A stretch of 64,000 bases of DNA from Siphonodentalium dalli (taxonomy: Eukaryota > Mollusca > Scaphopoda > Gadilida > Siphonodentaliidae). The translations under genes were made by a program, and so were the position numbers. How positions within the stretch are numbered: the first letter of the stretch is position 1; every line of letters begins with the position of its first letter. The notes beneath the pieces were generated by a model that worked only from the letters and a program-made list of their open reading frames with translations, was not told where the DNA came from and searched no databases. The stretch is from contig CP136062.1 in the NCBI GenBank assembly GCA_032622095.1, positions 56,525,849-56,589,848 of the forward strand, in the 5' to 3' direction. This document shows positions 1 to 64,000 of this stretch, piece after piece.

Positions 1-1324
1 GGAGAGTTCTAGAGACGTAATTTAATTCTGATACAGGATAATCGTCGGTATGGAGAGTTCTAGAGACGTAATTTAATTCTGATACAGGATAATCGTCGGT
101 ATGGAGAGTTCTAGAGACGTAATTTAATTCTGATACAGGATAATCGTCGGTATGGAGAGTTCTAGAGACGTAATTTAATTCTGATACAGGATAATCGTCG
201 GTATGGAGAGTTCTAGAGACGTAATTTAATTCTGATACAGGATAATCGTCGGTATGGAGAGTTCTAGAGATGTAATTTAATTCTGATATAGGATAATCGT
301 CGGTATGGAGAGTTCTAGAGATGTAATTTAATTCTGATATAGGATAATCGTCGGTATGGAGAGTTCTAGAGACGTAATTTAATTCTGATATACGATAATC
401 GTCGGTATGGAGAGTTCTAGAGATGTAATTTAATTCTGATACAGGATAATCGTCGGTATGGAGAGTTCTAGAGACGTAATTTAATTCTGATATAGGATAA
501 TCGTCGGTATGGAGAGTTCTAGAGATGTAATTTAATTCTGATACAGGATAATCGTCGGTATGGAGAGTTCTAGAGACGTAATTTAATTCTGATATAGGAT
601 AATCGTCGGTATGGAGAGTTCTAGAGATGTAATTTAATTCTGATACAGGATAATCGTCGGTATGGAGAGTTCTAGAGACGTAATTTAATTCTGATATAGG
701 ATAATCGTCGGTATGGAGAGTTCTAGAGACGTAATTTAATTCTGATACAGGATAATCGTCGGTATGGAGAGTTCTAGAGATGTAATTTAATTCTGATATA
801 GGATAATCGTCGGTATGGAGAGTTCTAGAGACGTAATTTAATTCTGATACAGGATAATCGTCGGTATGGAGAGTTCTAGAGATGTAATTTAATTCTGATA
901 TAGGATAATCGTCGGTATGGAGAGTTCTAGAGACGTAATTTAATTCTGATATAGGATAATCGTCGGTATGGAGAGTTCTAGAGATGTAATTTAATTCTGA
1001 TACAGGATAATCGTCGGTATGGAGAGTTCTAGAGACGTAATTTAATTCTGATATAGGATAATCGTCGGTATGGAGAGTTCTAGAGACGTAATTTAATTCT
1101 GATACAGGATAATCGTCGGTATGGAGAGTTCTAGAGATGTAATTTAATTCTGATACAGGATAATCGTCGGTATGGAGAGTTCTAGAGACGTAATTTAATT
1201 CTGATATAGGATAATCGTCGGTATGGAGAGTTCTAGAGATGTAATTTAATTCTGATACAGGATAATCGTCGGTATGGAGAGTTCTAGAGACGTAATTTAA
1301 TTCTGATATAGGATAATCGTCGGT
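1..1324. repeat. 51-bp minisatellite, about 26 copies, with alternating variants
   Basis: The unit begins 'ggagagttctagagacgtaa' and is 51 bp long. About 26 head-to-tail copies are almost identical. Two C/T sites vary within the unit. Copies 1-5 are C,C; after that the pattern is mostly C,T alternating with T,C, giving a 102-bp dimer. The array lies in the intron after exon L and ends about 75 bp from it. It continues off the left edge. Confidence 0.97.
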
Positions 1325-1398
1325 TTTTCAAAGAGACTGCAGTGTACATCGTTAAACCTGAATGGGTGAGTCCACAAAGTGTGAATGGGTATATTTAC

Positions 1399-1500
1399 CT
1401 CTATAGAACTGCTTCCAACCAGCATTTTCATCCAGCCAGGAATCTTAAAGTCGTCGTACTTCAGAAAGAGCACCCGCTTTCTGTTTTCACAATAAAATAA
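1399..1500 (-). CDS. TIR gene exon L (residues 518-551, TIR 2)
   Basis: The acceptor is 'attttctcttcacag' and the donor 'gtaaatatac'; 102 nt, phase 0 on both sides. It encodes LFYCENRKRVLFLKYDDFKI followed by PGWMKMLVGSSSIE, the equivalent of the 'KSILPI' strand. A second AG lies 22-23 bases into the exon, but using it breaks the frame. The next exon is off the left edge, beyond the minisatellite. Confidence 0.75.
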
Positions 1501-4500
1501 CTGTGAAGAGAAAATAAGATTATTGAAGACTATCTCTCTTATCATACAACATTTATAGTAATGCCCTAAATAATCGACTCCTTAACCACAGCAGAATTAT
1601 GGGTAATTTTTCAGGATTTAGTCGGAAATATGGCTTGTTGCCATTCATCGAAAAGCTATCACTGAGAGCTTTACTTATTACCAGTGGCCTACATGTGGTT
1701 TCATTTCATAATTAATTGTGCTTTTTAAATAAAAAGCATGTCGTATAATAAACCTGTTATCGCTGCAATTAATTGATCTGGGCTTCACATCACGTCTCGT
1801 TGAAGAGGTCACTGATCATGGATCAAACTCGAAGCCTATGGTGGCTTGTTTGATCCAGCGATCTGACCTATTCAACTCGACGTGACACTTTGCCCAGATC
1901 AGTTCACTGTGGCGATAACATGTAAATATCAATGCCAGCATATAAAATAATAGATATGAATTAGGGTGTCTCATAGATGAATAGAATTATGAATAGAAAG
2001 GGATATACCATGCAGTTCAGTGTGTAACGTACCTTTGAGGGGAATGTAGACAAACCAGGGGCCATAACTCAGGTGATCAAAATTGGACAAATCTGGTTTA
2101 AAAAAATGATCATGACATTGTTGTGAAAGATCCATATATGTATATCAAATATGAATGTAATCAGTTGACATTCAAGTTATCACGCTAACGGCCATTAAAT
2201 TGCTATAAATGGAATAAGGGTCATAACTCATGACAGGAGCTTCCAGAGATATTGCGAAAACCCTGTGCCAATGCATACTCTTATATATACGGAATACATT
2301 GACCTTGTAAGCCAGTGCATTCTCTTATATATGCGAGGATCCCTATGGGAAACCCGCATATATAAGAGACTGCACAGGATCTTTAATGCTGCACCAGCAC
2401 ATCTTCTGTCATGAACCTCATGGAAGGGTTAAAATGATATAGTACAAACCTGTTGTTTGCATGTTGTTGATTTTGAGAATGACGTAGAGATGACAGCTAA
2501 AATGACGCTTGCTTCATCAGCCTTCTCCTGGAACAATTGTTTCTCTTTGACATCTCGACTGTCATCGTCACCGTTCATTTCAAACTGACTAAACACTAAA
2601 ATAAAGAAATAGTTCACATAAGACCAAAGAAAACAATTTGGTTCGGGTTTCCTTACCGACCTAATATTAAACTTACCCTAAAGTTTTCATCATGATTTTC
2701 AAGATTTGTTTTATAAACAAGAGCATCGCTAGGGAATGGCAAAATAGGCCCTTGGTAATTTCAACAAAGGGTCATAACTCTTGTGACAATTGGCGTGCGG
2801 AACCCAAATTAAAACTTGACCTGTATTTTTGGCTAGTAAACTCACATGCCAAATTTCATTCCATTCAGTACAGACTTACTAAAGTTATCATCCGGAAACG
2901 AAAAAAGCAAACGACTAGACAAACGGATGGCTTGACAGACAAATAATATATAATATAATATGTCCCAAGGATCAGATTGAAGTTCCCCAGTTGAAGTTGG
3001 TGAAATTCACCCATTAGTCACCTCGATTATGCATTTTATATTCTGCAATTAGAGGATATGAAAACCGAACAGAAGTAACTAAAAACAATGTTATTTTGAT
3101 ACTTTACATACTTCCCAGAAGATGAGGCCTAATCAGAATGAGGTCACCAGAGGGTGAATTTGGCCATGCTAGCCTGCTGTGCAGGATAGCATCACTAAAT
3201 TCACCTTCCGGGAACCTCATTCTGCAAATGACAGACACGCTATTACTTGGCTTTCCAGATATTCAACTTTCTTAGGTCTAAAAAACACTGCATTACCCAC
3301 AAAGGTGGCAGGTCGCTGAGGTATCTTAATTCAATAGATGTCTTAGTCAGGCCTAAGGATACAGCGATTAGAAGTTAATATTTACATACACATAGAGGTG
3401 AATGCACTTAACATTCTATAATTAGTCGAAAGCTGTGTTCTATATTGTGCTAAATTTAGCAAACCACTATACTTGTATAATATCATGCTACATTTAGCAC
3501 ACTGCTATACCAAACTAGCATGTAAAAAGATATGAACAGAAGCAACAATCTCGAAAACATATATACATATATGTGTCCACCAATTTACTAAGGCATGTCC
3601 CAAATGAAATTAAAACATTACTGTGATCATATTTTTTCACAGGAACGACGTCAACTTGTGTCTGTCATTTGCAGAATGAGGTCCCCAGAGGGTGAATTTA
3701 GTGACGCTATACCGCATAGTGGGCTAGCATCACTAAATTCACCCTCTGGGGACCTCATTCTGCTTAGGCCTCATCTTCTGGGAAGTATCTATGGTATCAA
3801 ATTAACATTGTTTTTAGTTACGTTTTCCCTTCTGGAAAGTTTCTATATCCCCTAATTTGCAGAAGATAAAATCCGTAATCGAGGCGCCCAATGGGTGAAC
3901 ATCACCAACTTCAACTGGGGAACTTCAATCTGATCCTAGGTCTACCATAGCAGTTGAGGGCCTAAGCAGAATGAGGTCCCCAGAGGGTGAATTTAGTGAT
4001 GCTAGCCTGCTATGCGGGGAAGCGTCACTAAATTCACCCGCTGGGGACCTCATTCTGCAAATGACAGACACGCTATTTGCAGGCTTGCGTATATGTGTCC
4101 TCCAATTTACTAAGCCGTGTCCAAATGAAATTAAAACATTACTTTGAAAAAAAATTCATACGAACGACGTCAATCCGCTAAGTGGCAATATTTGGCTGAA
4201 TTCACATTGTAATACAGTTTCGGGTTTTCGTGCATTCAAAACAAAACCCAAATACTGCGCGTTTTGGTTTATTGAACTTGATTTCAACACATTTTTGTTA
4301 CGATTGTGTTTCTCTTAAACTGTTTATCGGTAAGTTGATAATCCTAGGGTGTATTTGTTCTCAGTAAAACAAGTTGCACATACTTTCTTTTAATGTCTTA
4401 TGAACTCAATTTGAACAGTCCAGCAATTGGGTCATGTTGATAGGATACGGTTATGTAGTATGCAAGCTACAAGTTTGAATTTTCGGTGAAATATAATAAA

Positions 4501-7500
4501 TAGAGCATGTCTTGTCATTGACTACGTGGGTCTAGTGCCCAGTGGGGTGGCTATAGTTCGCTCCACTTCGTCGTCATGAACTATTCCCACCCCACTGGGC
4601 ACTATACCCTTGTATCGTCAACTTCAAGCCATACTCGAGCCACTTATTAATAGTGCCACAATTCTATAAAACATGACTGGACAAATATTTAAAGACATAT
4701 TATGTACTTGCTCGGGTGCGTGAAACTAATAAAATAGTACTCATGTGCTATGCCGACTGTGGGAATGTAGCATTCTACTAAACATCACTGAAAATCTCAA
4801 AGAAATGGACCATACCACTACATAGATATCACCATCTGAACTACGCTTCATTGTAAATATTTACATCTCGATTCGGGATGCAACAATTGGCAATAAACTA
4901 ACGCAAATGATTTCGCATTCAAGAGTCAATGCATTGAATTAATATATAAGAATGACTATCTGTGCTGTAAATTTGGATTAATATTCATAAAAATAACTAC
5001 TTTGAGCAAGATTATTCTCCATTTCTATTTGAATACCCAATCGGAGTGTTTCACATCACTTTAATGTGAAGTTTCGATTAAACTTTGGACTAAATGGAAA
5101 TTAATCAGTTTGATATATGTGCCAAGTTTAACAAAATTGACCAGAAAATGAACAAGACAGTCAATGACTGTGGGGTCGCTCACCAGACTGCAAAGACTGA
5201 TAAGACTGGGACTCTGGAGACCACAACAGTCAGAACTTTTCATAATCACTTTAAAAGAAGTAGATATCTAAAGAGTTAAATCTAAAACAAAAAATTTGGA
5301 GTTATGTCCCTGGCCCCGCCCACATTTGACCCAGTGACCTGATTTGAACAAATCTGAACCCCAGTCACCCAAGGATCCTTCATACCAAATATGAACCCAT
5401 ATAGCCTGATGGTATTTGAGAAGAAGTCACTTTAAGAATACTATGGAGGGAAAGAGTTATGGCCCTGGCTTCGCAACTATTTCAAGTAAACTCATTTGAA
5501 CAAATCTGAATGTGAGTCACCTAGGGAACATTCACACCAAATATGAAACCATTCGGTCTTATTGTTCTGAAGATGTTTAAAAGAATTACTATGGTGGGAA
5601 AGAGTTATGGCCCTGGCTTCGCAACTATTTGACCCAGTGACCGCATTTGAACAAATCTGAATGAGAATCACCTAGGGAACATCCACACCAAATATGAACC
5701 CATTTGGTCTTATGGTTCCAGAGGAGAAGATGTTCAAATAATTGTTGTCGGACGGATGGACGGACAGACGATAGACGGACGAGGAGCACAGGTAGGGTGG
5801 CTGTTTGATAATTAAATCTCTTATCTCCGCCCCTATTTGAACAAACGTGAATCCCCATCTATGAGATCCATTCATTTGGTAATTTCAGACATTAGATTTT
5901 AAGAGTTGAACTGAACTGATTTTCCTAAAATGACCCCAAATCTGAAAAAATCTAAACCCAGTCACCGAAGGACCATCCATACCAAACATAATCTAAATAG
6001 TCCAGATGGTTCTTGAGAAGAAATTGTTTTAAGAATTACTATGGAAGGAAAGAGTTATGGCCCTGACTTCTCACATATTTGACCTGATGAACTCATTTGA
6101 ACAAATCTGAATGTGAGTCACCTGGGGAACATCCACACCTAAATATATAAACCCATTTGGTCTTTAATATGTATCTGGAGAAGAAAACAATTGATGGACG
6201 GATAGAGACATAATGACAGATGGATGGATGGGAGAACAGTCTGACATAGAGACTGACAAATTCAATCCAATATACCCCCCAAGTTTTCTTTGCAAAATCA
6301 GGGTATAATGAGTTCAACTGGATACTGGTGGTTAAGAACATAATATTCGAACAGACAAGCGTGAACATAGTGTCTGACATTTGCAGAATGAGGTCCCCAA
6401 AGGGTGAATTTAATGACACAATCCTGCAATGCGGGCTAGCATCACCAAATTCACCCTCTGGGGACCTCATTCTGTGTATGCCTCAACTGCTATGGGAGAC
6501 ATAGCATTAGATTGAAGTTCTCCAGTTAAAGTTGGTGATGTGCACCCATTGGGCACCTCAATTATGCATTTTATATTCACAAATTAGGGGATATAGAAAC
6601 TAAACAGAAGGGCTAAAGTAAGTAAAAATGTCAATTTAAGTGCCTATATACTTCCCAGAAGATGAGGCCTAAGCAGAATGAGGACCCTGGCTAGTGTATT
6701 TGGTGATGCTAGACTGCTGTGCAGGGTAGCATAACTAAATTCACCCTCTGGGGACCTCATTCTGCAAATGCCAGATAGAAGACAAATTTAATCCAATATA
6801 TACCCCCCCCCCCCCCCCCCCCCCATTTTTCTTTGAATATTAGTCGTATGATTTCATCCGGATAAGTGGTGATTAAAACAATAATATGAAATGGCCAAAC
6901 CTGAATTTAGTATGTCTGACATTTGCAGAATTAGGTCCCAAAAATGTGGATTTAATGACAATATTCTGTAAGGCAGGCTAGCATCACCAAATTCATCCTC
7001 AATCTGATTAGGCCTCAATGGCCAATAAAACCAAGGAACAGATTGAAGTCCTACAGTTGAAGTTGGTGATACACACCCATTGAGCACCTCAATTATGCAT
7101 TTTATCTTCTGCAAATTAAGGGGACATTGAAACTGAACAGGTGGAAAAAGTGACTAAATCAAACTGTCAATTTGATACTTAGGATACTTCCAAGAAGATG
7201 AGGACTAAGCAGAATTAGGTCCCTGGCAGGTGTATTTGGTGATGCTAGCATGCTGTATGGAATAGCAACACTAAATTCACCATCTGGGGACCTCACTATG
7301 TAAATGTCAGACACACTATTTCCAGACTTGAAGAAATCAAAGCCATTCACAGTATCATTGAATGTCAGTCATTAAATTGCTACAGATATGTTTAGATTAG
7401 AATAATACATGTCATCTGGCCAGTTTATATAATTAATGACCTGTACCTTTACAGATATATATGCCTCTGTGGTGAGAAGAGGTATTAAATTGAGAGGTGA

Positions 7501-10500
7501 TATGGCTTGGAAGGGATGTTGGTTGATGGCAGGGTTGGGCCTGGGCCATATGGGAGGGGGTGGGTGGGGGAGGGTGGAATGTTTCCATAATTTCATTAAA
7601 GAGTAAAGTTTCATAACTCTGCAGATGTTATATATAATGGTGTCACTTTTTTTCAAATTTTAAAAAAAGTTTTAAAAAACATTGTCCCAGAAGATGAGGC
7701 ATAAGCAGAATAAGGTAATTGAGGTGTATTTGGTGATGCTAGCCTGTTGTATGGGTTAGCAACACTAAATTCACCATCTGGGGACTTCATTCTGCAAATG
7801 TCAGACACACTATGTCCAGGCTTGGAGAAATGAACAATGGACTATTCCTTGTAGACTCTGGTAGTTGTTTAGCTAATGTCATGTCTTGTAATGACAGATG
7901 ATAAACTGGTCTGAAGCAAGCAGTATTCAGCAAGAGGATCCGGTGACCACACTATGATAAATTGGCTTTTTCAATAATACAGGCTAGAGTGTCCTCTTAA
8001 AAATTAATAGTGCATAGCAAAGGGGTGTGAATTATAAAGGGCCATAACTCTGTTAAAATATATCGGATCAAACCCATATTTTAACTTGATCTGTATATAA
8101 GTGTCAAAAATTCATATACCAAATGTGGTGTTGATCAGATGAAAAATGTTTGAGTAATCCTGTCTTGGATGAATTCTATATCAATACAAGAGTGGAAGGG
8201 GTTAAATAAACAATACCAAAATCCATACAGATGAAGAACATGCTAAGAAAAATCTAGGTAAGAAATATGAGGCTGTGATGTGTCCTAAACAAAAATTAAA
8301 GGTCAAAATGCAAAAATTAAATTTTTTGTTTTTAAAGTTATGTCCCTGGCTCTGCCCCTATTTGACCCAGTGACCCCATTTGAACAAATCTGAACCCCAG
8401 TCACCCAAGGTATCTCTGTACCAAATATAAGCTAAATCGACCAAATATTTTTTTAGAAGAAGTCATTGTAAGAATCACTATGAGTTATGGCCCTGGTTTC
8501 TCAACTAATTGACCGGGTGACCTCATTTGAACAAATCTGAACACCAGTCACCCAAGGACTCTCCATACCAAATATTAGCTAAATTGGCCCAATGGTTATG
8601 GACAAGAAGTTGTTGTAAGAATTACTATGGAGGAATAGAGTTATGGCCCTTGTTTCGCAACTATTTGACCCAGTGACCTCATTTGAACAAATCTGAATGA
8701 GAGTCACCTAGGGAACATACACACCAAATATGAACCAATTCGGTATGATGGTTTAAGAGGAGAAGATGTTTTTAAAAAAGTTGACGGACGGACAGACGGA
8801 CAGACAGACGCACGGACGGACAGACGGACGGACGGACGACGGACGAGGAGTGATGACTATAGCTCCACCGGAGACTTTGTCTCAGGTGAGCTAAAAACTA
8901 CAGCCTCGGACAAAGTTACGGACAGATGGACGAGGGTCATTACTATAGTCCTTGACAGTATGTCTGGGACAATAATCAACTCACCACATTCCTGTGACAT
9001 GGGTGTGGTTAGCAAATCGTTATCCCACGTGCTCACCTCATTGGTCAGCCATACCTCATAGTCGTGTTTCTGTAACCATTGTCTCAAATTTCCACCCTAA
9101 AAATAATTCGGGTTACACTGTATTTGTAATATGACCTTGGTTTAACCCTTTCTATACTAAATGGATTCTCCCAGTCAGTTAACAAGACAGTCAATGACTG
9201 TGGAGATGATCACCAGACTGTAAAGACTGAGAAGACTAGGATTCCGAAAACCATAAGAGTTAGTACTTGTCAAAATCACTTAAAAACAAGTAGTCCTAAA
9301 GAGGGACGTAGCCTAGAGGATCTCCGTTAAGCAGTGGGGTGTCCACTTTGAAATTTTCAACTACATGGCCCTGATCCCCCACCCCACATAGTCCATAGTC
9401 TGCTCCCTTCCAAATGAAGCAAACACACTCCCAAGGAAGGATGGACGGATGGACGACGGACGAGGAGTGATGACTATAGCTCCACCAGAGAGTTCGTCTC
9501 AGGTGAGCTAAAAAGTGTACATCGGAATAGTCTATTATTGATTTGCAGGAATGCACAGGTAATATAATGAGATGACAGAAAATAAAAGTGCAGAATGAGT
9601 CATATTTATTGGAGGAAAATGTTCAGATAATAAGATAAAAAAAAAAACAACTTATGGTCGTTTGTTGAACTCATTATCTGAACATTTCCTATTAGACCGG
9701 CCCCCAGATGAGGGTAGTGTCACACGAAAGGGTAGAAATTTTGGCGCTATCTCCAATTATCCTTGACCCATGGGGGTTCCAAAACTGAGGTATCCAGGGC
9801 GGAGCAGGTGGAAAATATATTTTTTTGACCTTTTTAGTGTTTTTGACCTGCAAATTTCAGTATAATCAGGAAAACCAATAAAATAAGACAAATTTAGAAT
9901 AAAATATACCTGAATATCAGATATTTATTCTACCTGGGTTCCTTAACATTAATGATGTACAAAAAATGAAATTCTCCAACAATTTTGTGAAAAATTCACG
10001 AAAATGCCAAAAAAAATGAATAAATTCCAGTGCTTTTTCAAAAAAGTTTACCAGAAGATTTCCTATAAAATTTTCATTTTTTGGTATAAAGCTCTCATTG
10101 GTACATTAAAATTTTCAGCATTTTATACCTGATTTAATAATATCAACATCACAAGCAATAATATCCAACAAGCCAAGATATTTAAAAAAACTTAACCCAC
10201 CCCCCTAAAACTGATTTTCTATCTGAAAATACCTGTCAAGTCAGAATAGCCCGTTTTCGTTCCATTTTGTTAACAATTCAGAGTTTTATCATATATCATG
10301 GAAATAGCATGTATCTGAGGAGCTTTATGTTATGGTAGAGTCTATTTTGTTTAAAGTTTTGATTTTTATTGGGGTAAATTAGCTAAAATTCTAATTATTT
10401 TTAAGTGAAAATTTTTTGAAAAATTCCCATGACTGTCAGTTTTATGGATACAGCTGCACAACATGCACCACAATAAGCATAAATTCATCCCAAATATCAG

Positions 10501-13500
10501 CCATAAAATGCTATAATCATGTACCAGACCAGAATTAAGAAATAAAGTAAAACTTAACCCTACCCCAAGATAGTTTCTCAATGCTTTCAATTGTATGCTA
10601 TACTAAATTCGAAAGGTCGTTCATACTAGTTGATAGAATTCATATAATAAATTGCAATAGTTCTGCCCACAGATTATGCAATCTCATCTGCACTGTCACT
10701 GTCAATTTCATCAAATGTGATGGATCAGGCAGTAGAATTTCTGTGCAACATCTTACGGGAAGAATGGTTCAAACAACTCAGGCTGCCTATCGGCCGTCCA
10801 TCCATGAATTGCTACACCGGGAGTGGTTGATTTGGCAATGGTTGCAAGTCTCCACTGTTTTGCTATCATGTTTGCTCGTTTTGAGTGTAGAATTAAAGAT
10901 TTCTCTAATGGTGGAAGTGCAGAAAGATCAACTACCTTTTGCTGATTCTCGAACTTCTGCTGGAACATTACCCACCTAGTTTAATTCACTTTTCTCGAAT
11001 GTGGACCATACATGTATATGACACATGTTAACTTCTTGATTGTATTAAGCGTGTCACTGTTCAAAACCCAATTTGTTCCTAAATAAGCCATGACTTCAAT
11101 ATATCTTGATGGTCTTTCCAGCAACTTCCAGCAGGTGTTTTTTTCTTTTTCGAAACAACAATGAAAGGTAATTATTACCTGTGAACAGTGTGAAGGAATG
11201 GAACCCAACAAGTGCATTCTTCTGTAATATTTGGCTGCCAAAATGTGGAAATGGTAGATATTGACCCAGCGTGTCCCGCAATCGCTTACAAGTTTTGGTT
11301 GATGTAAATTGGCTATTCTGCCTTCTATACATTGAACAATAACATGTCTGATGCACCTTAGTTAATTTTTACTGTTTTCACCACTGACATTACCAGAAAT
11401 ATTAGATTTTTCTCTCACAAACTTGACATAAATAACGGCACAAAAATTTTCACGTAAAATGTAAATATGTTTGGTATGAAAGAAGTTTATTTTTGTTTTG
11501 ATCTACCTTAAATGTGTCACACTAAATGTGTTTATAAACCAAATTACTCAAAATGGCTTCCAAAATGGCAACCATTTTTTACATATATCCCAGACATTAT
11601 TCCCTGCGTTTCAGAAAATGTAGCAAATTGTGACTCACTTGGTTATTATACATGTTAGGTAATCAACTGACAACTAAATTTTCTATTGTGGTTATCCTAT
11701 TTCCTTATGGGGCATAACAAATTAATTTTAAAGTTGCCTTATTTGTTATTTGTTTTTTCCCCGAGAATCTCTTTTTGGATACTGGCTATATTTTTTTAAT
11801 AAATGGGCAGAACTTTGAAATGGAACTGAAATAAATCATAATCTGTGGCTATTCTGGTCTATTTAATAGGATAAAAAAAAATGGTCAAAATGATTCATGG
11901 TGGAGGTCAAGATGGCAACCAGGGAGTTACTGTGTGGTCATAGGTGAGGTGAATATGTATCAAGGGAGTTATTGTATGATCATGAATGATGTGAATAGGT
12001 GTACATGATTAGCTATCTGGTCATGAATGGGGTGGCCATGGTGAGATGTATAGGTATGCAATGAGTGAGTGTATGGCCAATTGGCCATGTGTGAGGTTAA
12101 TATGTATACAGGGAGTGACTGTATGGTTGTATGGTTATGACTACCCAGTACAGGTGTACACAATGTGACTCAATGGGCATTTCTGTGGTTTATGTAAATA
12201 ACGAGAGTACCTACATGGTCATATGTGTGTGTATGTACATATGGAGTGACTGTATGGTCATTGTTGGTATATAGATGTGTACCTTGTGTGGCTGTATTGT
12301 CATAGGTAGGTGTATATGTATATATGTGTTGTCTGTATGATCATGGGTGGGGTGAATGGATAAATAGATGTGCAGCTATGTGTATAGGTGTACATGGAAT
12401 GGCAGTAGTTATAATGTGTATATGTACCTGATGTATGCTGAATGGTCATTGATGAGCATGTGGATGGTCATGTGTGGATGCATATGTATATATCGAGTGG
12501 CTATATGACTATTGACATGGCAAATATGTATACAGTGAATGAAACTATGGCCAATAGTGAGGTGAATATGTTTTCAGGGAGTGACTGTATGGCCAATGGT
12601 GAGGTGAACAGGTATACAAGGAGTGACTGTATGGTCATGAATGTGGTGAATAGGGATACAGGGAGTGACTATATGGTCATGGGTCAGGTGTAGAAGTATA
12701 CATGGTGTGGCTGCATGGCTGTATGGTCATGTGTAGGGTGTACGGGTATACACAAGTGTGGCTGTATGGCTATGGAGAATTATGTGTACAAAGTGAGTGG
12801 CTATATCGCCATTAGTGAGGTGCATATGTTTACCTGGAGTGATTCTATGGTCATGGTTGGGGGTATATGTATATCTTGCTGTGGCTATTTTGCCATGGGT
12901 TTGGTGAACATGTATACAACGAGTGACGTATGACCAATGGTGAGGTGGATAGGTATACAATGATTGACTGGATAATCATGAATGTGTTGAATAGGTACAC
13001 AGGGGGTGACTTTACGGTCATAGTGTGCCTGCATGGTGACTCATGGTTGTATGGACATGTGTGGGGTGTACATGTATACACGAGTGTGGATATATATGGT
13101 CATGGGTGAGGGGTACGTATATAAAGCGAGTGGCTATATGGCCAAAGGTGAGATGCATATGTATACATGGAGTGACTCTATGGTCATGGATGGGGTGTAT
13201 ATGTATATCTTGAATGGCTATTTTGGCCATGGCAAATAGGCATACAGGGAGTGACCGTATGGCCAATGGAGAGATGAATAGGTATACAAGGATTGACTTA
13301 TGATCATGAAAGTGGTGAATAGGTATACAGGGAGTGAATATATGGTCATGGGTCAGGTGTATGTGTATATAGTGAGTGACTATCTTGTCATTTGTGTGGT
13401 GTTTATGCGTATCTATATGGAGTGACTGTATGTTACTGGGTTGGTTGTACATGTGTACCTTGGGTTGCTATTGCTTTCCACAATAACTCAATGATATAGT

Positions 13501-16500
13501 AATCGATAGAGAGGTCATGTCAGAGAGTTCTCCATCTTGATGGCGTTTATGCACGATGGAGTAAATGTTAAATGATTTCCCCCAGATAATAGTTAATCAA
13601 TTTTGATGCTAATGGGCAGGTGATTCAAGTCAGTGACATCGAGATGTCAAATATACAGAAGAATGCACTTATTTGGTTCCATACCTTCATGGGTAATGAT
13701 TACCTTCCAAAAAAGGAAAAAAACTTGTCTGGAAGTTGCTGGAAAGATGATCAAAATATATGGAAGTCATGGCATATTTAGGAACGAATTGGGTTTTTGA
13801 CAGTGACACGTTTACTACACTCGAGGAGTTAGCATGTGTCATATATGTTCAACATTCGAGAATAGTGAATCAAGCTAGGCAGATAAATTCGAGAATCAGC
13901 AGAAGGTACTTGATATTTCTGCACTTCCACCATGTGATGAATCTTTAATTGTACACTCAAAATGAGCCAACATGATAGCAAAACAGTGGAGACTTGCAAC
14001 CGTTGCCAAATCAACCACTCCCGGTGTAGCAATTCATGGATGGACGGCCGATAGGCAGCCTGAGTTGTTTGAACCATTCTTCCCGCCAGATGTTGCACAG
14101 AAATTCTGTTGACTGATACCATCAAATTTGATGAAATTGACAGTGACAGTGAAGATGAGATTGCATAATCCGTGGGCAGAACTATTGCAATTTATGATAT
14201 GAATTCTATCAACTAGTATGAACGTCCTTTCGAATTTAGTATAGCATACAATTGAAAGCATTGAGAACACTATCTTGGGGTAGGGTTAAGTTTTACTTTA
14301 TTTCTTAATTCTGGTCTGGTACATGATTATAGCATATCATGTCTGATATTTGGGATGAATTTATGCTTATTGTGGAGCATGTTGTGCAGCTGTATCCATA
14401 AAACTGACAAAGTCATGGAAATTTTTCAAAAAATAATCAGAATTTTAGCTAATTTGCCCCAATAAAAATCTAAACTTTAAACAAAATAGACTCTACCATA
14501 ACATAAAGCTCCTCAGTTTTAGGGGGTGGGTTAAGTTCTTTGAAATATCTCGGCTTGTTGGATATCATTCCTTGTGATGTTGATATTAATAAATCAGGTA
14601 TATAATGCTGAAAATTTTGATGTACCACTGAGAGCTTTAAACAAAAAAATGAAAATTTTATAGGAAATTTTCTGGAAAACTTTTTTAAAAAAGCACCACA
14701 ATTTATGCATTTTTTTGGCATTTTCGTGAATTTTTCACAAAAATTGTTGGATAATATACCTTTTTGCACATCATAAATGGTAAGCAATCCAGATAGAATA
14801 AATAGAGAGTAATCAATTGGTTTCGATGATTACATGACATAATTCACGAGGGGAGCCGGGCCTGGTAAAACCCGAGTGAGCGGAGCGAACGAGTGTTTTA
14901 CCAATAGGACCGGCTACCCGAGTGAATTATGTCACGTAATCATCGAAACCAATTGATTATTCTGTTTATTACACACTTTCAACCACTAAAAGTTGCTAAT
15001 TCTAAAGAGAAGATGTGACAAAATAAGCCCAGATCAGCTGATTCTCCCATTTTGAACCCCAACGTACAGTTGCGCGTGCAGTTACGCGGATGGACACATA
15101 ATTTAAATAATTGTGACGTAACGATACCGATTTACCTCATAATTTGATGCGATTCATTTTTTAAAGTTTCGGAAATTTTCTGTAAAAATTGTGTTTATTC
15201 TGACCGAACAAGCATGGCACTTGGAACGGGATATTGTGAAGATTCTGATGGTGTGTGTAAATAATGTTGGTTCATACAGGAAATGTTTGGAAATCGTGCT
15301 AAAAGTAGAAAGATAAGTTTCGAAGTGACGATATATTAATCATTGACGTAAACAAACTCTCGAAGAGCAACACGTGGAAATTCAGCTCGGAACTGGATAA
15401 ATTTATTGTTCACATGGAATTGTTCATAGTTCATTTGACTGGAATATATATGACATCGTCCGAATCATCGGAGTCAATAATAGGTAAGATTCTTCTTCAT
15501 TTTACCAGTTTATTAACTGCTTCTGCATCATCGTTAGCAGTTGGTTTCTGTTCAACCTCAACCATGTTTGGGCCGCATAAAGTGAAAATAGTTCCGGCTT
15601 AGAGCGGAACTGTTCAAAATCGCGTGCTCTCACCGGTGACGTAATTCACAGGTGTGACATTATCACTTTTAACTCACCAAGAAATCCTTATAAATCACGT
15701 CTAAGTGTGAAATAAATATTTGATATTCAAGTTTATTTTATTCAACATTTGTCTTATTTTATTGGTTTTCCTGATTATACTGAAATTAGCAGGTCAAAAA
15801 CACCAAAAAGGCAAAAAAATAAATATTTTCCACCTGCTCCTCCCTGGATACCTCAGTGTATTGGAACCCCCATGGGGCAAGGATAATTGGAGATAGCATC
15901 AAAATTTCTACCCTTTCGTGTGACACTACCCTCATCTGGGGGCCGGTCTATATGGGATAACTACTCATCAATGATGCTTTAGTATAGAAAGGGTTAAACT
16001 TATTATCTGAACATTTCCTATGGGATAACACTCGTCAATGATGCTTTAGTATAGAAAGGGCTAAACTTATTATCTGAACATTTCCTATGGGATAATGACT
16101 CATCAATGATGCTTTAGTATAGAAAGGGTTAATTTATTAACTGAACATTTCCTATGGGATAACTACTCATCAATGATGCTTTAGTATAAAAAGGGTTAAA
16201 CATATTATGGACTTGTTCGTGTGCGTGAAACTGATAAGTTAATACTCAGGTGCTATGCCAACATGGGGAATGTAGGATTCTACTAACATCACCGAAAATT
16301 TCAAAGAAATCGATCATACCACTCCATAGAAAACATCATCTAAACTACGCCCAACTGTAAATATTTACATCTCGATTCAGGACGCAACTATCGGCGATAA
16401 TCTAACACAATTTCGCCATCGAGAGTCATTGCATTTAATTAATATATCAGAATAACGGTGTGTATCGACAATTTGGATTAATATTCATAACAAATAAGAA

Positions 16501-19500
16501 CTTTGAGCAGGATTATTCTCAATTTCTATTTGATCATCCTGCCAGAGTGTTTCACATCACTTTAAACAGTATTTATCTTACCCTCAATACATCAGACAGA
16601 TATGATATCATGATTTAATATAGAAGAGGGTGAAGAGAATCTAACAACAAGCAGATCACCTATTATCTTAAGTTAAAACCTAGCTCCTTTATTCTCCCTC
16701 GATCTGATATTTCTCCGAAAGGGCACTTTATATTATGCTTTATACCACAAGTCGACATTCGTAATCTAGAATGGTCATGTCTCCCGCAACATGCCCAATG
16801 AATGCCCACGGGGACCACTATTCGAGATATAGTTCGCTTCTAACACCCGCCCACAATAACAAACATCTGCATAGTGCTTATAACCCCCCACCTGATACAA
16901 TTCCTTGTCAGAAAAGGCAGCATGTTAATTTGCATACCAGTTGTATCTAACATATTCAAACATACACGTCATCATAATAGAGTTACTGTTCTTCTGTACA
17001 TAACTATATTACTTTGATGATTCGCGAATCAAATCTATCGTAAAATGCATTCGTGTCCAAAATACAGACAATTGCATTGACAGTATATATTACGCATATA
17101 TACTACGTTATATTAACAGCGAAAACAAATCTTGTATTATATGTTTGTGTAGTTTCGAACAATGCTGTAATGGGCAGCTGTATAATGCCTATACAATTGT
17201 TATCACAGGATATAGCCACGTGCAATCACCACTCACACGATTTGTGTCAATGGGCATGGTTTTGTTCTCAGCTGAGGACTATTTTGTATACATAAAACAT
17301 TCTTATATGTCGCATTTATCGAGATTTATCAGCATAGTTCATCAGTATATATTTCAAACCTGTGTTTTAAGCCAGTTAATGGAGTCGTGACTGGACATTT
17401 TAAAACTAAATGGTCCCGGGCTATGCCCACGACCACCTAGTTTACGAAAGTCCAGTAGCTCCTCCAATAACCCTGACTTAACTCCTCATAAGACCTTAAC
17501 AAGATTAAGGTTACAAGGACAGTTCTGATTGGGTAACTTATATTTCTATAGATATGTTTCGTCATTTAACCCTTTCATGACGGGAGCTTCCTGAAATTTT
17601 ACGAAAACCCTATGCCAATGTATTCTCTAATATATGCGAGTAACCATAGGTCGCCTCGCATATATAAGAGAATGTATTGGCTTAACAAATTTTATATTAT
17701 TTTTTTATAATTGTTAAAAATGTAAGAAAAAATTAAAAAAAATGATAAAAATAGTTAAAGAATGTAAGAAAACATGATAAAATATGATAAAATTGTTAGA
17801 GAATATAAGAAACAAGAGCTACGCTGGGCGTGCAATATACGGCCTCTCTTGGGTCGGCGGAAACTGGTAAAAAAGGGGCATAACTCTGGTAAAAATTGGC
17901 GGACGGAACTCAAATTTGAACTTGACCTGTGTTTTGGTGGGAGAAAATTATCATTGAATCCGATAAGCTCTAGTAAAGTTATCATCCGGACAACAAATTT
18001 CAGGGATTTTCTAAGTCAAATTACGTCAAACAAGTGCACCGCTGGGCGGAGGTAACGCCCCCGACTGTACAATCAGAGAGGATTTTTCTTATTTTTGTGC
18101 AAATGCTTATTAAATGGCACTTTGTAAAGTTATGTTATTCATGAGTAAACAATCCAAAATCAAGTTATCATCTGGAAACCAAAAAAAGTAGCAGAAAACC
18201 TGAATTTTCTAAGTCCAAAAAGGGGCGTAACTCTGGAAAAAATGGGCGGACAAAACCACGGCTGTGGGGAAATCTTGTCCTCCCGGCTGGTCTATTGGCA
18301 TACCAAATATCAACTGAATTGAATTAGCGAAACCAAAGTTATGAGTTGAAACGTTCGTATGCCACAGAAAACTGAAAATTGAAACGTTCGTACGGGTCAA
18401 CAATTTTCTAAGTCCAAAAAGGGGCGTAACTCTGGAAAAAATTGGCGGACGAAACCGCAGTTATGGGGAAATCTTGTCCCCCCGGCTGGTCTATTAGCAT
18501 ACCAAAGATCAACTGAATTAAGTTAGCGAAACCAAAGTTATGAGTTGAAACGTTCGGAAGGACGGAAGGACGGACGGACGGACGGAAGGACGGACGGAAG
18601 GACGGACGGAAGGACGGACGGAAGGATGGACGGAAGGACGGACGGAAGGACGGACGGACGGAGGGCTCCACTATATACCCCCAAATCTCCATCGGAGATC
18701 GGGGGCATAATAAGGGGCATAACTCCGGTGAAAATTGGCGGACGGAACCCAAATTCGAACTTTAGCTGTCTTTTCTCCTAATAAACCCACATACCAAATT
18801 TGATTGAAATCGGTTCACTCTAACTAAAGTTATCATCCGGACAACAAATTTCAGGGATTTTCTAAGTCAAATTACGTCAAAAAAGGGGCCATAACTGTCG
18901 CAAAAATTATCGGATTAAAACAAAATTCACACTTGAGCTGTATTTCGATATATGTAATCCACAAAAAAACGGGTTTTGCGTATAAACATTCCAAAATCGA
19001 GTTATCATCCGGAAACCAAAAAACATAAGAAAAACTGAATTTTCTGAGTCGAAAAAGGGGCATAACTCTGCCAAAAATGGTCGGACAGAACCCAAGTTCG
19101 AACTTGACCTGTGTTTTGGTGGGAGAAAGTAATATACCAAATTTGGATTCATTCCGATAAACTATACTAAAGTTATCATCCGGACAACAAATTTCAAGGA
19201 TTTTCTAAGTAAAAAAACGTCAAATAAGGGGCATAACTCCGGTGAAAATTGGCGGGCGGAACCCAAATTCGAACTTGAACTTACTTTTCGGCTAATAAAC
19301 ACACATACCAAATTTTATTAAATTTGGTTCACTCTAACTAAAGTTATCATCCGGACAACAGGTTAACGGACGCCCGCCAGCCCGCCCGGACGGACGCCCG
19401 GACGGACAGACCAATACTATAATACGGCCTTTTTTTCAAAAGGGCGTATAAAAATGATAAAAATTGTTAAGGAATATAAGAAAACATGATAAATTTTTTT

Positions 19501-22500
19501 TAAATTGTTAAAGAATGTAAGAAAAATTGTTAGGCCTATGATCGACTCGCATATATAAGAGAATACATTGGCACAGTGTCAATAATGTTGCGCCAGCACA
19601 GCTCCCATCATGAAAGGGTTAAGAAATTAATGTAGTCTGAGCAGGTCATTAGGCACATTGTGCTAAATGTGCTCCAACGACCACAGCGACGTAATCCTCA
19701 ATTAAACATACTCAAACTACATTCAATTCTTATATTTATATAGCTTTTCCATTATTAATTTCTACAAACTTATCTGAATTTTTTCTGCAGTTGGGTATTA
19801 TAGCATGCAGATGTGTAAGTTAGCCTAATATTCTACCTGTAAATTATCAATTTATTGGTAAAATTACCAATTTATTGAAATGCATGACTCAATTGGTAGT
19901 TGACCAATAACCGAGCAGGATTTACATTTACATAGGTTACATCAATATCAACAAATTCACCCTCTGGGAACCTCATTCTGCAGAGGCCTCAACTGCTATA
20001 GGAGACCTAGGGTCAGATTGAAGTTTCCCAGTTGAAGGTGATGTTTACCAGTTTGTCACATTTATTTTGCATTTTCTCTTCTGCAAACTAAGGGATAGAG
20101 AAACTGAACGGAAGGGAAAAAGTAACTAAAAACAATGTTAATTTGAGACTATAGATACTTCTCAGAAGAAGAGGCCTAAGCAGAATGAGTTCCCCAGAGG
20201 GTTAGTTTTGTGATGCTAGCCTGCTGTGCGGGGTAGCGTCACTAAATTCACCCTCTGGGATCCTCATTCTGCAAATGACAGACACACTATTTCAAGGCTT
20301 GTTCTCTTTGATTGGGGATGCAGACTCTCGTTGATCGGGATGCAGACTTACCAATTCTCGTTGATCGGGATGGAGACACACCAGTATCAGTGGTTTCCCC
20401 TCTCTGTCCTCGGGAACGGCACAGCTCTGCTCCAGGATGTCCTCGTCTATTTTTAAAGCGTAACTTCTTACAACAGTTTTCTATGCAAAGAAAATAAAAA
20501 TATGTTCTAAATAATCAAAATGTAACAGATATGAGAATATCTAAAAAAAAATTCTGGTATATATTGGATTTGGCTAATTTTTTGCTGTTGTAACTTGGAG
20601 TTGTTGGGTTTGGAATCCCGAAAATATCTTTAAAGGCATCCAAGACAATAGCAGTGGGTAAATGTGTAAAAAATATAAAAGTCTGTAAAAACATCTCCAC
20701 TAAGAAGAACATGGAGAAATAAATAAGCTTTGTTCTTATGTTCATTACTGATAGTTCTCCAATAATTAGACAAACATTGCTAATCTTGTAGTAAGTTAAC
20801 AAAATTTAATCTGAATATGATTTTTCAAGTTTACCATAAAGTTTTGATTAAACTTTGGTCCAAAATTTAATTTTTCATTCAGTTTAGACTTACTGAAGTT
20901 ATCTTCTGGAAACGAAAAAAGCAAACAGACGTACCAACAAATGGGTAGATATATGGCTAATAAGTTATGTGGCTAAAATAATTATGTGTCTAAAAATTTA
21001 TGTGGCTATCAAGTAGTTGATGAAATTTTATGTGGCTATCTACTAGCTGATAGGAATAAAATTTCAGATTATGGAATCAGAACATGAAGGAATTATAGCA
21101 GAAGTAGCTGATTGAAACTCAAAAGGTTGCATACAGCAACTAGGACAGTGGGATAGGAGAAACTGACCATCCGTGATTGGGTGACTAGCCACATAACTGT
21201 CCAAACACCTCCTATTGACAGATCATGGATATCCAAATCTATGGAGTTTTTGTTTTTAACTTTTGAGTGACTTTAAATTTAAATAGGCTGATAAGGCCAA
21301 ATAGCTAATTTTTGAGGGTTCATCTGAATTATGTTACGTGGCTAGCCATGCAACCAAAATTAGACACATAAATATACATTTTTCTTATAGATAGCCACTA
21401 GGCCTGCAACGATACACTTTGTCACGATATGATATGAATCACAATACACGATCAACGATATGATACATATCACGATACACTAAATTAGTTTTCCAAATGA
21501 ATACCGCCTGAATTATCAGAAACAACAAGTTTATAACTGGAGGTAGAATTCATTTTAAACTAAAAAGGAGTTTAATTGTTGGCTAGATGAGTCAAATATA
21601 CATAGTATACATGTAAACTTGAGAGATAATTGCAGGTTTTGATTTGTTGCACTATCGCATCTTCAGACATTACTTGATTTCCTGTATCGCGATATACATT
21701 AAACGATACGATACATGTATCGTTTGAAAGTGTATCGCGATACATTGATTTAAAGATGAATCGTTGCAGCCTTAATAGCCACATAAGTATCCAAATGTAA
21801 GATTGGACAGACGACTTGACAGTACGACAGACGGACTAATAACATAACATGTCCCATTTTTTTCAAAAAGCGTATAATAAGATAAACACCCTTTTATTGA
21901 GAGTCGGGACTTTTAGCAGTGATAAGTTTGATTCATTAGGTTCATCACGTCTCCTCAAGAGAGCTTTCATACGTTCGTCGATAGCATTGGCAACATAATT
22001 AATGTATTTTTCATCCCAAATAGATATGTCCTTTGATGAAGCACCACAACCTTCTGCTGCTTCTGAAAAATAGTAAAGAACATATATGTGTGATTTTATC
22101 CTGCATGACATATGTACTGCCTGAAAATATTATGCCGGATATTTGCAGAATGAGGTTCCCAGTGGGTGCATTTAGTGACGCAAGCATGCACCGTGGGCTA
22201 TCATCACCAAATTCATCCTCTGGGGACCTCAGTCTGCATGGCCTCATCTGCTATGGGAGATCAAAACTCAGATTTAAGTTCCCAGATCAGGAAATGGTGA
22301 TGTGCACCCATTGGGACCTCAATTATGTTTTGTGTTCTCTGCGAATTTAGGGATATAGAGAAATTTTATTTCATAATAAAGATACTTTCCAGAGAAGATG
22401 AGGCCCAAACAGAATTCACCCCTCTGGGGACCTCATTCTGCAAATGTCCGGCACCATATTTTCAAGCCTGATAATGTATACAATTAGTATTCATTCCCAA

Positions 22501-25500
22501 TTCTCTTATAATAAAAACACACTCGTTGCAAATGAGCCATGCCGAGTAACCCGACTGGCATTTATTGAAAATATGAAAAAAGGCAAGTGGGCACATGCAA
22601 TGATTACACATAATACAATTCTATAATCTATCTGGTTTGCGACGGCAGTCAGGTAAAAAAAAAACATTTAAAGGAGGAAACCTGCTTTCCGAAACACAGA
22701 CAAGCCGCAGATCAAATATTTGGAAATTCAGCACATTTATTATCATGTGCTACATGTGTATAAATACACAAGCATTAATCATATTTCATAAAATTACTTC
22801 ACATACAAAATCCATAGCTGTGTAACTTTCGTTAATTCATGATATATGAAATATACACTGAAAATGTTATGTAGTTACCAACTGTATAATTATATCACAC
22901 ACTGTGAAACATACGTGTTATTAAACCTTTCAGTGCCAAGTCCGATTTTTGTATCAACCCATATTTCCTTGATCATTTTTCAAATTTATTGATTATAATA
23001 ATGTGATACATTGATGGAAAGAGCTCTTAGAGCTCTTTCCATCAATGTATCACATTATTATCTATATCTATATTTGCGAATGTCTATCTGTCTTTCTGTC
23101 TGTCTGTCTTCTATAGATATTCACAGGGGACCACCTAGATGGCACAAAAAGGGTCTAATAGGGGTAACTTTTTACGAGAAAGATAATGGCGAGGGTTAGA
23201 ATTTTCTAAAGTGACGCCGTTGTTGTCAGGGGCAGAAAAAAAATTGTCGCCGATTGCCACCAAACTTATATATAATCATCCCCATAATATGAGGAATCTA
23301 ATGGTGTGGTTTAAATATGTCAAAAGTCGCGCCGTTTGCGTCAGGGATGCCCGGAAGGGGAGAGGGGCACCAAAATTGATCAAAATAATTTTAGCGCCGA
23401 ATTCCACCAGATTGATGCACATTCTTCTGAGATCTTCTCCATGATACAAGGAATCTTATTGTGTGATTTAAAGACACCAAATTGGTGTCGTTGGGATGAG
23501 AGATTTGAGGGGCGAAGGGCGGCTTCTAAATCTGATAAGAATTGGTTTAGTCGCCGATTGCCACGAAACTTATACAAATTCATCCCCATGGTATGAGGTG
23601 TCTAATTGCGTGGCTTAAAGCTGTCAAAAGTGGCATCATTCGAGTCAGGGGTGCACTGAAAGGGAGGGGGCACCAAAATTGATACACAATATTTTTAGCG
23701 CCAATTTTCACCAAATTGATACACATTCTTATCCATGATATGAGGAATCTAATCGTGTGATTTTAAAGAAGTCATATTGGTGCTGCTTTTGTGAGAGATG
23801 GGGGTGGGGTGGGCACTAAATTTGATAAAAAATTGTTTAGTTGCGGATTAGCACCAAACTTACAAATAATAATCTCCATGATATCAGGAGTCTAATTATG
23901 TGGCTTAAAGATGTCAAAAGTGGGGCCATTCGAGTCAGTGGTGCCTAGAGTGTGAGAGGGACACAAACAATATGTTTAGCGCCGATTTCCACCTGAGTGA
24001 TACATATTCTTCTCCGTGATACGAATAATCTAATTGTGTGGTTTAAATGCGCCATATTGGTGCCTTTTGTATGAGAGATATGCAATGGTGGTCCTAAATT
24101 TGATACGAATTTGTATACTCGCCAATTTTTATAAATTGTATATATATTCATCTCTATAATGAGTCTAAGTGTGTGGTTTAATGATGTCAAGAGTCCGAAA
24201 TATGGAAGGGAGGGTCACCAAAAACTTATAAAAATATGTTTAGTGCCAATTATCATCAAACTCATACACGTTCTTCTCAACTGATACAATGAATCGAATA
24301 TTTGCGAATACATGTATCTGTCTATGTTCTATATATAGCTTTAAGGGTACAATCGAGATGGCACCAAGGCGGTCTAACAGGGGTAACTTTTTACGAGTAA
24401 GATAATGGTGCGGGTTAAAATGTTCTAAAGTGACGTTGTTGATGTCAGGGGAAGGGCTATTTTTATCACAGATTTCGACCAAATTGATATATTATTCTTC
24501 TCCGTGATACGAGGAATATAAACGTGTGATTTAAAGACGCAAAATTTGTGCCGTTTGGGTGAGAGATGGGGGGGGGGGGTAATAACTATGATAAGAATTT
24601 GTTTAGTTGCCGATTACCACCAAATTTATATATAATCATCTCCATTATATAATGCAGGCATGAGTCTAATAGACGTGGTTTAAATATGACAAAAGTGGCG
24701 CGGTTCAAGTCATGCATGAGGGGAGTTGCACCAAGTTGATACAAATATATTTATCACTGATTCTACCAAATTTATGCATGTTTTTCTGTAATGATATGAT
24801 GAATTAAATCACATTTGGGGTTGTTTGGGTCATGGATGGCGAGGGGAGATTCACTAGCATTTATAAGATTGTTCAATTCGCCAATATCCAACAAAGTTAT
24901 ACATAGTCATCTACCAGGCCATCTCCATGTCGTACTAAGGAGTTTTTGGCATTCCAATTTCACAATCTCGACAAATGGTGACGAATTAAGTCACTTGAAC
25001 AGTTATATCTTCTCAACTGTCATAGTTAATTGGGGATGGAAATCAGTGCATTCCTATAATGATCTAGCAACACAGATACATAGAAGAAAGCATTAAAAGT
25101 ATATTTATATCAATCTATTTAAGATATACATATATATATTCATTCAAACTGAGGGACCTTGAATCGTCAGAGGATTGCATATTATAATGGCTCATGTATA
25201 TATTATAATCACGATTGAGTCTGTCCCATTCAATATAGTTTCCACAAAAAAGTTACAATTGCCAAGAGATATGGAAATGTAGATTGACGATGACCAAGAT
25301 ATGGAGCTTCAAAGTTGTTACTGACAGACTCATGGACAGACAGAGCCCATTTATATATCCCCCACCAAGTTTTGTTTGCGGGGGATAATAATAAACATTT
25401 CCAATATAGACTTAAATAACTGGGAAGGAGGATCCATTTAGTAAAGAAAGGGTTAGACTGGTTACCTGTAGCAATTTGTGCCTTGGTTTTCCAGCAGATA

Positions 25501-28500
25501 TACTGTGTTGTAGCAAACTGAATCGCTAGACACTTTGGCGGCCATTCATCGAGGAATGAAATCGGAAGGATGGACTTCCCCAGAACATCAGCTAACTTTA
25601 CCTGCAGACATATTATAAAAAGAGCATCGCTAGGGTGAGGCAAAATAGGACCATGGTAATTCCTACAAAGGGCTATAAGTCTAGTGAACAAGCCTTGAAA
25701 TAGTGTGTCTGTCATTTTCAGAATGAGGTCCCCAGAGGGTGAATTTAGTGGCGCTACCCCGCACAGTGGGCTAGCATCACTAAATTCACCCTCTGGGGAC
25801 CTCATTATGCTTAGGCCTCAGCAGAATGAGGTTCCCAGAGGGTGAATTTAGTGATGCTAGCCCGCTAAGTGGGGTAGCGTCACTAAATTCACCCTCTGGG
25901 GACCTCATTCTGAAAATGACAGACACACTATTTCAAGGCTTGCCAGTGAAAATTGGCGAGCAGAAACCAAATTTGAACTTGACCTGTATTTTGGGCTAAT
26001 AAACCACTAATTCATTATACCATATTTCATTCCATTCAGTTCAGACTTACAAAAGTAATCATCCGGAAATGAAAAAAAGTGACAAGACAGACGGATGGAT
26101 AAGTAACATAATATGTCCAGTTGTTTTAAAAAGGGCGTATAAAAATGATGACCTGGCACGAGGTGGACATTGTGTATGTTCTCCCAGAGGAACACATTGT
26201 GACAATGGTTCCCAGGGACAATATACAGTTGTTGCCAACTGTTGAGGGAGAAGTGAGGTTTGTCACCCGCTCGAGAATGGAATGTCTCCCGAGGAGTGCA
26301 GGTCAGAGGATGACATTCCATTTTCGAGCGGGTGACAAATCTCAATGTCTGCCGACAGGAACAACTGTTTTGTTATCCGATTACTAAACTAAAGACAAAT
26401 TCCTTGTCATTCATATGCACAACATTGCACTGAGTCATTGCATCTCGTGAGAGCTTTTCTCAAGATTATAGTTTCACTAATTTTGTATCGTCATATATGA
26501 TGTCTATTAATATAAGTTAGACAAGACGTTAGTATTTTGATTATTGCCATTTATTTGCCATCATTTTGGTGATTATATCATCAAAATTGGTCCATGCAAT
26601 GTAAACCAATAAGCCATAGAAGTATGTTCTTCTACAATTTGGCATATTCATTGATGGTATGTTGTCTTGTACACAAAAGCTATTAAGCAGTTGTCAATTT
26701 CATAATGTGCATACATACAGTAATGCTCTAAGTAATCGACTTCTTTACCACAGCAGAATTATGGGTAACTTTTCAGGATTCGGTCGGAAATATGGTTTGT
26801 TGCCATTCATCGGAAAGCTCTCCTCGAGAGCTTTCCGATGAATGGCAACAAGACATATTTCCGACTAAATCCTGAAAAGTTACTCATAATTCTGCTGTGG
26901 TTAAGAAGTCGATTACTTAGAGCATTAATGTATGTATCAAAACTCGCAAGAACATCCCGCACGAAATACATCTATGTTGCAATAATAACAATGCAAACAA
27001 GCTGAAGAAATATGATATAAGGGATAAGTGTACAGTTGAATTCATGCATGATAACCATATCTATTATGTTGTACACCAGTAAGAATATACACAATGTATA
27101 TCAAACCTGCCTCAAGTCATAGCCAATATGGCATCATAATTTCGACAAGAATATATTTAATTACCTATTTCGATGGAAATAGGATAGAATAACACTTTCC
27201 CGATAAAAGTATCAACTTATATTAAAAGTTAAAATATTAGTGTTAATTAGCCAACACCACAACTTATGCTTTTTGTGAACATGTTGGGGTATATAAGATT
27301 AATGATACTGGCGCTGTGTGATCAGGAACATCTCATCGAGTCAGCAGCACTATCAGGAAAATCTTATAAATATTGCTAACTTCACAAGTAACCTGATTAC
27401 TTTAAAGAGTAAACTTTATAAATTGCCAAACTATGGAACAACTTACCAAAAATGCTTTGTCAGAGTCGCAGTGCCCTTCTCAGGGCGCCGGCTTTGACGT
27501 GGTAGCCTTCCTAAAATCAGAGAACGCAGACCTGAAAAAGCGGATCGACAACTTGAATGGAGAAATTGTAGAAAATCGTCACACGATCAACAACCTATCT
27601 GAAAACATCAGAAACCTTAACATAACGATGACGAACAAAAAAGAAAAGAAAAAAGACACAACTCCAAAACCATCGACGACCGAAAAGCCAAAGACGAACG
27701 ACAAGCCAAAAACCTCCGACAAGCCAAAGACATCCGACAAGCAAAAGCCATCTGACAAACCAAAGACAACAGACAAGCACACGACCTCTGATAAACAAAA
27801 GACAACTGAAAAAGCCACGACCTCCGATATGCCACAGACGCCGAAACATGCCGAAACACCCAAGACAACAAAAAATCCCACGACCGGCGAATCAACCTCC
27901 ACTTCATCTCAGAATACCACTACTGCTACCACTAAACCGGCCGAAATTAAAGACATACACATGACTAACGAAACTGACATTCAAACCTCAACCGACCAAG
28001 ACATTTCTGACTCTGACTTCGCCATGTTCTACACCAGAAATAAGAAACGCCAACGACAAGCACACGACATGCCTGAAATGATCAGCCCACTAAATACACC
28101 ACATAAAAAACGAAAAGAAGATGCAGCAGAGATCGACAACCTGCCCTCCAAGCAACCGAACAATCCAGCCAGTCACAACAGTCATCATACCACCCAAACG
28201 ACCAAGCCAGCCAACCACAACAACCAGAAAAGACGAGACACCCTCATAGCTGAAAACATGACGGAAGAAATGAAGCAAAGCCCGTATTTCCTCCAAGGCG
28301 CCATCACAACGAAATACCCAATAAGAATATCAACAACCAAAGCCGGAACCATCCTGATATACCCACAAAACGAAGAAACTAAACACTACCTCCTAACCAA
28401 AGCCAAAGAATTACCGATCTTCAAACAGACCAACACAACATTCCGGCTCACTCACGGGAGCAACCGATCGCACCAAGTAACTCACCGGGCTGTTATCAGT

Positions 28501-31500
28501 GGGGTTCCCCCCACAATAACAGAGGATGAGATACAGCGGGACATCGGGAGCAAATTCCAGATCCATCGATTCAAAAGCGCACACACCGACCAACCTACCT
28601 GGAAAGTAAAAGTAACATGCCCTGACAACGAATCAAAGCAACAACTGATGAAGGGAGTCCGTCTAGGATCCAACATCAACAGATACAAAGTCACAGAATT
28701 CCGAGAGCATCCCCACGTGACCCAGTGTTACAAATGTCAGAAATTCAACCACACGGCAGAATTTTGTAAAAACAACAGCATCGTATGCAAGAACTGCGCG
28801 GGAAACCATAAACATCAAGACTGCACCGCTAACATAAGAAGATGTGCCAATTGCGACAACGACCATCACTCAGCCTACAAAGGATGCAGAATATACAAAC
28901 AAGAAGTCACAACAAAAGAAACTAAGAAACTGACATACGCAGCAGCCACAAGCAAGCCCGCAGAAATCACAGACACACTCAAGCTCGCCGCGGTATTAAC
29001 AGCATCAATAGTCAAAGTCCTGACAGAACCAGACAAAAACAAACAAGATACAAACAGAAGTGTCAGCCAACACGTCAGCGAAGCCGTTAACACCTTTTAC
29101 AGAACCCAACTCAGCGCGGAAGCCATACAGCAATTCACATTCAGACGCTAAAACAACACTAACGCCAAAACAAGACTCAACTGTCACACCTACAATGGCT
29201 GACACGACTCACTCAAAGAACAACAGGAAATCGCCTGATTGCCTGTTGCACCTGCTCCACATAAACATCAACGGATTAACACACAAGCGCCAAATCTTAC
29301 AAGAATACATCACCGACCATCAACCAGATATAATCGCCATTAATGAGACCAAGCTCGACGACAATAGCCGGATCACCTTCACTAATTACAAAATCGCGCG
29401 CCGAGACCGGAACTCCCAGGGGGGAGGTGTTGCATTACTCATACACAAAGACCTGAAACACGCCATGCTGAACACAGAAGACATAGACGAAGAGACCCTG
29501 GCAGTTGAGATAACCATACGTGGCATCAAGACTGCCATTGTAGCTACATACAACCCACCATCCACAGAACTCAACAGATCCTCCTTCAACTGCTTCACAT
29601 CTACACATCGACAATGCATTTTCATCGGAGATTACAACGCGAAACACACCATCTACGGCTGCAACCTGACGAACACTAACGGCTACCGAATGTTTGACAT
29701 CATCGAAGACTTAGATCTAATCATATTGAACCACGAAGATGAACCAACACATTGCCACGCTCCAACCAACACATGGGACATCCTCGACCTAGCCATCGCC
29801 ACCCCATCCATCACCACAAAAGGATTCCAGTGCCAAGTAGGAGACGACATCTCCAGCGACCATCTACCCCTCCACATCAAGATCAGCAACGCCAGCGTAG
29901 ATCGCCACCAGAAAACTATGCGCCGCAACCTCAAAAAAGCCAACTGGGACCTCTTCCGACAACACATCACCGACAACATAGACACCCCATCCATCACGAC
30001 AACAACCAACATCGACACTACATGCCAACAGCTCACAAAAACCATAGACTCCGCCCTAGACTTAGCATGCCCGAAACAACAAGTCAACACCACAGCATGG
30101 CGAGTCTCCCCGGAAACCCTCAACATGATCCGACTAAAACGAAAACTACGAAGACTCCAGCAGAAAAATCCAGGAGACCCCCACTACAAACATCTCTACA
30201 ACTCAATGAACAAACAAGTCAAAGCAGCAGTGAAAAAAGAAAAATCTGAATCCTGGCAGCGAGCAACAACAGAACTCGGCAACATGAAAATGAACAAAAA
30301 CTTCTGGAAAACATTCAAAACCCTAACCGGCACCGGAATAACCAACAACAAAACAGAAAAACCCCTAAAAAAATCAGACGGAAACCTTACCTCAGGAGAC
30401 AACGAAAAAGCAGAGACCTTCGCTGAAAATCTAAAAATGATCCACAACACCCACCAAGGCACAGCATACGACGACAACTTCAAAACGACCGTTGAAAACC
30501 ATATCAAAGACAATCCAGACCTCTTCCAACCACTAAACAACACCGACAGCGACCCGGATGAAGTCTTTCCCATTGCATCACCCATCACACACGAAGAGAT
30601 AATATCCAATCTAAAGAAGGGAAAAAACAATTCAGCTCCAGGCAACGACAGCATCACATACACAATACTTCGACAAGCTCCACCAGCCTTCTTCGCCAGA
30701 CTACTGTTACTCTTCAACGCATGCCTAACCATTGGATACTTCCCAACAGCATGGAAAACAGCAGTAGGAGTAATGATCCCAAAGCCAGACAAAGACCGAT
30801 CCATCCCCAGCAACTACCGACCCATCAGCCTCCTCCAATGTACGGGAAAACTCTTCGAGAGAATAATCAGCAGCAGACTCCGAGACCACCTAGATTCCTC
30901 CAACTTTTTCAATCCATGGCAGCGCGGTTACCGACAAGGAAAAGAGGGCATAGAACACATCATTAGAATAGCAGAAGACGTCAGACTATCACTAGGAAAA
31001 AACTGGACAACAGCCGCAGTCTTCCTAGACGTAGAAAAAGCCTTCGACTCAGTATGGCACGACGGCCTCCGATACAAGATCAGCCACCTCAACCTTGCAA
31101 GAAAATACACACGCCTCATCTCTTCATTCCTTCAAGACCGTCAACTCAGCGTCCGCATCAACAACGAAACATCAAACCCAGTCCACCTACGCACCGGAAC
31201 ACCACAAGGATCTGTACTAAGCCCACTCCTCTTCTTAATCTACGCCAACGACCTACCCATAGACAAGAGAAACAACGTTGAAATATCACAGTTCGCCGAC
31301 GACCTAGGACTCTGGACGACTCATACAAACCCCCGAATCCTACAGAAAAGACTACAAAAGACACTCGACGACCTATCAACATGGTGCTCAAAATGGAGAA
31401 TTAAACTCAACGCCAAAAAGACCCAACTCATCATATTCCACAGAAGAAAAACAACACAATCCATCAACATCAAGATAGACAACGAGACAATCCAACCATC

Positions 31501-34500
31501 CAACCAAGCGATCCTACTAGGAATAACACTAGACCAGCAAATGACCTTCATCCCTCACATCAACAAGATAGCCGATAAAGCTCGAAAAAGAACAAATCTA
31601 CTACGATGCCTCCTGGGAACAGACTGGGGAACCAACAGCCAAACCCTCATCAACCTCTACCAAATCTACGTCCGACCAGTCATGGAGTACGGTGCTGCCG
31701 TCCTCACAGCAGCCCCAAAGACATACATTGAAAAACTACAGAAAGTCCAAAACCTAGCCCTCCGCATCGCGCTCCGCCAACCGCTAGAGAACGGAATGTC
31801 TCCCTCGGAGCTTCGCTCCTCGGGAGACATTCCGTTCTCGAGCGGGTGACAAATCTCAATGTCTCCCTCGACAATGGGCGACAACTGTATAATGTCAGCC
31901 GCACGACAAAACATAGATTGGAATTAATAGAAACCTTGGAACAATCGGTCTATTACATTCTTAAATGGATGTCAATATGTGCGACCAGTTATCTGCGACA
32001 CTGCCGGCAGAATTCCTCGAAATTTCCTTCTTTCTGTTTCCCGGGAAATCGAGCGCATTGCACCAAGTTTCGATACGTTGAATCATTTTGATAACATTTA
32101 ACACTTGTAATTTATGTCTGTTTTCTGGGACTCCCTCCGTCAAGACAACTACTGTGAATATGTGATGTAGTTGTTAGATCTATTGTGGGGTGAACAGTTT
32201 AACAGCTAACTACCATTGGTATCGGACTGCAACAATTATATAGCTGAATGCTGTACCCATGTCCAAGTGTGTCAAATCTTAATTAAATAATGTAGACAAC
32301 TGACTTCCATTTCATTGGGTTTGTTTGTGATACATTGATTGAACTGTCTTTTAAGTGGCTTACTCAGCTATTTTATTTGACAGAATTTTATGAAACTTAG
32401 TATGTGGACTTCATATGAGAAAGTCCCAATCAAGTTCAAATTTTGTGTCACCTCTTGTGTCATGTTTGCCATGATGCAGCTAGATAGAAATTCCATGCAA
32501 CATATCCCAAACCCTACATGAGACTGAGAGTGACTTGCCTATTTCATGATTTCCCTAAAAAAAAACACAAGTTCCAACGGATGTTTAAGAAGATTAACAT
32601 TGTTAGGCCAAAAAAAAAAGAGTTTTGGTTTTCGGGCAATTTTTTTCTTCAAATCAATGAGGGAGGGAGGGTTTTTTTTTATTTTTTATTTTTTTCTGCG
32701 CATAGTAAGCATGGACAAATATACCTTCGTCTGTCTAGTAATAACCAGAAATGTAGAGGGAACTGTTATGCATATAAACTCATTTAATCTTTTATAAAAA
32801 TGACATTGTACTACCAGTGTATGACTGGGATTACCTAACATTATATAATGCCCCTGACATTAACTACTGTTATTGTTGTCTAAAAACTGATACCTCCCCA
32901 TTCTAATATGTGATCCTGAATTTAGTTCTGTGCCTTTCAATTGTATAAAGTTACAATTAGTGTAATGACTAATTGTAAGAAGATCATGAGGGTCAGCTTA
33001 TCATTTTTGTCCCCCGACGTTTCCGTCGGAGGACTATAGAAATGACCCTCGTCCGTCCGTGCGTCCGTGCGTCCGTGTGTCCGTGCGTCCGAGATTGGGT
33101 ACCTTCATGGTGTAATCAACTCCTCCTACAGTTTTAAACGTAGAGATTTGAAACTCTGGGATATTGTTCCTAACATGTTGGTGATTTGCAACATCTATAT
33201 AGCTAATCAAAAATATAAATTTTTCCATATTTTTGGGGGGGTTTTCGACTTAGAAAATTTGGAACATTTTTGCCTTTTGGATGAGATTGGGTACCTTCAT
33301 GGTGTAATCAACTCCTCCTACAGTTTTAAATGTAGAGATTTGAAACTCTGGGATATTGTTCCTAACATGTTGGTGATTTGCAACATCTATATAGCTAATC
33401 AAAAATATCATTTTTTCCATATTTTTGGGGGGGGTTTTCGACTTAGAAAATTTGGAAATTTTTTGCCTTTTGGATGAGATTGGGTACCTTCATGGTGTAA
33501 TCAACTCCTCCTACAGTTTTAAATGTAGAGATTTGAAACTCTGGGATATTGTTCCTAACATGTTGGTGATTTGCAACATCTATATAGCTAATCAAAAATA
33601 TCATTTTTTCCATATTTTTGGGGGGTTTTCGACTTAGAAAATTTGGAACATTTTTGCCTTTTGGATGAGATTGGGTACCTTCATGGTGTAATCAACTCCA
33701 CCTACAGTTTTAAATGTAGAGATTTGAAACTTTGGGATATTGTTCCTAACATGTTGGTGATATGCAACATCTATATAGCTAATACAAAAATATCATTTTT
33801 TCGCGTTTGCATGCGTTTGTTCATCGGGTTGTTTTGTCCAAGAAATTTTGCGGTGGTTTGCAACATCTATATACTGTATAACATTGTTGCAAATAGTATC
33901 CTTCTAACAATTCCAATCATGAAGTTTACCACTCGAGTCGGGGGACATGTGGTCTGCGACCTTTTATCTTAATTGTAGTCATCTACTTCATGTTGTAAAC
34001 CTGCAAGTCACTTTTAACACATTACATGTTAGAGCTCAATGCACACTATTATTCAACACATATCTGCTACGGACATGTTTTTAAAATAATAAAAAAATAA
34101 AATAAATTTAAATATATTTTTTGTAAGTTTTTTTGTTTGTCATAACATCAGGCATTGCAATAAAAAGGCCTAATGCGGCCCTTTTTATTCAATGCGATGC
34201 GGCAGGGCCTGAGAACCAAAACTTTTTTTTTTGGCCTTATATAGTATCTAGTGAATTTTGCAGTTTTTTTGTCATGAGACACCGAAATGAACACTGGTAA
34301 ACAATTTCAATCAATAGCTGATTCGATTCGAGATTTGATTCGATGTCGATATTCGATTCGATGCAAAATCCCCGATTCGCAGATCCCTACCCTGGTCAGC
34401 AGGCAGCAGTGATTTTTGCCAGCCTAAACTTTCTTATAAAAGTCCCATACTAAATGATATGGAAAAGAAATTAATAAATCATGATATCTACTGCATTTTT

Positions 34501-37500
34501 CTATAAACACTAAAGCTCCGGTGATGTCATGAGTTATTAATGGGAATTGTATATCCTGTTTATTAAAATTTGACTTATTCAGTCACATTTTTGTGCATTT
34601 GATCGATCCATGTACATATATACTTAGTTCAGTAAGGTGTTTCAGGCCTAATCCGCTTGATAACATTGGTAACAATTATATTGGAGGTAGTCATGTGTGC
34701 AATGGATACTTTTGGGGTGGAGGCATGCGTGTGTAATATGTGCACACGGTATAGTGATTCTTGACCTGAGGTAACAAGGAATTCACTCCAGGAAGCTGAT
34801 GTGTATTTATTTATTCAGTGCAAAACATCTTATGAAAGTACAGGGTATTGATCCACTTGTTCTAAGGAAAATATACACTGCTTCAATTCTGGAGAATGTA
34901 AATCTTGTTCTATTACATTTGGAAAGTGTCATAATTTGCACTTGAAGGTGGCTGTGCATATATGTCTAACAGAAAGTGTAATGAACAGACATGAAGACTC
35001 CTGGGTGATGTGATTGCCTTCTGATTAATAAAATATTGCGCCAACAGTATGATCATATTATTTTGAACTAAATCCAAATTCACCAATAAGGAATATATTG
35101 TTATTAGAATGAGATACTGCCATCATACCTGTTGGTATTTATTCATTCTTGCCACATTTGTCATGTTCCAGGGATCAGGGTGTGCAATAAAGAGAGGATC
35201 TACAACGAGTCCCCAGTTTATAGCGGAATTTACAAAACGAGTCCAGAAAATTATAACTGGACCAGCCTTTGTTGAGGTCCTGACCTAATGTAGTGGACGG
35301 GTTTTGTAGATTCTGCTATAGCCTATACTTGACGAGTTATAGATTATATTTATTACATGATCCAAAGCCTCGACAAAACCTACTTAAATCAACAAATGGG
35401 ACACTAAACTAACATCGGCTTCTATACGACATCGGATGACTTTTCATGTAACTGTGCATTGTTTGCGCGTGTAAACAATAGTCCCAGATAAATAAGGACA
35501 CTTTGATGTATTTAATGGTGTATATATAATGACATAACTTTTCAAACTCTTAATGATTATAGCTGGTTGGAAAAATATTGGAAGGCATAATATATGGAGT
35601 GTAAATAGAAGACATACCGGAAGTCAAGAGTCACCTGGCACTATTTCCTGTTATTAAACGAACGTTTAATATCACAATTTATCACATAATTAACTCACAA
35701 ACCCAGGTTAATAATTATTGGTAAGACACACGTGTAATATTAGCACGTACGATGACGTCACGCCATTATTTGAATGACTTGCAATTGCTGACGTTTATGA
35801 TAGTTTTCTTCGATGAATACTTCGCGTTTATTTGATCATGTGATAAAAGGTATATCAAACTCATTCTACTTCAGCCCTGGGAATTAAGGAAAATTTGCCT
35901 AGGCAATATTTTTGCCTAGGTGAAAGAAATCGGCAAAAACAGATTTTACCTAGGCAATTTTGCAACAATATTGCCATCTCAAATCAATATGATTCAATAA
36001 TAACCTGAAATGCTTAGTTATTTTGGAGAACATTTCCAGGCCACTACTCATCATATATATACATTCCACAAATCATCTCCAAAACTAGTGCCCTTATGGG
36101 TAGCTAGTTAATGGCCCAGTGCCATGGAACCATTTTAGTACAATATATGTAAAGAGCGATTTAAGGAAGTCATTTTGGCTAAAGGGGTTCTATTTCTGAT
36201 AGACACAGATAAATTTTAGTAACCCAATGAACTTGTTTTACCTAGGCAATATAATTTCCTAGGCAAACTGATTTTGCCTCTGCTTTTACCTAGGCATTGC
36301 CTATTGCCTAGGCTAATTCCCAGGGCTGCTACTTTATACGTAATTTATCAACCTCTGACATCCACTAAATTCTATTTGAGTCTCGGCGAACCTCGGCTCA
36401 AATCGAATTTAGTTATCTCGATTGATAGATTCCGTACACAATATAAACTCATGTGCGATCCTCTACATACAAATATTTACTATAATTTTGCCTTACATAC
36501 ATCGGGGTACATGTACTACTATAGCTATATAAGTTCGTGAAACATGACTGCAAACAGCAATTATTATGTTCAATTAGACATTCAAAGAAAGAACATACAT
36601 CGGTGCTATGGCCCCAAGTTTATGAAACTACTGCGATTCCATAACAATAACGCATGAGGTATTTCACTGTTCGTGCAGAAAATTGTGCTATCTTTGCGCA
36701 TTTGCACTCATATGGTAAACTGACGACATGAACACACATAATCAGTTGTGTGTATATATTGCATACCAACGTTTCATATTGATATACCGGTAGTGGCACA
36801 TGCGTACATATGCTTGCGATATACACGATGGCAAGAGTCTGCTAATTTGGTCATTTCTATTCTTAACAATGTGTTCCAGACTCGTGATGTTTCAATATTT
36901 TGGGAGGTGTGTCCATACGGTTGTGACGTTGATGAACACGTCCTGGCATATGGACTGAACGATCCTTTATTGATGCAGTAGTGCTGTGGAAAATGATTGA
37001 CGTATTTACTCAGTAGAACCAAAATAAAACTACAACTTTAGGATCGTGGCAGTCTAGTAATAACTAGACCAAGGTTTCCTCTCAAGTCAACTCTCAACGT
37101 AAGTTGAAAGTAATGAAAGTTAGGTCTAGTTTTAATAAGACTGGCATCGTGGTATAGCAGTAATTGGTAGCAGTGTTCTCAGCTCTACTTGGTATGATTG
37201 TGATTTGATATTGACGGTTTGTGGTGTCAGTTATATTTAAGCAGGCACCGGTAGCTACAAGCAATTGCATTAAAAGCTATCATTACGTCATTGCACTTTT
37301 CAGATAAACTGACGACACGAGCACACACATGCGGTTTTGTATAACATATTTCATACCAAGCGAGTGATATTGATATGGTGGCAAGTGCTTTCATATGCTT
37401 GCGACATACAATATGGAAATAGTCAGTCTACCCATTAGTGGCAGGAATTTCAATGGTGGCTATAACTTAATTTCACAACGCTTTCCATAGTTGGGTATGT

Positions 37501-40500
37501 CGATATTCCAGAAGGGACGCCCATATGGTTGCGACATTGATCAACTCATACTAGAATATAGACTGAAAATCCTTTATTGGTGTACCAGCGCAGTGTGAAA
37601 ATGTGTGATGTGAGAGCACATTAAAATATATAATACGGCCTTAGACTTGTGACATAACCAGCAATTGTGTACAGTGTTCTCAACGCTATCTGCTATTAGA
37701 GTTTTGATGCTGATAGTGCATGGTGTCTATTAAATTTAACAATTTCATGACTTGAGTTTCCGGAAATATTACGAAAAACCCTGTGCCAACGCATTCTCTT
37801 ACATGCACGAGGCTTCCCATATAAGAGAATGCACTGGAACATGGTCTTTAATATCACAACAATGCAGTTCCCAGCATTAAAAGGATAAACAAATATTGCA
37901 GGAAAAATACAAACAGTCACTAAAATACTTAAAATTTCCAGGTTGTCTGATTAAATCTATGAGTTTAAATCGTTATATGTATTTGGCACTTTCATGGAAG
38001 AAACCGCGTTGAGCAATTAACATCCATACTGCAGGGATGTAGAGACACTTGTGGGGAAGGGTCAGTTAGAATATGCCGTTCCAATGTGTGATTAACAGCC
38101 GCATATGTGTGTTAGTTCCCCCTGGTATATGACATACTTGCATACGTCGCGTAAGGATAACAGTTTATATTTGACTGATCGTGCGATCATTACGCCACTG
38201 CACTCGTCCGATATGCGACAACAGTAACTCGCGCGTGCGATTTTGTGTATATATTCCGCACCAAGCGTGCGATATTTATGTCGTGTCAAGTGCGTCCATA
38301 TGCGTGCGACATACAGTATATGACAATAGTTTGACAATCCGTTAGTGGTATACTATGTTCAATTGTGGTTAATTCTTAATTTCACATTGCATGCGTTCTA
38401 GAGTTGGGATACGTCGATATTCCGAAGGGGCGCTCACATGGTTGCGACATCGATTAATGGATCCTGGAATATGGAGTGAACATTGCTTTATTGACGTAGT
38501 AGCGAAGTGTACAAAAAATAAAGCCTTAAAATGTTTACACAACCAGTAATTGGGTACAGTATTCTCGACTACGTGTATGACTGAATGTTGGTGCTGATGG
38601 GGTTTGGTGTCCGTATTATTTTGAAGCAGATATGACAATTATCGCAAGAAAATACAAATGAAGTTACTAAAATGCAGGTTTTATGGTTAAATCTATGCGT
38701 TTTGTTCTACCTGAAATTGAGCACTTTCACTCAAGAAACAGTGTTAGGCAACATCTATCTTGAAGGAATATAGGGACATCGGTGGGGAAGAGTCAGTTAG
38801 AATATATCGATCGAGCGTGTGGTAAACAGACCCAGTTGCATGTTTGTTACTGGCCGATAGTGTATGATAATCATGCACGCATTCGTCTTTTAATGAGAAC
38901 AATAATGTTTTTTGGCAGATTGTGCTATCCTACGCCATTGAACTCGTCCGATATACTGACAACAGTAACACACACGCGTAGTTTTGTGTATATATTCCAT
39001 ACCAAGCGTGCGACATTGATATCGTGTCATAAGTGCATCCACATGCTTGCGACATACACTAGTTATGGCAATAGTCTGTCCAACCGGTAGTGGGACATTG
39101 TATTTAATCGTGGATACTTCTTAATTTCACATTGCGTTCCGCAGTTGATCAACATATCCTGGTATATATTGACTGAAAATTGCTTTATTGACGTAGTAGC
39201 AGTGTACACATTATTGATGTAGGAACGCTTTACACACAAACAAATAACGATTATATAACGGTGTGACATAACCTGTATTTGGGTACAATATTCTGGACTC
39301 TGGTATGACTGAACTTTGGGAATGATATGCATGCCTGCATCGCGTAAGTATGACACTTATAGGGTTGCAATCGTTCGATATATACTGATACCAGTAACAC
39401 ACGCATGCGGTTTTGTGTATGTATCCCACATATTGATATAGTGTCAAGTGCATGCGTTCATATGCTTGCGACATATACTGTGACATGGGTCTGTCAATCC
39501 GTTAATGTCACTATGTTCAATCGTGCCGGTTAGTTCTTAATGTCACACCTGTGTTCTTCAGTTGGGATATGGGACGAGCACCCATATGCTTGCGACATGA
39601 CTGTAACAGGACTTGTTTCTTCGGATTGTGAACTGTACTATACTGTATGACGCCACCGTGTGCTCACACAATTCCCTCCAACTTATGCAAATAAGCATTT
39701 CTATCTCAGATTTGAATAGACGTTGGCTATTTTCGGACCACATGACTTACATGTAGCTGTGTAGCAACACACCATGAGCTATACAGCACACCCTGTAATC
39801 ACGCCACATGTAGTGCAGAATTTCAACACACAACTTGGAGCATTTTGTAATGTAATTTTATTATATTTCCACGCTGTCAAGCAGACCAGATCGTCGGTGT
39901 TACCAGTAAACGCATCGAGTAAAAATGTTGTGAAAATGTGAACAGTGTCGCACAAAAGAACACCTCTTCGAAAGTTCTATTTGAGCACAGGAAGAAATGT
40001 CATTATTTCCCTTTATCTTTGTCACATCAATTTCGTCGACTAATTTCGATACCGGTGTAATTCAAAAGCGGTAATTATTATAAATGTATTTCGTATCGCA
40101 AACTGCCAGATTTAATCTACGTGGGCTTTATTACGTTTACGTATGGTCATATTATTTATTATACTGAACAACCACATGTATGCATCCAGTGTGTATATAA
40201 CTTTCTATCCTATACACCACTATATAGTATAATGATGATAATTTCAAGGTATTTATTCAACAAATAATGAAACCAACAATAATTTAATTTTCACGAATTT
40301 CTCAATACAAACATTGTGTTTAGTAGTCACTTATCACATCAATGTTACTTTTTTTTTGGTGGTGGTGAGGGGGGGGGGGTTATTCCATAGGAAATGTTCT
40401 GGTAATAAGTTTAACCCTTTCTATACCAAAGCATCATTGATGAGCAGTTATCCCACAGGAAATGTTCAAATAATAAATTCAACTAGAGATTGCACTGGCG

Positions 40501-43500
40501 GTGATGACATACCCCATGGTGGCAAATTGATAAAGTATAGGTGAGATATCTGCTTGGACGGGAAAATAACCCTCCAACAATTTCACATAAGCAAAGGTAA
40601 CTCTGTAGAATGGAAAACATGAACAAAACAATTGAACACTCAATTGATTGCCTTCATAATAGTGAACATTAACATAAACAAAGATAAATAACACCGGAAT
40701 GGAAAATATAAACCAAGCAATTGATTGCCATGATTGTAATGATCATCCGTACCAAATATAATTGATATCCGTCAACTGGTGGTGGAGATATGGACAAAAG
40801 AACAACACTTCCTTATCTACAAAGATGATTAACTGTAGAATGGAAAATTCGTACAAAAAAAAATGGACAATGGCCTCATAGTAGTGAACATCCATACCAA
40901 ATTTCATTAAGATTCGTCACCGGTGGTGGAGATATCTGAAGGACAGAAAAACCACATTTTCAGATAAACAAAGATGAATAACTCTAGAATGGAAAATCCG
41001 GAAAAAACGATTGAACAATCCGTTGAATGCCCTCATAGTAGTGAAAATCCATACCATATTTAATTGATATTCGTCAACTGGTGGTGGAGATATCTGGTTG
41101 GACAGACAAAAAGAAAAACATTTCCAGATAAACAAAGATCAAAAACTCCAAATCGGAAAATCCGGAAAAAAACGGTTGAACACTCTGTTGAATGCCCTCA
41201 TAGTAGTGAAAATCCATACCAAATTTCATTCAGATCAGACAAGTGGTTTTTGAGATATCTGCCCGGACGGATGGACGTATGAGGTCAATCCAGTATTCCC
41301 CCATTCTCTTCGAGAGTGGGGGTATAACAAATGATAGGTTGTTTGTTGAACTTATTATCTAACCATTTCCCTCAATAAATAGGGCTCTTTCTGCCGTCTA
41401 CTTTTATAACCTGAACATCCTTCCAAATCAACATTAGACCATTCCGATGTACACTTGTCATGTGACTGAGAGAATCAATTTACAGTAATGCCCTAAATAA
41501 TCGACACCTTAACCACATCAGAATTATGGATAACTTTTCCGGATTTAGTCGGAAATATGGTTTGTTGCCATTCATCAGAAAGCTCTCACTGAGAGCTTTC
41601 TGATGAATGGCAACAAGCCATATTTCCGACTAAATTATGAAAAGTTACCCATAATTCTGCTGTGGTTAAGGAGTCGATCATTTAGGGCATTACTGCAGTT
41701 TAGAAAAGGTTGAAATACATTTTATCTGACACCAATAAATAACACTCCTTCTGCATCATCTGTCATCAGCTTATTTTTCCTGAAAACCCCTTTAAACAAA
41801 CAAAAGACCATTTAATAATTCCAGTATTTACTTTTATATCTGAGTGGGAGAATCCATTCAGTAAAAGAATGGTTAATGATGGAACCTACCTCTCGATTGG
41901 TCCACTGAGTCTCCCCGTATCTCGGAGTAACCAATGGAATGAACACTTCACAGTTGCTCACGGCATAGTTTAGCGAATCCTGCCAATCAAACCCAGATTT
42001 TATCTCATGAACATCCTGAAAATGTGAATGTAAAATATTAAAATTGTTATTGTACATAACATCTTTAAAGGGGTACTGACACTAAATCCGACCAGTTATG
42101 GGACCATCTCCTTTTATACTCAACAAATTATATGCAACAAATGAATGAATTTGAGCCATGTGCACTCATGTGCTCTATGAACAATGCAAACAACATGGTA
42201 ATTATAATGAATATGAATTTATGACTCCAGCTGGTTATGTTAAAATTGTGAGACACGTCTGAAACTTTAAGCTACACTAATGCCCTAAATAATCGACTCC
42301 TTAATCACATCAGAATTATGGGTAACTTTTCAGGATTTAATCGGAAATATGGCTTGTTGCCATTCATCGGAAAGCTCTCAGTAAGAGCTTTCCGATGAAT
42401 GGCAACAAGCCATATTTCCGACTAAATCCTGAAAAGTTAACCATAATTCTGCGGTGGTTAAGGAGTCGATTATTTAGGGCATTACTGTATGTTCACCATG
42501 CACCACTGAGCATTATAAGTTCAGGATACTTTGCCACCCGACTACTACTTAGTAATGGTTGCTAAGCAGCTACCCAGAATTGAAAGGAAAAATCTCTGAA
42601 ATTTGCAACATTTTGTATCCTTTTATCATGTAATCAAATGTCACAGAGGAACAGGAGTTTAATTGTGACGTCATGGGTGAAGACACGTCCCCACCTGCTC
42701 CTGTACAGGACCTTTACCAGTAGCCCCCACACGCTTGGCCTGCAAATGGTATATTTTGCCCATCTGTCTCCTTCTGATTTGCTTTCCTTTTCAAATTCAC
42801 TCCCTGTAGCCTATTCGTCCCAGTTGCAATCCTTGCCATCATCCAATAATAATTGCAATGTTTGATCAACAGACAGTTTGTTTTGGCTCATCATGTACAT
42901 GCCTGTATACAGGTTGACAATAACATGAATCTAAAGCACCGCCTTCTGTTGTTGTAATCAACTTGGCAGATGATACATTAATTAAAGGTACTCAATCCAA
43001 TCAGACAGTCCCTATATCATCAAGTTACAACAACAACATTTCTTCAAAATTCGCTTTAATTATCAGAATCGATTAATTACAACAAAATAATTCTTCTAAC
43101 CACTGTCAACTATGGTATAACATTTCCACAAAGCGTGTTATTTATCAACATGTTGTTCAACGAATAATGGCCAAATTGTCACTTGAGTATCACAAAATTT
43201 GGCCGTATTACCACTTGATTTTAGAGTTATCCATCTTCATCCGCGATTTTGTCTGACAGGCCACAAATAAGTACATATCTCGAGAAATTTCAAAAATCGA
43301 TATCTGGTCACTCTGAGCTTTGATGGGTGAGATCCTCGACTCGATTCAAATATTTTTTTACCTCCGAAGCCAAAGAAATCGTAATTTGGGAGCCTTAATT
43401 AGAGTCCTTAAATGACGATAGAACGAGATTACGTTATGGGCAAAAAATCGGCCTGTCGAATATATATACAATAACTTTCTGGCCGAAAACCGGCCAGCCA

Positions 43501-46500
43501 AGTTCAAAGGATCTAATCCTTGGTTATCCTGCCACATACTTTAGTCCCAGACCAAGTGGACGGAAGTTATCTTATTGCGTATAACCAGTTGATATTAAAT
43601 GTCTATACTGATAATACTATAATTTTTGTAGATAATCTCCCACCCTGATCATTTTCTCCCAAATATTTTTACCTTAAAATGTAGTGGCAAGTTACTCTTA
43701 TTTTATCATTCAATATGACTATGTGAATCAGAAAAACTATCAATGGTGACAATGAAGCATGTTTTTCTGAGGCAAATGCAATAAATTACAGTTTGGAAAA
43801 TTCTTTTTGAAAAAAAAACATAGTTTATCTACCCCATCCCCAGAGCGTAGCGGTCATACATTTATGCGTACGGCCGAATAATATGGGCACAATTTACATA
43901 TGCTGTGAAGCATTATCCGAGCTGCAAAGCAGTAAGTGGGGGAGAACACAAGAGTGGGAGAGAACACAAGAGGAGGGGGTTCGGGGGCCTGCCCTGAGGA
44001 AATCTTTTAATATTGCATTCAAAATGACACGTTTTACTTGGTTTCCTGATATATATACATGCATATAGAAGTGGTTACAAAAATGGAAATAAGTAATATT
44101 TACTGTAATAATGAGTTAGATCAACTAAATCCTGACATCGGTGGTATTTCTAGTAGATTATATACATGAGTGAGTGACAATCACATAATTACATTCGCCG
44201 ATGCAGCCATGTCACTGCAGGAAGTTGGTGAGGGGAGTGTGGTGAGGGGAGTGTGGAGTGCTAGCTGGTTGAACAAAATTCTATAGCCTATACCTGATTG
44301 ACTGAATTTGGCACATGATAGTAACATGCCTACGGTTGGCAATACATGTATCGTAACAACTAAATTTACCAAAATCCATACGTCAATACCACGTACACAT
44401 TTGGCCCATGCACTTTCCTGGCAGTGCTTAGCCATGGAGTATAACTTAGGAATAGGCCCATACAGCCCTATATAATATGGAAAGGAGTTTGTGTTATGAC
44501 TGAAAGGGCCATTGGTCGTGATGTTTATATATAACGCCAGATCTATACCACGCACATGCCTACAGGAACATGATGCAACTTATCATAACAACGTGTACTG
44601 ATAAAACATTATGATCAATTAGTTGTTCCAATACTCATAATAAGTTAATTGGGCATACTGATGGGAATGACAGGATTATTAACATTGGTCCTGTTAGAAG
44701 TATATTATTCACCTTTGCCAGCAAAATATTGGTACGGCCAAAACCGTCCAGCCGTACCCAGAATTACGCCCTTGCCCATCCCCCCAATGCATGCCGCCTT
44801 TTCTAAAAGGGGAAGTTATGACCACAATGTGCCTCGACATTTTTGAGAATTTGGAACATGAATGATAAAAAATATCATGCAGATTAATATATTTCCATAT
44901 TTTTTACGAGAATTCCCAAGTCATAAATACCTAAACTCTGCCTACTTGAAATAGTGCGAATTCTTTTGCAGCGATCTATGGAGTACATATGGAGGGCTCA
45001 CTGTTTGCATGTGTTTAATTTAATGAAAAAAACATACCAGATATACACTGTATCCCAATTTGGAGAGAGCTCCCGTTAAGTTGAGGGCGTGCTGGGCCGA
45101 CTCCGCCCTGCAGTAACTGACTAAGATCTGTTTGGACATTTGAAAGTATGATGACTCATTCAGATGACAGTCATCGGGTAGACCATGTGAGAATGACGAG
45201 TCATCTCGTGTCAGGGAAGGTAACTCTTCCAACCTGTAAGACAAAAATAAACCAGGTGTGAAAGATGAATTAAAAAAATAACAATTTATCAGTTTTAAAA
45301 ACGTTAGTGTAATAACTTAAATGAATATCAACCAAGCCTGAGTTTAGTGTGCCTGTCATTTACAGAATGAGGTCCCCAGAGGGTGAATTTATTGATACTA
45401 TTCCGCATAGCGGGCTAGCATCACCAAATTCACCGTCTGGGGATCCAATTTTGCTTAGGCCTCATCTTCTGGGAAGTATCTATAGTCTTAAATTAACAAT
45501 GTTTTTTTAATTACTTTTTCCCTTCTGGGAAGTTTCTATATCCCCTAATTTGCAGAAGATAAATTTCATAATTGAGGTTACTAATGGGTGAACATCACCA
45601 ACTTCAACTGGGGGACTTCAATCTGATCCTAGGTCTCCCATAGCAGTTGAGGCCTAAGCAGAATGAGGTCCCCAGAGGGTGAATTTGGTGATGCTAGCCC
45701 ACTGTGGGATAGCATCACTAAATTCACCCTCTGGGGACCTCATTCCGCAAATGTCAGACACACTAAACTCAGGCTTAATATCCACAGACTCCATTACTAT
45801 TTGTGTCTGTCATTTGCAGAATGAGGTCCCCAAAGGGTGAATTTAGTGATGCTACCCCGCATAGCGGGCTAGCATCACCAAATTCACCCTCTGGGGACCT
45901 CATTCTGCTTACACCTCAGCAGAATGAGGTCCCCAGAGGGTGAATTTGGTGATGCTAGCCCGCTATGCGGGGTAGCATCACTAAATTCACCCTCTGGGGA
46001 CCTCATTCTGCAAATGACAGACACGCTATTTCAAGGCTTGATCCCAACTCTTGCTTTTTTTCTTCTAAATCCTGTTTTGCTGAGCATTGGGACATAGATA
46101 ACGATTTGCAACATCACTGATCCATTTATATAGGATACGTTCTCTATGTCCTCAGATACTTTTCAATCCGAAATGAATAAAAGGACTAGATGTACCAGTC
46201 TATCAGTTGGCACATTTATATGTGTTTTAATATTTACTGTATTCAGCCGGAAATCACATATCCTCGGACGTGGGCTTCTAAAATGTCGTACATGTCATTT
46301 TGGCACAGAACTTATTATTGCATTTTCAGATTACATAAACTTGTACATCAGATAACTTGTCAATATTTCAAGTACAAATGCTATTTTTCAGGGAAATTCG
46401 TGGTCTAAAATGCTGTATCTGAGTTTCCCGCCATTTCTGAAAATGTTCCTATTAGGATAATTTTAATTGGCTTGTTTTGAAGAGGATTGGCCATAGGACG

Positions 46501-49500
46501 TATCTTCCTTATCCTGAGTGGCAGAATCTAACGAAGCTGCAGAAATCATCAAAACTAAAATGTCTTACCTCAAAGATTTCTACTTTTTACTTCTAAAGTG
46601 TTGTATAACAGCATAAATTCACGTTTTCTCATCAATTAGGAGATAATTGAATATGAAAGTGTATATGTTACAACAAATGTGAAATAAAGAATTATTGTGC
46701 AAAGTTATTGGCAGATACCAATTCTAGTTCCAGAGATAAAGTTTTTTGTGTCTCTTAATGAACATTTTGATTTTCCTGATGTACGATGTTTTAGAAGCCC
46801 ACCAATGATATTTTGTCCTAAACAAACTCAATCAGGTAGCCATAGGTCACTTAAAGTAATGCTGCCGTAAATAATTGACTCCTTAACCACATCAGAATTA
46901 TGGGTAACTTTTCAGGATTTAGTCGGAAATATGGCCGACTAAATCCTGAAAAGTTACCCATAATTCTGCTGTGGTTAAGGAGTCGATTATTTAGGACATT
47001 ACTGTACTGTATATGCCCACTTTTAACTCAACTTGACCATAGGTCACTTACCTTGAACAAACACTTATCATCAGGCTATGGAGTCAACTCTATTTAAAAT
47101 TAACCATTTAAAGACAGTTTATTGTATCTGGGCCGCAATTACAACAACAACATGGGTACTATTATTATCTATATATACATATAAAAGAGAAGGATCTGTC
47201 TGTCTATCTGTTTGCCTGTAACCCTGCAGATGTTATAACGCCATTAGTTTTTTCAAAGTTTTGATTTAAAAAGAAAAAAAATTATTTAAAAATATCAAAA
47301 TAATTTTAATTTAATTTTTAAAAATTTATAAAATGAATTTTTTTTTAAATCAAAATGTTTATTGTTTAAATTAAATGATCAATTGGGCAAAGCGCACAAC
47401 GGGGGTGGAGCAATGTCTAATATCTAAGATCAAGCCCATCTGACGCTCATACTTTTATAACTGAGTTGGAGAATCAATTTAGTATAGAAAGGGTAAGGAC
47501 ATACCTTGGCTTTTTAGACTTTGGCCCGGAACTCATGGAGCAGTTGAGATCTACAGAGCCTATGGACCTCCGTCTCTGATCTTTGGAATGTACTGTGATC
47601 ATGTGATCACTGAGACAATCTATTGCTGTCAGGTCGTCCTCGTCATCCTGGGTTACTGTCCATCCATTACTGTCGAGAAACTCAAAGTCAAATGGCCAAC
47701 AAAACTGTAAAAACAATATTACTCAAAATCAAATAATAATAAACAGCCAATCATGAATGAGCAATCAAGCAGAAGATAGCGGGACCTGGGTTGGACATGA
47801 GGTATAAAACAGACCTAAGATGAAGGAAACAACGCTTAACCCTTTGAACCTGACGTCCTGAACGTTCAATGACCCCAACCCGAGGCGCCTGACGTAATAT
47901 ATAGTGTTCTGGCGATGTAACTCAAAATGCTCTTAACTGGTATGTATATACATTTATACAAGCTCAACTATACGGCAATCAACTATGCTGACTGAACTGG
48001 TTTGCAGTGAAACATGTCACAAGATATTTCAATGAGACAGTCCATTCCACATTCAATATACATATAGATTATATTGCGGCTTCCTTTGGTCGCGCTATAT
48101 ATTTATAACAAAATTCTTATCCTTTGCATACGACAAAAGGCATTTCTCAAAATGCACTTGTGTGCATGCGCGAAGAAACAAAATGCACTTGTGTGCATGC
48201 GCTTGTTGCCATTCATCGGAAAGCTCTCGGGGAGAGCTTTCCGATGAATGGCAACAAGCCATATTTCCGACTAAATCCTGAAAAGTTACCCATAATTCTG
48301 ATTTGGTTAAGAAGTCAATTACTTAGAGCATTACTGTATACGAAAGTTGCTGATATAACAATATGTTAATCAAATAAAGGTCTACTCAAGTGGAAATGAA
48401 CATGAAAGTGTGTCAAAACAATAGAACTGTTGTATTTTATTTTATACCATGACCACGTACTCTACTATAGAATTAACCCTTTCAATGCCAAGTCCGATTT
48501 TTGTATCAACCCATATTTCCTTGATCATTTTTCAAATTTACTGATTATAATAATGTGATACATTGATGGAAAGAGCTCTGAGAACTCTTTCCAACAATGT
48601 ATCACATTATTCTAATCAATAAATTTGAAAAATGATCAAGGAAATATGGGTTGATACAAAAATCGGACTTGGCACTGAAAGGGTTAAAGATCATTGTAAA
48701 AAGAAAGTTGCTAGTCACCACTGTGGGCATAAAGGCTCAATGAGGGTATAAAAGTTTCCATGAATTTTGAACGGGAAAGTGATATACCAGCAGTAGGGAC
48801 TACAACGTGTCGCATTACAGTAACATCAGTACTGATCATTCAATGGCAAAATATAGTTCCAAGTTGACATGTTAATAAACAAAATGTTAGTTATACTTTC
48901 ATACATCTGTGATATTATGTGACACTTTGTGATATTATGTGACTAAAAATTTGTTATCATAAATTTCAATAGCTTTTGTATACAATTTCACAATTCCCTC
49001 AGGTTTCATATCCCTTCGCTGGGTAACAGTACCAATGTACTGAGTTACCGCAGGGTCCATTGAGGGTTGAAGTGCTGACACATTTATTCCATGTTTAAAG
49101 TTGTCTTCAAACTATTATCCATCTGCTGAAGTCACGACTGGAGTGAGACCAGCCTGGAGGATTCAAATTCGGAGAGGTCACTCCCCGACATCAGCTTTCT
49201 GTGTACATCACAATATTAACCATTTTAAGTTGTAACTTTCTAATATTATTCTTATATTATTGGTAGGATAATGGTATAAACAAGGGTTGCACATCAAAGA
49301 TGGCTTGGTCAAGTTTTTTTTGGTATCCACTGGATCTCCAGTATGTTTGCCATGTGAAGAGTCAAAACAGACTTAATCCGGATAATAAACGGTTATCCGG
49401 GTACAGTAATGCCCTAAGTAATCGACTCCTTAACCACAGAATTATGGGTAACTTTTCAGGATTTAGTCGGAAACATGGCTTGTTGCCATTCATCGGAAAG

Positions 49501-52500
49501 CTCTCGGGGAGAGCCATATTTCCGACTAAATCATGAAAAGTTACCCATAATTCTGCTGTGCTAAAGGAGTCGATTACTTAGGGCATTACTGTAGCTAACC
49601 GAACGACGGCATATCACATGTAAAGAGGGCCTGATACCTTCTGTTTTATTTGGACTCGTAAACTTGCTAGCACACAGTTATAGTCGATGAAGATAAAGCC
49701 AGAGTTTGATGTTTTCTCGCCGTTCCTGATGCCAATACCACATCTTAGTTTCTCTGTAATGAAAATGGTATTAGGGTTTATAATAATTTCAGCAGCCATT
49801 AAAAAAATTTCATTGAGATCCGAGCACTACTGTTCAAGTTATGACCTAAACAGATATCAGAAGGACAAAAAAAGCCAACATTTCCAGATAAACAAAGATG
49901 AATACTCTGGAACAGAAAACCCGAACAAAAGAAATGACACTCCATTGAATGTCCTCATAGTAGTGAACATCCATACCAAATTACATTGAGATCCGAGCAA
50001 AACTCTTCAAGTTATGACTTGAATAGACATCGGACGTATGCACGCACACATACGAAAGAGTAGACAAACGAAAGGATAGTGGTTTACGTACTGAGGTCAA
50101 TCCATATTAACGAGCATAAACGAGGCATCAAAAAGTGCACCAACGAAAGAGGTTTAAGGGCTACTTTCAATATTGATATTAGCATACCACATATACAACA
50201 TTTATTATCTCTGTAAACTCTGTTAGAATTAGTAATTTTATGTCTATAACTCTATGTGTTATGTAAACTCTTCAGTACTAGAGAAAAATAAAAAATATTA
50301 GCAGATATATTATTATGAACATCTAGGGTTAATGAGCTTAAGCCCTCAATCCTTGTCCTTAAATGCAAGGACAGGGTGGACATAAATTTTGTCCAAACTT
50401 TTGTGGTTTTTAGAAAGTTGTGCTAGAATTATTTATAGACCCCAAGCAACTGTTAAATGATAATATGGCAAAAACAGAAAGGTTCAAGTGCTTAAGCTCT
50501 TAAATCCAAAAAGCCCTTAAACCACATATGTGACCTGCCATATCAAAACCAGTCGTAAGTCGGGATTTTTTTACCCTGTGCCAATGCATTCTCTTATATA
50601 TGCGAGTTGACCATAGGTCGCCTCGCATATATAAGAGAATGCATTGGCCTAACAATTTTTTATAATTTTAATAATTTTTTCTTGTATTCTTTAACAATTT
50701 TATAATTTCACCCATACAGAGCCCCAGACAAACATGAGCAGACGACACTCTTCTATATGCTTCTATATATGTGTGGGGCTCCCTGCAGGGTAATGGATGT
50801 TTTTTATTTTATGTCCTAAAAATTGTAAGAAACATTTATTTAAAAAAAATGATAAAAAATTGTTAAGCCAATGCATTCTCTTATATATGCGAGGCGACCT
50901 ATGGTCGACTCGCATATATAAGAGAATGCATTGGCACAGGGTAAAAAAAATCCCGACTTACAACTGGTTTTGATATGGCGGGTCACATATATATTTAAAC
51001 CAAAGTCCAAACCCCATAAACAGACAGGTGCAAAACAGTATATCCCCCTTTAAAAAAAAAATATTTGGGGTATAATTAGATCTGACAATGACTTACCCAT
51101 ACAAGTCAGAATTTATAGACCCTCAAGGCATTTGCAATGTGAATAGTAGGTTATTGAAATTTCACCGATCAAGTAACAGATAATTACTTGTGCGAATACC
51201 ATATCAGTATATACATGTTTTACCTAGAAACATATCTGCTTCTCGGTTTGTCCAAAATTGACTAATTAACCCTTTGAGTGCCAGGTTGATTTTTGTATCA
51301 ACCCATATACCCTGTGCCAATACATTCTCTTATATATGCGAGTCGACCATAGGTTGCCTCGCATATATAAGAGAATGCATTGGTCTAACAATTTTTTTAT
51401 TTTTTTTTACAATTTTTTACAATTTTAATAATTTATTCTTATATTCTTTAACATACTTATTTTGTAGGTTTAGGGCCGATGATATCGGCCCCTGGCACTC
51501 AAAGGGTTAAGCTACATGCCACAACATTTATGTAAAGTGCTACAAGTGATGTTTACTTTTTGTTTATACCAAGAAATAATATAAGGTGACTTGAGTGCTG
51601 TCGTTGCTGCTGCAAATAATTTAATGAGGAAATACACAGCACACCGCAACTGATCATAATCAACAATATCTGTATTTTAGAGTTATTGTTCTTTGCATAT
51701 AACGTAAACATTACTGACTGCCTGTGTATATGATTTCAACATGCGTAATCTTGTCACTGGAGAGTTATTGATAATGAGATATAAGAAAGATTCTTTCTAT
51801 TATTTATGTTCTTCTTGGTGTTAATGGTAACAAGCCTTGAAATAGTGTCTGTCATTTGCAGAATGAGGTCCCCAGAGGATGTATTTAGTGATGCTACCCT
51901 GCATAGCGGGCTAGCATCACCAAATTCACCCTCTGAGGACCTCATTCTGCTTACACCTCAGCAGAATGAGGTTCCCAGAAGGTGAATTTGGTGATGCTAG
52001 CCCGCTATGTGGTATAGCATCACTAAATTCGCCCTCTGGGGACCTCATTCTGCAAATGACAGACACACTATTTCAAGGCTTGAATTCTAACAAGCCTGAG
52101 ATTAGTGTACCTTTCATTTGCAGTAGGCTAGCTTCACTAAATTCACCCTATGGGACCCTCATTCTGCATGGCCTCATCTGCTATGGAAGACATAGCTGTC
52201 CCGACAATGAACGCCTTCCATAGCTTTTTCAAATATGTGTTTCGTAAGCATTTATTTGCATAAATATTTAACGGTATACTCGTAGGGCATGCATCTATAA
52301 TCTCAAATAAACTCCACCCACCCCGCATGTGCAATTTGACCTATATATCAAGATGTTCTACTCACTGTGGTGTTTTAAAAACCACCCGAAAGAGATCCGT
52401 TAATTAGTTGAATATAACGTGACTGCCAATTATGGGGTGAAGGTCGAGTATAGCTCCTGCGACATTACCCCTCTACCTCTACACAACACATCACTCAAAA

Positions 52501-54723
52501 TGGAATTTATATAAAATCTTACATACCAAACTGCCTGAGTATGAATATTTCATCATTGGCCGTTATAACTGTCCGCATATCAACAGCAACTTCTTGTTGT
52601 TCTGTTAGTGCTCTCCTTAAAAAAAAGATAAAGAGAAAGGCGTAGCCGGATCACAAAACGAAAAATGACAGTCTCACATGAAGAACATGACATATATGCA
52701 TCAGGGTATCAGACATTTCCCACCCAGGCATTTCCCCACCCGGACATTTCCAGCCCTGGCCATTATCCACCCCAGACATTTCCCACCCAGGACATTTCCA
52801 CCACCAAGACATTTCCCCACCGAACATTTCCCAACATACATTTCCCTCCCCGGTATTACCCCACACAGACATTTCCACCAGGACATTTCCCCACCCAGAC
52901 ATTTCCCCACCCGGACATTTCCCCACTTGACATTTCTCCACCAGGACATTCCCTCCATGGATACGCACCCGGACATTTCCCCACTGGACATTTCTCCACC
53001 AGGACAATGAGGCCATTACCCTCCTTGGATACCCCACCTGGACATTTCCCCACCAAGACATTTCCTCACCAAGACATTGCCCTCCCTGGACATTTCCACA
53101 CCCCAAAATTTCCACAACTGGACATTTCCCTCCCAGACATTTCTCCACCTGTACATTTCCATTAATTATGTGTTTCCGAAAACATCAAAGTGTATTTTAA
53201 ATGAAGCCAATTCCAGCTATGTCAAGTCATTTGACAAACATGCAATCATCTATCACATAGGTATGTCCATAGTGTCGCACTATCGGGCGATAAAGGATAA
53301 CTATCACGATTGGCAATTGCTAATTTACTATCTTGCTGCCCATCACCCAGTCTCTTTAACCCTTTCAGCTCTTAGAGCTCTTTCCATTAATGTATCACAT
53401 TATTATAATCAATAAATTTGAAAAAATGATCAAGGAAATATGGGTTGATACAAAAATCGGACTTGGCACTGTCAGGGTTAAAAAGATGAGGATAATACTA
53501 ACGGATGTACGTCTCCTGAAGTGTCCACTAAATTTCATTTCTACAACAACATGGCATTCCCAACATGACATAATAAACTATTTCCAAATATGGAGTGCAT
53601 TCCTGGCGTTTTAAATGTCTCTGAGAATCGTAGTATTCAGAAATAGTTACAAATATAACAAGATGCGAAAGAATAATCAGTCACGAATATCATTGACTAA
53701 TAAAAACTCGAAGATGATGTGTCCTATATTGAAATGATGTGTCCTATATTGCGATGATGTGTCCTATATTGCGATGATGAGTCCTATATTGCGATGATGT
53801 GTCCTATATTGCGATGATGTGTCCTATATTGAGATGATGTGTCCTATATTGCGATGAAGATGATGTGTCCTATATTGCGATGAAGATGATGTGTCCTATA
53901 TTGAAGATGATGTGTCCTATATTGAGATGAGTAAAATGACTTATGGATATTTTGCCTGTATTCAGTTTTCCAACAATAGTTGAGTTTGAGAATGCGTGGG
54001 AAATGATCCATTATGGCATAACCCAATGAAATCATGCACGTGCTTCACCACTCTCCAGAGACGTAAAGCCATATTTCCAACTAAATCCTGAAAAGTTACC
54101 CATAATTCTGCTGTGGTTAACCCTTTACCCAACAAAATGGCCAAAAACGCCCAAATAAAGCTTCAACAGCCTAAAATATCTTCGGTCTGTCTCAATAACA
54201 CCATACAAATATGGATATCATTGGAACCGGTTCATTGACCACATTGTGATGGTTACAGTTATGCCCTGTACCAATGCATTCTCTTATATATGCGAGTCGA
54301 CCATAGGTCGCCTCGCAAATATAAGAGAATGCATTGGCCTAAAAAAAATGTTTTTAAACACTTTTTACCATTTTTTCTTACAACAATTTTATAATTTTTT
54401 CTTACATTTTTATCATTTTTAATATGTTAAGCCAATGCATATATAAGAGAATGCATTGGCACTGCCACAGGGCCATTCTGTTGGGTAAAGGGTTAAAGAG
54501 TCGATTAATTAGGGCATTACTCAACTTCTTACCTATCTTTGGAGCAGACGGCAAACATAGCTGGCAATGCTGGAAGCTGATTCTTCAACAACATTCTTAT
54601 TTCTCTTGCATTCATGAATGGCATCTTTGGTTCCTCTACAACCACAACTCCCAAACTGAGGAAATGTGTTGCCAACTCATTATGAATGAGGTTAACACTC
54701 AACACTCGATTTCTGCTACTCAT
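1399..54723 (-). CDS. Tandem TIR-domain protein, 12 exons in view, 3' end missing
   Basis: Twelve minus-strand exons (54533-54723, 52527-52615, 49638-49753, 47505-47704, 45038-45233, 41890-42015, 25466-25601, 21890-22062, 20352-20480, 9037-9096, 2450-2584, 1399-1500) join with compatible phases at every junction and give 551 codons with no stop. Residues 1-199 match no family I recognise. Residues about 233-388 are a TIR domain: strand A 'KQILVSYCRAES', a 'SGFDWQ' loop, and 'YGETQWTNRE', whose final E306 aligns with catalytic Glu642 of SARM1. Residues 438 onward form a second TIR-like domain in which that position is Q517. Inference: an innate-immune or NAD-consuming TIR protein, probably cytosolic, since I see no signal peptide or membrane segment. 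It is not SARM1 itself, as no ARM or SAM repeats are in view. The first ATG directly follows an acceptor, so the true start could be here (after a non-coding exon) or further upstream. The 3' end lies left of base 1399. The two longest introns hold a LINE and a giant foldback element. Confidence 0.82.
1557..1672. mobile_element. Left half of the Tc1-like palindromic MITE
   Basis: It starts 'agtaatgccctaaataatcg' and runs through the stem sequence of the family described at 41483-41696 to the central 'gagagcttt'. The right arm is absent. Confidence 0.8.
1755..1920. mobile_element. Palindromic MITE-like element, about 166 bp
   Basis: The left part 'tgttatcgctgca...gatctgggc' and the right part 'gcccagatc...tgtggcgataaca' are inverted copies with mismatches. 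The inner arms also pair ('acgtctcgttgaa' against 'ttcaactcgacgt'). No target duplication was identified. Confidence 0.6.
2228..2433. repeat. Hairpin related to the 'ttatatatgcgag' family
   Basis: Two hairpin pieces built on 'gcattctcttatatatgcga' lie between 'catgacaggagcttcc' and an inverted 'tctgtcatgaa...aagggttaa'. The same ends bound the 2-kb element at 17570-19618. It lies 16 bp downstream of the exon K donor. Confidence 0.6.
2450..2584 (-). CDS. TIR gene exon K (residues 473-517, TIR 2)
   Basis: The acceptor is 'tagtgtttagtcag' and the donor 'gtttgtac'; 135 nt, phase 0 on both sides. It encodes FEMNGDDDSRDVKEKQLFQE, then KADEASVILAVISTSFSKST and TCKQQ. The BB-loop region is about six residues longer than in TIR 1 and strongly acidic. 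The catalytic Glu position is Q517 and the conserved Trp position is T513. Confidence 0.78.
2716..2966. repeat. SINE-like dispersed repeat ('aagggtcataactc' family)
   Basis: It begins 'agagcatcgctaggg' and contains 'gggtcataactcttgtgaca', 'gaacttgacctgtatttt'-type text and 'agttatcatccggaaacg'. It ends with 'cataatatgtccc'-like text. The same repeat recurs at 25615-26143 (split by a hAT-like element) and, as arrays, at 17870-19440. The copy here is an empty-site reference for the insertion at 25689-25942. Confidence 0.65.
3134..3224. repeat. 'gaatgaggtccccagag' hairpin, copy 1
   Basis: An imperfect palindrome of about 91 bp. The arms are 'cagaatgaggtcaccagagg' and the inverse ending 'gaacctcattctg'. 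Flanked by 'agatgaggcctaat' and 'caaatgacagacacgct', the standard flanks of this family. Confidence 0.85.
3660..4075. mobile_element. Long composite hairpin element (two hairpins and spacer)
   Basis: Hairpins at 3672-3762 and 3967-4057 enclose about 200 bp of unique spacer ('cttctgggaagtatc...actggggaacttcaatctga'). Outer flanks are inverted ('gtgtctgtcatttgcag' and 'ctgcaaatgacagacac'). The intact homologue at 45333-45777 has a candidate 8-bp duplication, so this is a copy with eroded ends. Confidence 0.8.
4518..4620. repeat. Hairpin with 'agtgcccagtggggtgg' arms
   Basis: The arms 'gggtctagtgcccagtgggg' (from 4528) and the inverse at 4586-4608 pair almost perfectly around a loop of about 35 nt. 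Only one copy is seen here. Confidence 0.75.
4690..5060. repeat. Dispersed repeat, left copy of a 360-bp direct repeat
   Basis: Collinear with 16200-16562 at roughly 80-85 percent by eye. Shared blocks include 'tgtaaatatttacatctcga', 'atttggattaatattcata' and 'gtgtttcacatcactttaa'. No coding capacity. Confidence 0.75.
5290..6230. repeat. Array of 'gagttatggccctgg' SINE-like units
   Basis: About four degenerate units of 150-170 bp, each containing 'gagttatggccctgg', 'tttgacccagtgacc', 'tgaacaaatctgaa' and 'caccaaatatgaacc'. The units end in GGAC/GACG-rich microsatellite (about 5747-5790 and 6190-6220). A second array of the family lies at 8330-8880. Confidence 0.75.
6384..7300. repeat. Cluster of four 'gaatgaggtcccc' hairpins
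   Basis: Hairpins of about 90 bp lie at 6384-6474, 6674-6764, 6926-7006 (degenerate) and 7210-7300. Between them is the spacer sequence of the long composite element. A run of 22 C lies at 6803-6824. Confidence 0.8.
7705..7794. repeat. 'gaatgaggtcccc' hairpin, degenerate copy
   Basis: The left arm is diverged ('cagaataaggtaatt'). The right arm 'aaattcaccatctggggact' is well kept and is followed by 'tctgcaaatgtcagacacac'. Confidence 0.7.
8330..8880. repeat. Second array of 'gagttatggccctgg' units with GGAC tail
   Basis: About three units like those at 5290-6230, followed by a GGAC/GACG microsatellite (8780-8845) and the end sequence 'gagtgatgactatagctcca' plus 'caggtgagct'. The same end recurs at 9455-9512. 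It lies just downstream of exon J on the gene's strand. Confidence 0.7.
9037..9096 (-). CDS. TIR gene exon J (residues 453-472, TIR 2)
   Basis: The acceptor is 'gaattatttttag' and the donor 'gtgagcacg'; 60 nt, phase 0 on both sides. It encodes GGNLRQWLQKHDYEVWLTNE, which aligns residue for residue with helix A and strand B of TIR 1 ('LTGALSKLGYSVYLDVH'). A second donor 'gtgagttg' lies 58 bases downstream but leads to an immediate stop when joined to exon K. The intron before this exon carries the 6.26-kb foldback. Confidence 0.72.
10590..11356 (-). pseudogene. Decayed coding sequence in left foldback arm, possibly FEN/XPG-like
   Basis: Minus-strand frames read 'NALVGFHSFTLFTGNNYLSL', then after a frameshift 'NTCWKLLERPSRYIEVMAYL', then past one stop 'VVDLSALPPLEKSLILHSKR' and 'ANMIAKQWRLATIAKSTTPG'. 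Pieces two and three share one frame, so the damage is light. From memory, 'GFHxFTGxDY...FxKxKxxCWK' followed by 'LPP...LxxHxxRAN' is characteristic of uncharacterised mollusc and cnidarian proteins with a FEN/XPG-type helix-hairpin motif. I cannot confirm this. The right arm carries the same sequence. Confidence 0.55.
11890..13465. repeat. Degenerate tandem array, unit about 45-50 bp, in the foldback loop
   Basis: Variants of 'gggagtgactgtatggtcat' followed by 'gggtgaggtgaatatgtata' repeat about 30 times with considerable divergence. Because the unit is poor in stops, both strands show long frames with repetitive translation (HDH..., YTRS...), which are not genes. Confidence 0.85.
13650..14115 (+). 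pseudogene. Same decayed coding sequence in right foldback arm
   Basis: Plus-strand translation gives 'MEVMAYLGTNWVFDSDTFTT', then 'ANMIAKQWRLATVAKSTTPG', 'VAIHGWTADRQPELFEPFFP' and PDVAQKF. A stop replaces the Arg codon before ANMIAKQ, and frameshifts lie upstream. It is the inverted copy of the left-arm pseudogene, with independent lesions. Confidence 0.55.
14805..15710. mobile_element. 906-bp insertion in the right foldback arm, candidate 8-bp duplication
   Basis: The left arm continues uninterrupted across this position. In the right arm AATAAATA occurs at 14797-14804 and again at 15711-15718. The insert starts with a 150-bp hairpin (14810-14959, arms 'taatcaattggtttcgatga') and otherwise shows no recognisable coding sequence. 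Its ends are not inverted repeats of each other, so the class is unclear. AATAAATA is low-complexity, so the duplication is less certain than others here. Confidence 0.6.
15951..16200. repeat. 68-bp tandem repeat, about four copies
   Basis: The unit 'gggataactactcatcaatg' plus 'atgctttagtatagaaaggg' plus 'ttaaacttattatctgaaca' repeats at about 68 bp. Part of another unit lies on the far side of the foldback (9660-9692), so the giant element jumped into a pre-existing array. Confidence 0.85.
16200..16562. repeat. Dispersed repeat, right copy of the 360-bp direct repeat
   Basis: Collinear with 4690-5060 in the same orientation. No open frame. Confidence 0.75.
17570..19618. mobile_element. 2.05-kb TTAA-bounded (piggyBac-like) element with internal SINE-like array
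   Basis: TTAA precedes CCCTTTCATGACGGGAGC at 17570, and the inverse (gctcccatcatgaaaggg) ends at 19618 followed by TTAA. The sub-terminal hairpin 'gcattctcttatatatgcg' is split between the two ends. The interior is an array of 'aggggcataactctgg...gaacttgacctgt' units of 150-250 bp. TTAA duplication with CCC...GGG ends is the piggyBac hallmark; no transposase is present. Confidence 0.7.
18551..18663. repeat. GGAC/GGAA microsatellite
   Basis: About 110 bp of ggac and ggaa tetranucleotides. It reads as an Arg-Thr-Asp-Gly repeat on one strand and Arg-Pro-Ser-Phe on the other; these frames are artefacts. Confidence 0.95.
20181..20271. repeat. 'gaatgaggtcccc' hairpin, copy with flanks
   Basis: The standard palindrome of the family, followed by 'caaatgacagacacac'. 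A lone right arm lies at 19957-19982. It sits about 80 bp from the exon I donor on the 3' side. Confidence 0.85.
20352..20480 (-). CDS. TIR gene exon I (residues 410-452, start of TIR 2)
   Basis: The acceptor is 'ttttctttgcatag' and the donor 'gtaagtctg'; 129 nt, phase 0 on both sides. It encodes KTVVRSYALKIDEDILEQSC followed by AVPEDREGKPLILVCLHPDQ. From K438 the sequence aligns without gaps to strand A of TIR 1, although the SYxR motif is lost. Confidence 0.75.
21399..21774. mobile_element. 376-bp hAT-like MITE with perfect 8-bp duplication
   Basis: ATAGCCAC occurs immediately left (21391-21398) and right (21775-21782). The ends are TAGGCCTGCAACGAT and the inverse ATCGTTGCAGCCTTA. Inside, 'acgatatgata/atcgcgatac' motifs make further inverted pairs. 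An 8-bp duplication indicates the hAT superfamily. It has no coding capacity. Confidence 0.85.
21890..22062 (-). CDS. TIR gene exon H (residues 352-409, end of TIR 1 and linker)
   Basis: The acceptor is 'tttactatttttcag'. The chosen donor, 'gtgttt' after AATAAAAGG, is the weakest in the gene. It is the one that restores phase 0 to exon I. The peptide includes 'WDEKYINYVANAIDERMKAL', a good match to the last helix of a TIR domain, then a charged linker (RRRDEPNESNLS). If this donor is not used, the frame runs on to a TGA about 24 bases later inside a dispersed repeat, giving a single-TIR isoform. Confidence 0.7.
22118..22469. mobile_element. Long composite hairpin element, eroded copy
   Basis: Hairpin 22146-22235, spacer with 'gatcaggaaatggtgatgtg', then a collapsed second hairpin (22411-22442). 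The outer ends are inverted ('gcctgaaaatat' and 'atattttcaagcc'). It lies about 55 bp upstream of the exon H acceptor. Confidence 0.7.
22925..23064. mobile_element. TTAA palindrome, right arm truncated
   Basis: TTAA then 'acctttcagtgccaagtccg', continuing to the 'aaagagctcttagagctctt' centre; the right arm stops after 'gtatcacattatta'. Compare the intact copy at 48477-48683. Confidence 0.75.
23065..24960. repeat. Degenerate tandem array, about 145-bp unit (290-bp dimer)
   Basis: Blocks such as 'ccaccaaattgatacacatt', 'gaggaatctaattgtgtg' and 'ggtttaaatatgtcaaaagt' recur every 137-155 bp. Alternate units carry 'gtcaaaagtggcgcc' and 'gacgccaaattggtgcc', suggesting a dimeric unit. The start is rich in 'tctgtctgtct'. 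Confidence 0.75.
25466..25601 (-). CDS. TIR gene exon G (residues 307-352, TIR 1 strand D/E)
   Basis: The acceptor is 'aatatgtctgcag' and the donor 'gtaaccagtc'. The 136 nt enter in phase 0 and leave in phase 1. It encodes VKLADVLGKSILPISFLDEW, then PPKCLAIQFATTQYICWKTK, which corresponds to the TIR box-3 side ('LPI...WP...FATTQYICW'). The preceding intron is 16.3 kb and holds the LINE. Confidence 0.88.
25689..25942. mobile_element. 254-bp hAT-like MITE made of two hairpins
   Basis: The ends are CAAGCCTTGAAATAGTGTGT and its inverse. Two complete hairpins (25719-25809 and 25822-25912) sit back to back. The flanks CTAGTGAA and CCAGTGAA are an 8-bp duplication with one mismatch, and the related repeat at 2716-2966 shows the uninterrupted site. 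Confidence 0.82.
26150..26395. repeat. Foldback repeat 'gtcacccgctcgagaa', copy left of the LINE
   Basis: The arms 'gtcacccgctcgagaatgga' and the inverse ending 'cgagcgggtgacaaatctca' surround a small loop. It is related to the hairpin that terminates LINE ORF2 at 31771-31910, which lies in the opposite orientation. The open frame across it is short and not recognised. Confidence 0.7.
26719..26930. mobile_element. Tc1-like palindromic MITE, full copy
   Basis: TA flanks on both sides of CAGTAATG...CATTAATG. It is a near-perfect 210-bp inverted repeat meeting at 'gaaagctctcctcgagagct'. Confidence 0.88.
27433..29151 (+). CDS. LINE ORF1, gag-like RNA-binding protein with three zinc knuckles
   Basis: A 572-codon intact ORF. 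Residues about 27-66 look like a coiled coil. Residues about 77-135 are a Lys/Thr/Pro-rich low-complexity tract of 'KPKTSDK' heptads (21-bp repeats). Three CCHC knuckles lie at 432-445 (CYKCQKFNHTAEFC), 452-464 (CKNCAGNHKHQDC) and 471-485 (CANCDNDHHSAYKGC). Their spacings, CX2CX4HX4C, CX2CX3HX4C and CX2CX3HX6C, are those of jockey/I-type ORF1 proteins. The known family role is binding element RNA and forming ribonucleoprotein particles. It overlaps ORF2 by 92 bases in the +1 frame. The strand is rich in A and C, unlike the surrounding DNA. The 5' UTR probably begins between 27250 and 27400, but no duplication was identified. Confidence 0.9.
   Translation: MEQLTKNALSESQCPSQGAGFDVVAFLKSENADLKKRIDNLNGEIVENRHTINNLSENIRNLNITMTNKKEKKKDTTPKPSTTEKPKTNDKPKTSDKPKTSDKQKPSDKPKTTDKHTTSDKQKTTEKATTSDMPQTPKHAETPKTTKNPTTGESTSTSSQNTTTATTKPAEIKDIHMTNETDIQTSTDQDISDSDFAMFYTRNKKRQRQAHDMPEMISPLNTPHKKRKEDAAEIDNLPSKQPNNPASHNSHHTTQTTKPANHNNQKRRDTLIAENMTEEMKQSPYFLQGAITTKYPIRISTTKAGTILIYPQNEETKHYLLTKAKELPIFKQTNTTFRLTHGSNRSHQVTHRAVISGVPPTITEDEIQRDIGSKFQIHRFKSAHTDQPTWKVKVTCPDNESKQQLMKGVRLGSNINRYKVTEFREHPHVTQCYKCQKFNHTAEFCKNNSIVCKNCAGNHKHQDCTANIRRCANCDNDHHSAYKGCRIYKQEVTTKETKKLTYAAATSKPAEITDTLKLAAVLTASIVKVLTEPDKNKQDTNRSVSQHVSEAVNTFYRTQLSAEAIQQFTFRR
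29060..31849 (+). CDS. LINE ORF2, endonuclease and reverse transcriptase, C-terminus replaced
   Basis: A 929-codon frame. The first ATG is at 29060 inside ORF1; the next, at 29195, starts just before the endonuclease domain ('LLHININGL', 'INETKLDD', 'SDHLPLHI') and is the likelier start of the mature region. Reverse transcriptase motifs are complete: 'NYRPISLLQCTGKLFERI', 'FLDVEKAFDSVWH' (from residue 655), 'GTPQGSVLSPLLF' and 'FADDLGLW' (from residue 745). No RNase H follows. After 'VQNLALRIALRQP' the frame enters a foldback repeat (from about 31771) and stops, so the thumb end and 3' UTR are missing. It is jockey-like. It cannot be fully functional in this form unless the family tolerates the truncation. 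It lies in the intron between TIR exons F and G, antisense to the gene. Confidence 0.9.
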   Translation: MSANTSAKPLTPFTEPNSARKPYSNSHSDAKTTLTPKQDSTVTPTMADTTHSKNNRKSPDCLLHLLHININGLTHKRQILQEYITDHQPDIIAINETKLDDNSRITFTNYKIARRDRNSQGGGVALLIHKDLKHAMLNTEDIDEETLAVEITIRGIKTAIVATYNPPSTELNRSSFNCFTSTHRQCIFIGDYNAKHTIYGCNLTNTNGYRMFDIIEDLDLIILNHEDEPTHCHAPTNTWDILDLAIATPSITTKGFQCQVGDDISSDHLPLHIKISNASVDRHQKTMRRNLKKANWDLFRQHITDNIDTPSITTTTNIDTTCQQLTKTIDSALDLACPKQQVNTTAWRVSPETLNMIRLKRKLRRLQQKNPGDPHYKHLYNSMNKQVKAAVKKEKSESWQRATTELGNMKMNKNFWKTFKTLTGTGITNNKTEKPLKKSDGNLTSGDNEKAETFAENLKMIHNTHQGTAYDDNFKTTVENHIKDNPDLFQPLNNTDSDPDEVFPIASPITHEEIISNLKKGKNNSAPGNDSITYTILRQAPPAFFARLLLLFNACLTIGYFPTAWKTAVGVMIPKPDKDRSIPSNYRPISLLQCTGKLFERIISSRLRDHLDSSNFFNPWQRGYRQGKEGIEHIIRIAEDVRLSLGKNWTTAAVFLDVEKAFDSVWHDGLRYKISHLNLARKYTRLISSFLQDRQLSVRINNETSNPVHLRTGTPQGSVLSPLLFLIYANDLPIDKRNNVEISQFADDLGLWTTHTNPRILQKRLQKTLDDLSTWCSKWRIKLNAKKTQLIIFHRRKTTQSINIKIDNETIQPSNQAILLGITLDQQMTFIPHINKIADKARKRTNLLRCLLGTDWGTNSQTLINLYQIYVRPVMEYGAAVLTAAPKTYIEKLQKVQNLALRIALRQPLENGMSPSELRSSGDIPFSSG
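31771..31910. repeat. Foldback repeat fused to the end of LINE ORF2
   Basis: The arms 'agagaacggaatgtctccc' and 'gggagacattccgttctcg' make a near-perfect hairpin, followed by 'agcgggtgacaaatctcaat'. It supplies the last 18 or so residues and the stop of ORF2. Inverted relative to 26150-26395. Confidence 0.8.
31911..33007. other. Intron sequence without a supported feature
   Basis: AT-rich, with homopolymer T and A runs (32610-32695). No exon, repeat copy or RNA gene recognised. Confidence 0.5.
33008..33946. mobile_element. 939-bp element with TGTCCCCCGAC ends and internal 192-bp array
   Basis: The ends are TGTCCCCCGAC and the inverse GTCGGGGGACA. A 'cgtccgtgcgtccgtg' tract is followed by four copies of a unit of about 192 bp (starting near 33091, 33283, 33476 and 33667; begins 'gagattgggtaccttcatgg') and then a decayed end. 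Unit length is near a multiple of three, so open frames span units; the translation 'EIGYLHGVINSSYSFK' is repetitive and matches nothing I know. Confidence 0.75.
33947..35871. other. Intron sequence, only minor hairpins
   Basis: A short hairpin 'ataaaaaggcc...ggccctttttat' at about 34160-34190 and a 'gattcgattcga' stretch (34320-34375) resembling the end of a decayed transposon. Nothing else is supported. Confidence 0.5.
35872..36328. mobile_element. 457-bp foldback element with CAGCCCTGGGAATTA ends
   Basis: The ends are CAGCCCTGGGAATTA and the inverse TAATTCCCAGGGCTG. CTACTT lies directly on both sides (35866-35871 and 36329-36334). 'cctaggcaat' and 'ttgcctagg' recur in the sub-terminal regions as further inverted pairs. 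The CAG end suggests hAT, but the visible duplication is 6 rather than 8 bp. Confidence 0.75.
36700..39620. repeat. Five diverged copies of a long repeat (0.4-0.9 kb spacing)
   Basis: Blocks around 36722, 37310, 38215, 38956 and 39387 share 'acacacatgcggttttgtat', 'ataccaagcg', 'catatgcttgcgacatac' and 'tccgttagtgg'. Downstream text such as 'tcttaatttcacattgc' and 'gttgggatacgtcgatattc' also recurs. Copies are degenerate and of uneven length. A small 'ttctctta...taagagaatgca' hairpin (37775-37850) interrupts copy 2. No coding sequence was recognised. Confidence 0.65.
40391..41335. repeat. SINE-like array, about 160-bp unit
   Basis: Four to five units contain 'gaatggaaaatccggaaaaa', 'atgccctcatagtagtgaa' and 'caactggtggtggagatatc'. 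The array ends with a hairpin 'cccccattctc...gagagtggggg'. A single diverged unit recurs at 49850-50040. Confidence 0.7.
41483..41696. mobile_element. Tc1-like palindromic MITE, full copy (family reference)
   Basis: About 214 bp. CAGTAATGCCCTAAATAATC leads into arms that pair over nearly the whole length, meeting at 'gaaagctctcactgagagct'. The CAGT end and, in sister copies, TA flanks are typical of Tc1/mariner MITEs. No coding capacity. Confidence 0.88.
41890..42015 (-). CDS. TIR gene exon F (residues 265-306, TIR 1 active-site region)
   Basis: The acceptor is 'cattcacattttcag' and the donor 'gtaggttcc'; 126 nt, phase 0 on both sides. It encodes DVHEIKSGFDWQDSL, NYAVSNCEVFIPLVTPRYGE and TQWTNRE. 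F273 lies where SARM1 has Phe603, W302 matches the conserved Trp, and E306, the last codon of the exon, aligns with catalytic Glu642 of SARM1 and the plant-TIR catalytic Glu. Confidence 0.88.
42275..42487. mobile_element. Tc1-like palindromic MITE, full copy
   Basis: TA on each side; ends CACTAATGCCC and GGGCATTACTG. The arms pair as in the copy at 41483-41696, from which it differs at only a handful of bases. Confidence 0.88.
42490..45020. other. Intron E-F remainder, no supported feature
   Basis: I see no recognisable repeat, exon or RNA gene. Several short open frames on both strands lack splice context or family resemblance. Confidence 0.5.
45038..45233 (-). CDS. TIR gene exon E (residues 199-264, start of TIR 1)
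   Basis: The acceptor is 'tttttgtcttacag' and the donor 'gtatgttttt'. The 196 nt enter in phase 2 and leave in phase 0. Residues 200-232 are a Ser/Asp-rich linker. From K233, 'KQILVSYCRAESAQHALNLT' followed by GALSKLGYSVYL gives TIR strand A, helix A and strand B, the first half of a standard TIR domain. Confidence 0.85.
45333..45777. mobile_element. 445-bp hAT-like composite MITE, intact
   Basis: The ends are CAAGCCTGAGTTTAGTGTG and CACACTAAACTCAGGCTTA. ATATCAAC and ATATCCAC flank it (8 bp, one mismatch). Two hairpins (about 45365-45455 and 45657-45746) enclose the 200-bp spacer. It is the best-preserved long form of the family and lies about 100 bp upstream of the exon E acceptor. Confidence 0.82.
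45805..46040. mobile_element. Short composite MITE (two hairpins), left end lost
   Basis: Two back-to-back hairpins as in 25689-25942. The right end 'ctatttcaaggcttg' is complete; the left end begins only at 'gtgtctgtcatttgcag'. Confidence 0.8.
46855..47004. mobile_element. Tc1-like MITE with symmetric central deletion
   Basis: About 150 bp. The outer arms are as in the full copy, but the central 60 or so bases are missing equally from both arms, leaving a perfect fold at 'cggaaatatggccgac'. Confidence 0.85.
47505..47704 (-). CDS. TIR gene exon D (residues 133-199)
   Basis: The acceptor is 'ttgttttttacag' and the donor 'gtatgtcc'. The 200 nt enter in phase 0 and leave in phase 2. It begins FCWPFDFEFLDSNGWTV, then an acidic stretch 'TQDDEDDL', then a Ser/Arg/Lys-rich end (RRRSIGSVDL, SSGPKSKKPR) that looks like a flexible linker before the first TIR. 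Nine bases after the donor begins a TTAACCCTTT-like repeat that also follows the donors of exons F and G. Confidence 0.78.
48202..48337. mobile_element. Tc1-like MITE, right arm plus centre
   Basis: Starts inside the left arm ('cttgttgccattcatcgg') next to a direct repeat 'aaatgcacttgtgtgcatgc', then runs through to the end 'cattactg' and TA. Confidence 0.8.
48477..48683. mobile_element. 207-bp TTAA palindrome (piggyBac-like MITE)
   Basis: TTAA flanks both ends. CCCTTTCAATGCCAAGTCCG and the inverse form arms that pair over nearly the full length, meeting at 'aaagagctctgagaactctt'. Sister copies: 22925-23064 and 53360-53477. Confidence 0.85.
49404..49592. mobile_element. Tc1-like MITE with central deletion in the right arm
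   Basis: TA flanks; CAGTAATGCCC...GGGCATTACTG. The right arm lacks the 'tttccgatgaatggcaacaa' stretch next to the centre. Confidence 0.85.
49638..49753 (-). CDS. TIR gene exon C (residues 94-132)
   Basis: The acceptor is 'ttttcattacag' and the donor 'gtatcagg'. The 116 nt enter in phase 1 and leave in phase 0. The peptide includes 'LRCGIGIRNGEKTSNSGFIF' followed by IDYNCVLASLRVQIKQK. No family is recognised. Confidence 0.75.
50526..50990. mobile_element. 465-bp element with outer and inner palindromes
   Basis: The outer arms 'tgtgacctgccatatcaaaa' and their inverse are about 45 bp long. Just inside each lies the hairpin 'gcattctcttatatatgcga', in full on both sides. The core is AT-rich with a further 'gagcccca...tggggctcc' pair. 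Confidence 0.8.
51270..51506. mobile_element. 237-bp TTAA element (piggyBac-like MITE)
   Basis: TTAA on both sides; ends CCCTTTGAGTGCCAGG and CCTGGCACTCAAAGGG are exact inverses. It contains the 'ttatatatgcgag' hairpin and a 'ggccgatgatatcggcc' palindrome. Confidence 0.87.
51832..52082. mobile_element. Short composite hAT-like MITE, full copy
   Basis: CAAGCCTTGAAATAG...TATTTCAAGGCTTG ends and two back-to-back hairpins. The flanks 'aatggtaa' and 'aattctaa' agree at six of eight bases. A fragment of another copy follows at 52091-52185. Confidence 0.8.
52527..52615 (-). CDS. TIR gene exon B (residues 64-94)
   Basis: The acceptor is 'ttttttttaag' and the donor 'gtatgtaag'. The 89-nt exon takes phase 2 in and gives phase 1 out. 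It encodes RALTEQQEVAVDMRTVITAN and then DEIFILRQF, a helix-like segment followed by a beta-like segment. The exact phase match on both sides is the main evidence. Confidence 0.7.
52705..53162. repeat. 'acatttccccaccc' minisatellite
   Basis: Around 25 units of 15-24 bp, variants of 'ggacatttccccacccgg'. The absence of stops gives long frames on both strands with repetitive peptides (HFPTRTFP, GKCPGGEM); these are not genes. Confidence 0.93.
53360..53477. mobile_element. TTAA palindrome, left arm deleted
   Basis: TTAA flanks. CCCTTTCAG joins directly to the centre 'ctcttagagctctttcc', followed by the full right arm ending 'ggcactgtcaggg'. Confidence 0.82.
53711..53926. repeat. 20-bp minisatellite, about 10 copies
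   Basis: The unit 'gatgatgtgtcctatattgc' is repeated with little variation; some copies have an extra 'gatgaa'. Confidence 0.95.
54060..54521. mobile_element. Tc1-like MITE right arm interrupted by a TTAA element
   Basis: 54066-54120 and 54497-54521 together make the right arm of the MITE at 41483-41696. They are separated at its TTAA by the element at 54121-54492. The MITE end lies about 11 bp from the exon A donor. Confidence 0.85.
54121..54492. mobile_element. 372-bp TTAA element (piggyBac-like MITE), nested
   Basis: CCCTTTACCCAACAAAATGG and its inverse (21 of 22 bases for the terminal 22) with TTAA at 54117-54120 and 54493-54496. Inside are the 'gcattctcttatatatgcga' hairpin and an AT-rich core. 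Confidence 0.9.
54533..54723 (-). CDS. TIR gene exon A (residues 1-64)
   Basis: The acceptor reads 'ttattttcag' and the first codon after it is ATG; the donor is 'gtaagaagt'. The 191 nt are open and end in phase 2. The peptide starts MSSRNRVLSVNLIHN and includes 'LGVVVVEEPKMPF' and 'LPALPAMFAVCSKD', an alternating hydrophobic pattern like an alpha/beta fold. No family is recognised. A Tc1-like palindrome ends about 11 bp before the donor. Confidence 0.75.
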
Positions 54724-54759
54724 CTGAAAATAAATCAATGTAAGGTTAAGGTGCTAATC

Positions 54760-54985
54760 TGAGTTTTGTGTGCCTGTTATTTGCAGTATGAGGTCACCAG
54801 AGGGTGAATTTTGTGACGCTATCCTGTATAGTGGGCTAGCATCACCAACTTCACCCTCTGGGGACCTCATTCTGCATGGTCTCATATGCTATAGGAGACA
54901 AAGACTCAGATTTGAAGTTCCCAAATGGTGAATATTGTGATGTACACCCATTGGGAACCTCGATTATGCAGTGAGTCGTCTGCCA
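54760..54985. repeat. 'gaatgaggtcccc' hairpin with partial spacer
   Basis: 'gtgtgcctgttatttgcag' then a hairpin (54785-54875) and part of the long-form spacer. It lies about 40 bp upstream of exon A. Confidence 0.75.
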
Positions 54986-55508
54986 ATTTGCAGACATAAG
55001 AGAAACTAAACTAAAAAAGAAATGAGACATTCGAAATCATGACATTAGTTCAATGAGCTGCCCATCTCTAGTTAATAATGCCAGTTGTCCTGATTATAAC
55101 AGTTTGTGTAACCTATGGTTTACCTAAGCACAAACCAGGCAAACGAAAAATAGGTTACGCATAATTGTGAAATATGCAGGCCTGATGATGGTATCAAACA
55201 TGCATATATCAGAGGTCACTTAAATGTCAAAGCAACAAGATTAACAAGTAAAGAAACCTTGTTTTCCAGAGAATTTTGATTTGTAGCGCTTTCAGAAAAA
55301 GCATGTATACAATACCCTGTACATTAAACGATCATATTATATCATCACTATGTATAACTTTTATCTATCATGCTAAATGATATATCATTTTGAAGACAGA
55401 TTAATCACGGACATGTCAGATGATTACAATGTAATCACATTATGGGTCTATGTGAATGACCGGGCTCCATGTATATGTAGGATATCTTTTGAATGAAAGT
55501 TTGTTATA

Positions 55509-55548
55509 CAGTAATGCCCTAATTAATCGATTAATTAGGGCATTACTG
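55509..55548. mobile_element. 40-bp perfect palindrome, minimal Tc1-like MITE
   Basis: CAGTAATGCCCTAATTAATC followed by its exact inverse, with TA on both sides. Only the outermost 20 bases of each arm remain. Confidence 0.88.
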
Positions 55549-56213
55549 TAGAAGGGCAATGGGGATGGGACTCGGTCCAAAACACCATCAACTTAACCAA
55601 TATCCCAAGCTGTTGTGGACCGAGAAGACTTGTTCTATTTTCTGGTATAAGATGGCTTCTAGACGATTGGTACCTTGGATGATTGGTACCTGGACGTTTC
55701 ATACCAGAAATGATTTCTACAGGGAATCGCACCCATGGTTGTTTTTATTGTGAGCTATCATTCTAAAAACATTTTACTTTTGATCAACGACCGGTTATTC
55801 TCGTCACAAAGCCTGGTCATTACAACTCAGTGACTACAACTTGCTCAGTTAGTGATTAAGAATCAGACATCTATATACAGCTAGCTTATACAAACACACA
55901 ATGTGACCAAAATGCATGGCCAGGTATTAGAAGTAGACTATAATACCGCAGTTATAATACAGTCCCCAGACCTGCCATAATGGAAGTTTTGAGTGGAAAA
56001 GTGTGGATCTCTGACTATTGATAACTCTGCACTTATAATATGAATTGTTTTTGCATTGCATTGCACCCTCCCAAGACAATGAATTTTAAAAAGCGATTCA
56101 TAGGAATTGTGATGAATCGTGGCAGCCCCACTAAATACACATTGCTGGCTCGTATAATATTACAAATATTGACATTAAAGACCCTCCAAAGTGATAATTT
56201 GATAAATAAAACG

Positions 56214-56394
56214 TACTCTCAGGTGCCTAATAATAGTGTCAGCACGATTATTAATTTTGGAGAAAATTCCCAACGATCACTATTATTTGGCAATGAGACA
56301 TAGAGTGAAATTGCCATCACTATTATTAATTTCAGCCTAAATTCCCACCCATCACTATTATCAGGCCATCACGATTATTAGGCACTTGAGAGTA
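56214..56394. mobile_element. 181-bp palindromic MITE with TA ends
   Basis: TACTCTCAGGTGCCTAATAA and the inverse with few mismatches. 'atcactattat' and 'aatagtg' motifs repeat inside. Confidence 0.75.
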
Positions 56395-57790
56395 TGCACA
56401 TGTGTTAGCCAGGCCAATTTACATTAATTATAATCATGATTATCTAAGCCTATGCTTCACTTAAAACTCTTGCAAAATAGACCGTATTGATGTACCAGTA
56501 CTAGTAAGTCCTTACAAGATCCAATTGTCCAGAGTACGTCAAATACTGATATAAAACCATAATATTCGTAAAACATTAAATATATTCCAATCATCCAAAC
56601 CAGACTGGTAGGCCTACCAATCGTCCCGTGGGTACATCCAGGTACCAATCGTCCAAGGTACCAATCGTCTTGCTTCCCATGGCATAAGGCCAAAATAATA
56701 TGAATGCGTGTTTCTGGTAACGGGTCCAAAAAATATTGGGGCGGGCAGGCGATTTTGCTTCTTTTTTTTTTTTTTCAACTAACAACCGAACATAATGAGC
56801 AGTTATGAAGTCAGACATCAGAAATAGAGAAAATGATATGGACTGCGTATACATGCCATAATATCCGAAAATAACATTTACAAAATACACAGCTTAGAAT
56901 AACAAAGTTTGATAAAAGTCAAAATTCTCGTTAGTTTCATCGTGAATATCAGATATTTTTGATCATTTAGATTTACTTAAGTTAAGTCTTCGTCTGTTCG
57001 ACACGCCAAATGTGAGTTTTGTCAAATTTCCTCAATAAAAAATTATATTTTGTTTCAGTTGTAAATAGTGCTGATTTCTGATTACTCAGATCACCAAAAA
57101 TCATTCCATTCATTTTGGCCAGGGTAATGTCTAATGAATAGAATCACCCCACTGTCACTGTGGAGTGCACTGAGTGTCACCTGAGATGATGTGCACGAAA
57201 TATGGTAACTTCAAGAGACTTTTTGACCCGAAAACTTACACTTGGAAAAGTCTTCTAATTAATTTGCAATAAAGCTAAAGTTTCTCTGTCGGTTACAACT
57301 TTTCTTTATGCTAAACACGTTGACATCTCCTCTATTTCGAGAAAACTGCTTTGCTAAAAAAAATCATAAACAAGTTCGGATCATGTCAAAGTTAACATTT
57401 CTGTACTCGGAATAATTCGTACCGGTACCGCAGATGGCCTCCAACATGGCCGTCGTGTTACGGAATGAATTGCGCTGATTTATATTTTCTTATCTTAAGA
57501 GAAATACAGGGGAGGATCCAGAAGAAAAAAAAAAAGGGAGGACATTGATATATTATGCGAAATATCATCGGAGCCGCGAAGTGGCGAGTGGACCGGGCCG
57601 GTGAGTCGCCCCCCCCCGCGAATTTTTGTTAGGGCCAACATAATTATTAGGCTACATTCAAAACGACGCGTTTCCCTGTGTTAAAATGAATTTTGGAGCC
57701 AATGGAAGTCATTCGGATACTGATACTAAAATGATTTGAAAATGACTAATATTAAGTTCCATAAACTTGATATGTAGGCCTATATATATA
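56395..57790. other. No confirmed feature; possible promoter region of the TIR gene
   Basis: Mostly unremarkable AT-rich DNA. Near 57420-57620 there is a GC-richer patch ('accggtaccgcagatggcc', 'gagccgcgaagtggcgagtg'), the kind of sequence seen at invertebrate first exons. No exon could be tied to the gene by phase. An inverted pair 'gattggtacct' occurs at 55655-55690 and 56637-56670. Confidence 0.3.
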
Positions 57791-57791
57791 T

Positions 57792-58173
57792 GGGAGGCCG
57801 TTTTCACATTTATTAGTAATTTGACTTAACCCTTAATTCAATTTCATTAAGAGCAATTACTTACATCTCTACCATAAGTGCAATTGAATTACGCAATAGC
57901 CATAACAAGTTTTCACACATCGAAGATAAAATGAGGTTCATAATCAGGTTAGGGCCGAATATTCCTCCTGCAGACTATTATATAAGAATTAAGGGTTTTT
58001 TCTATATTGTGGTCAATAACTGCGCTTAAGTGCAATTCAATTGCACTTTTAGAAGCCCAATTGAAATTACAGAGTTTTTAATTGCACTTTTAAGCACAAT
58101 TGCTGCCCACATAATGTTAAATGAATTGCGCTTAATTATGTACTTAAGCGCATTCATGTTAAAACGGCCTGCC
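57792..58173. mobile_element. 382-bp element with GGCAGGCCGTTTT-type ends
   Basis: 'gggaggccgttttcacat' on the left and the inverse of 'ggcaggccgttttaacat' on the right. Internal 'aagtgcaattgaatt' motifs pair with each other. No duplication is certain. Confidence 0.65.
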
Positions 58174-59083
58174 ATATAGATATGTTGCCATCTGGGGTAT
58201 GCACCTACAATATAAATCTGATGTATATATAGTGACAATTAAACTTTAACTCATGTGGCAATATCGCCGCGTATTCTCGCGTATCCGCGTGAAAGGATAT
58301 GCGACAATACCGATATTGCCGCATTAGTTAACGAGGACAGGGCGGGCTATATCACATGCATGGGTGGACAGTGATTATATACTACTATATACCCTAGTAG
58401 TATACCCGGGGGTGCGAGGTAGGCAAATTAATCATGGTGGCCTACTAGATTGACCAATGACATTTGAAATCTACTATCAGGATGTGTGGGATAATCAGGT
58501 TCACCTTGATTGACATCGACCCCACATTGAAAGCACCGGGAGGATATGGATTCATATACGGGGTCGATAGACGCCATCTTATTTTTCTTGCAACTCTACT
58601 GCCAACTCAGGCATAATGTACAGTGTATTTTCGAGCAAATAAATGGCATATCATTCGGAAATAATTTGCTACGATTTTTAAAATACTGTATACAGAGGTA
58701 CGGCGTTTAAGGGTATAATGCGATTGGGGTGAGGCAGAGCGGCGAGCGCGTTACAATCCCCTGTACTGTGTTTCTGCCATTTGCAAAGAATACATGTAAT
58801 ATATCAGTGTGTTCTTCGATTACTTGCTATTGGTTAATGTACTGCAGATGGAGAACTATAGTATTAATACACAGGCTGGACGAACATTTAGTCATCCAGC
58901 CGCGGGCCCAGTCACAACGTGACGTAATACGCTAAGTACTGTGCATACACAAATTACACATGTTTGTCGCATATATACTGCAGGCAACCTATACATTGGT
59001 ATGGTTATTGGACCTTATAGTTTGGTCGATAACAGATTTGATCTAGAAAAATTTGGACTAAGTTGGTCTTTTGAAGAGGATTA

Positions 59084-62000
59084 TCTCATATATATTTTGA
59101 AGACCTCTGTCTGTATGTATGTTTGTTTGTTTGTCTGTCATTTATACAAATCTACGATTCTCGACCGATCGGGACGAAACTTGGTACGTGTGTAGTTTGA
59201 CCAGGCGGTGGACGTTGTCGTATTGGCGAGCCCGTGCGGCGCCCGCTTCGCGCATGCGCAGACGAGATCTCGGAAACGGGTGGAGCTATCGACTTGAAAT
59301 TTGGTATGTGAATGTATCTTGCCCCGGATACGAATTTTATCGGGTCGCCGAGCCCGTGCGACGCCAGCTTCGCGCATGCGCAGACCAGATCTCGGAAACG
59401 GGTGGAGCTATCGACTTGAAATTTGGTATGTGAATGTATCTTGCCCCGGATACGAATTTTATCGGGTCGCCGAGCCGTGCGACGCCAGCTTCGCGCATTC
59501 GCAGACGAGATCTCGGAAATGGGTGGAGCTATCGACTTGAAATTTGGTATGTGAATGTATCTTGCCGCGGATACGAATTTTATCGGGTCGCCGAGCCCGT
59601 GCGACGCCAGCTTCGCGCATGCGCAGACCAGATCTCGGAAACGGGTGGAGCTATCGACTTGAAATTTGGTTTTTGAATAGCCCGGACAACGTCGGGCTCA
59701 TCGGTTAGTCTATTATATAATTTGGAAGATCTGTCTGTGTATCTGTGGTCTGTGTATCCGTGGTCTGTGTGTGTGTTCGCGATGAACTCGAAAACGGCCG
59801 ACCCGATTTCGATGAAACTTCGTATGTGAGGGTACTATCGGTCGGGAAGTGGCATAGGCATATTAATTTTCAGATCCGAGGTCAACTTTTCACGTGCCGA
59901 GGTCAAATCTGTTTTTACGCTGTGTTACGGGACTTTCATTTGAGTTCGGTGCTTACAAATCGATTCGAAACAGCGCGAATAATTAAATGCCAGTCATAAT
60001 AATGACACTGTGAGAATCTTTCGTGTTTCCTCTTTCCAACGATATATAATGCGTATGTATCCGTTTTAGTTATCTGCCTCAATTATCAAGAAGAAGTGGT
60101 ACTATCTTCCATCAGGATAAAAACAATGCGTAACTTCTATGACGTCGTTAGAGTTCATAACGTTAGATCACGTTGACGCTTAACCGGCCGATGCATTTGA
60201 CTGTTTCAGACGTCTTGGCGATATCTCGGGCACCGATGGTAATTTATCTTTACGTTGAAACTTGATAATTAATGAGCGTGTGTATATGAGGCGCGTTTAT
60301 ATACTTTAGTGGAAATCAAATCGGGTTAAAAGGTCAAATCGGGTAAAACCGGATGGATTTCGACGGGTACTTTTGTCGGGTATTTTTGTTCGGGCAGTGT
60401 TTTGGACGGGTCAAATCGTGACCCCACTTGACCTTGGCCTTCAAAATAGACAATTCAAGGTTAAACCCCGGACGAAGTCGGGTCACCTTCTAGTCTCATA
60501 TATATTTTGAAGACCTCTGTCTGTATGTATGTTTGTTTGTTTGTCTGTCATTTATACAAATCTACGATTCTCGACCGATCGGGACGAAACTTGGTACGTG
60601 TGTGTAGTTTGACCAGGCGGTGGACGTTGTCGTATTGGCGAGCCCGTGCGGCGCCCGCTTCGCGCATGCGCAGACGAGATCTCGGAAACGGGTGGAGCTA
60701 TCGACTTGAAATTTGGTATGTGAATGTATCTTGCCCCGGATACGAATTTTATCGGGTCGCCGAGCCCGTGCGACGCCAGCTTCGCGCATGCGCAGACGAG
60801 ATCTCGGAAACGGGTGGAGCTATCGACTTGAAATTTGTTATGTGAATGTACCTTGCCGCGGATACGAATTTTATCGGGTCGCCGAGCCCGTGCGACGCCA
60901 GCTTCGCGCATGCGCAGACCAGATCTCGGAAACGGGTGGAGCTATCGACTTGAAATTTGGTTTTTGAATAGCCCGGACAACGTCGGGCTCATCGGCTAGT
61001 CTCATATATATTTTGAAGACCTCTGTTTGTATGTCTGTATGTTTGTCTGTCTGTCATTGATACAAATCTACGATTCTCGACCGATCGGGACAAAACTTGG
61101 TACGTGCGTGTAGTTTGACCAGGTGGTGGACGTTGTCGTATTGGCGAGCCCGTGCGACGCCCGTGCAGCGCATGCGCAGACGAGATCTCGGAAACGGGTG
61201 GAGCTATCGACTTGAAATTTGCTATGTGAATGTATCTTGCCCCGGATACGAATTTTATCGGGTCGTTGAGCCCGTGCGACGCAAGCTTCGCGCATGCGCA
61301 GACCAGATCTCGGAAACGGGTGGAGCTATCGACTTGAAATTTGGTGTGTGAATGTATCTTGTCCCGGATATGAATTTTATCCGGTCGCCGAGCCCGTGCG
61401 ACGCAAGCTTCGCGCATGCGCAGACCAGATCTAGGAAACGGGTGGAGCTATCGACTTGAAATTTGGTATGTGAATGTATCTTGCCCCGGATACGAATTTT
61501 ATCGGGTCGCCGATCCCGTGCGACGCCAGCTTCGCGCATGCGCAGACGAGATCTCGGAAACGGGTGGAGCTATCGACTTGAAATTTGGTTTTTGAATAGC
61601 CCGGACAACGTCGGGCTCATCGGCTAGTCTATTATATATTTTGGAAGATCTGTCTGTGTATTTGTGTTCTGTGTATCTGTGGTCTGTGTGTGTGTTCGCG
61701 ATGAACTCGAAAACGGCCGACCCGATTTCGATGAAACTTCGTATGTGAGGGTACTATTGGTCGGGAAGTGGCATAGGCATATTAATTTTCAGATCCGAGG
61801 TCAACTTTTCACGTGCCGAGGTCAAATCTGTTTTTACGCCGTTTTGCGCTAATATATTTCAGTTCGGTGCTCACAAATCGATTCGATATAGCGCGAATAA
61901 TAAATTGCCAGTCATATAATTTACACTGTTAGAATATGTGGCGCTTCATCGTTCCAATGATGTATCACACGCCTGTGTACGTTTAAAGTTTCTACCTTAA

Positions 62001-62241
62001 TTATCGGGAAGAACGCAGGACCATGCTTCGCTCATCGAAAAACATTGCGTAAATATATTACGCCGTCAACATGGATCGTGACGTGATCGCGTTTAACTCA
62101 TAACCGGCCGATGTCGCGTTAACTCATCACCGGCCGAGGTATCCGCAAATGACATTGGGCTATATATCTCGGAAACGGGTGGAGCTATCGACTTGAAATT
62201 TGGTTTTTGAATAGCCCGGACGAAGTCGGGTCACCTTCTAG
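59084..62241 (+). mobile_element. Head-to-tail array of five Helitron-like elements
   Basis: Five units, 59084-59708, 59709-60493, 60494-60999, 61000-61627 and 61628-62241, each begin TC and end CTAG (TTAG in the first). Each end is preceded by a hairpin ('cccggacaacgtcggg' or 'cccggacgaagtcggg') 8 or so bases upstream. The next unit starts with no intervening base. The outer junctions are A before TC and T after CTAG, as for Helitron insertion between A and T. Units 1, 3 and 4 (type A, 'tctcatatatattttgaaga') hold 4, 3 and 4 copies of a 121-bp repeat with 'gatctcggaaacgggtggag'. Units 2 and 5 are type B ('tctattatat'). No Rep/helicase gene, so they are non-autonomous. Confidence 0.8.
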
Positions 62242-64000
62242 TATCCTCTATAATAGATATATCATCTTTATTTCCTCCAGCTATATAATATAGGAGAGAA
62301 TGGTTTACAAAATACACGGCACCTCGAAACAGTGCGCGGAACTGCGCAGAACTACGCGGAAGTGCGCGGTACAAATAAAACAGTTATTATGCACAGGGGC
62401 AGGTGGGGTTGAATTAAAACATGAACTATAGTAGTAGACAGTCTTCGGTTGCGAATTTGTAAGGTTATTTTAATGTTTTAAGTCGTATTGGAGAGAGATA
62501 GTGAGTGGTAGAATCTACCGCGCACTGTTTCGTGAAAAGCTTACTGCGCGATATCTTCCGCGCATTGTTTGAAGCTTACTCGTGGTATCGGATTAGGAAC
62601 CACACTTACACGTTTTAATTAGTAATAGTATAGCGGTAGACTGATTAGAGGTGACAGCTTAATTACTGCATGTCATTGTAGAAAATATGAGAAGTTAAAA
62701 TGTTGAAACAACACAACCATCAGTGATTATTGAGTGTCTGCAGGGTGTATGTGTAAGTATGAAGTCAACGCTGACAATTTCATTCGATCTTCGATCTGAT
62801 ACAATCAATGTCTTCAACAATGTCTTCATCAGTGTTGTACCCGTGTGGCACTAACCAGCTAAACCAGGAGGTGAGACAAAATCTCAAAAGAGGCAAAGGC
62901 CTAAAATTCCTTAAATCGACATGTAGTTTGCAATAAAATCGACAAAATAAATTTTCAATATGCCGGTTATCATCATCATAATATGAAAATATAGTATGTG
63001 TGGAATGTGTCATGTTAAAATGAGCACCGGAGGGTCATGTTCCTATACTTTTCAGCTGTCATGAAAACGGTAGGCACTTGTATGCATGTTTTCTCCGTTA
63101 CCAACCCGAAAAGGTAGCATGTGGGTACGTACAGTCAATTTAAACGTGTGGCAACAGTTTTATATTGTCACAATCAATACACAACGGTGGCTATAGTCAC
63201 ATGCATGCAATTTTATAAAATACTCATGATTCGAGCTGTCACTAGCCAGATGTTTAGGGTCAATGGCTACCCGTATATCTTAGGATTACCGTGCAATTAA
63301 AAATTCATTCCGAATCGAACACTCTCTATCACTCTATATGGTGTATAGACAGACGAAATTGGCCAATTTCTTATGTGGGGATATATACGTTTTAGAAAAC
63401 AAACATGTGGGAAATATTGATGTGGCGTTTGGGATATGCGACACACATACATTACAGTGGGCGTGGTAACGGAGAAAACACATTTTGGGCCTTTATGTTC
63501 CTAAATATTGCGAATCGTTGATACACACTAAAGTTTGAATTATATGTGACACAAACGTGTTCGGTTGAATTTCTAACTTCGCTGGAAACATATTAACTAT
63601 TATTTGAAACTACATGCAGTCCCATGTACTTTGAATGTGTATGTATGTACAGCCACACCATATGAGGGAAGCAAGCCCTCGATGAGACCACATTCACACT
63701 ATATGACCATGGAATACTATAGATTTGTGCAACATATGAGGAAATCGAAACTGATCTGTTGAACATTTATGGCAGTAATAACTATTTCAGATCAACTCTT
63801 ATTCCAAAATTAAAGGAAAAAGTATTCTTAATTGCCAGCACTTAAATTTCCAAACATTATTCCTCGCCATTGGACCAGGGACCAATATATACATAATATA
63901 TAATATATTAGTCTCAGATTGGACTAATAATAACTGTCAAAGTTTAAACAATGTGATCAAAATAGAGACTGATTGGAAAATATTGAAATTACCTGACTTG
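62242..64000. other. Right edge, no confirmed feature
   Basis: A minus-strand segment 62785-62858 after a fair acceptor ('ctcacctcctggtttag') reads 'WLVPHGYNTDEDIVEDIDCI' and then a stop. It could be the last exon of a neighbouring gene but is too short to claim. Confidence 0.3.

Follow-up and report, generated by a model that had tools for sequence, protein, structure and literature searches.

A predicted gene of the mollusc Siphonodentalium dalli joining a catalytic-type TIR, a degenerate TIR and a SLOG domain

TIR, DrHyd and SLOG domains belong to one nucleotide-handling clade, the active members of which cut N-glycosidic bonds, the inactive ones acting as sensors of nucleotides (PMC9503650). 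In the bacterial Thoeris system, formed by the TIR protein ThsB and the SIR2-SLOG protein ThsA, the TIR makes gcADPR, which is read by the SLOG; gcADPR is also a minor product of SARM1 TIRs, and activates the SLOG-bearing ThsA (PMC11025887). Two TIRs in series, which the original prediction for the present locus had held to be unusual in animals, are no novelty, being already known in invertebrates and in Dictyostelium: they are found in mollusc Tolls (PMC4929906), in "twin-TIR" TLRs and in family 6 of the cytosolic ecTIR-DC proteins (PMC6836662), and, as a diverged tandem, in Dictyostelium TirE (PMC13142454).

Here we describe the reconstruction of a gene lying partly within a window of 64,000 nucleotides, the whole stretch of DNA analysed (C2:56525849-56589848), in a genome which was searched in full (2.2 Gb, 9 contigs). 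Minus-strand exons were assembled by hand, on the basis of splice sites, phase and frame; coordinates given without a contig name are those of the window. The eight minus-strand exons originally proposed, E to L, from 45233 to 1399, are present, with GT-AG borders and matching phases. The product, however, does not end at 551 residues, as had been claimed: the left edge of the window cuts the gene, and exons M to R continue it. These were found by scoring all AG..GT exons in 40 kb of the left flank, irrespective of domain content, which resulted in a compact series of good exons, with six in-phase ones, M to R, located 16-25 kb left of the window. As rebuilt, the gene consists of 17 exons (C, X, D, E-L and M-R) and codes for 824 residues followed by a terminal stop; the frame is continuous, all borders are GT-AG and all phases fit. 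The product features, in this order, an N-terminal domain, TIR1, TIR2 and SLOG, and would be read from a single transcript.

In whole-genome searches every exon had two hits, one at this locus and one in an inverted copy at C2:56045645-56106917. The two copies belong to blocks of at least 120 kb which are nearly identical and inverted with respect to each other (C2:55999775-56120870 vs C2:56486448-56618748), about 0.4 Mb apart, and in which many intron insertions differ; the arrangement can reflect a recent duplication in inverted orientation, or else a second haplotype left unmerged in the assembly. Over 2,475 coding bases the copies differ at 12 positions, 11 of them synonymous and one a Glu-to-Asp change, with neither stops nor frameshifts. 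Under a null in which 75% of changes are nonsynonymous, the probability of observing one or none is 1.9e-6; the other two frames would score 1 and 0 synonymous changes, against 11 in the modelled frame. Divergence of the coding bases is about 5 times lower than that of the surrounding introns and gene span (Fisher p = 6.6e-13). Exons X, G, I, K, L, M, P and R carry the differences, and the test therefore reaches the N-terminal domain, TIR1, TIR2 and SLOG, being strongest for TIR2. With 11 synonymous changes and a single conservative one, the frames are coding and under purifying selection, in the N-terminal, TIR2 and SLOG exons alike. Membership of a large family was considered and rejected, since genome queries with TIR2, SLOG and the N-terminal domain retrieved nothing besides the gene itself and the inverted copy.

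The likely first coding exon is C (54533..54723, residues 1-64), the best upstream exon (splice scores 4.2/5.7), which is identical in the second copy and otherwise unique in the genome. Its first codon, at 54723, is the Met taken as the modelled start, and it opens the N-terminal domain; the 5' end of the gene model is a prediction. Exon X (52523..52615, residues 64-95, ending in ..VITANDEIFILRQFG) fits the phases of both C and D and differs from the second copy by one synonymous change. Splicing exon C straight to D, which the phase permits, was rejected, as exon X (..NDEIFILRQF, with its synonymous change) would be skipped. Exon D (47505..47669, residues 95-150) encodes an acidic low-complexity linker and is phase-matched to X and E, having a weak acceptor (1.3) and a donor of 5.7. 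In this model 150 residues precede the codons of exon E itself, and the 199-residue N-terminus proposed earlier was not reproduced. Searches of Pfam, NCBIfam and PDB agree with the earlier statement that the N-terminal part matches no family; its hydrophobic pattern gives the impression of a ubiquitin-like (beta-grasp) fold. Several tandem repeat arrays, at 52632-53197, 59141-61753, 33046-33969 and 12304-13467, give rise on either strand to long open frames that are spurious.

TIR1 begins in exon E (45038..45233, residues 150-215, splice scores 6.0/3.9), which encodes a linker and the region from strand A to strand B. It continues through exon F (41890..42015), from the BB loop to W253xxxE257, and exon G (25466..25601, residues 258-303), with strands D-E, and is completed by exon H (21890..22062, residues 303-360), carrying the last helix and a linker. 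Exons E-G match Pfam TIR_2 with an E-value of 2.7e-15. Exon F aligns with the SARM1 TIR, the residues W253-T-N-R-E257 falling on W-V-H-K-E of SARM1, which includes the catalytic glutamate. A conserved glutamate alone is no proof of activity. Best PDB matches of TIR1 are SARM1 and bacterial TIRs, and no TLR TIR was found in this search at E<1. With PADLOC the top match is ThsB (3.8e-13), further TIR models matching as well, while the closest matches in the prokaryote, phage and plasmid collections searched are ordinary single TIRs. The intron separating exons F and G (41890-25601) contains two long open frames on the plus strand, of 581 and 941 residues (27406-31846), which resemble ORF1 and ORF2 of non-LTR retrotransposons.

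The nearest paralogues of TIR1 are short TIR proteins encoded on contig C3, L021, L023 and L025 at 85.7-85.9 Mb and L001 at 222.99 Mb, with CaaX-like tails (..CSVL, ..CVIL, ..CDIL, ..CVLL) that would point to lipid anchoring. In the C3:85923031 region, a further locus (L016) combines a Death-domain-like open frame with an adjacent TIR exon ending in NCNRE before the intron described below, and is possibly a gene of the ecTIR-DC family 6 type. Elsewhere in the genome, Toll-like open frames were seen that contain LRRs and TIRs.

TIR2 is encoded by exon I (20352..20480, residues 361-403, splice scores 4.1/5.1), with a linker and strand A, exon J (9037..9096, residues 404-423), with helix A and strand B and within the TIR_2 match, exon K (2450..2584), from the BB region to Q468, exon L (1399..1500, residues 469-502, splice scores 4.5/4.5), with strands D-E, and exon M (C2:56509729-56509613), which gives the last helix. 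Exon I differs from the second copy by three synonymous changes and the E-to-D one, exon L by two synonymous changes. TIR2 matches TIR_2 at 9e-6; taken alone it scores 26.6 bits, slightly below the 28-bit cut-off. It has no WxxxE: T-C-K-Q-Q468 is found instead, with Q468 at the position of the catalytic Glu. The ungapped 32-residue stretches on which the resemblance of the two TIRs had been based, KQILVSYCRAESAQHALNLTGALSKLGYSVYL and KPLILVCLHPDQRELGGNLRQWLQKHDYEVWL, do exist, but are identical at merely 8 of 32 positions, and BLASTP of TIR1 against TIR2 detected no similarity. The identity of TIR2 is established by its own profile match and by the position of an intron: exon K ends at a phase-0 intron immediately after Q468, exactly as a phase-0 intron follows E257 in TIR1. 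The same intron is found in other TIR genes of the genome, after NCNRE. Sharing it supports the view that TIR1 and TIR2 derive from a common ancestor, probably through internal duplication. The profile matches, together with W253xxxE257 in one domain and Q468 in the other, bear out the proposal of two TIR copies, one catalytic-type and one degenerate.

Whether both TIRs share one chain is decided by the join between exons H and I, the weakest of the gene model. The exon H donor, AGG/gtgttt, scores just -0.3, the lowest of all; exon H can alternatively be read on to a stop codon shortly downstream, and one AATAAA/ATTAAA lies about 290 bases beyond this stop. With the in-frame stop near 21863 as its end, exon H might accordingly close a TIR1 gene, and a gene for TIR2 and SLOG would then start at exon I or at an unseen exon. 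We consider this improbable: exon I is preceded by an AG, the TAG of which is an in-frame stop, so that exon I needs an upstream exon; the H and I phases match (0/0); and the exon organisation of TIR1 and TIR2 is parallel, with the intron after E257 and Q468, as internal duplication predicts. TIR1 and TIR2 are thus very probably parts of one predicted gene.

Downstream of exon L the gene leaves the window through an intron of 17.5 kb, of which positions 1..1398 are the start. A long minus-strand open frame at 2-1327, made of tandem TDDYPISELNYVSRTLH-like repeats, lies in this intron. The length of the intron, and an internal Met within exon M, would suit a TIR1-TIR2 gene ending near exon L and a separate SLOG gene downstream. 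This division appears very unlikely, since exon M completes TIR2 with its last helix and fits L as well as N in phase, and the same intron is just about 7 kb long in the second copy, other introns of the gene reaching 16 kb.

Exons N-R, to the left of the window, encode the SLOG domain and the tail (residues 542-824). They are N (C2:56509192-56509101), O (C2:56508608-56508449), P (C2:56507414-56507270), Q (C2:56506597-56506476) and R (C2:56501595-56501263), the last of which carries the stop. The domain matches Pfam LDcluster4 (SLOG cluster 4) in two stretches, with 31.3 bits against a gathering threshold of 26.3 and an E-value of 1.8e-7, improved from 5.5e-6 by inclusion of the last exon; NCBIfam TIGR00725 matches at 5e-6, under its own cut-off. 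Most of the LDcluster4 score is contributed by the first half, ..VYVCGG..LVTGGSHGVEEMVSSAF. When searched alone against Pfam the second half has no match; by eye, FGRTLFCGGSTKERDLIVSEAFDCCIIIDG..STAEQ resembles the usual second half of SLOGs. Also by eye, the PGGxGTxxE motif of LOG-type phosphoribohydrolases is replaced by GDSCSLSTAEQ, and this loss of the catalytic motif makes a sensor likelier than an enzyme. A PDB search with SLOG did not match ThsA, and the two SLOGs may differ in kind. Bacterial contamination or a recent transfer of SLOG was rejected, since the domain is part of a gene of 17 exons and searches of prokaryote genomes, plasmids and phages found no close relative. An exon-by-exon search of the genome with LDcluster4 found nothing, because the domain is split across introns.

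The above features may be accommodated in a single gene for a cytosolic multidomain protein, with an NAD-processing TIR1, a regulatory TIR2 and a nucleotide-binding SLOG following the N-terminal domain, a reading to which we give not quite an even chance. TIR1 would turn NAD into ADP-ribose or cyclic ADP-ribose; TIR2, having lost the catalytic residue, would be a structural or regulatory partner within the TIR assembly; the C-terminal SLOG would bind an NAD- or ADP-ribose-type nucleotide and gate or read TIR1 in cis. Control could run in two directions, SLOG either reading the TIR1 product or gating TIR1 upon another NAD derivative. Models for such control are the ARM domain, which gates SARM1, and ThsA, which reads ThsB, but here it would act in cis. 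The "enzyme/regulator pair" suggested at first is thereby recast as a signal-generating TIR, a pseudo-TIR and a putative nucleotide sensor, SLOG being located outside the window. In its more specific form, the protein would be a single-chain, Thoeris-like animal device, TIR1 producing an ADP-ribose-type signal from NAD+, TIR2 tuning the assembly and SLOG sensing the signal or another NAD derivative; this is possible rather than probable.

A non-enzymatic adaptor, in which both TIRs serve as assembly platforms for Toll-like signalling and SLOG is structural or a relic, is likewise possible rather than probable. Cytosolic animal proteins with multiple TIRs are usually held to be adaptors (ecTIR-DC, PMC6321704, PMC6836662), and both the glutamate lost from TIR2 and GDSCSLSTAEQ in place of PGGxGTxxE would suit this role. 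On the other side, TIR1 retains WxxxE and is less close to TLR TIRs than to SARM1, ThsB and bacterial TIRs, and the differences between copies in the SLOG exons are synonymous only.

The predicted multidomain protein differs from each of the known systems nearest to it. It resembles Thoeris in that the TIR possibly makes an ADP-ribose signal which SLOG possibly reads, and in having a ThsB-like TIR, as by the best PADLOC match. Thoeris consists, however, of two bacterial genes, while here one animal chain includes an additional degenerate TIR and a cluster 4 SLOG; moreover, ThsA joins SLOG to SIR2 or another effector, whereas a Pfam scan of the 824 residues found only TIR_2 and LDcluster4 above cut-off, and neither SIR2 nor TM nor any further effector domain. 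With SARM1 it would share a cytosolic location in an animal, a TIR with WxxxE and, in the same chain, a candidate nucleotide-sensing domain; unlike SARM1 (ARM repeats, tandem SAM, TIR), it has no SAM or ARM match in Pfam, features two TIRs, and its candidate sensor is a C-terminal SLOG. Family 6 of ecTIR-DC (ARM-Death-TIR-TIR, in invertebrates), as defined in PMC6836662, is also cytosolic with two TIRs, but the present gene lacks Death and ARM matches in Pfam and has a SLOG. Twin-TIR mollusc Tolls (PMC4929906) have tandem TIRs as well, along with an LRR ectodomain; here no LRR match was found in Pfam, and TIR1 is SARM1/ThsB-like rather than TLR-like. MHR1/2 of TRPM channels, an LSDAT-type SLOG, is likewise an animal SLOG and occurs in a protein related to ADP-ribose (PMC13143021), but belongs to another SLOG family, and Pfam found no channel domain here.

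A TIR and a SLOG in one animal chain were not found in the literature searched, from which Gerdol 2017 (on ecTIR-DC) and Burroughs 2015 (on SLOG) were absent. The fusion is surprising because, in bacterial Thoeris, the TIR makes an ADP-ribose signal and the SLOG reads it: by analogy, one chain may hold the logic of signal-maker and signal-sensor which in bacteria is divided between two separate anti-virus proteins. SLOGs read such signals in bacteria, and a native animal combination of a catalytic-type TIR and a SLOG would be a direct, expressible test case for the readers of TIR-made nucleotides in animals. With this gene, the tandem-TIR architectures of invertebrates extend beyond Tolls and Death-domain adaptors; if it does encode a single-chain, Thoeris-like device, NAD signalling in the innate immunity of an animal would be self-gated.
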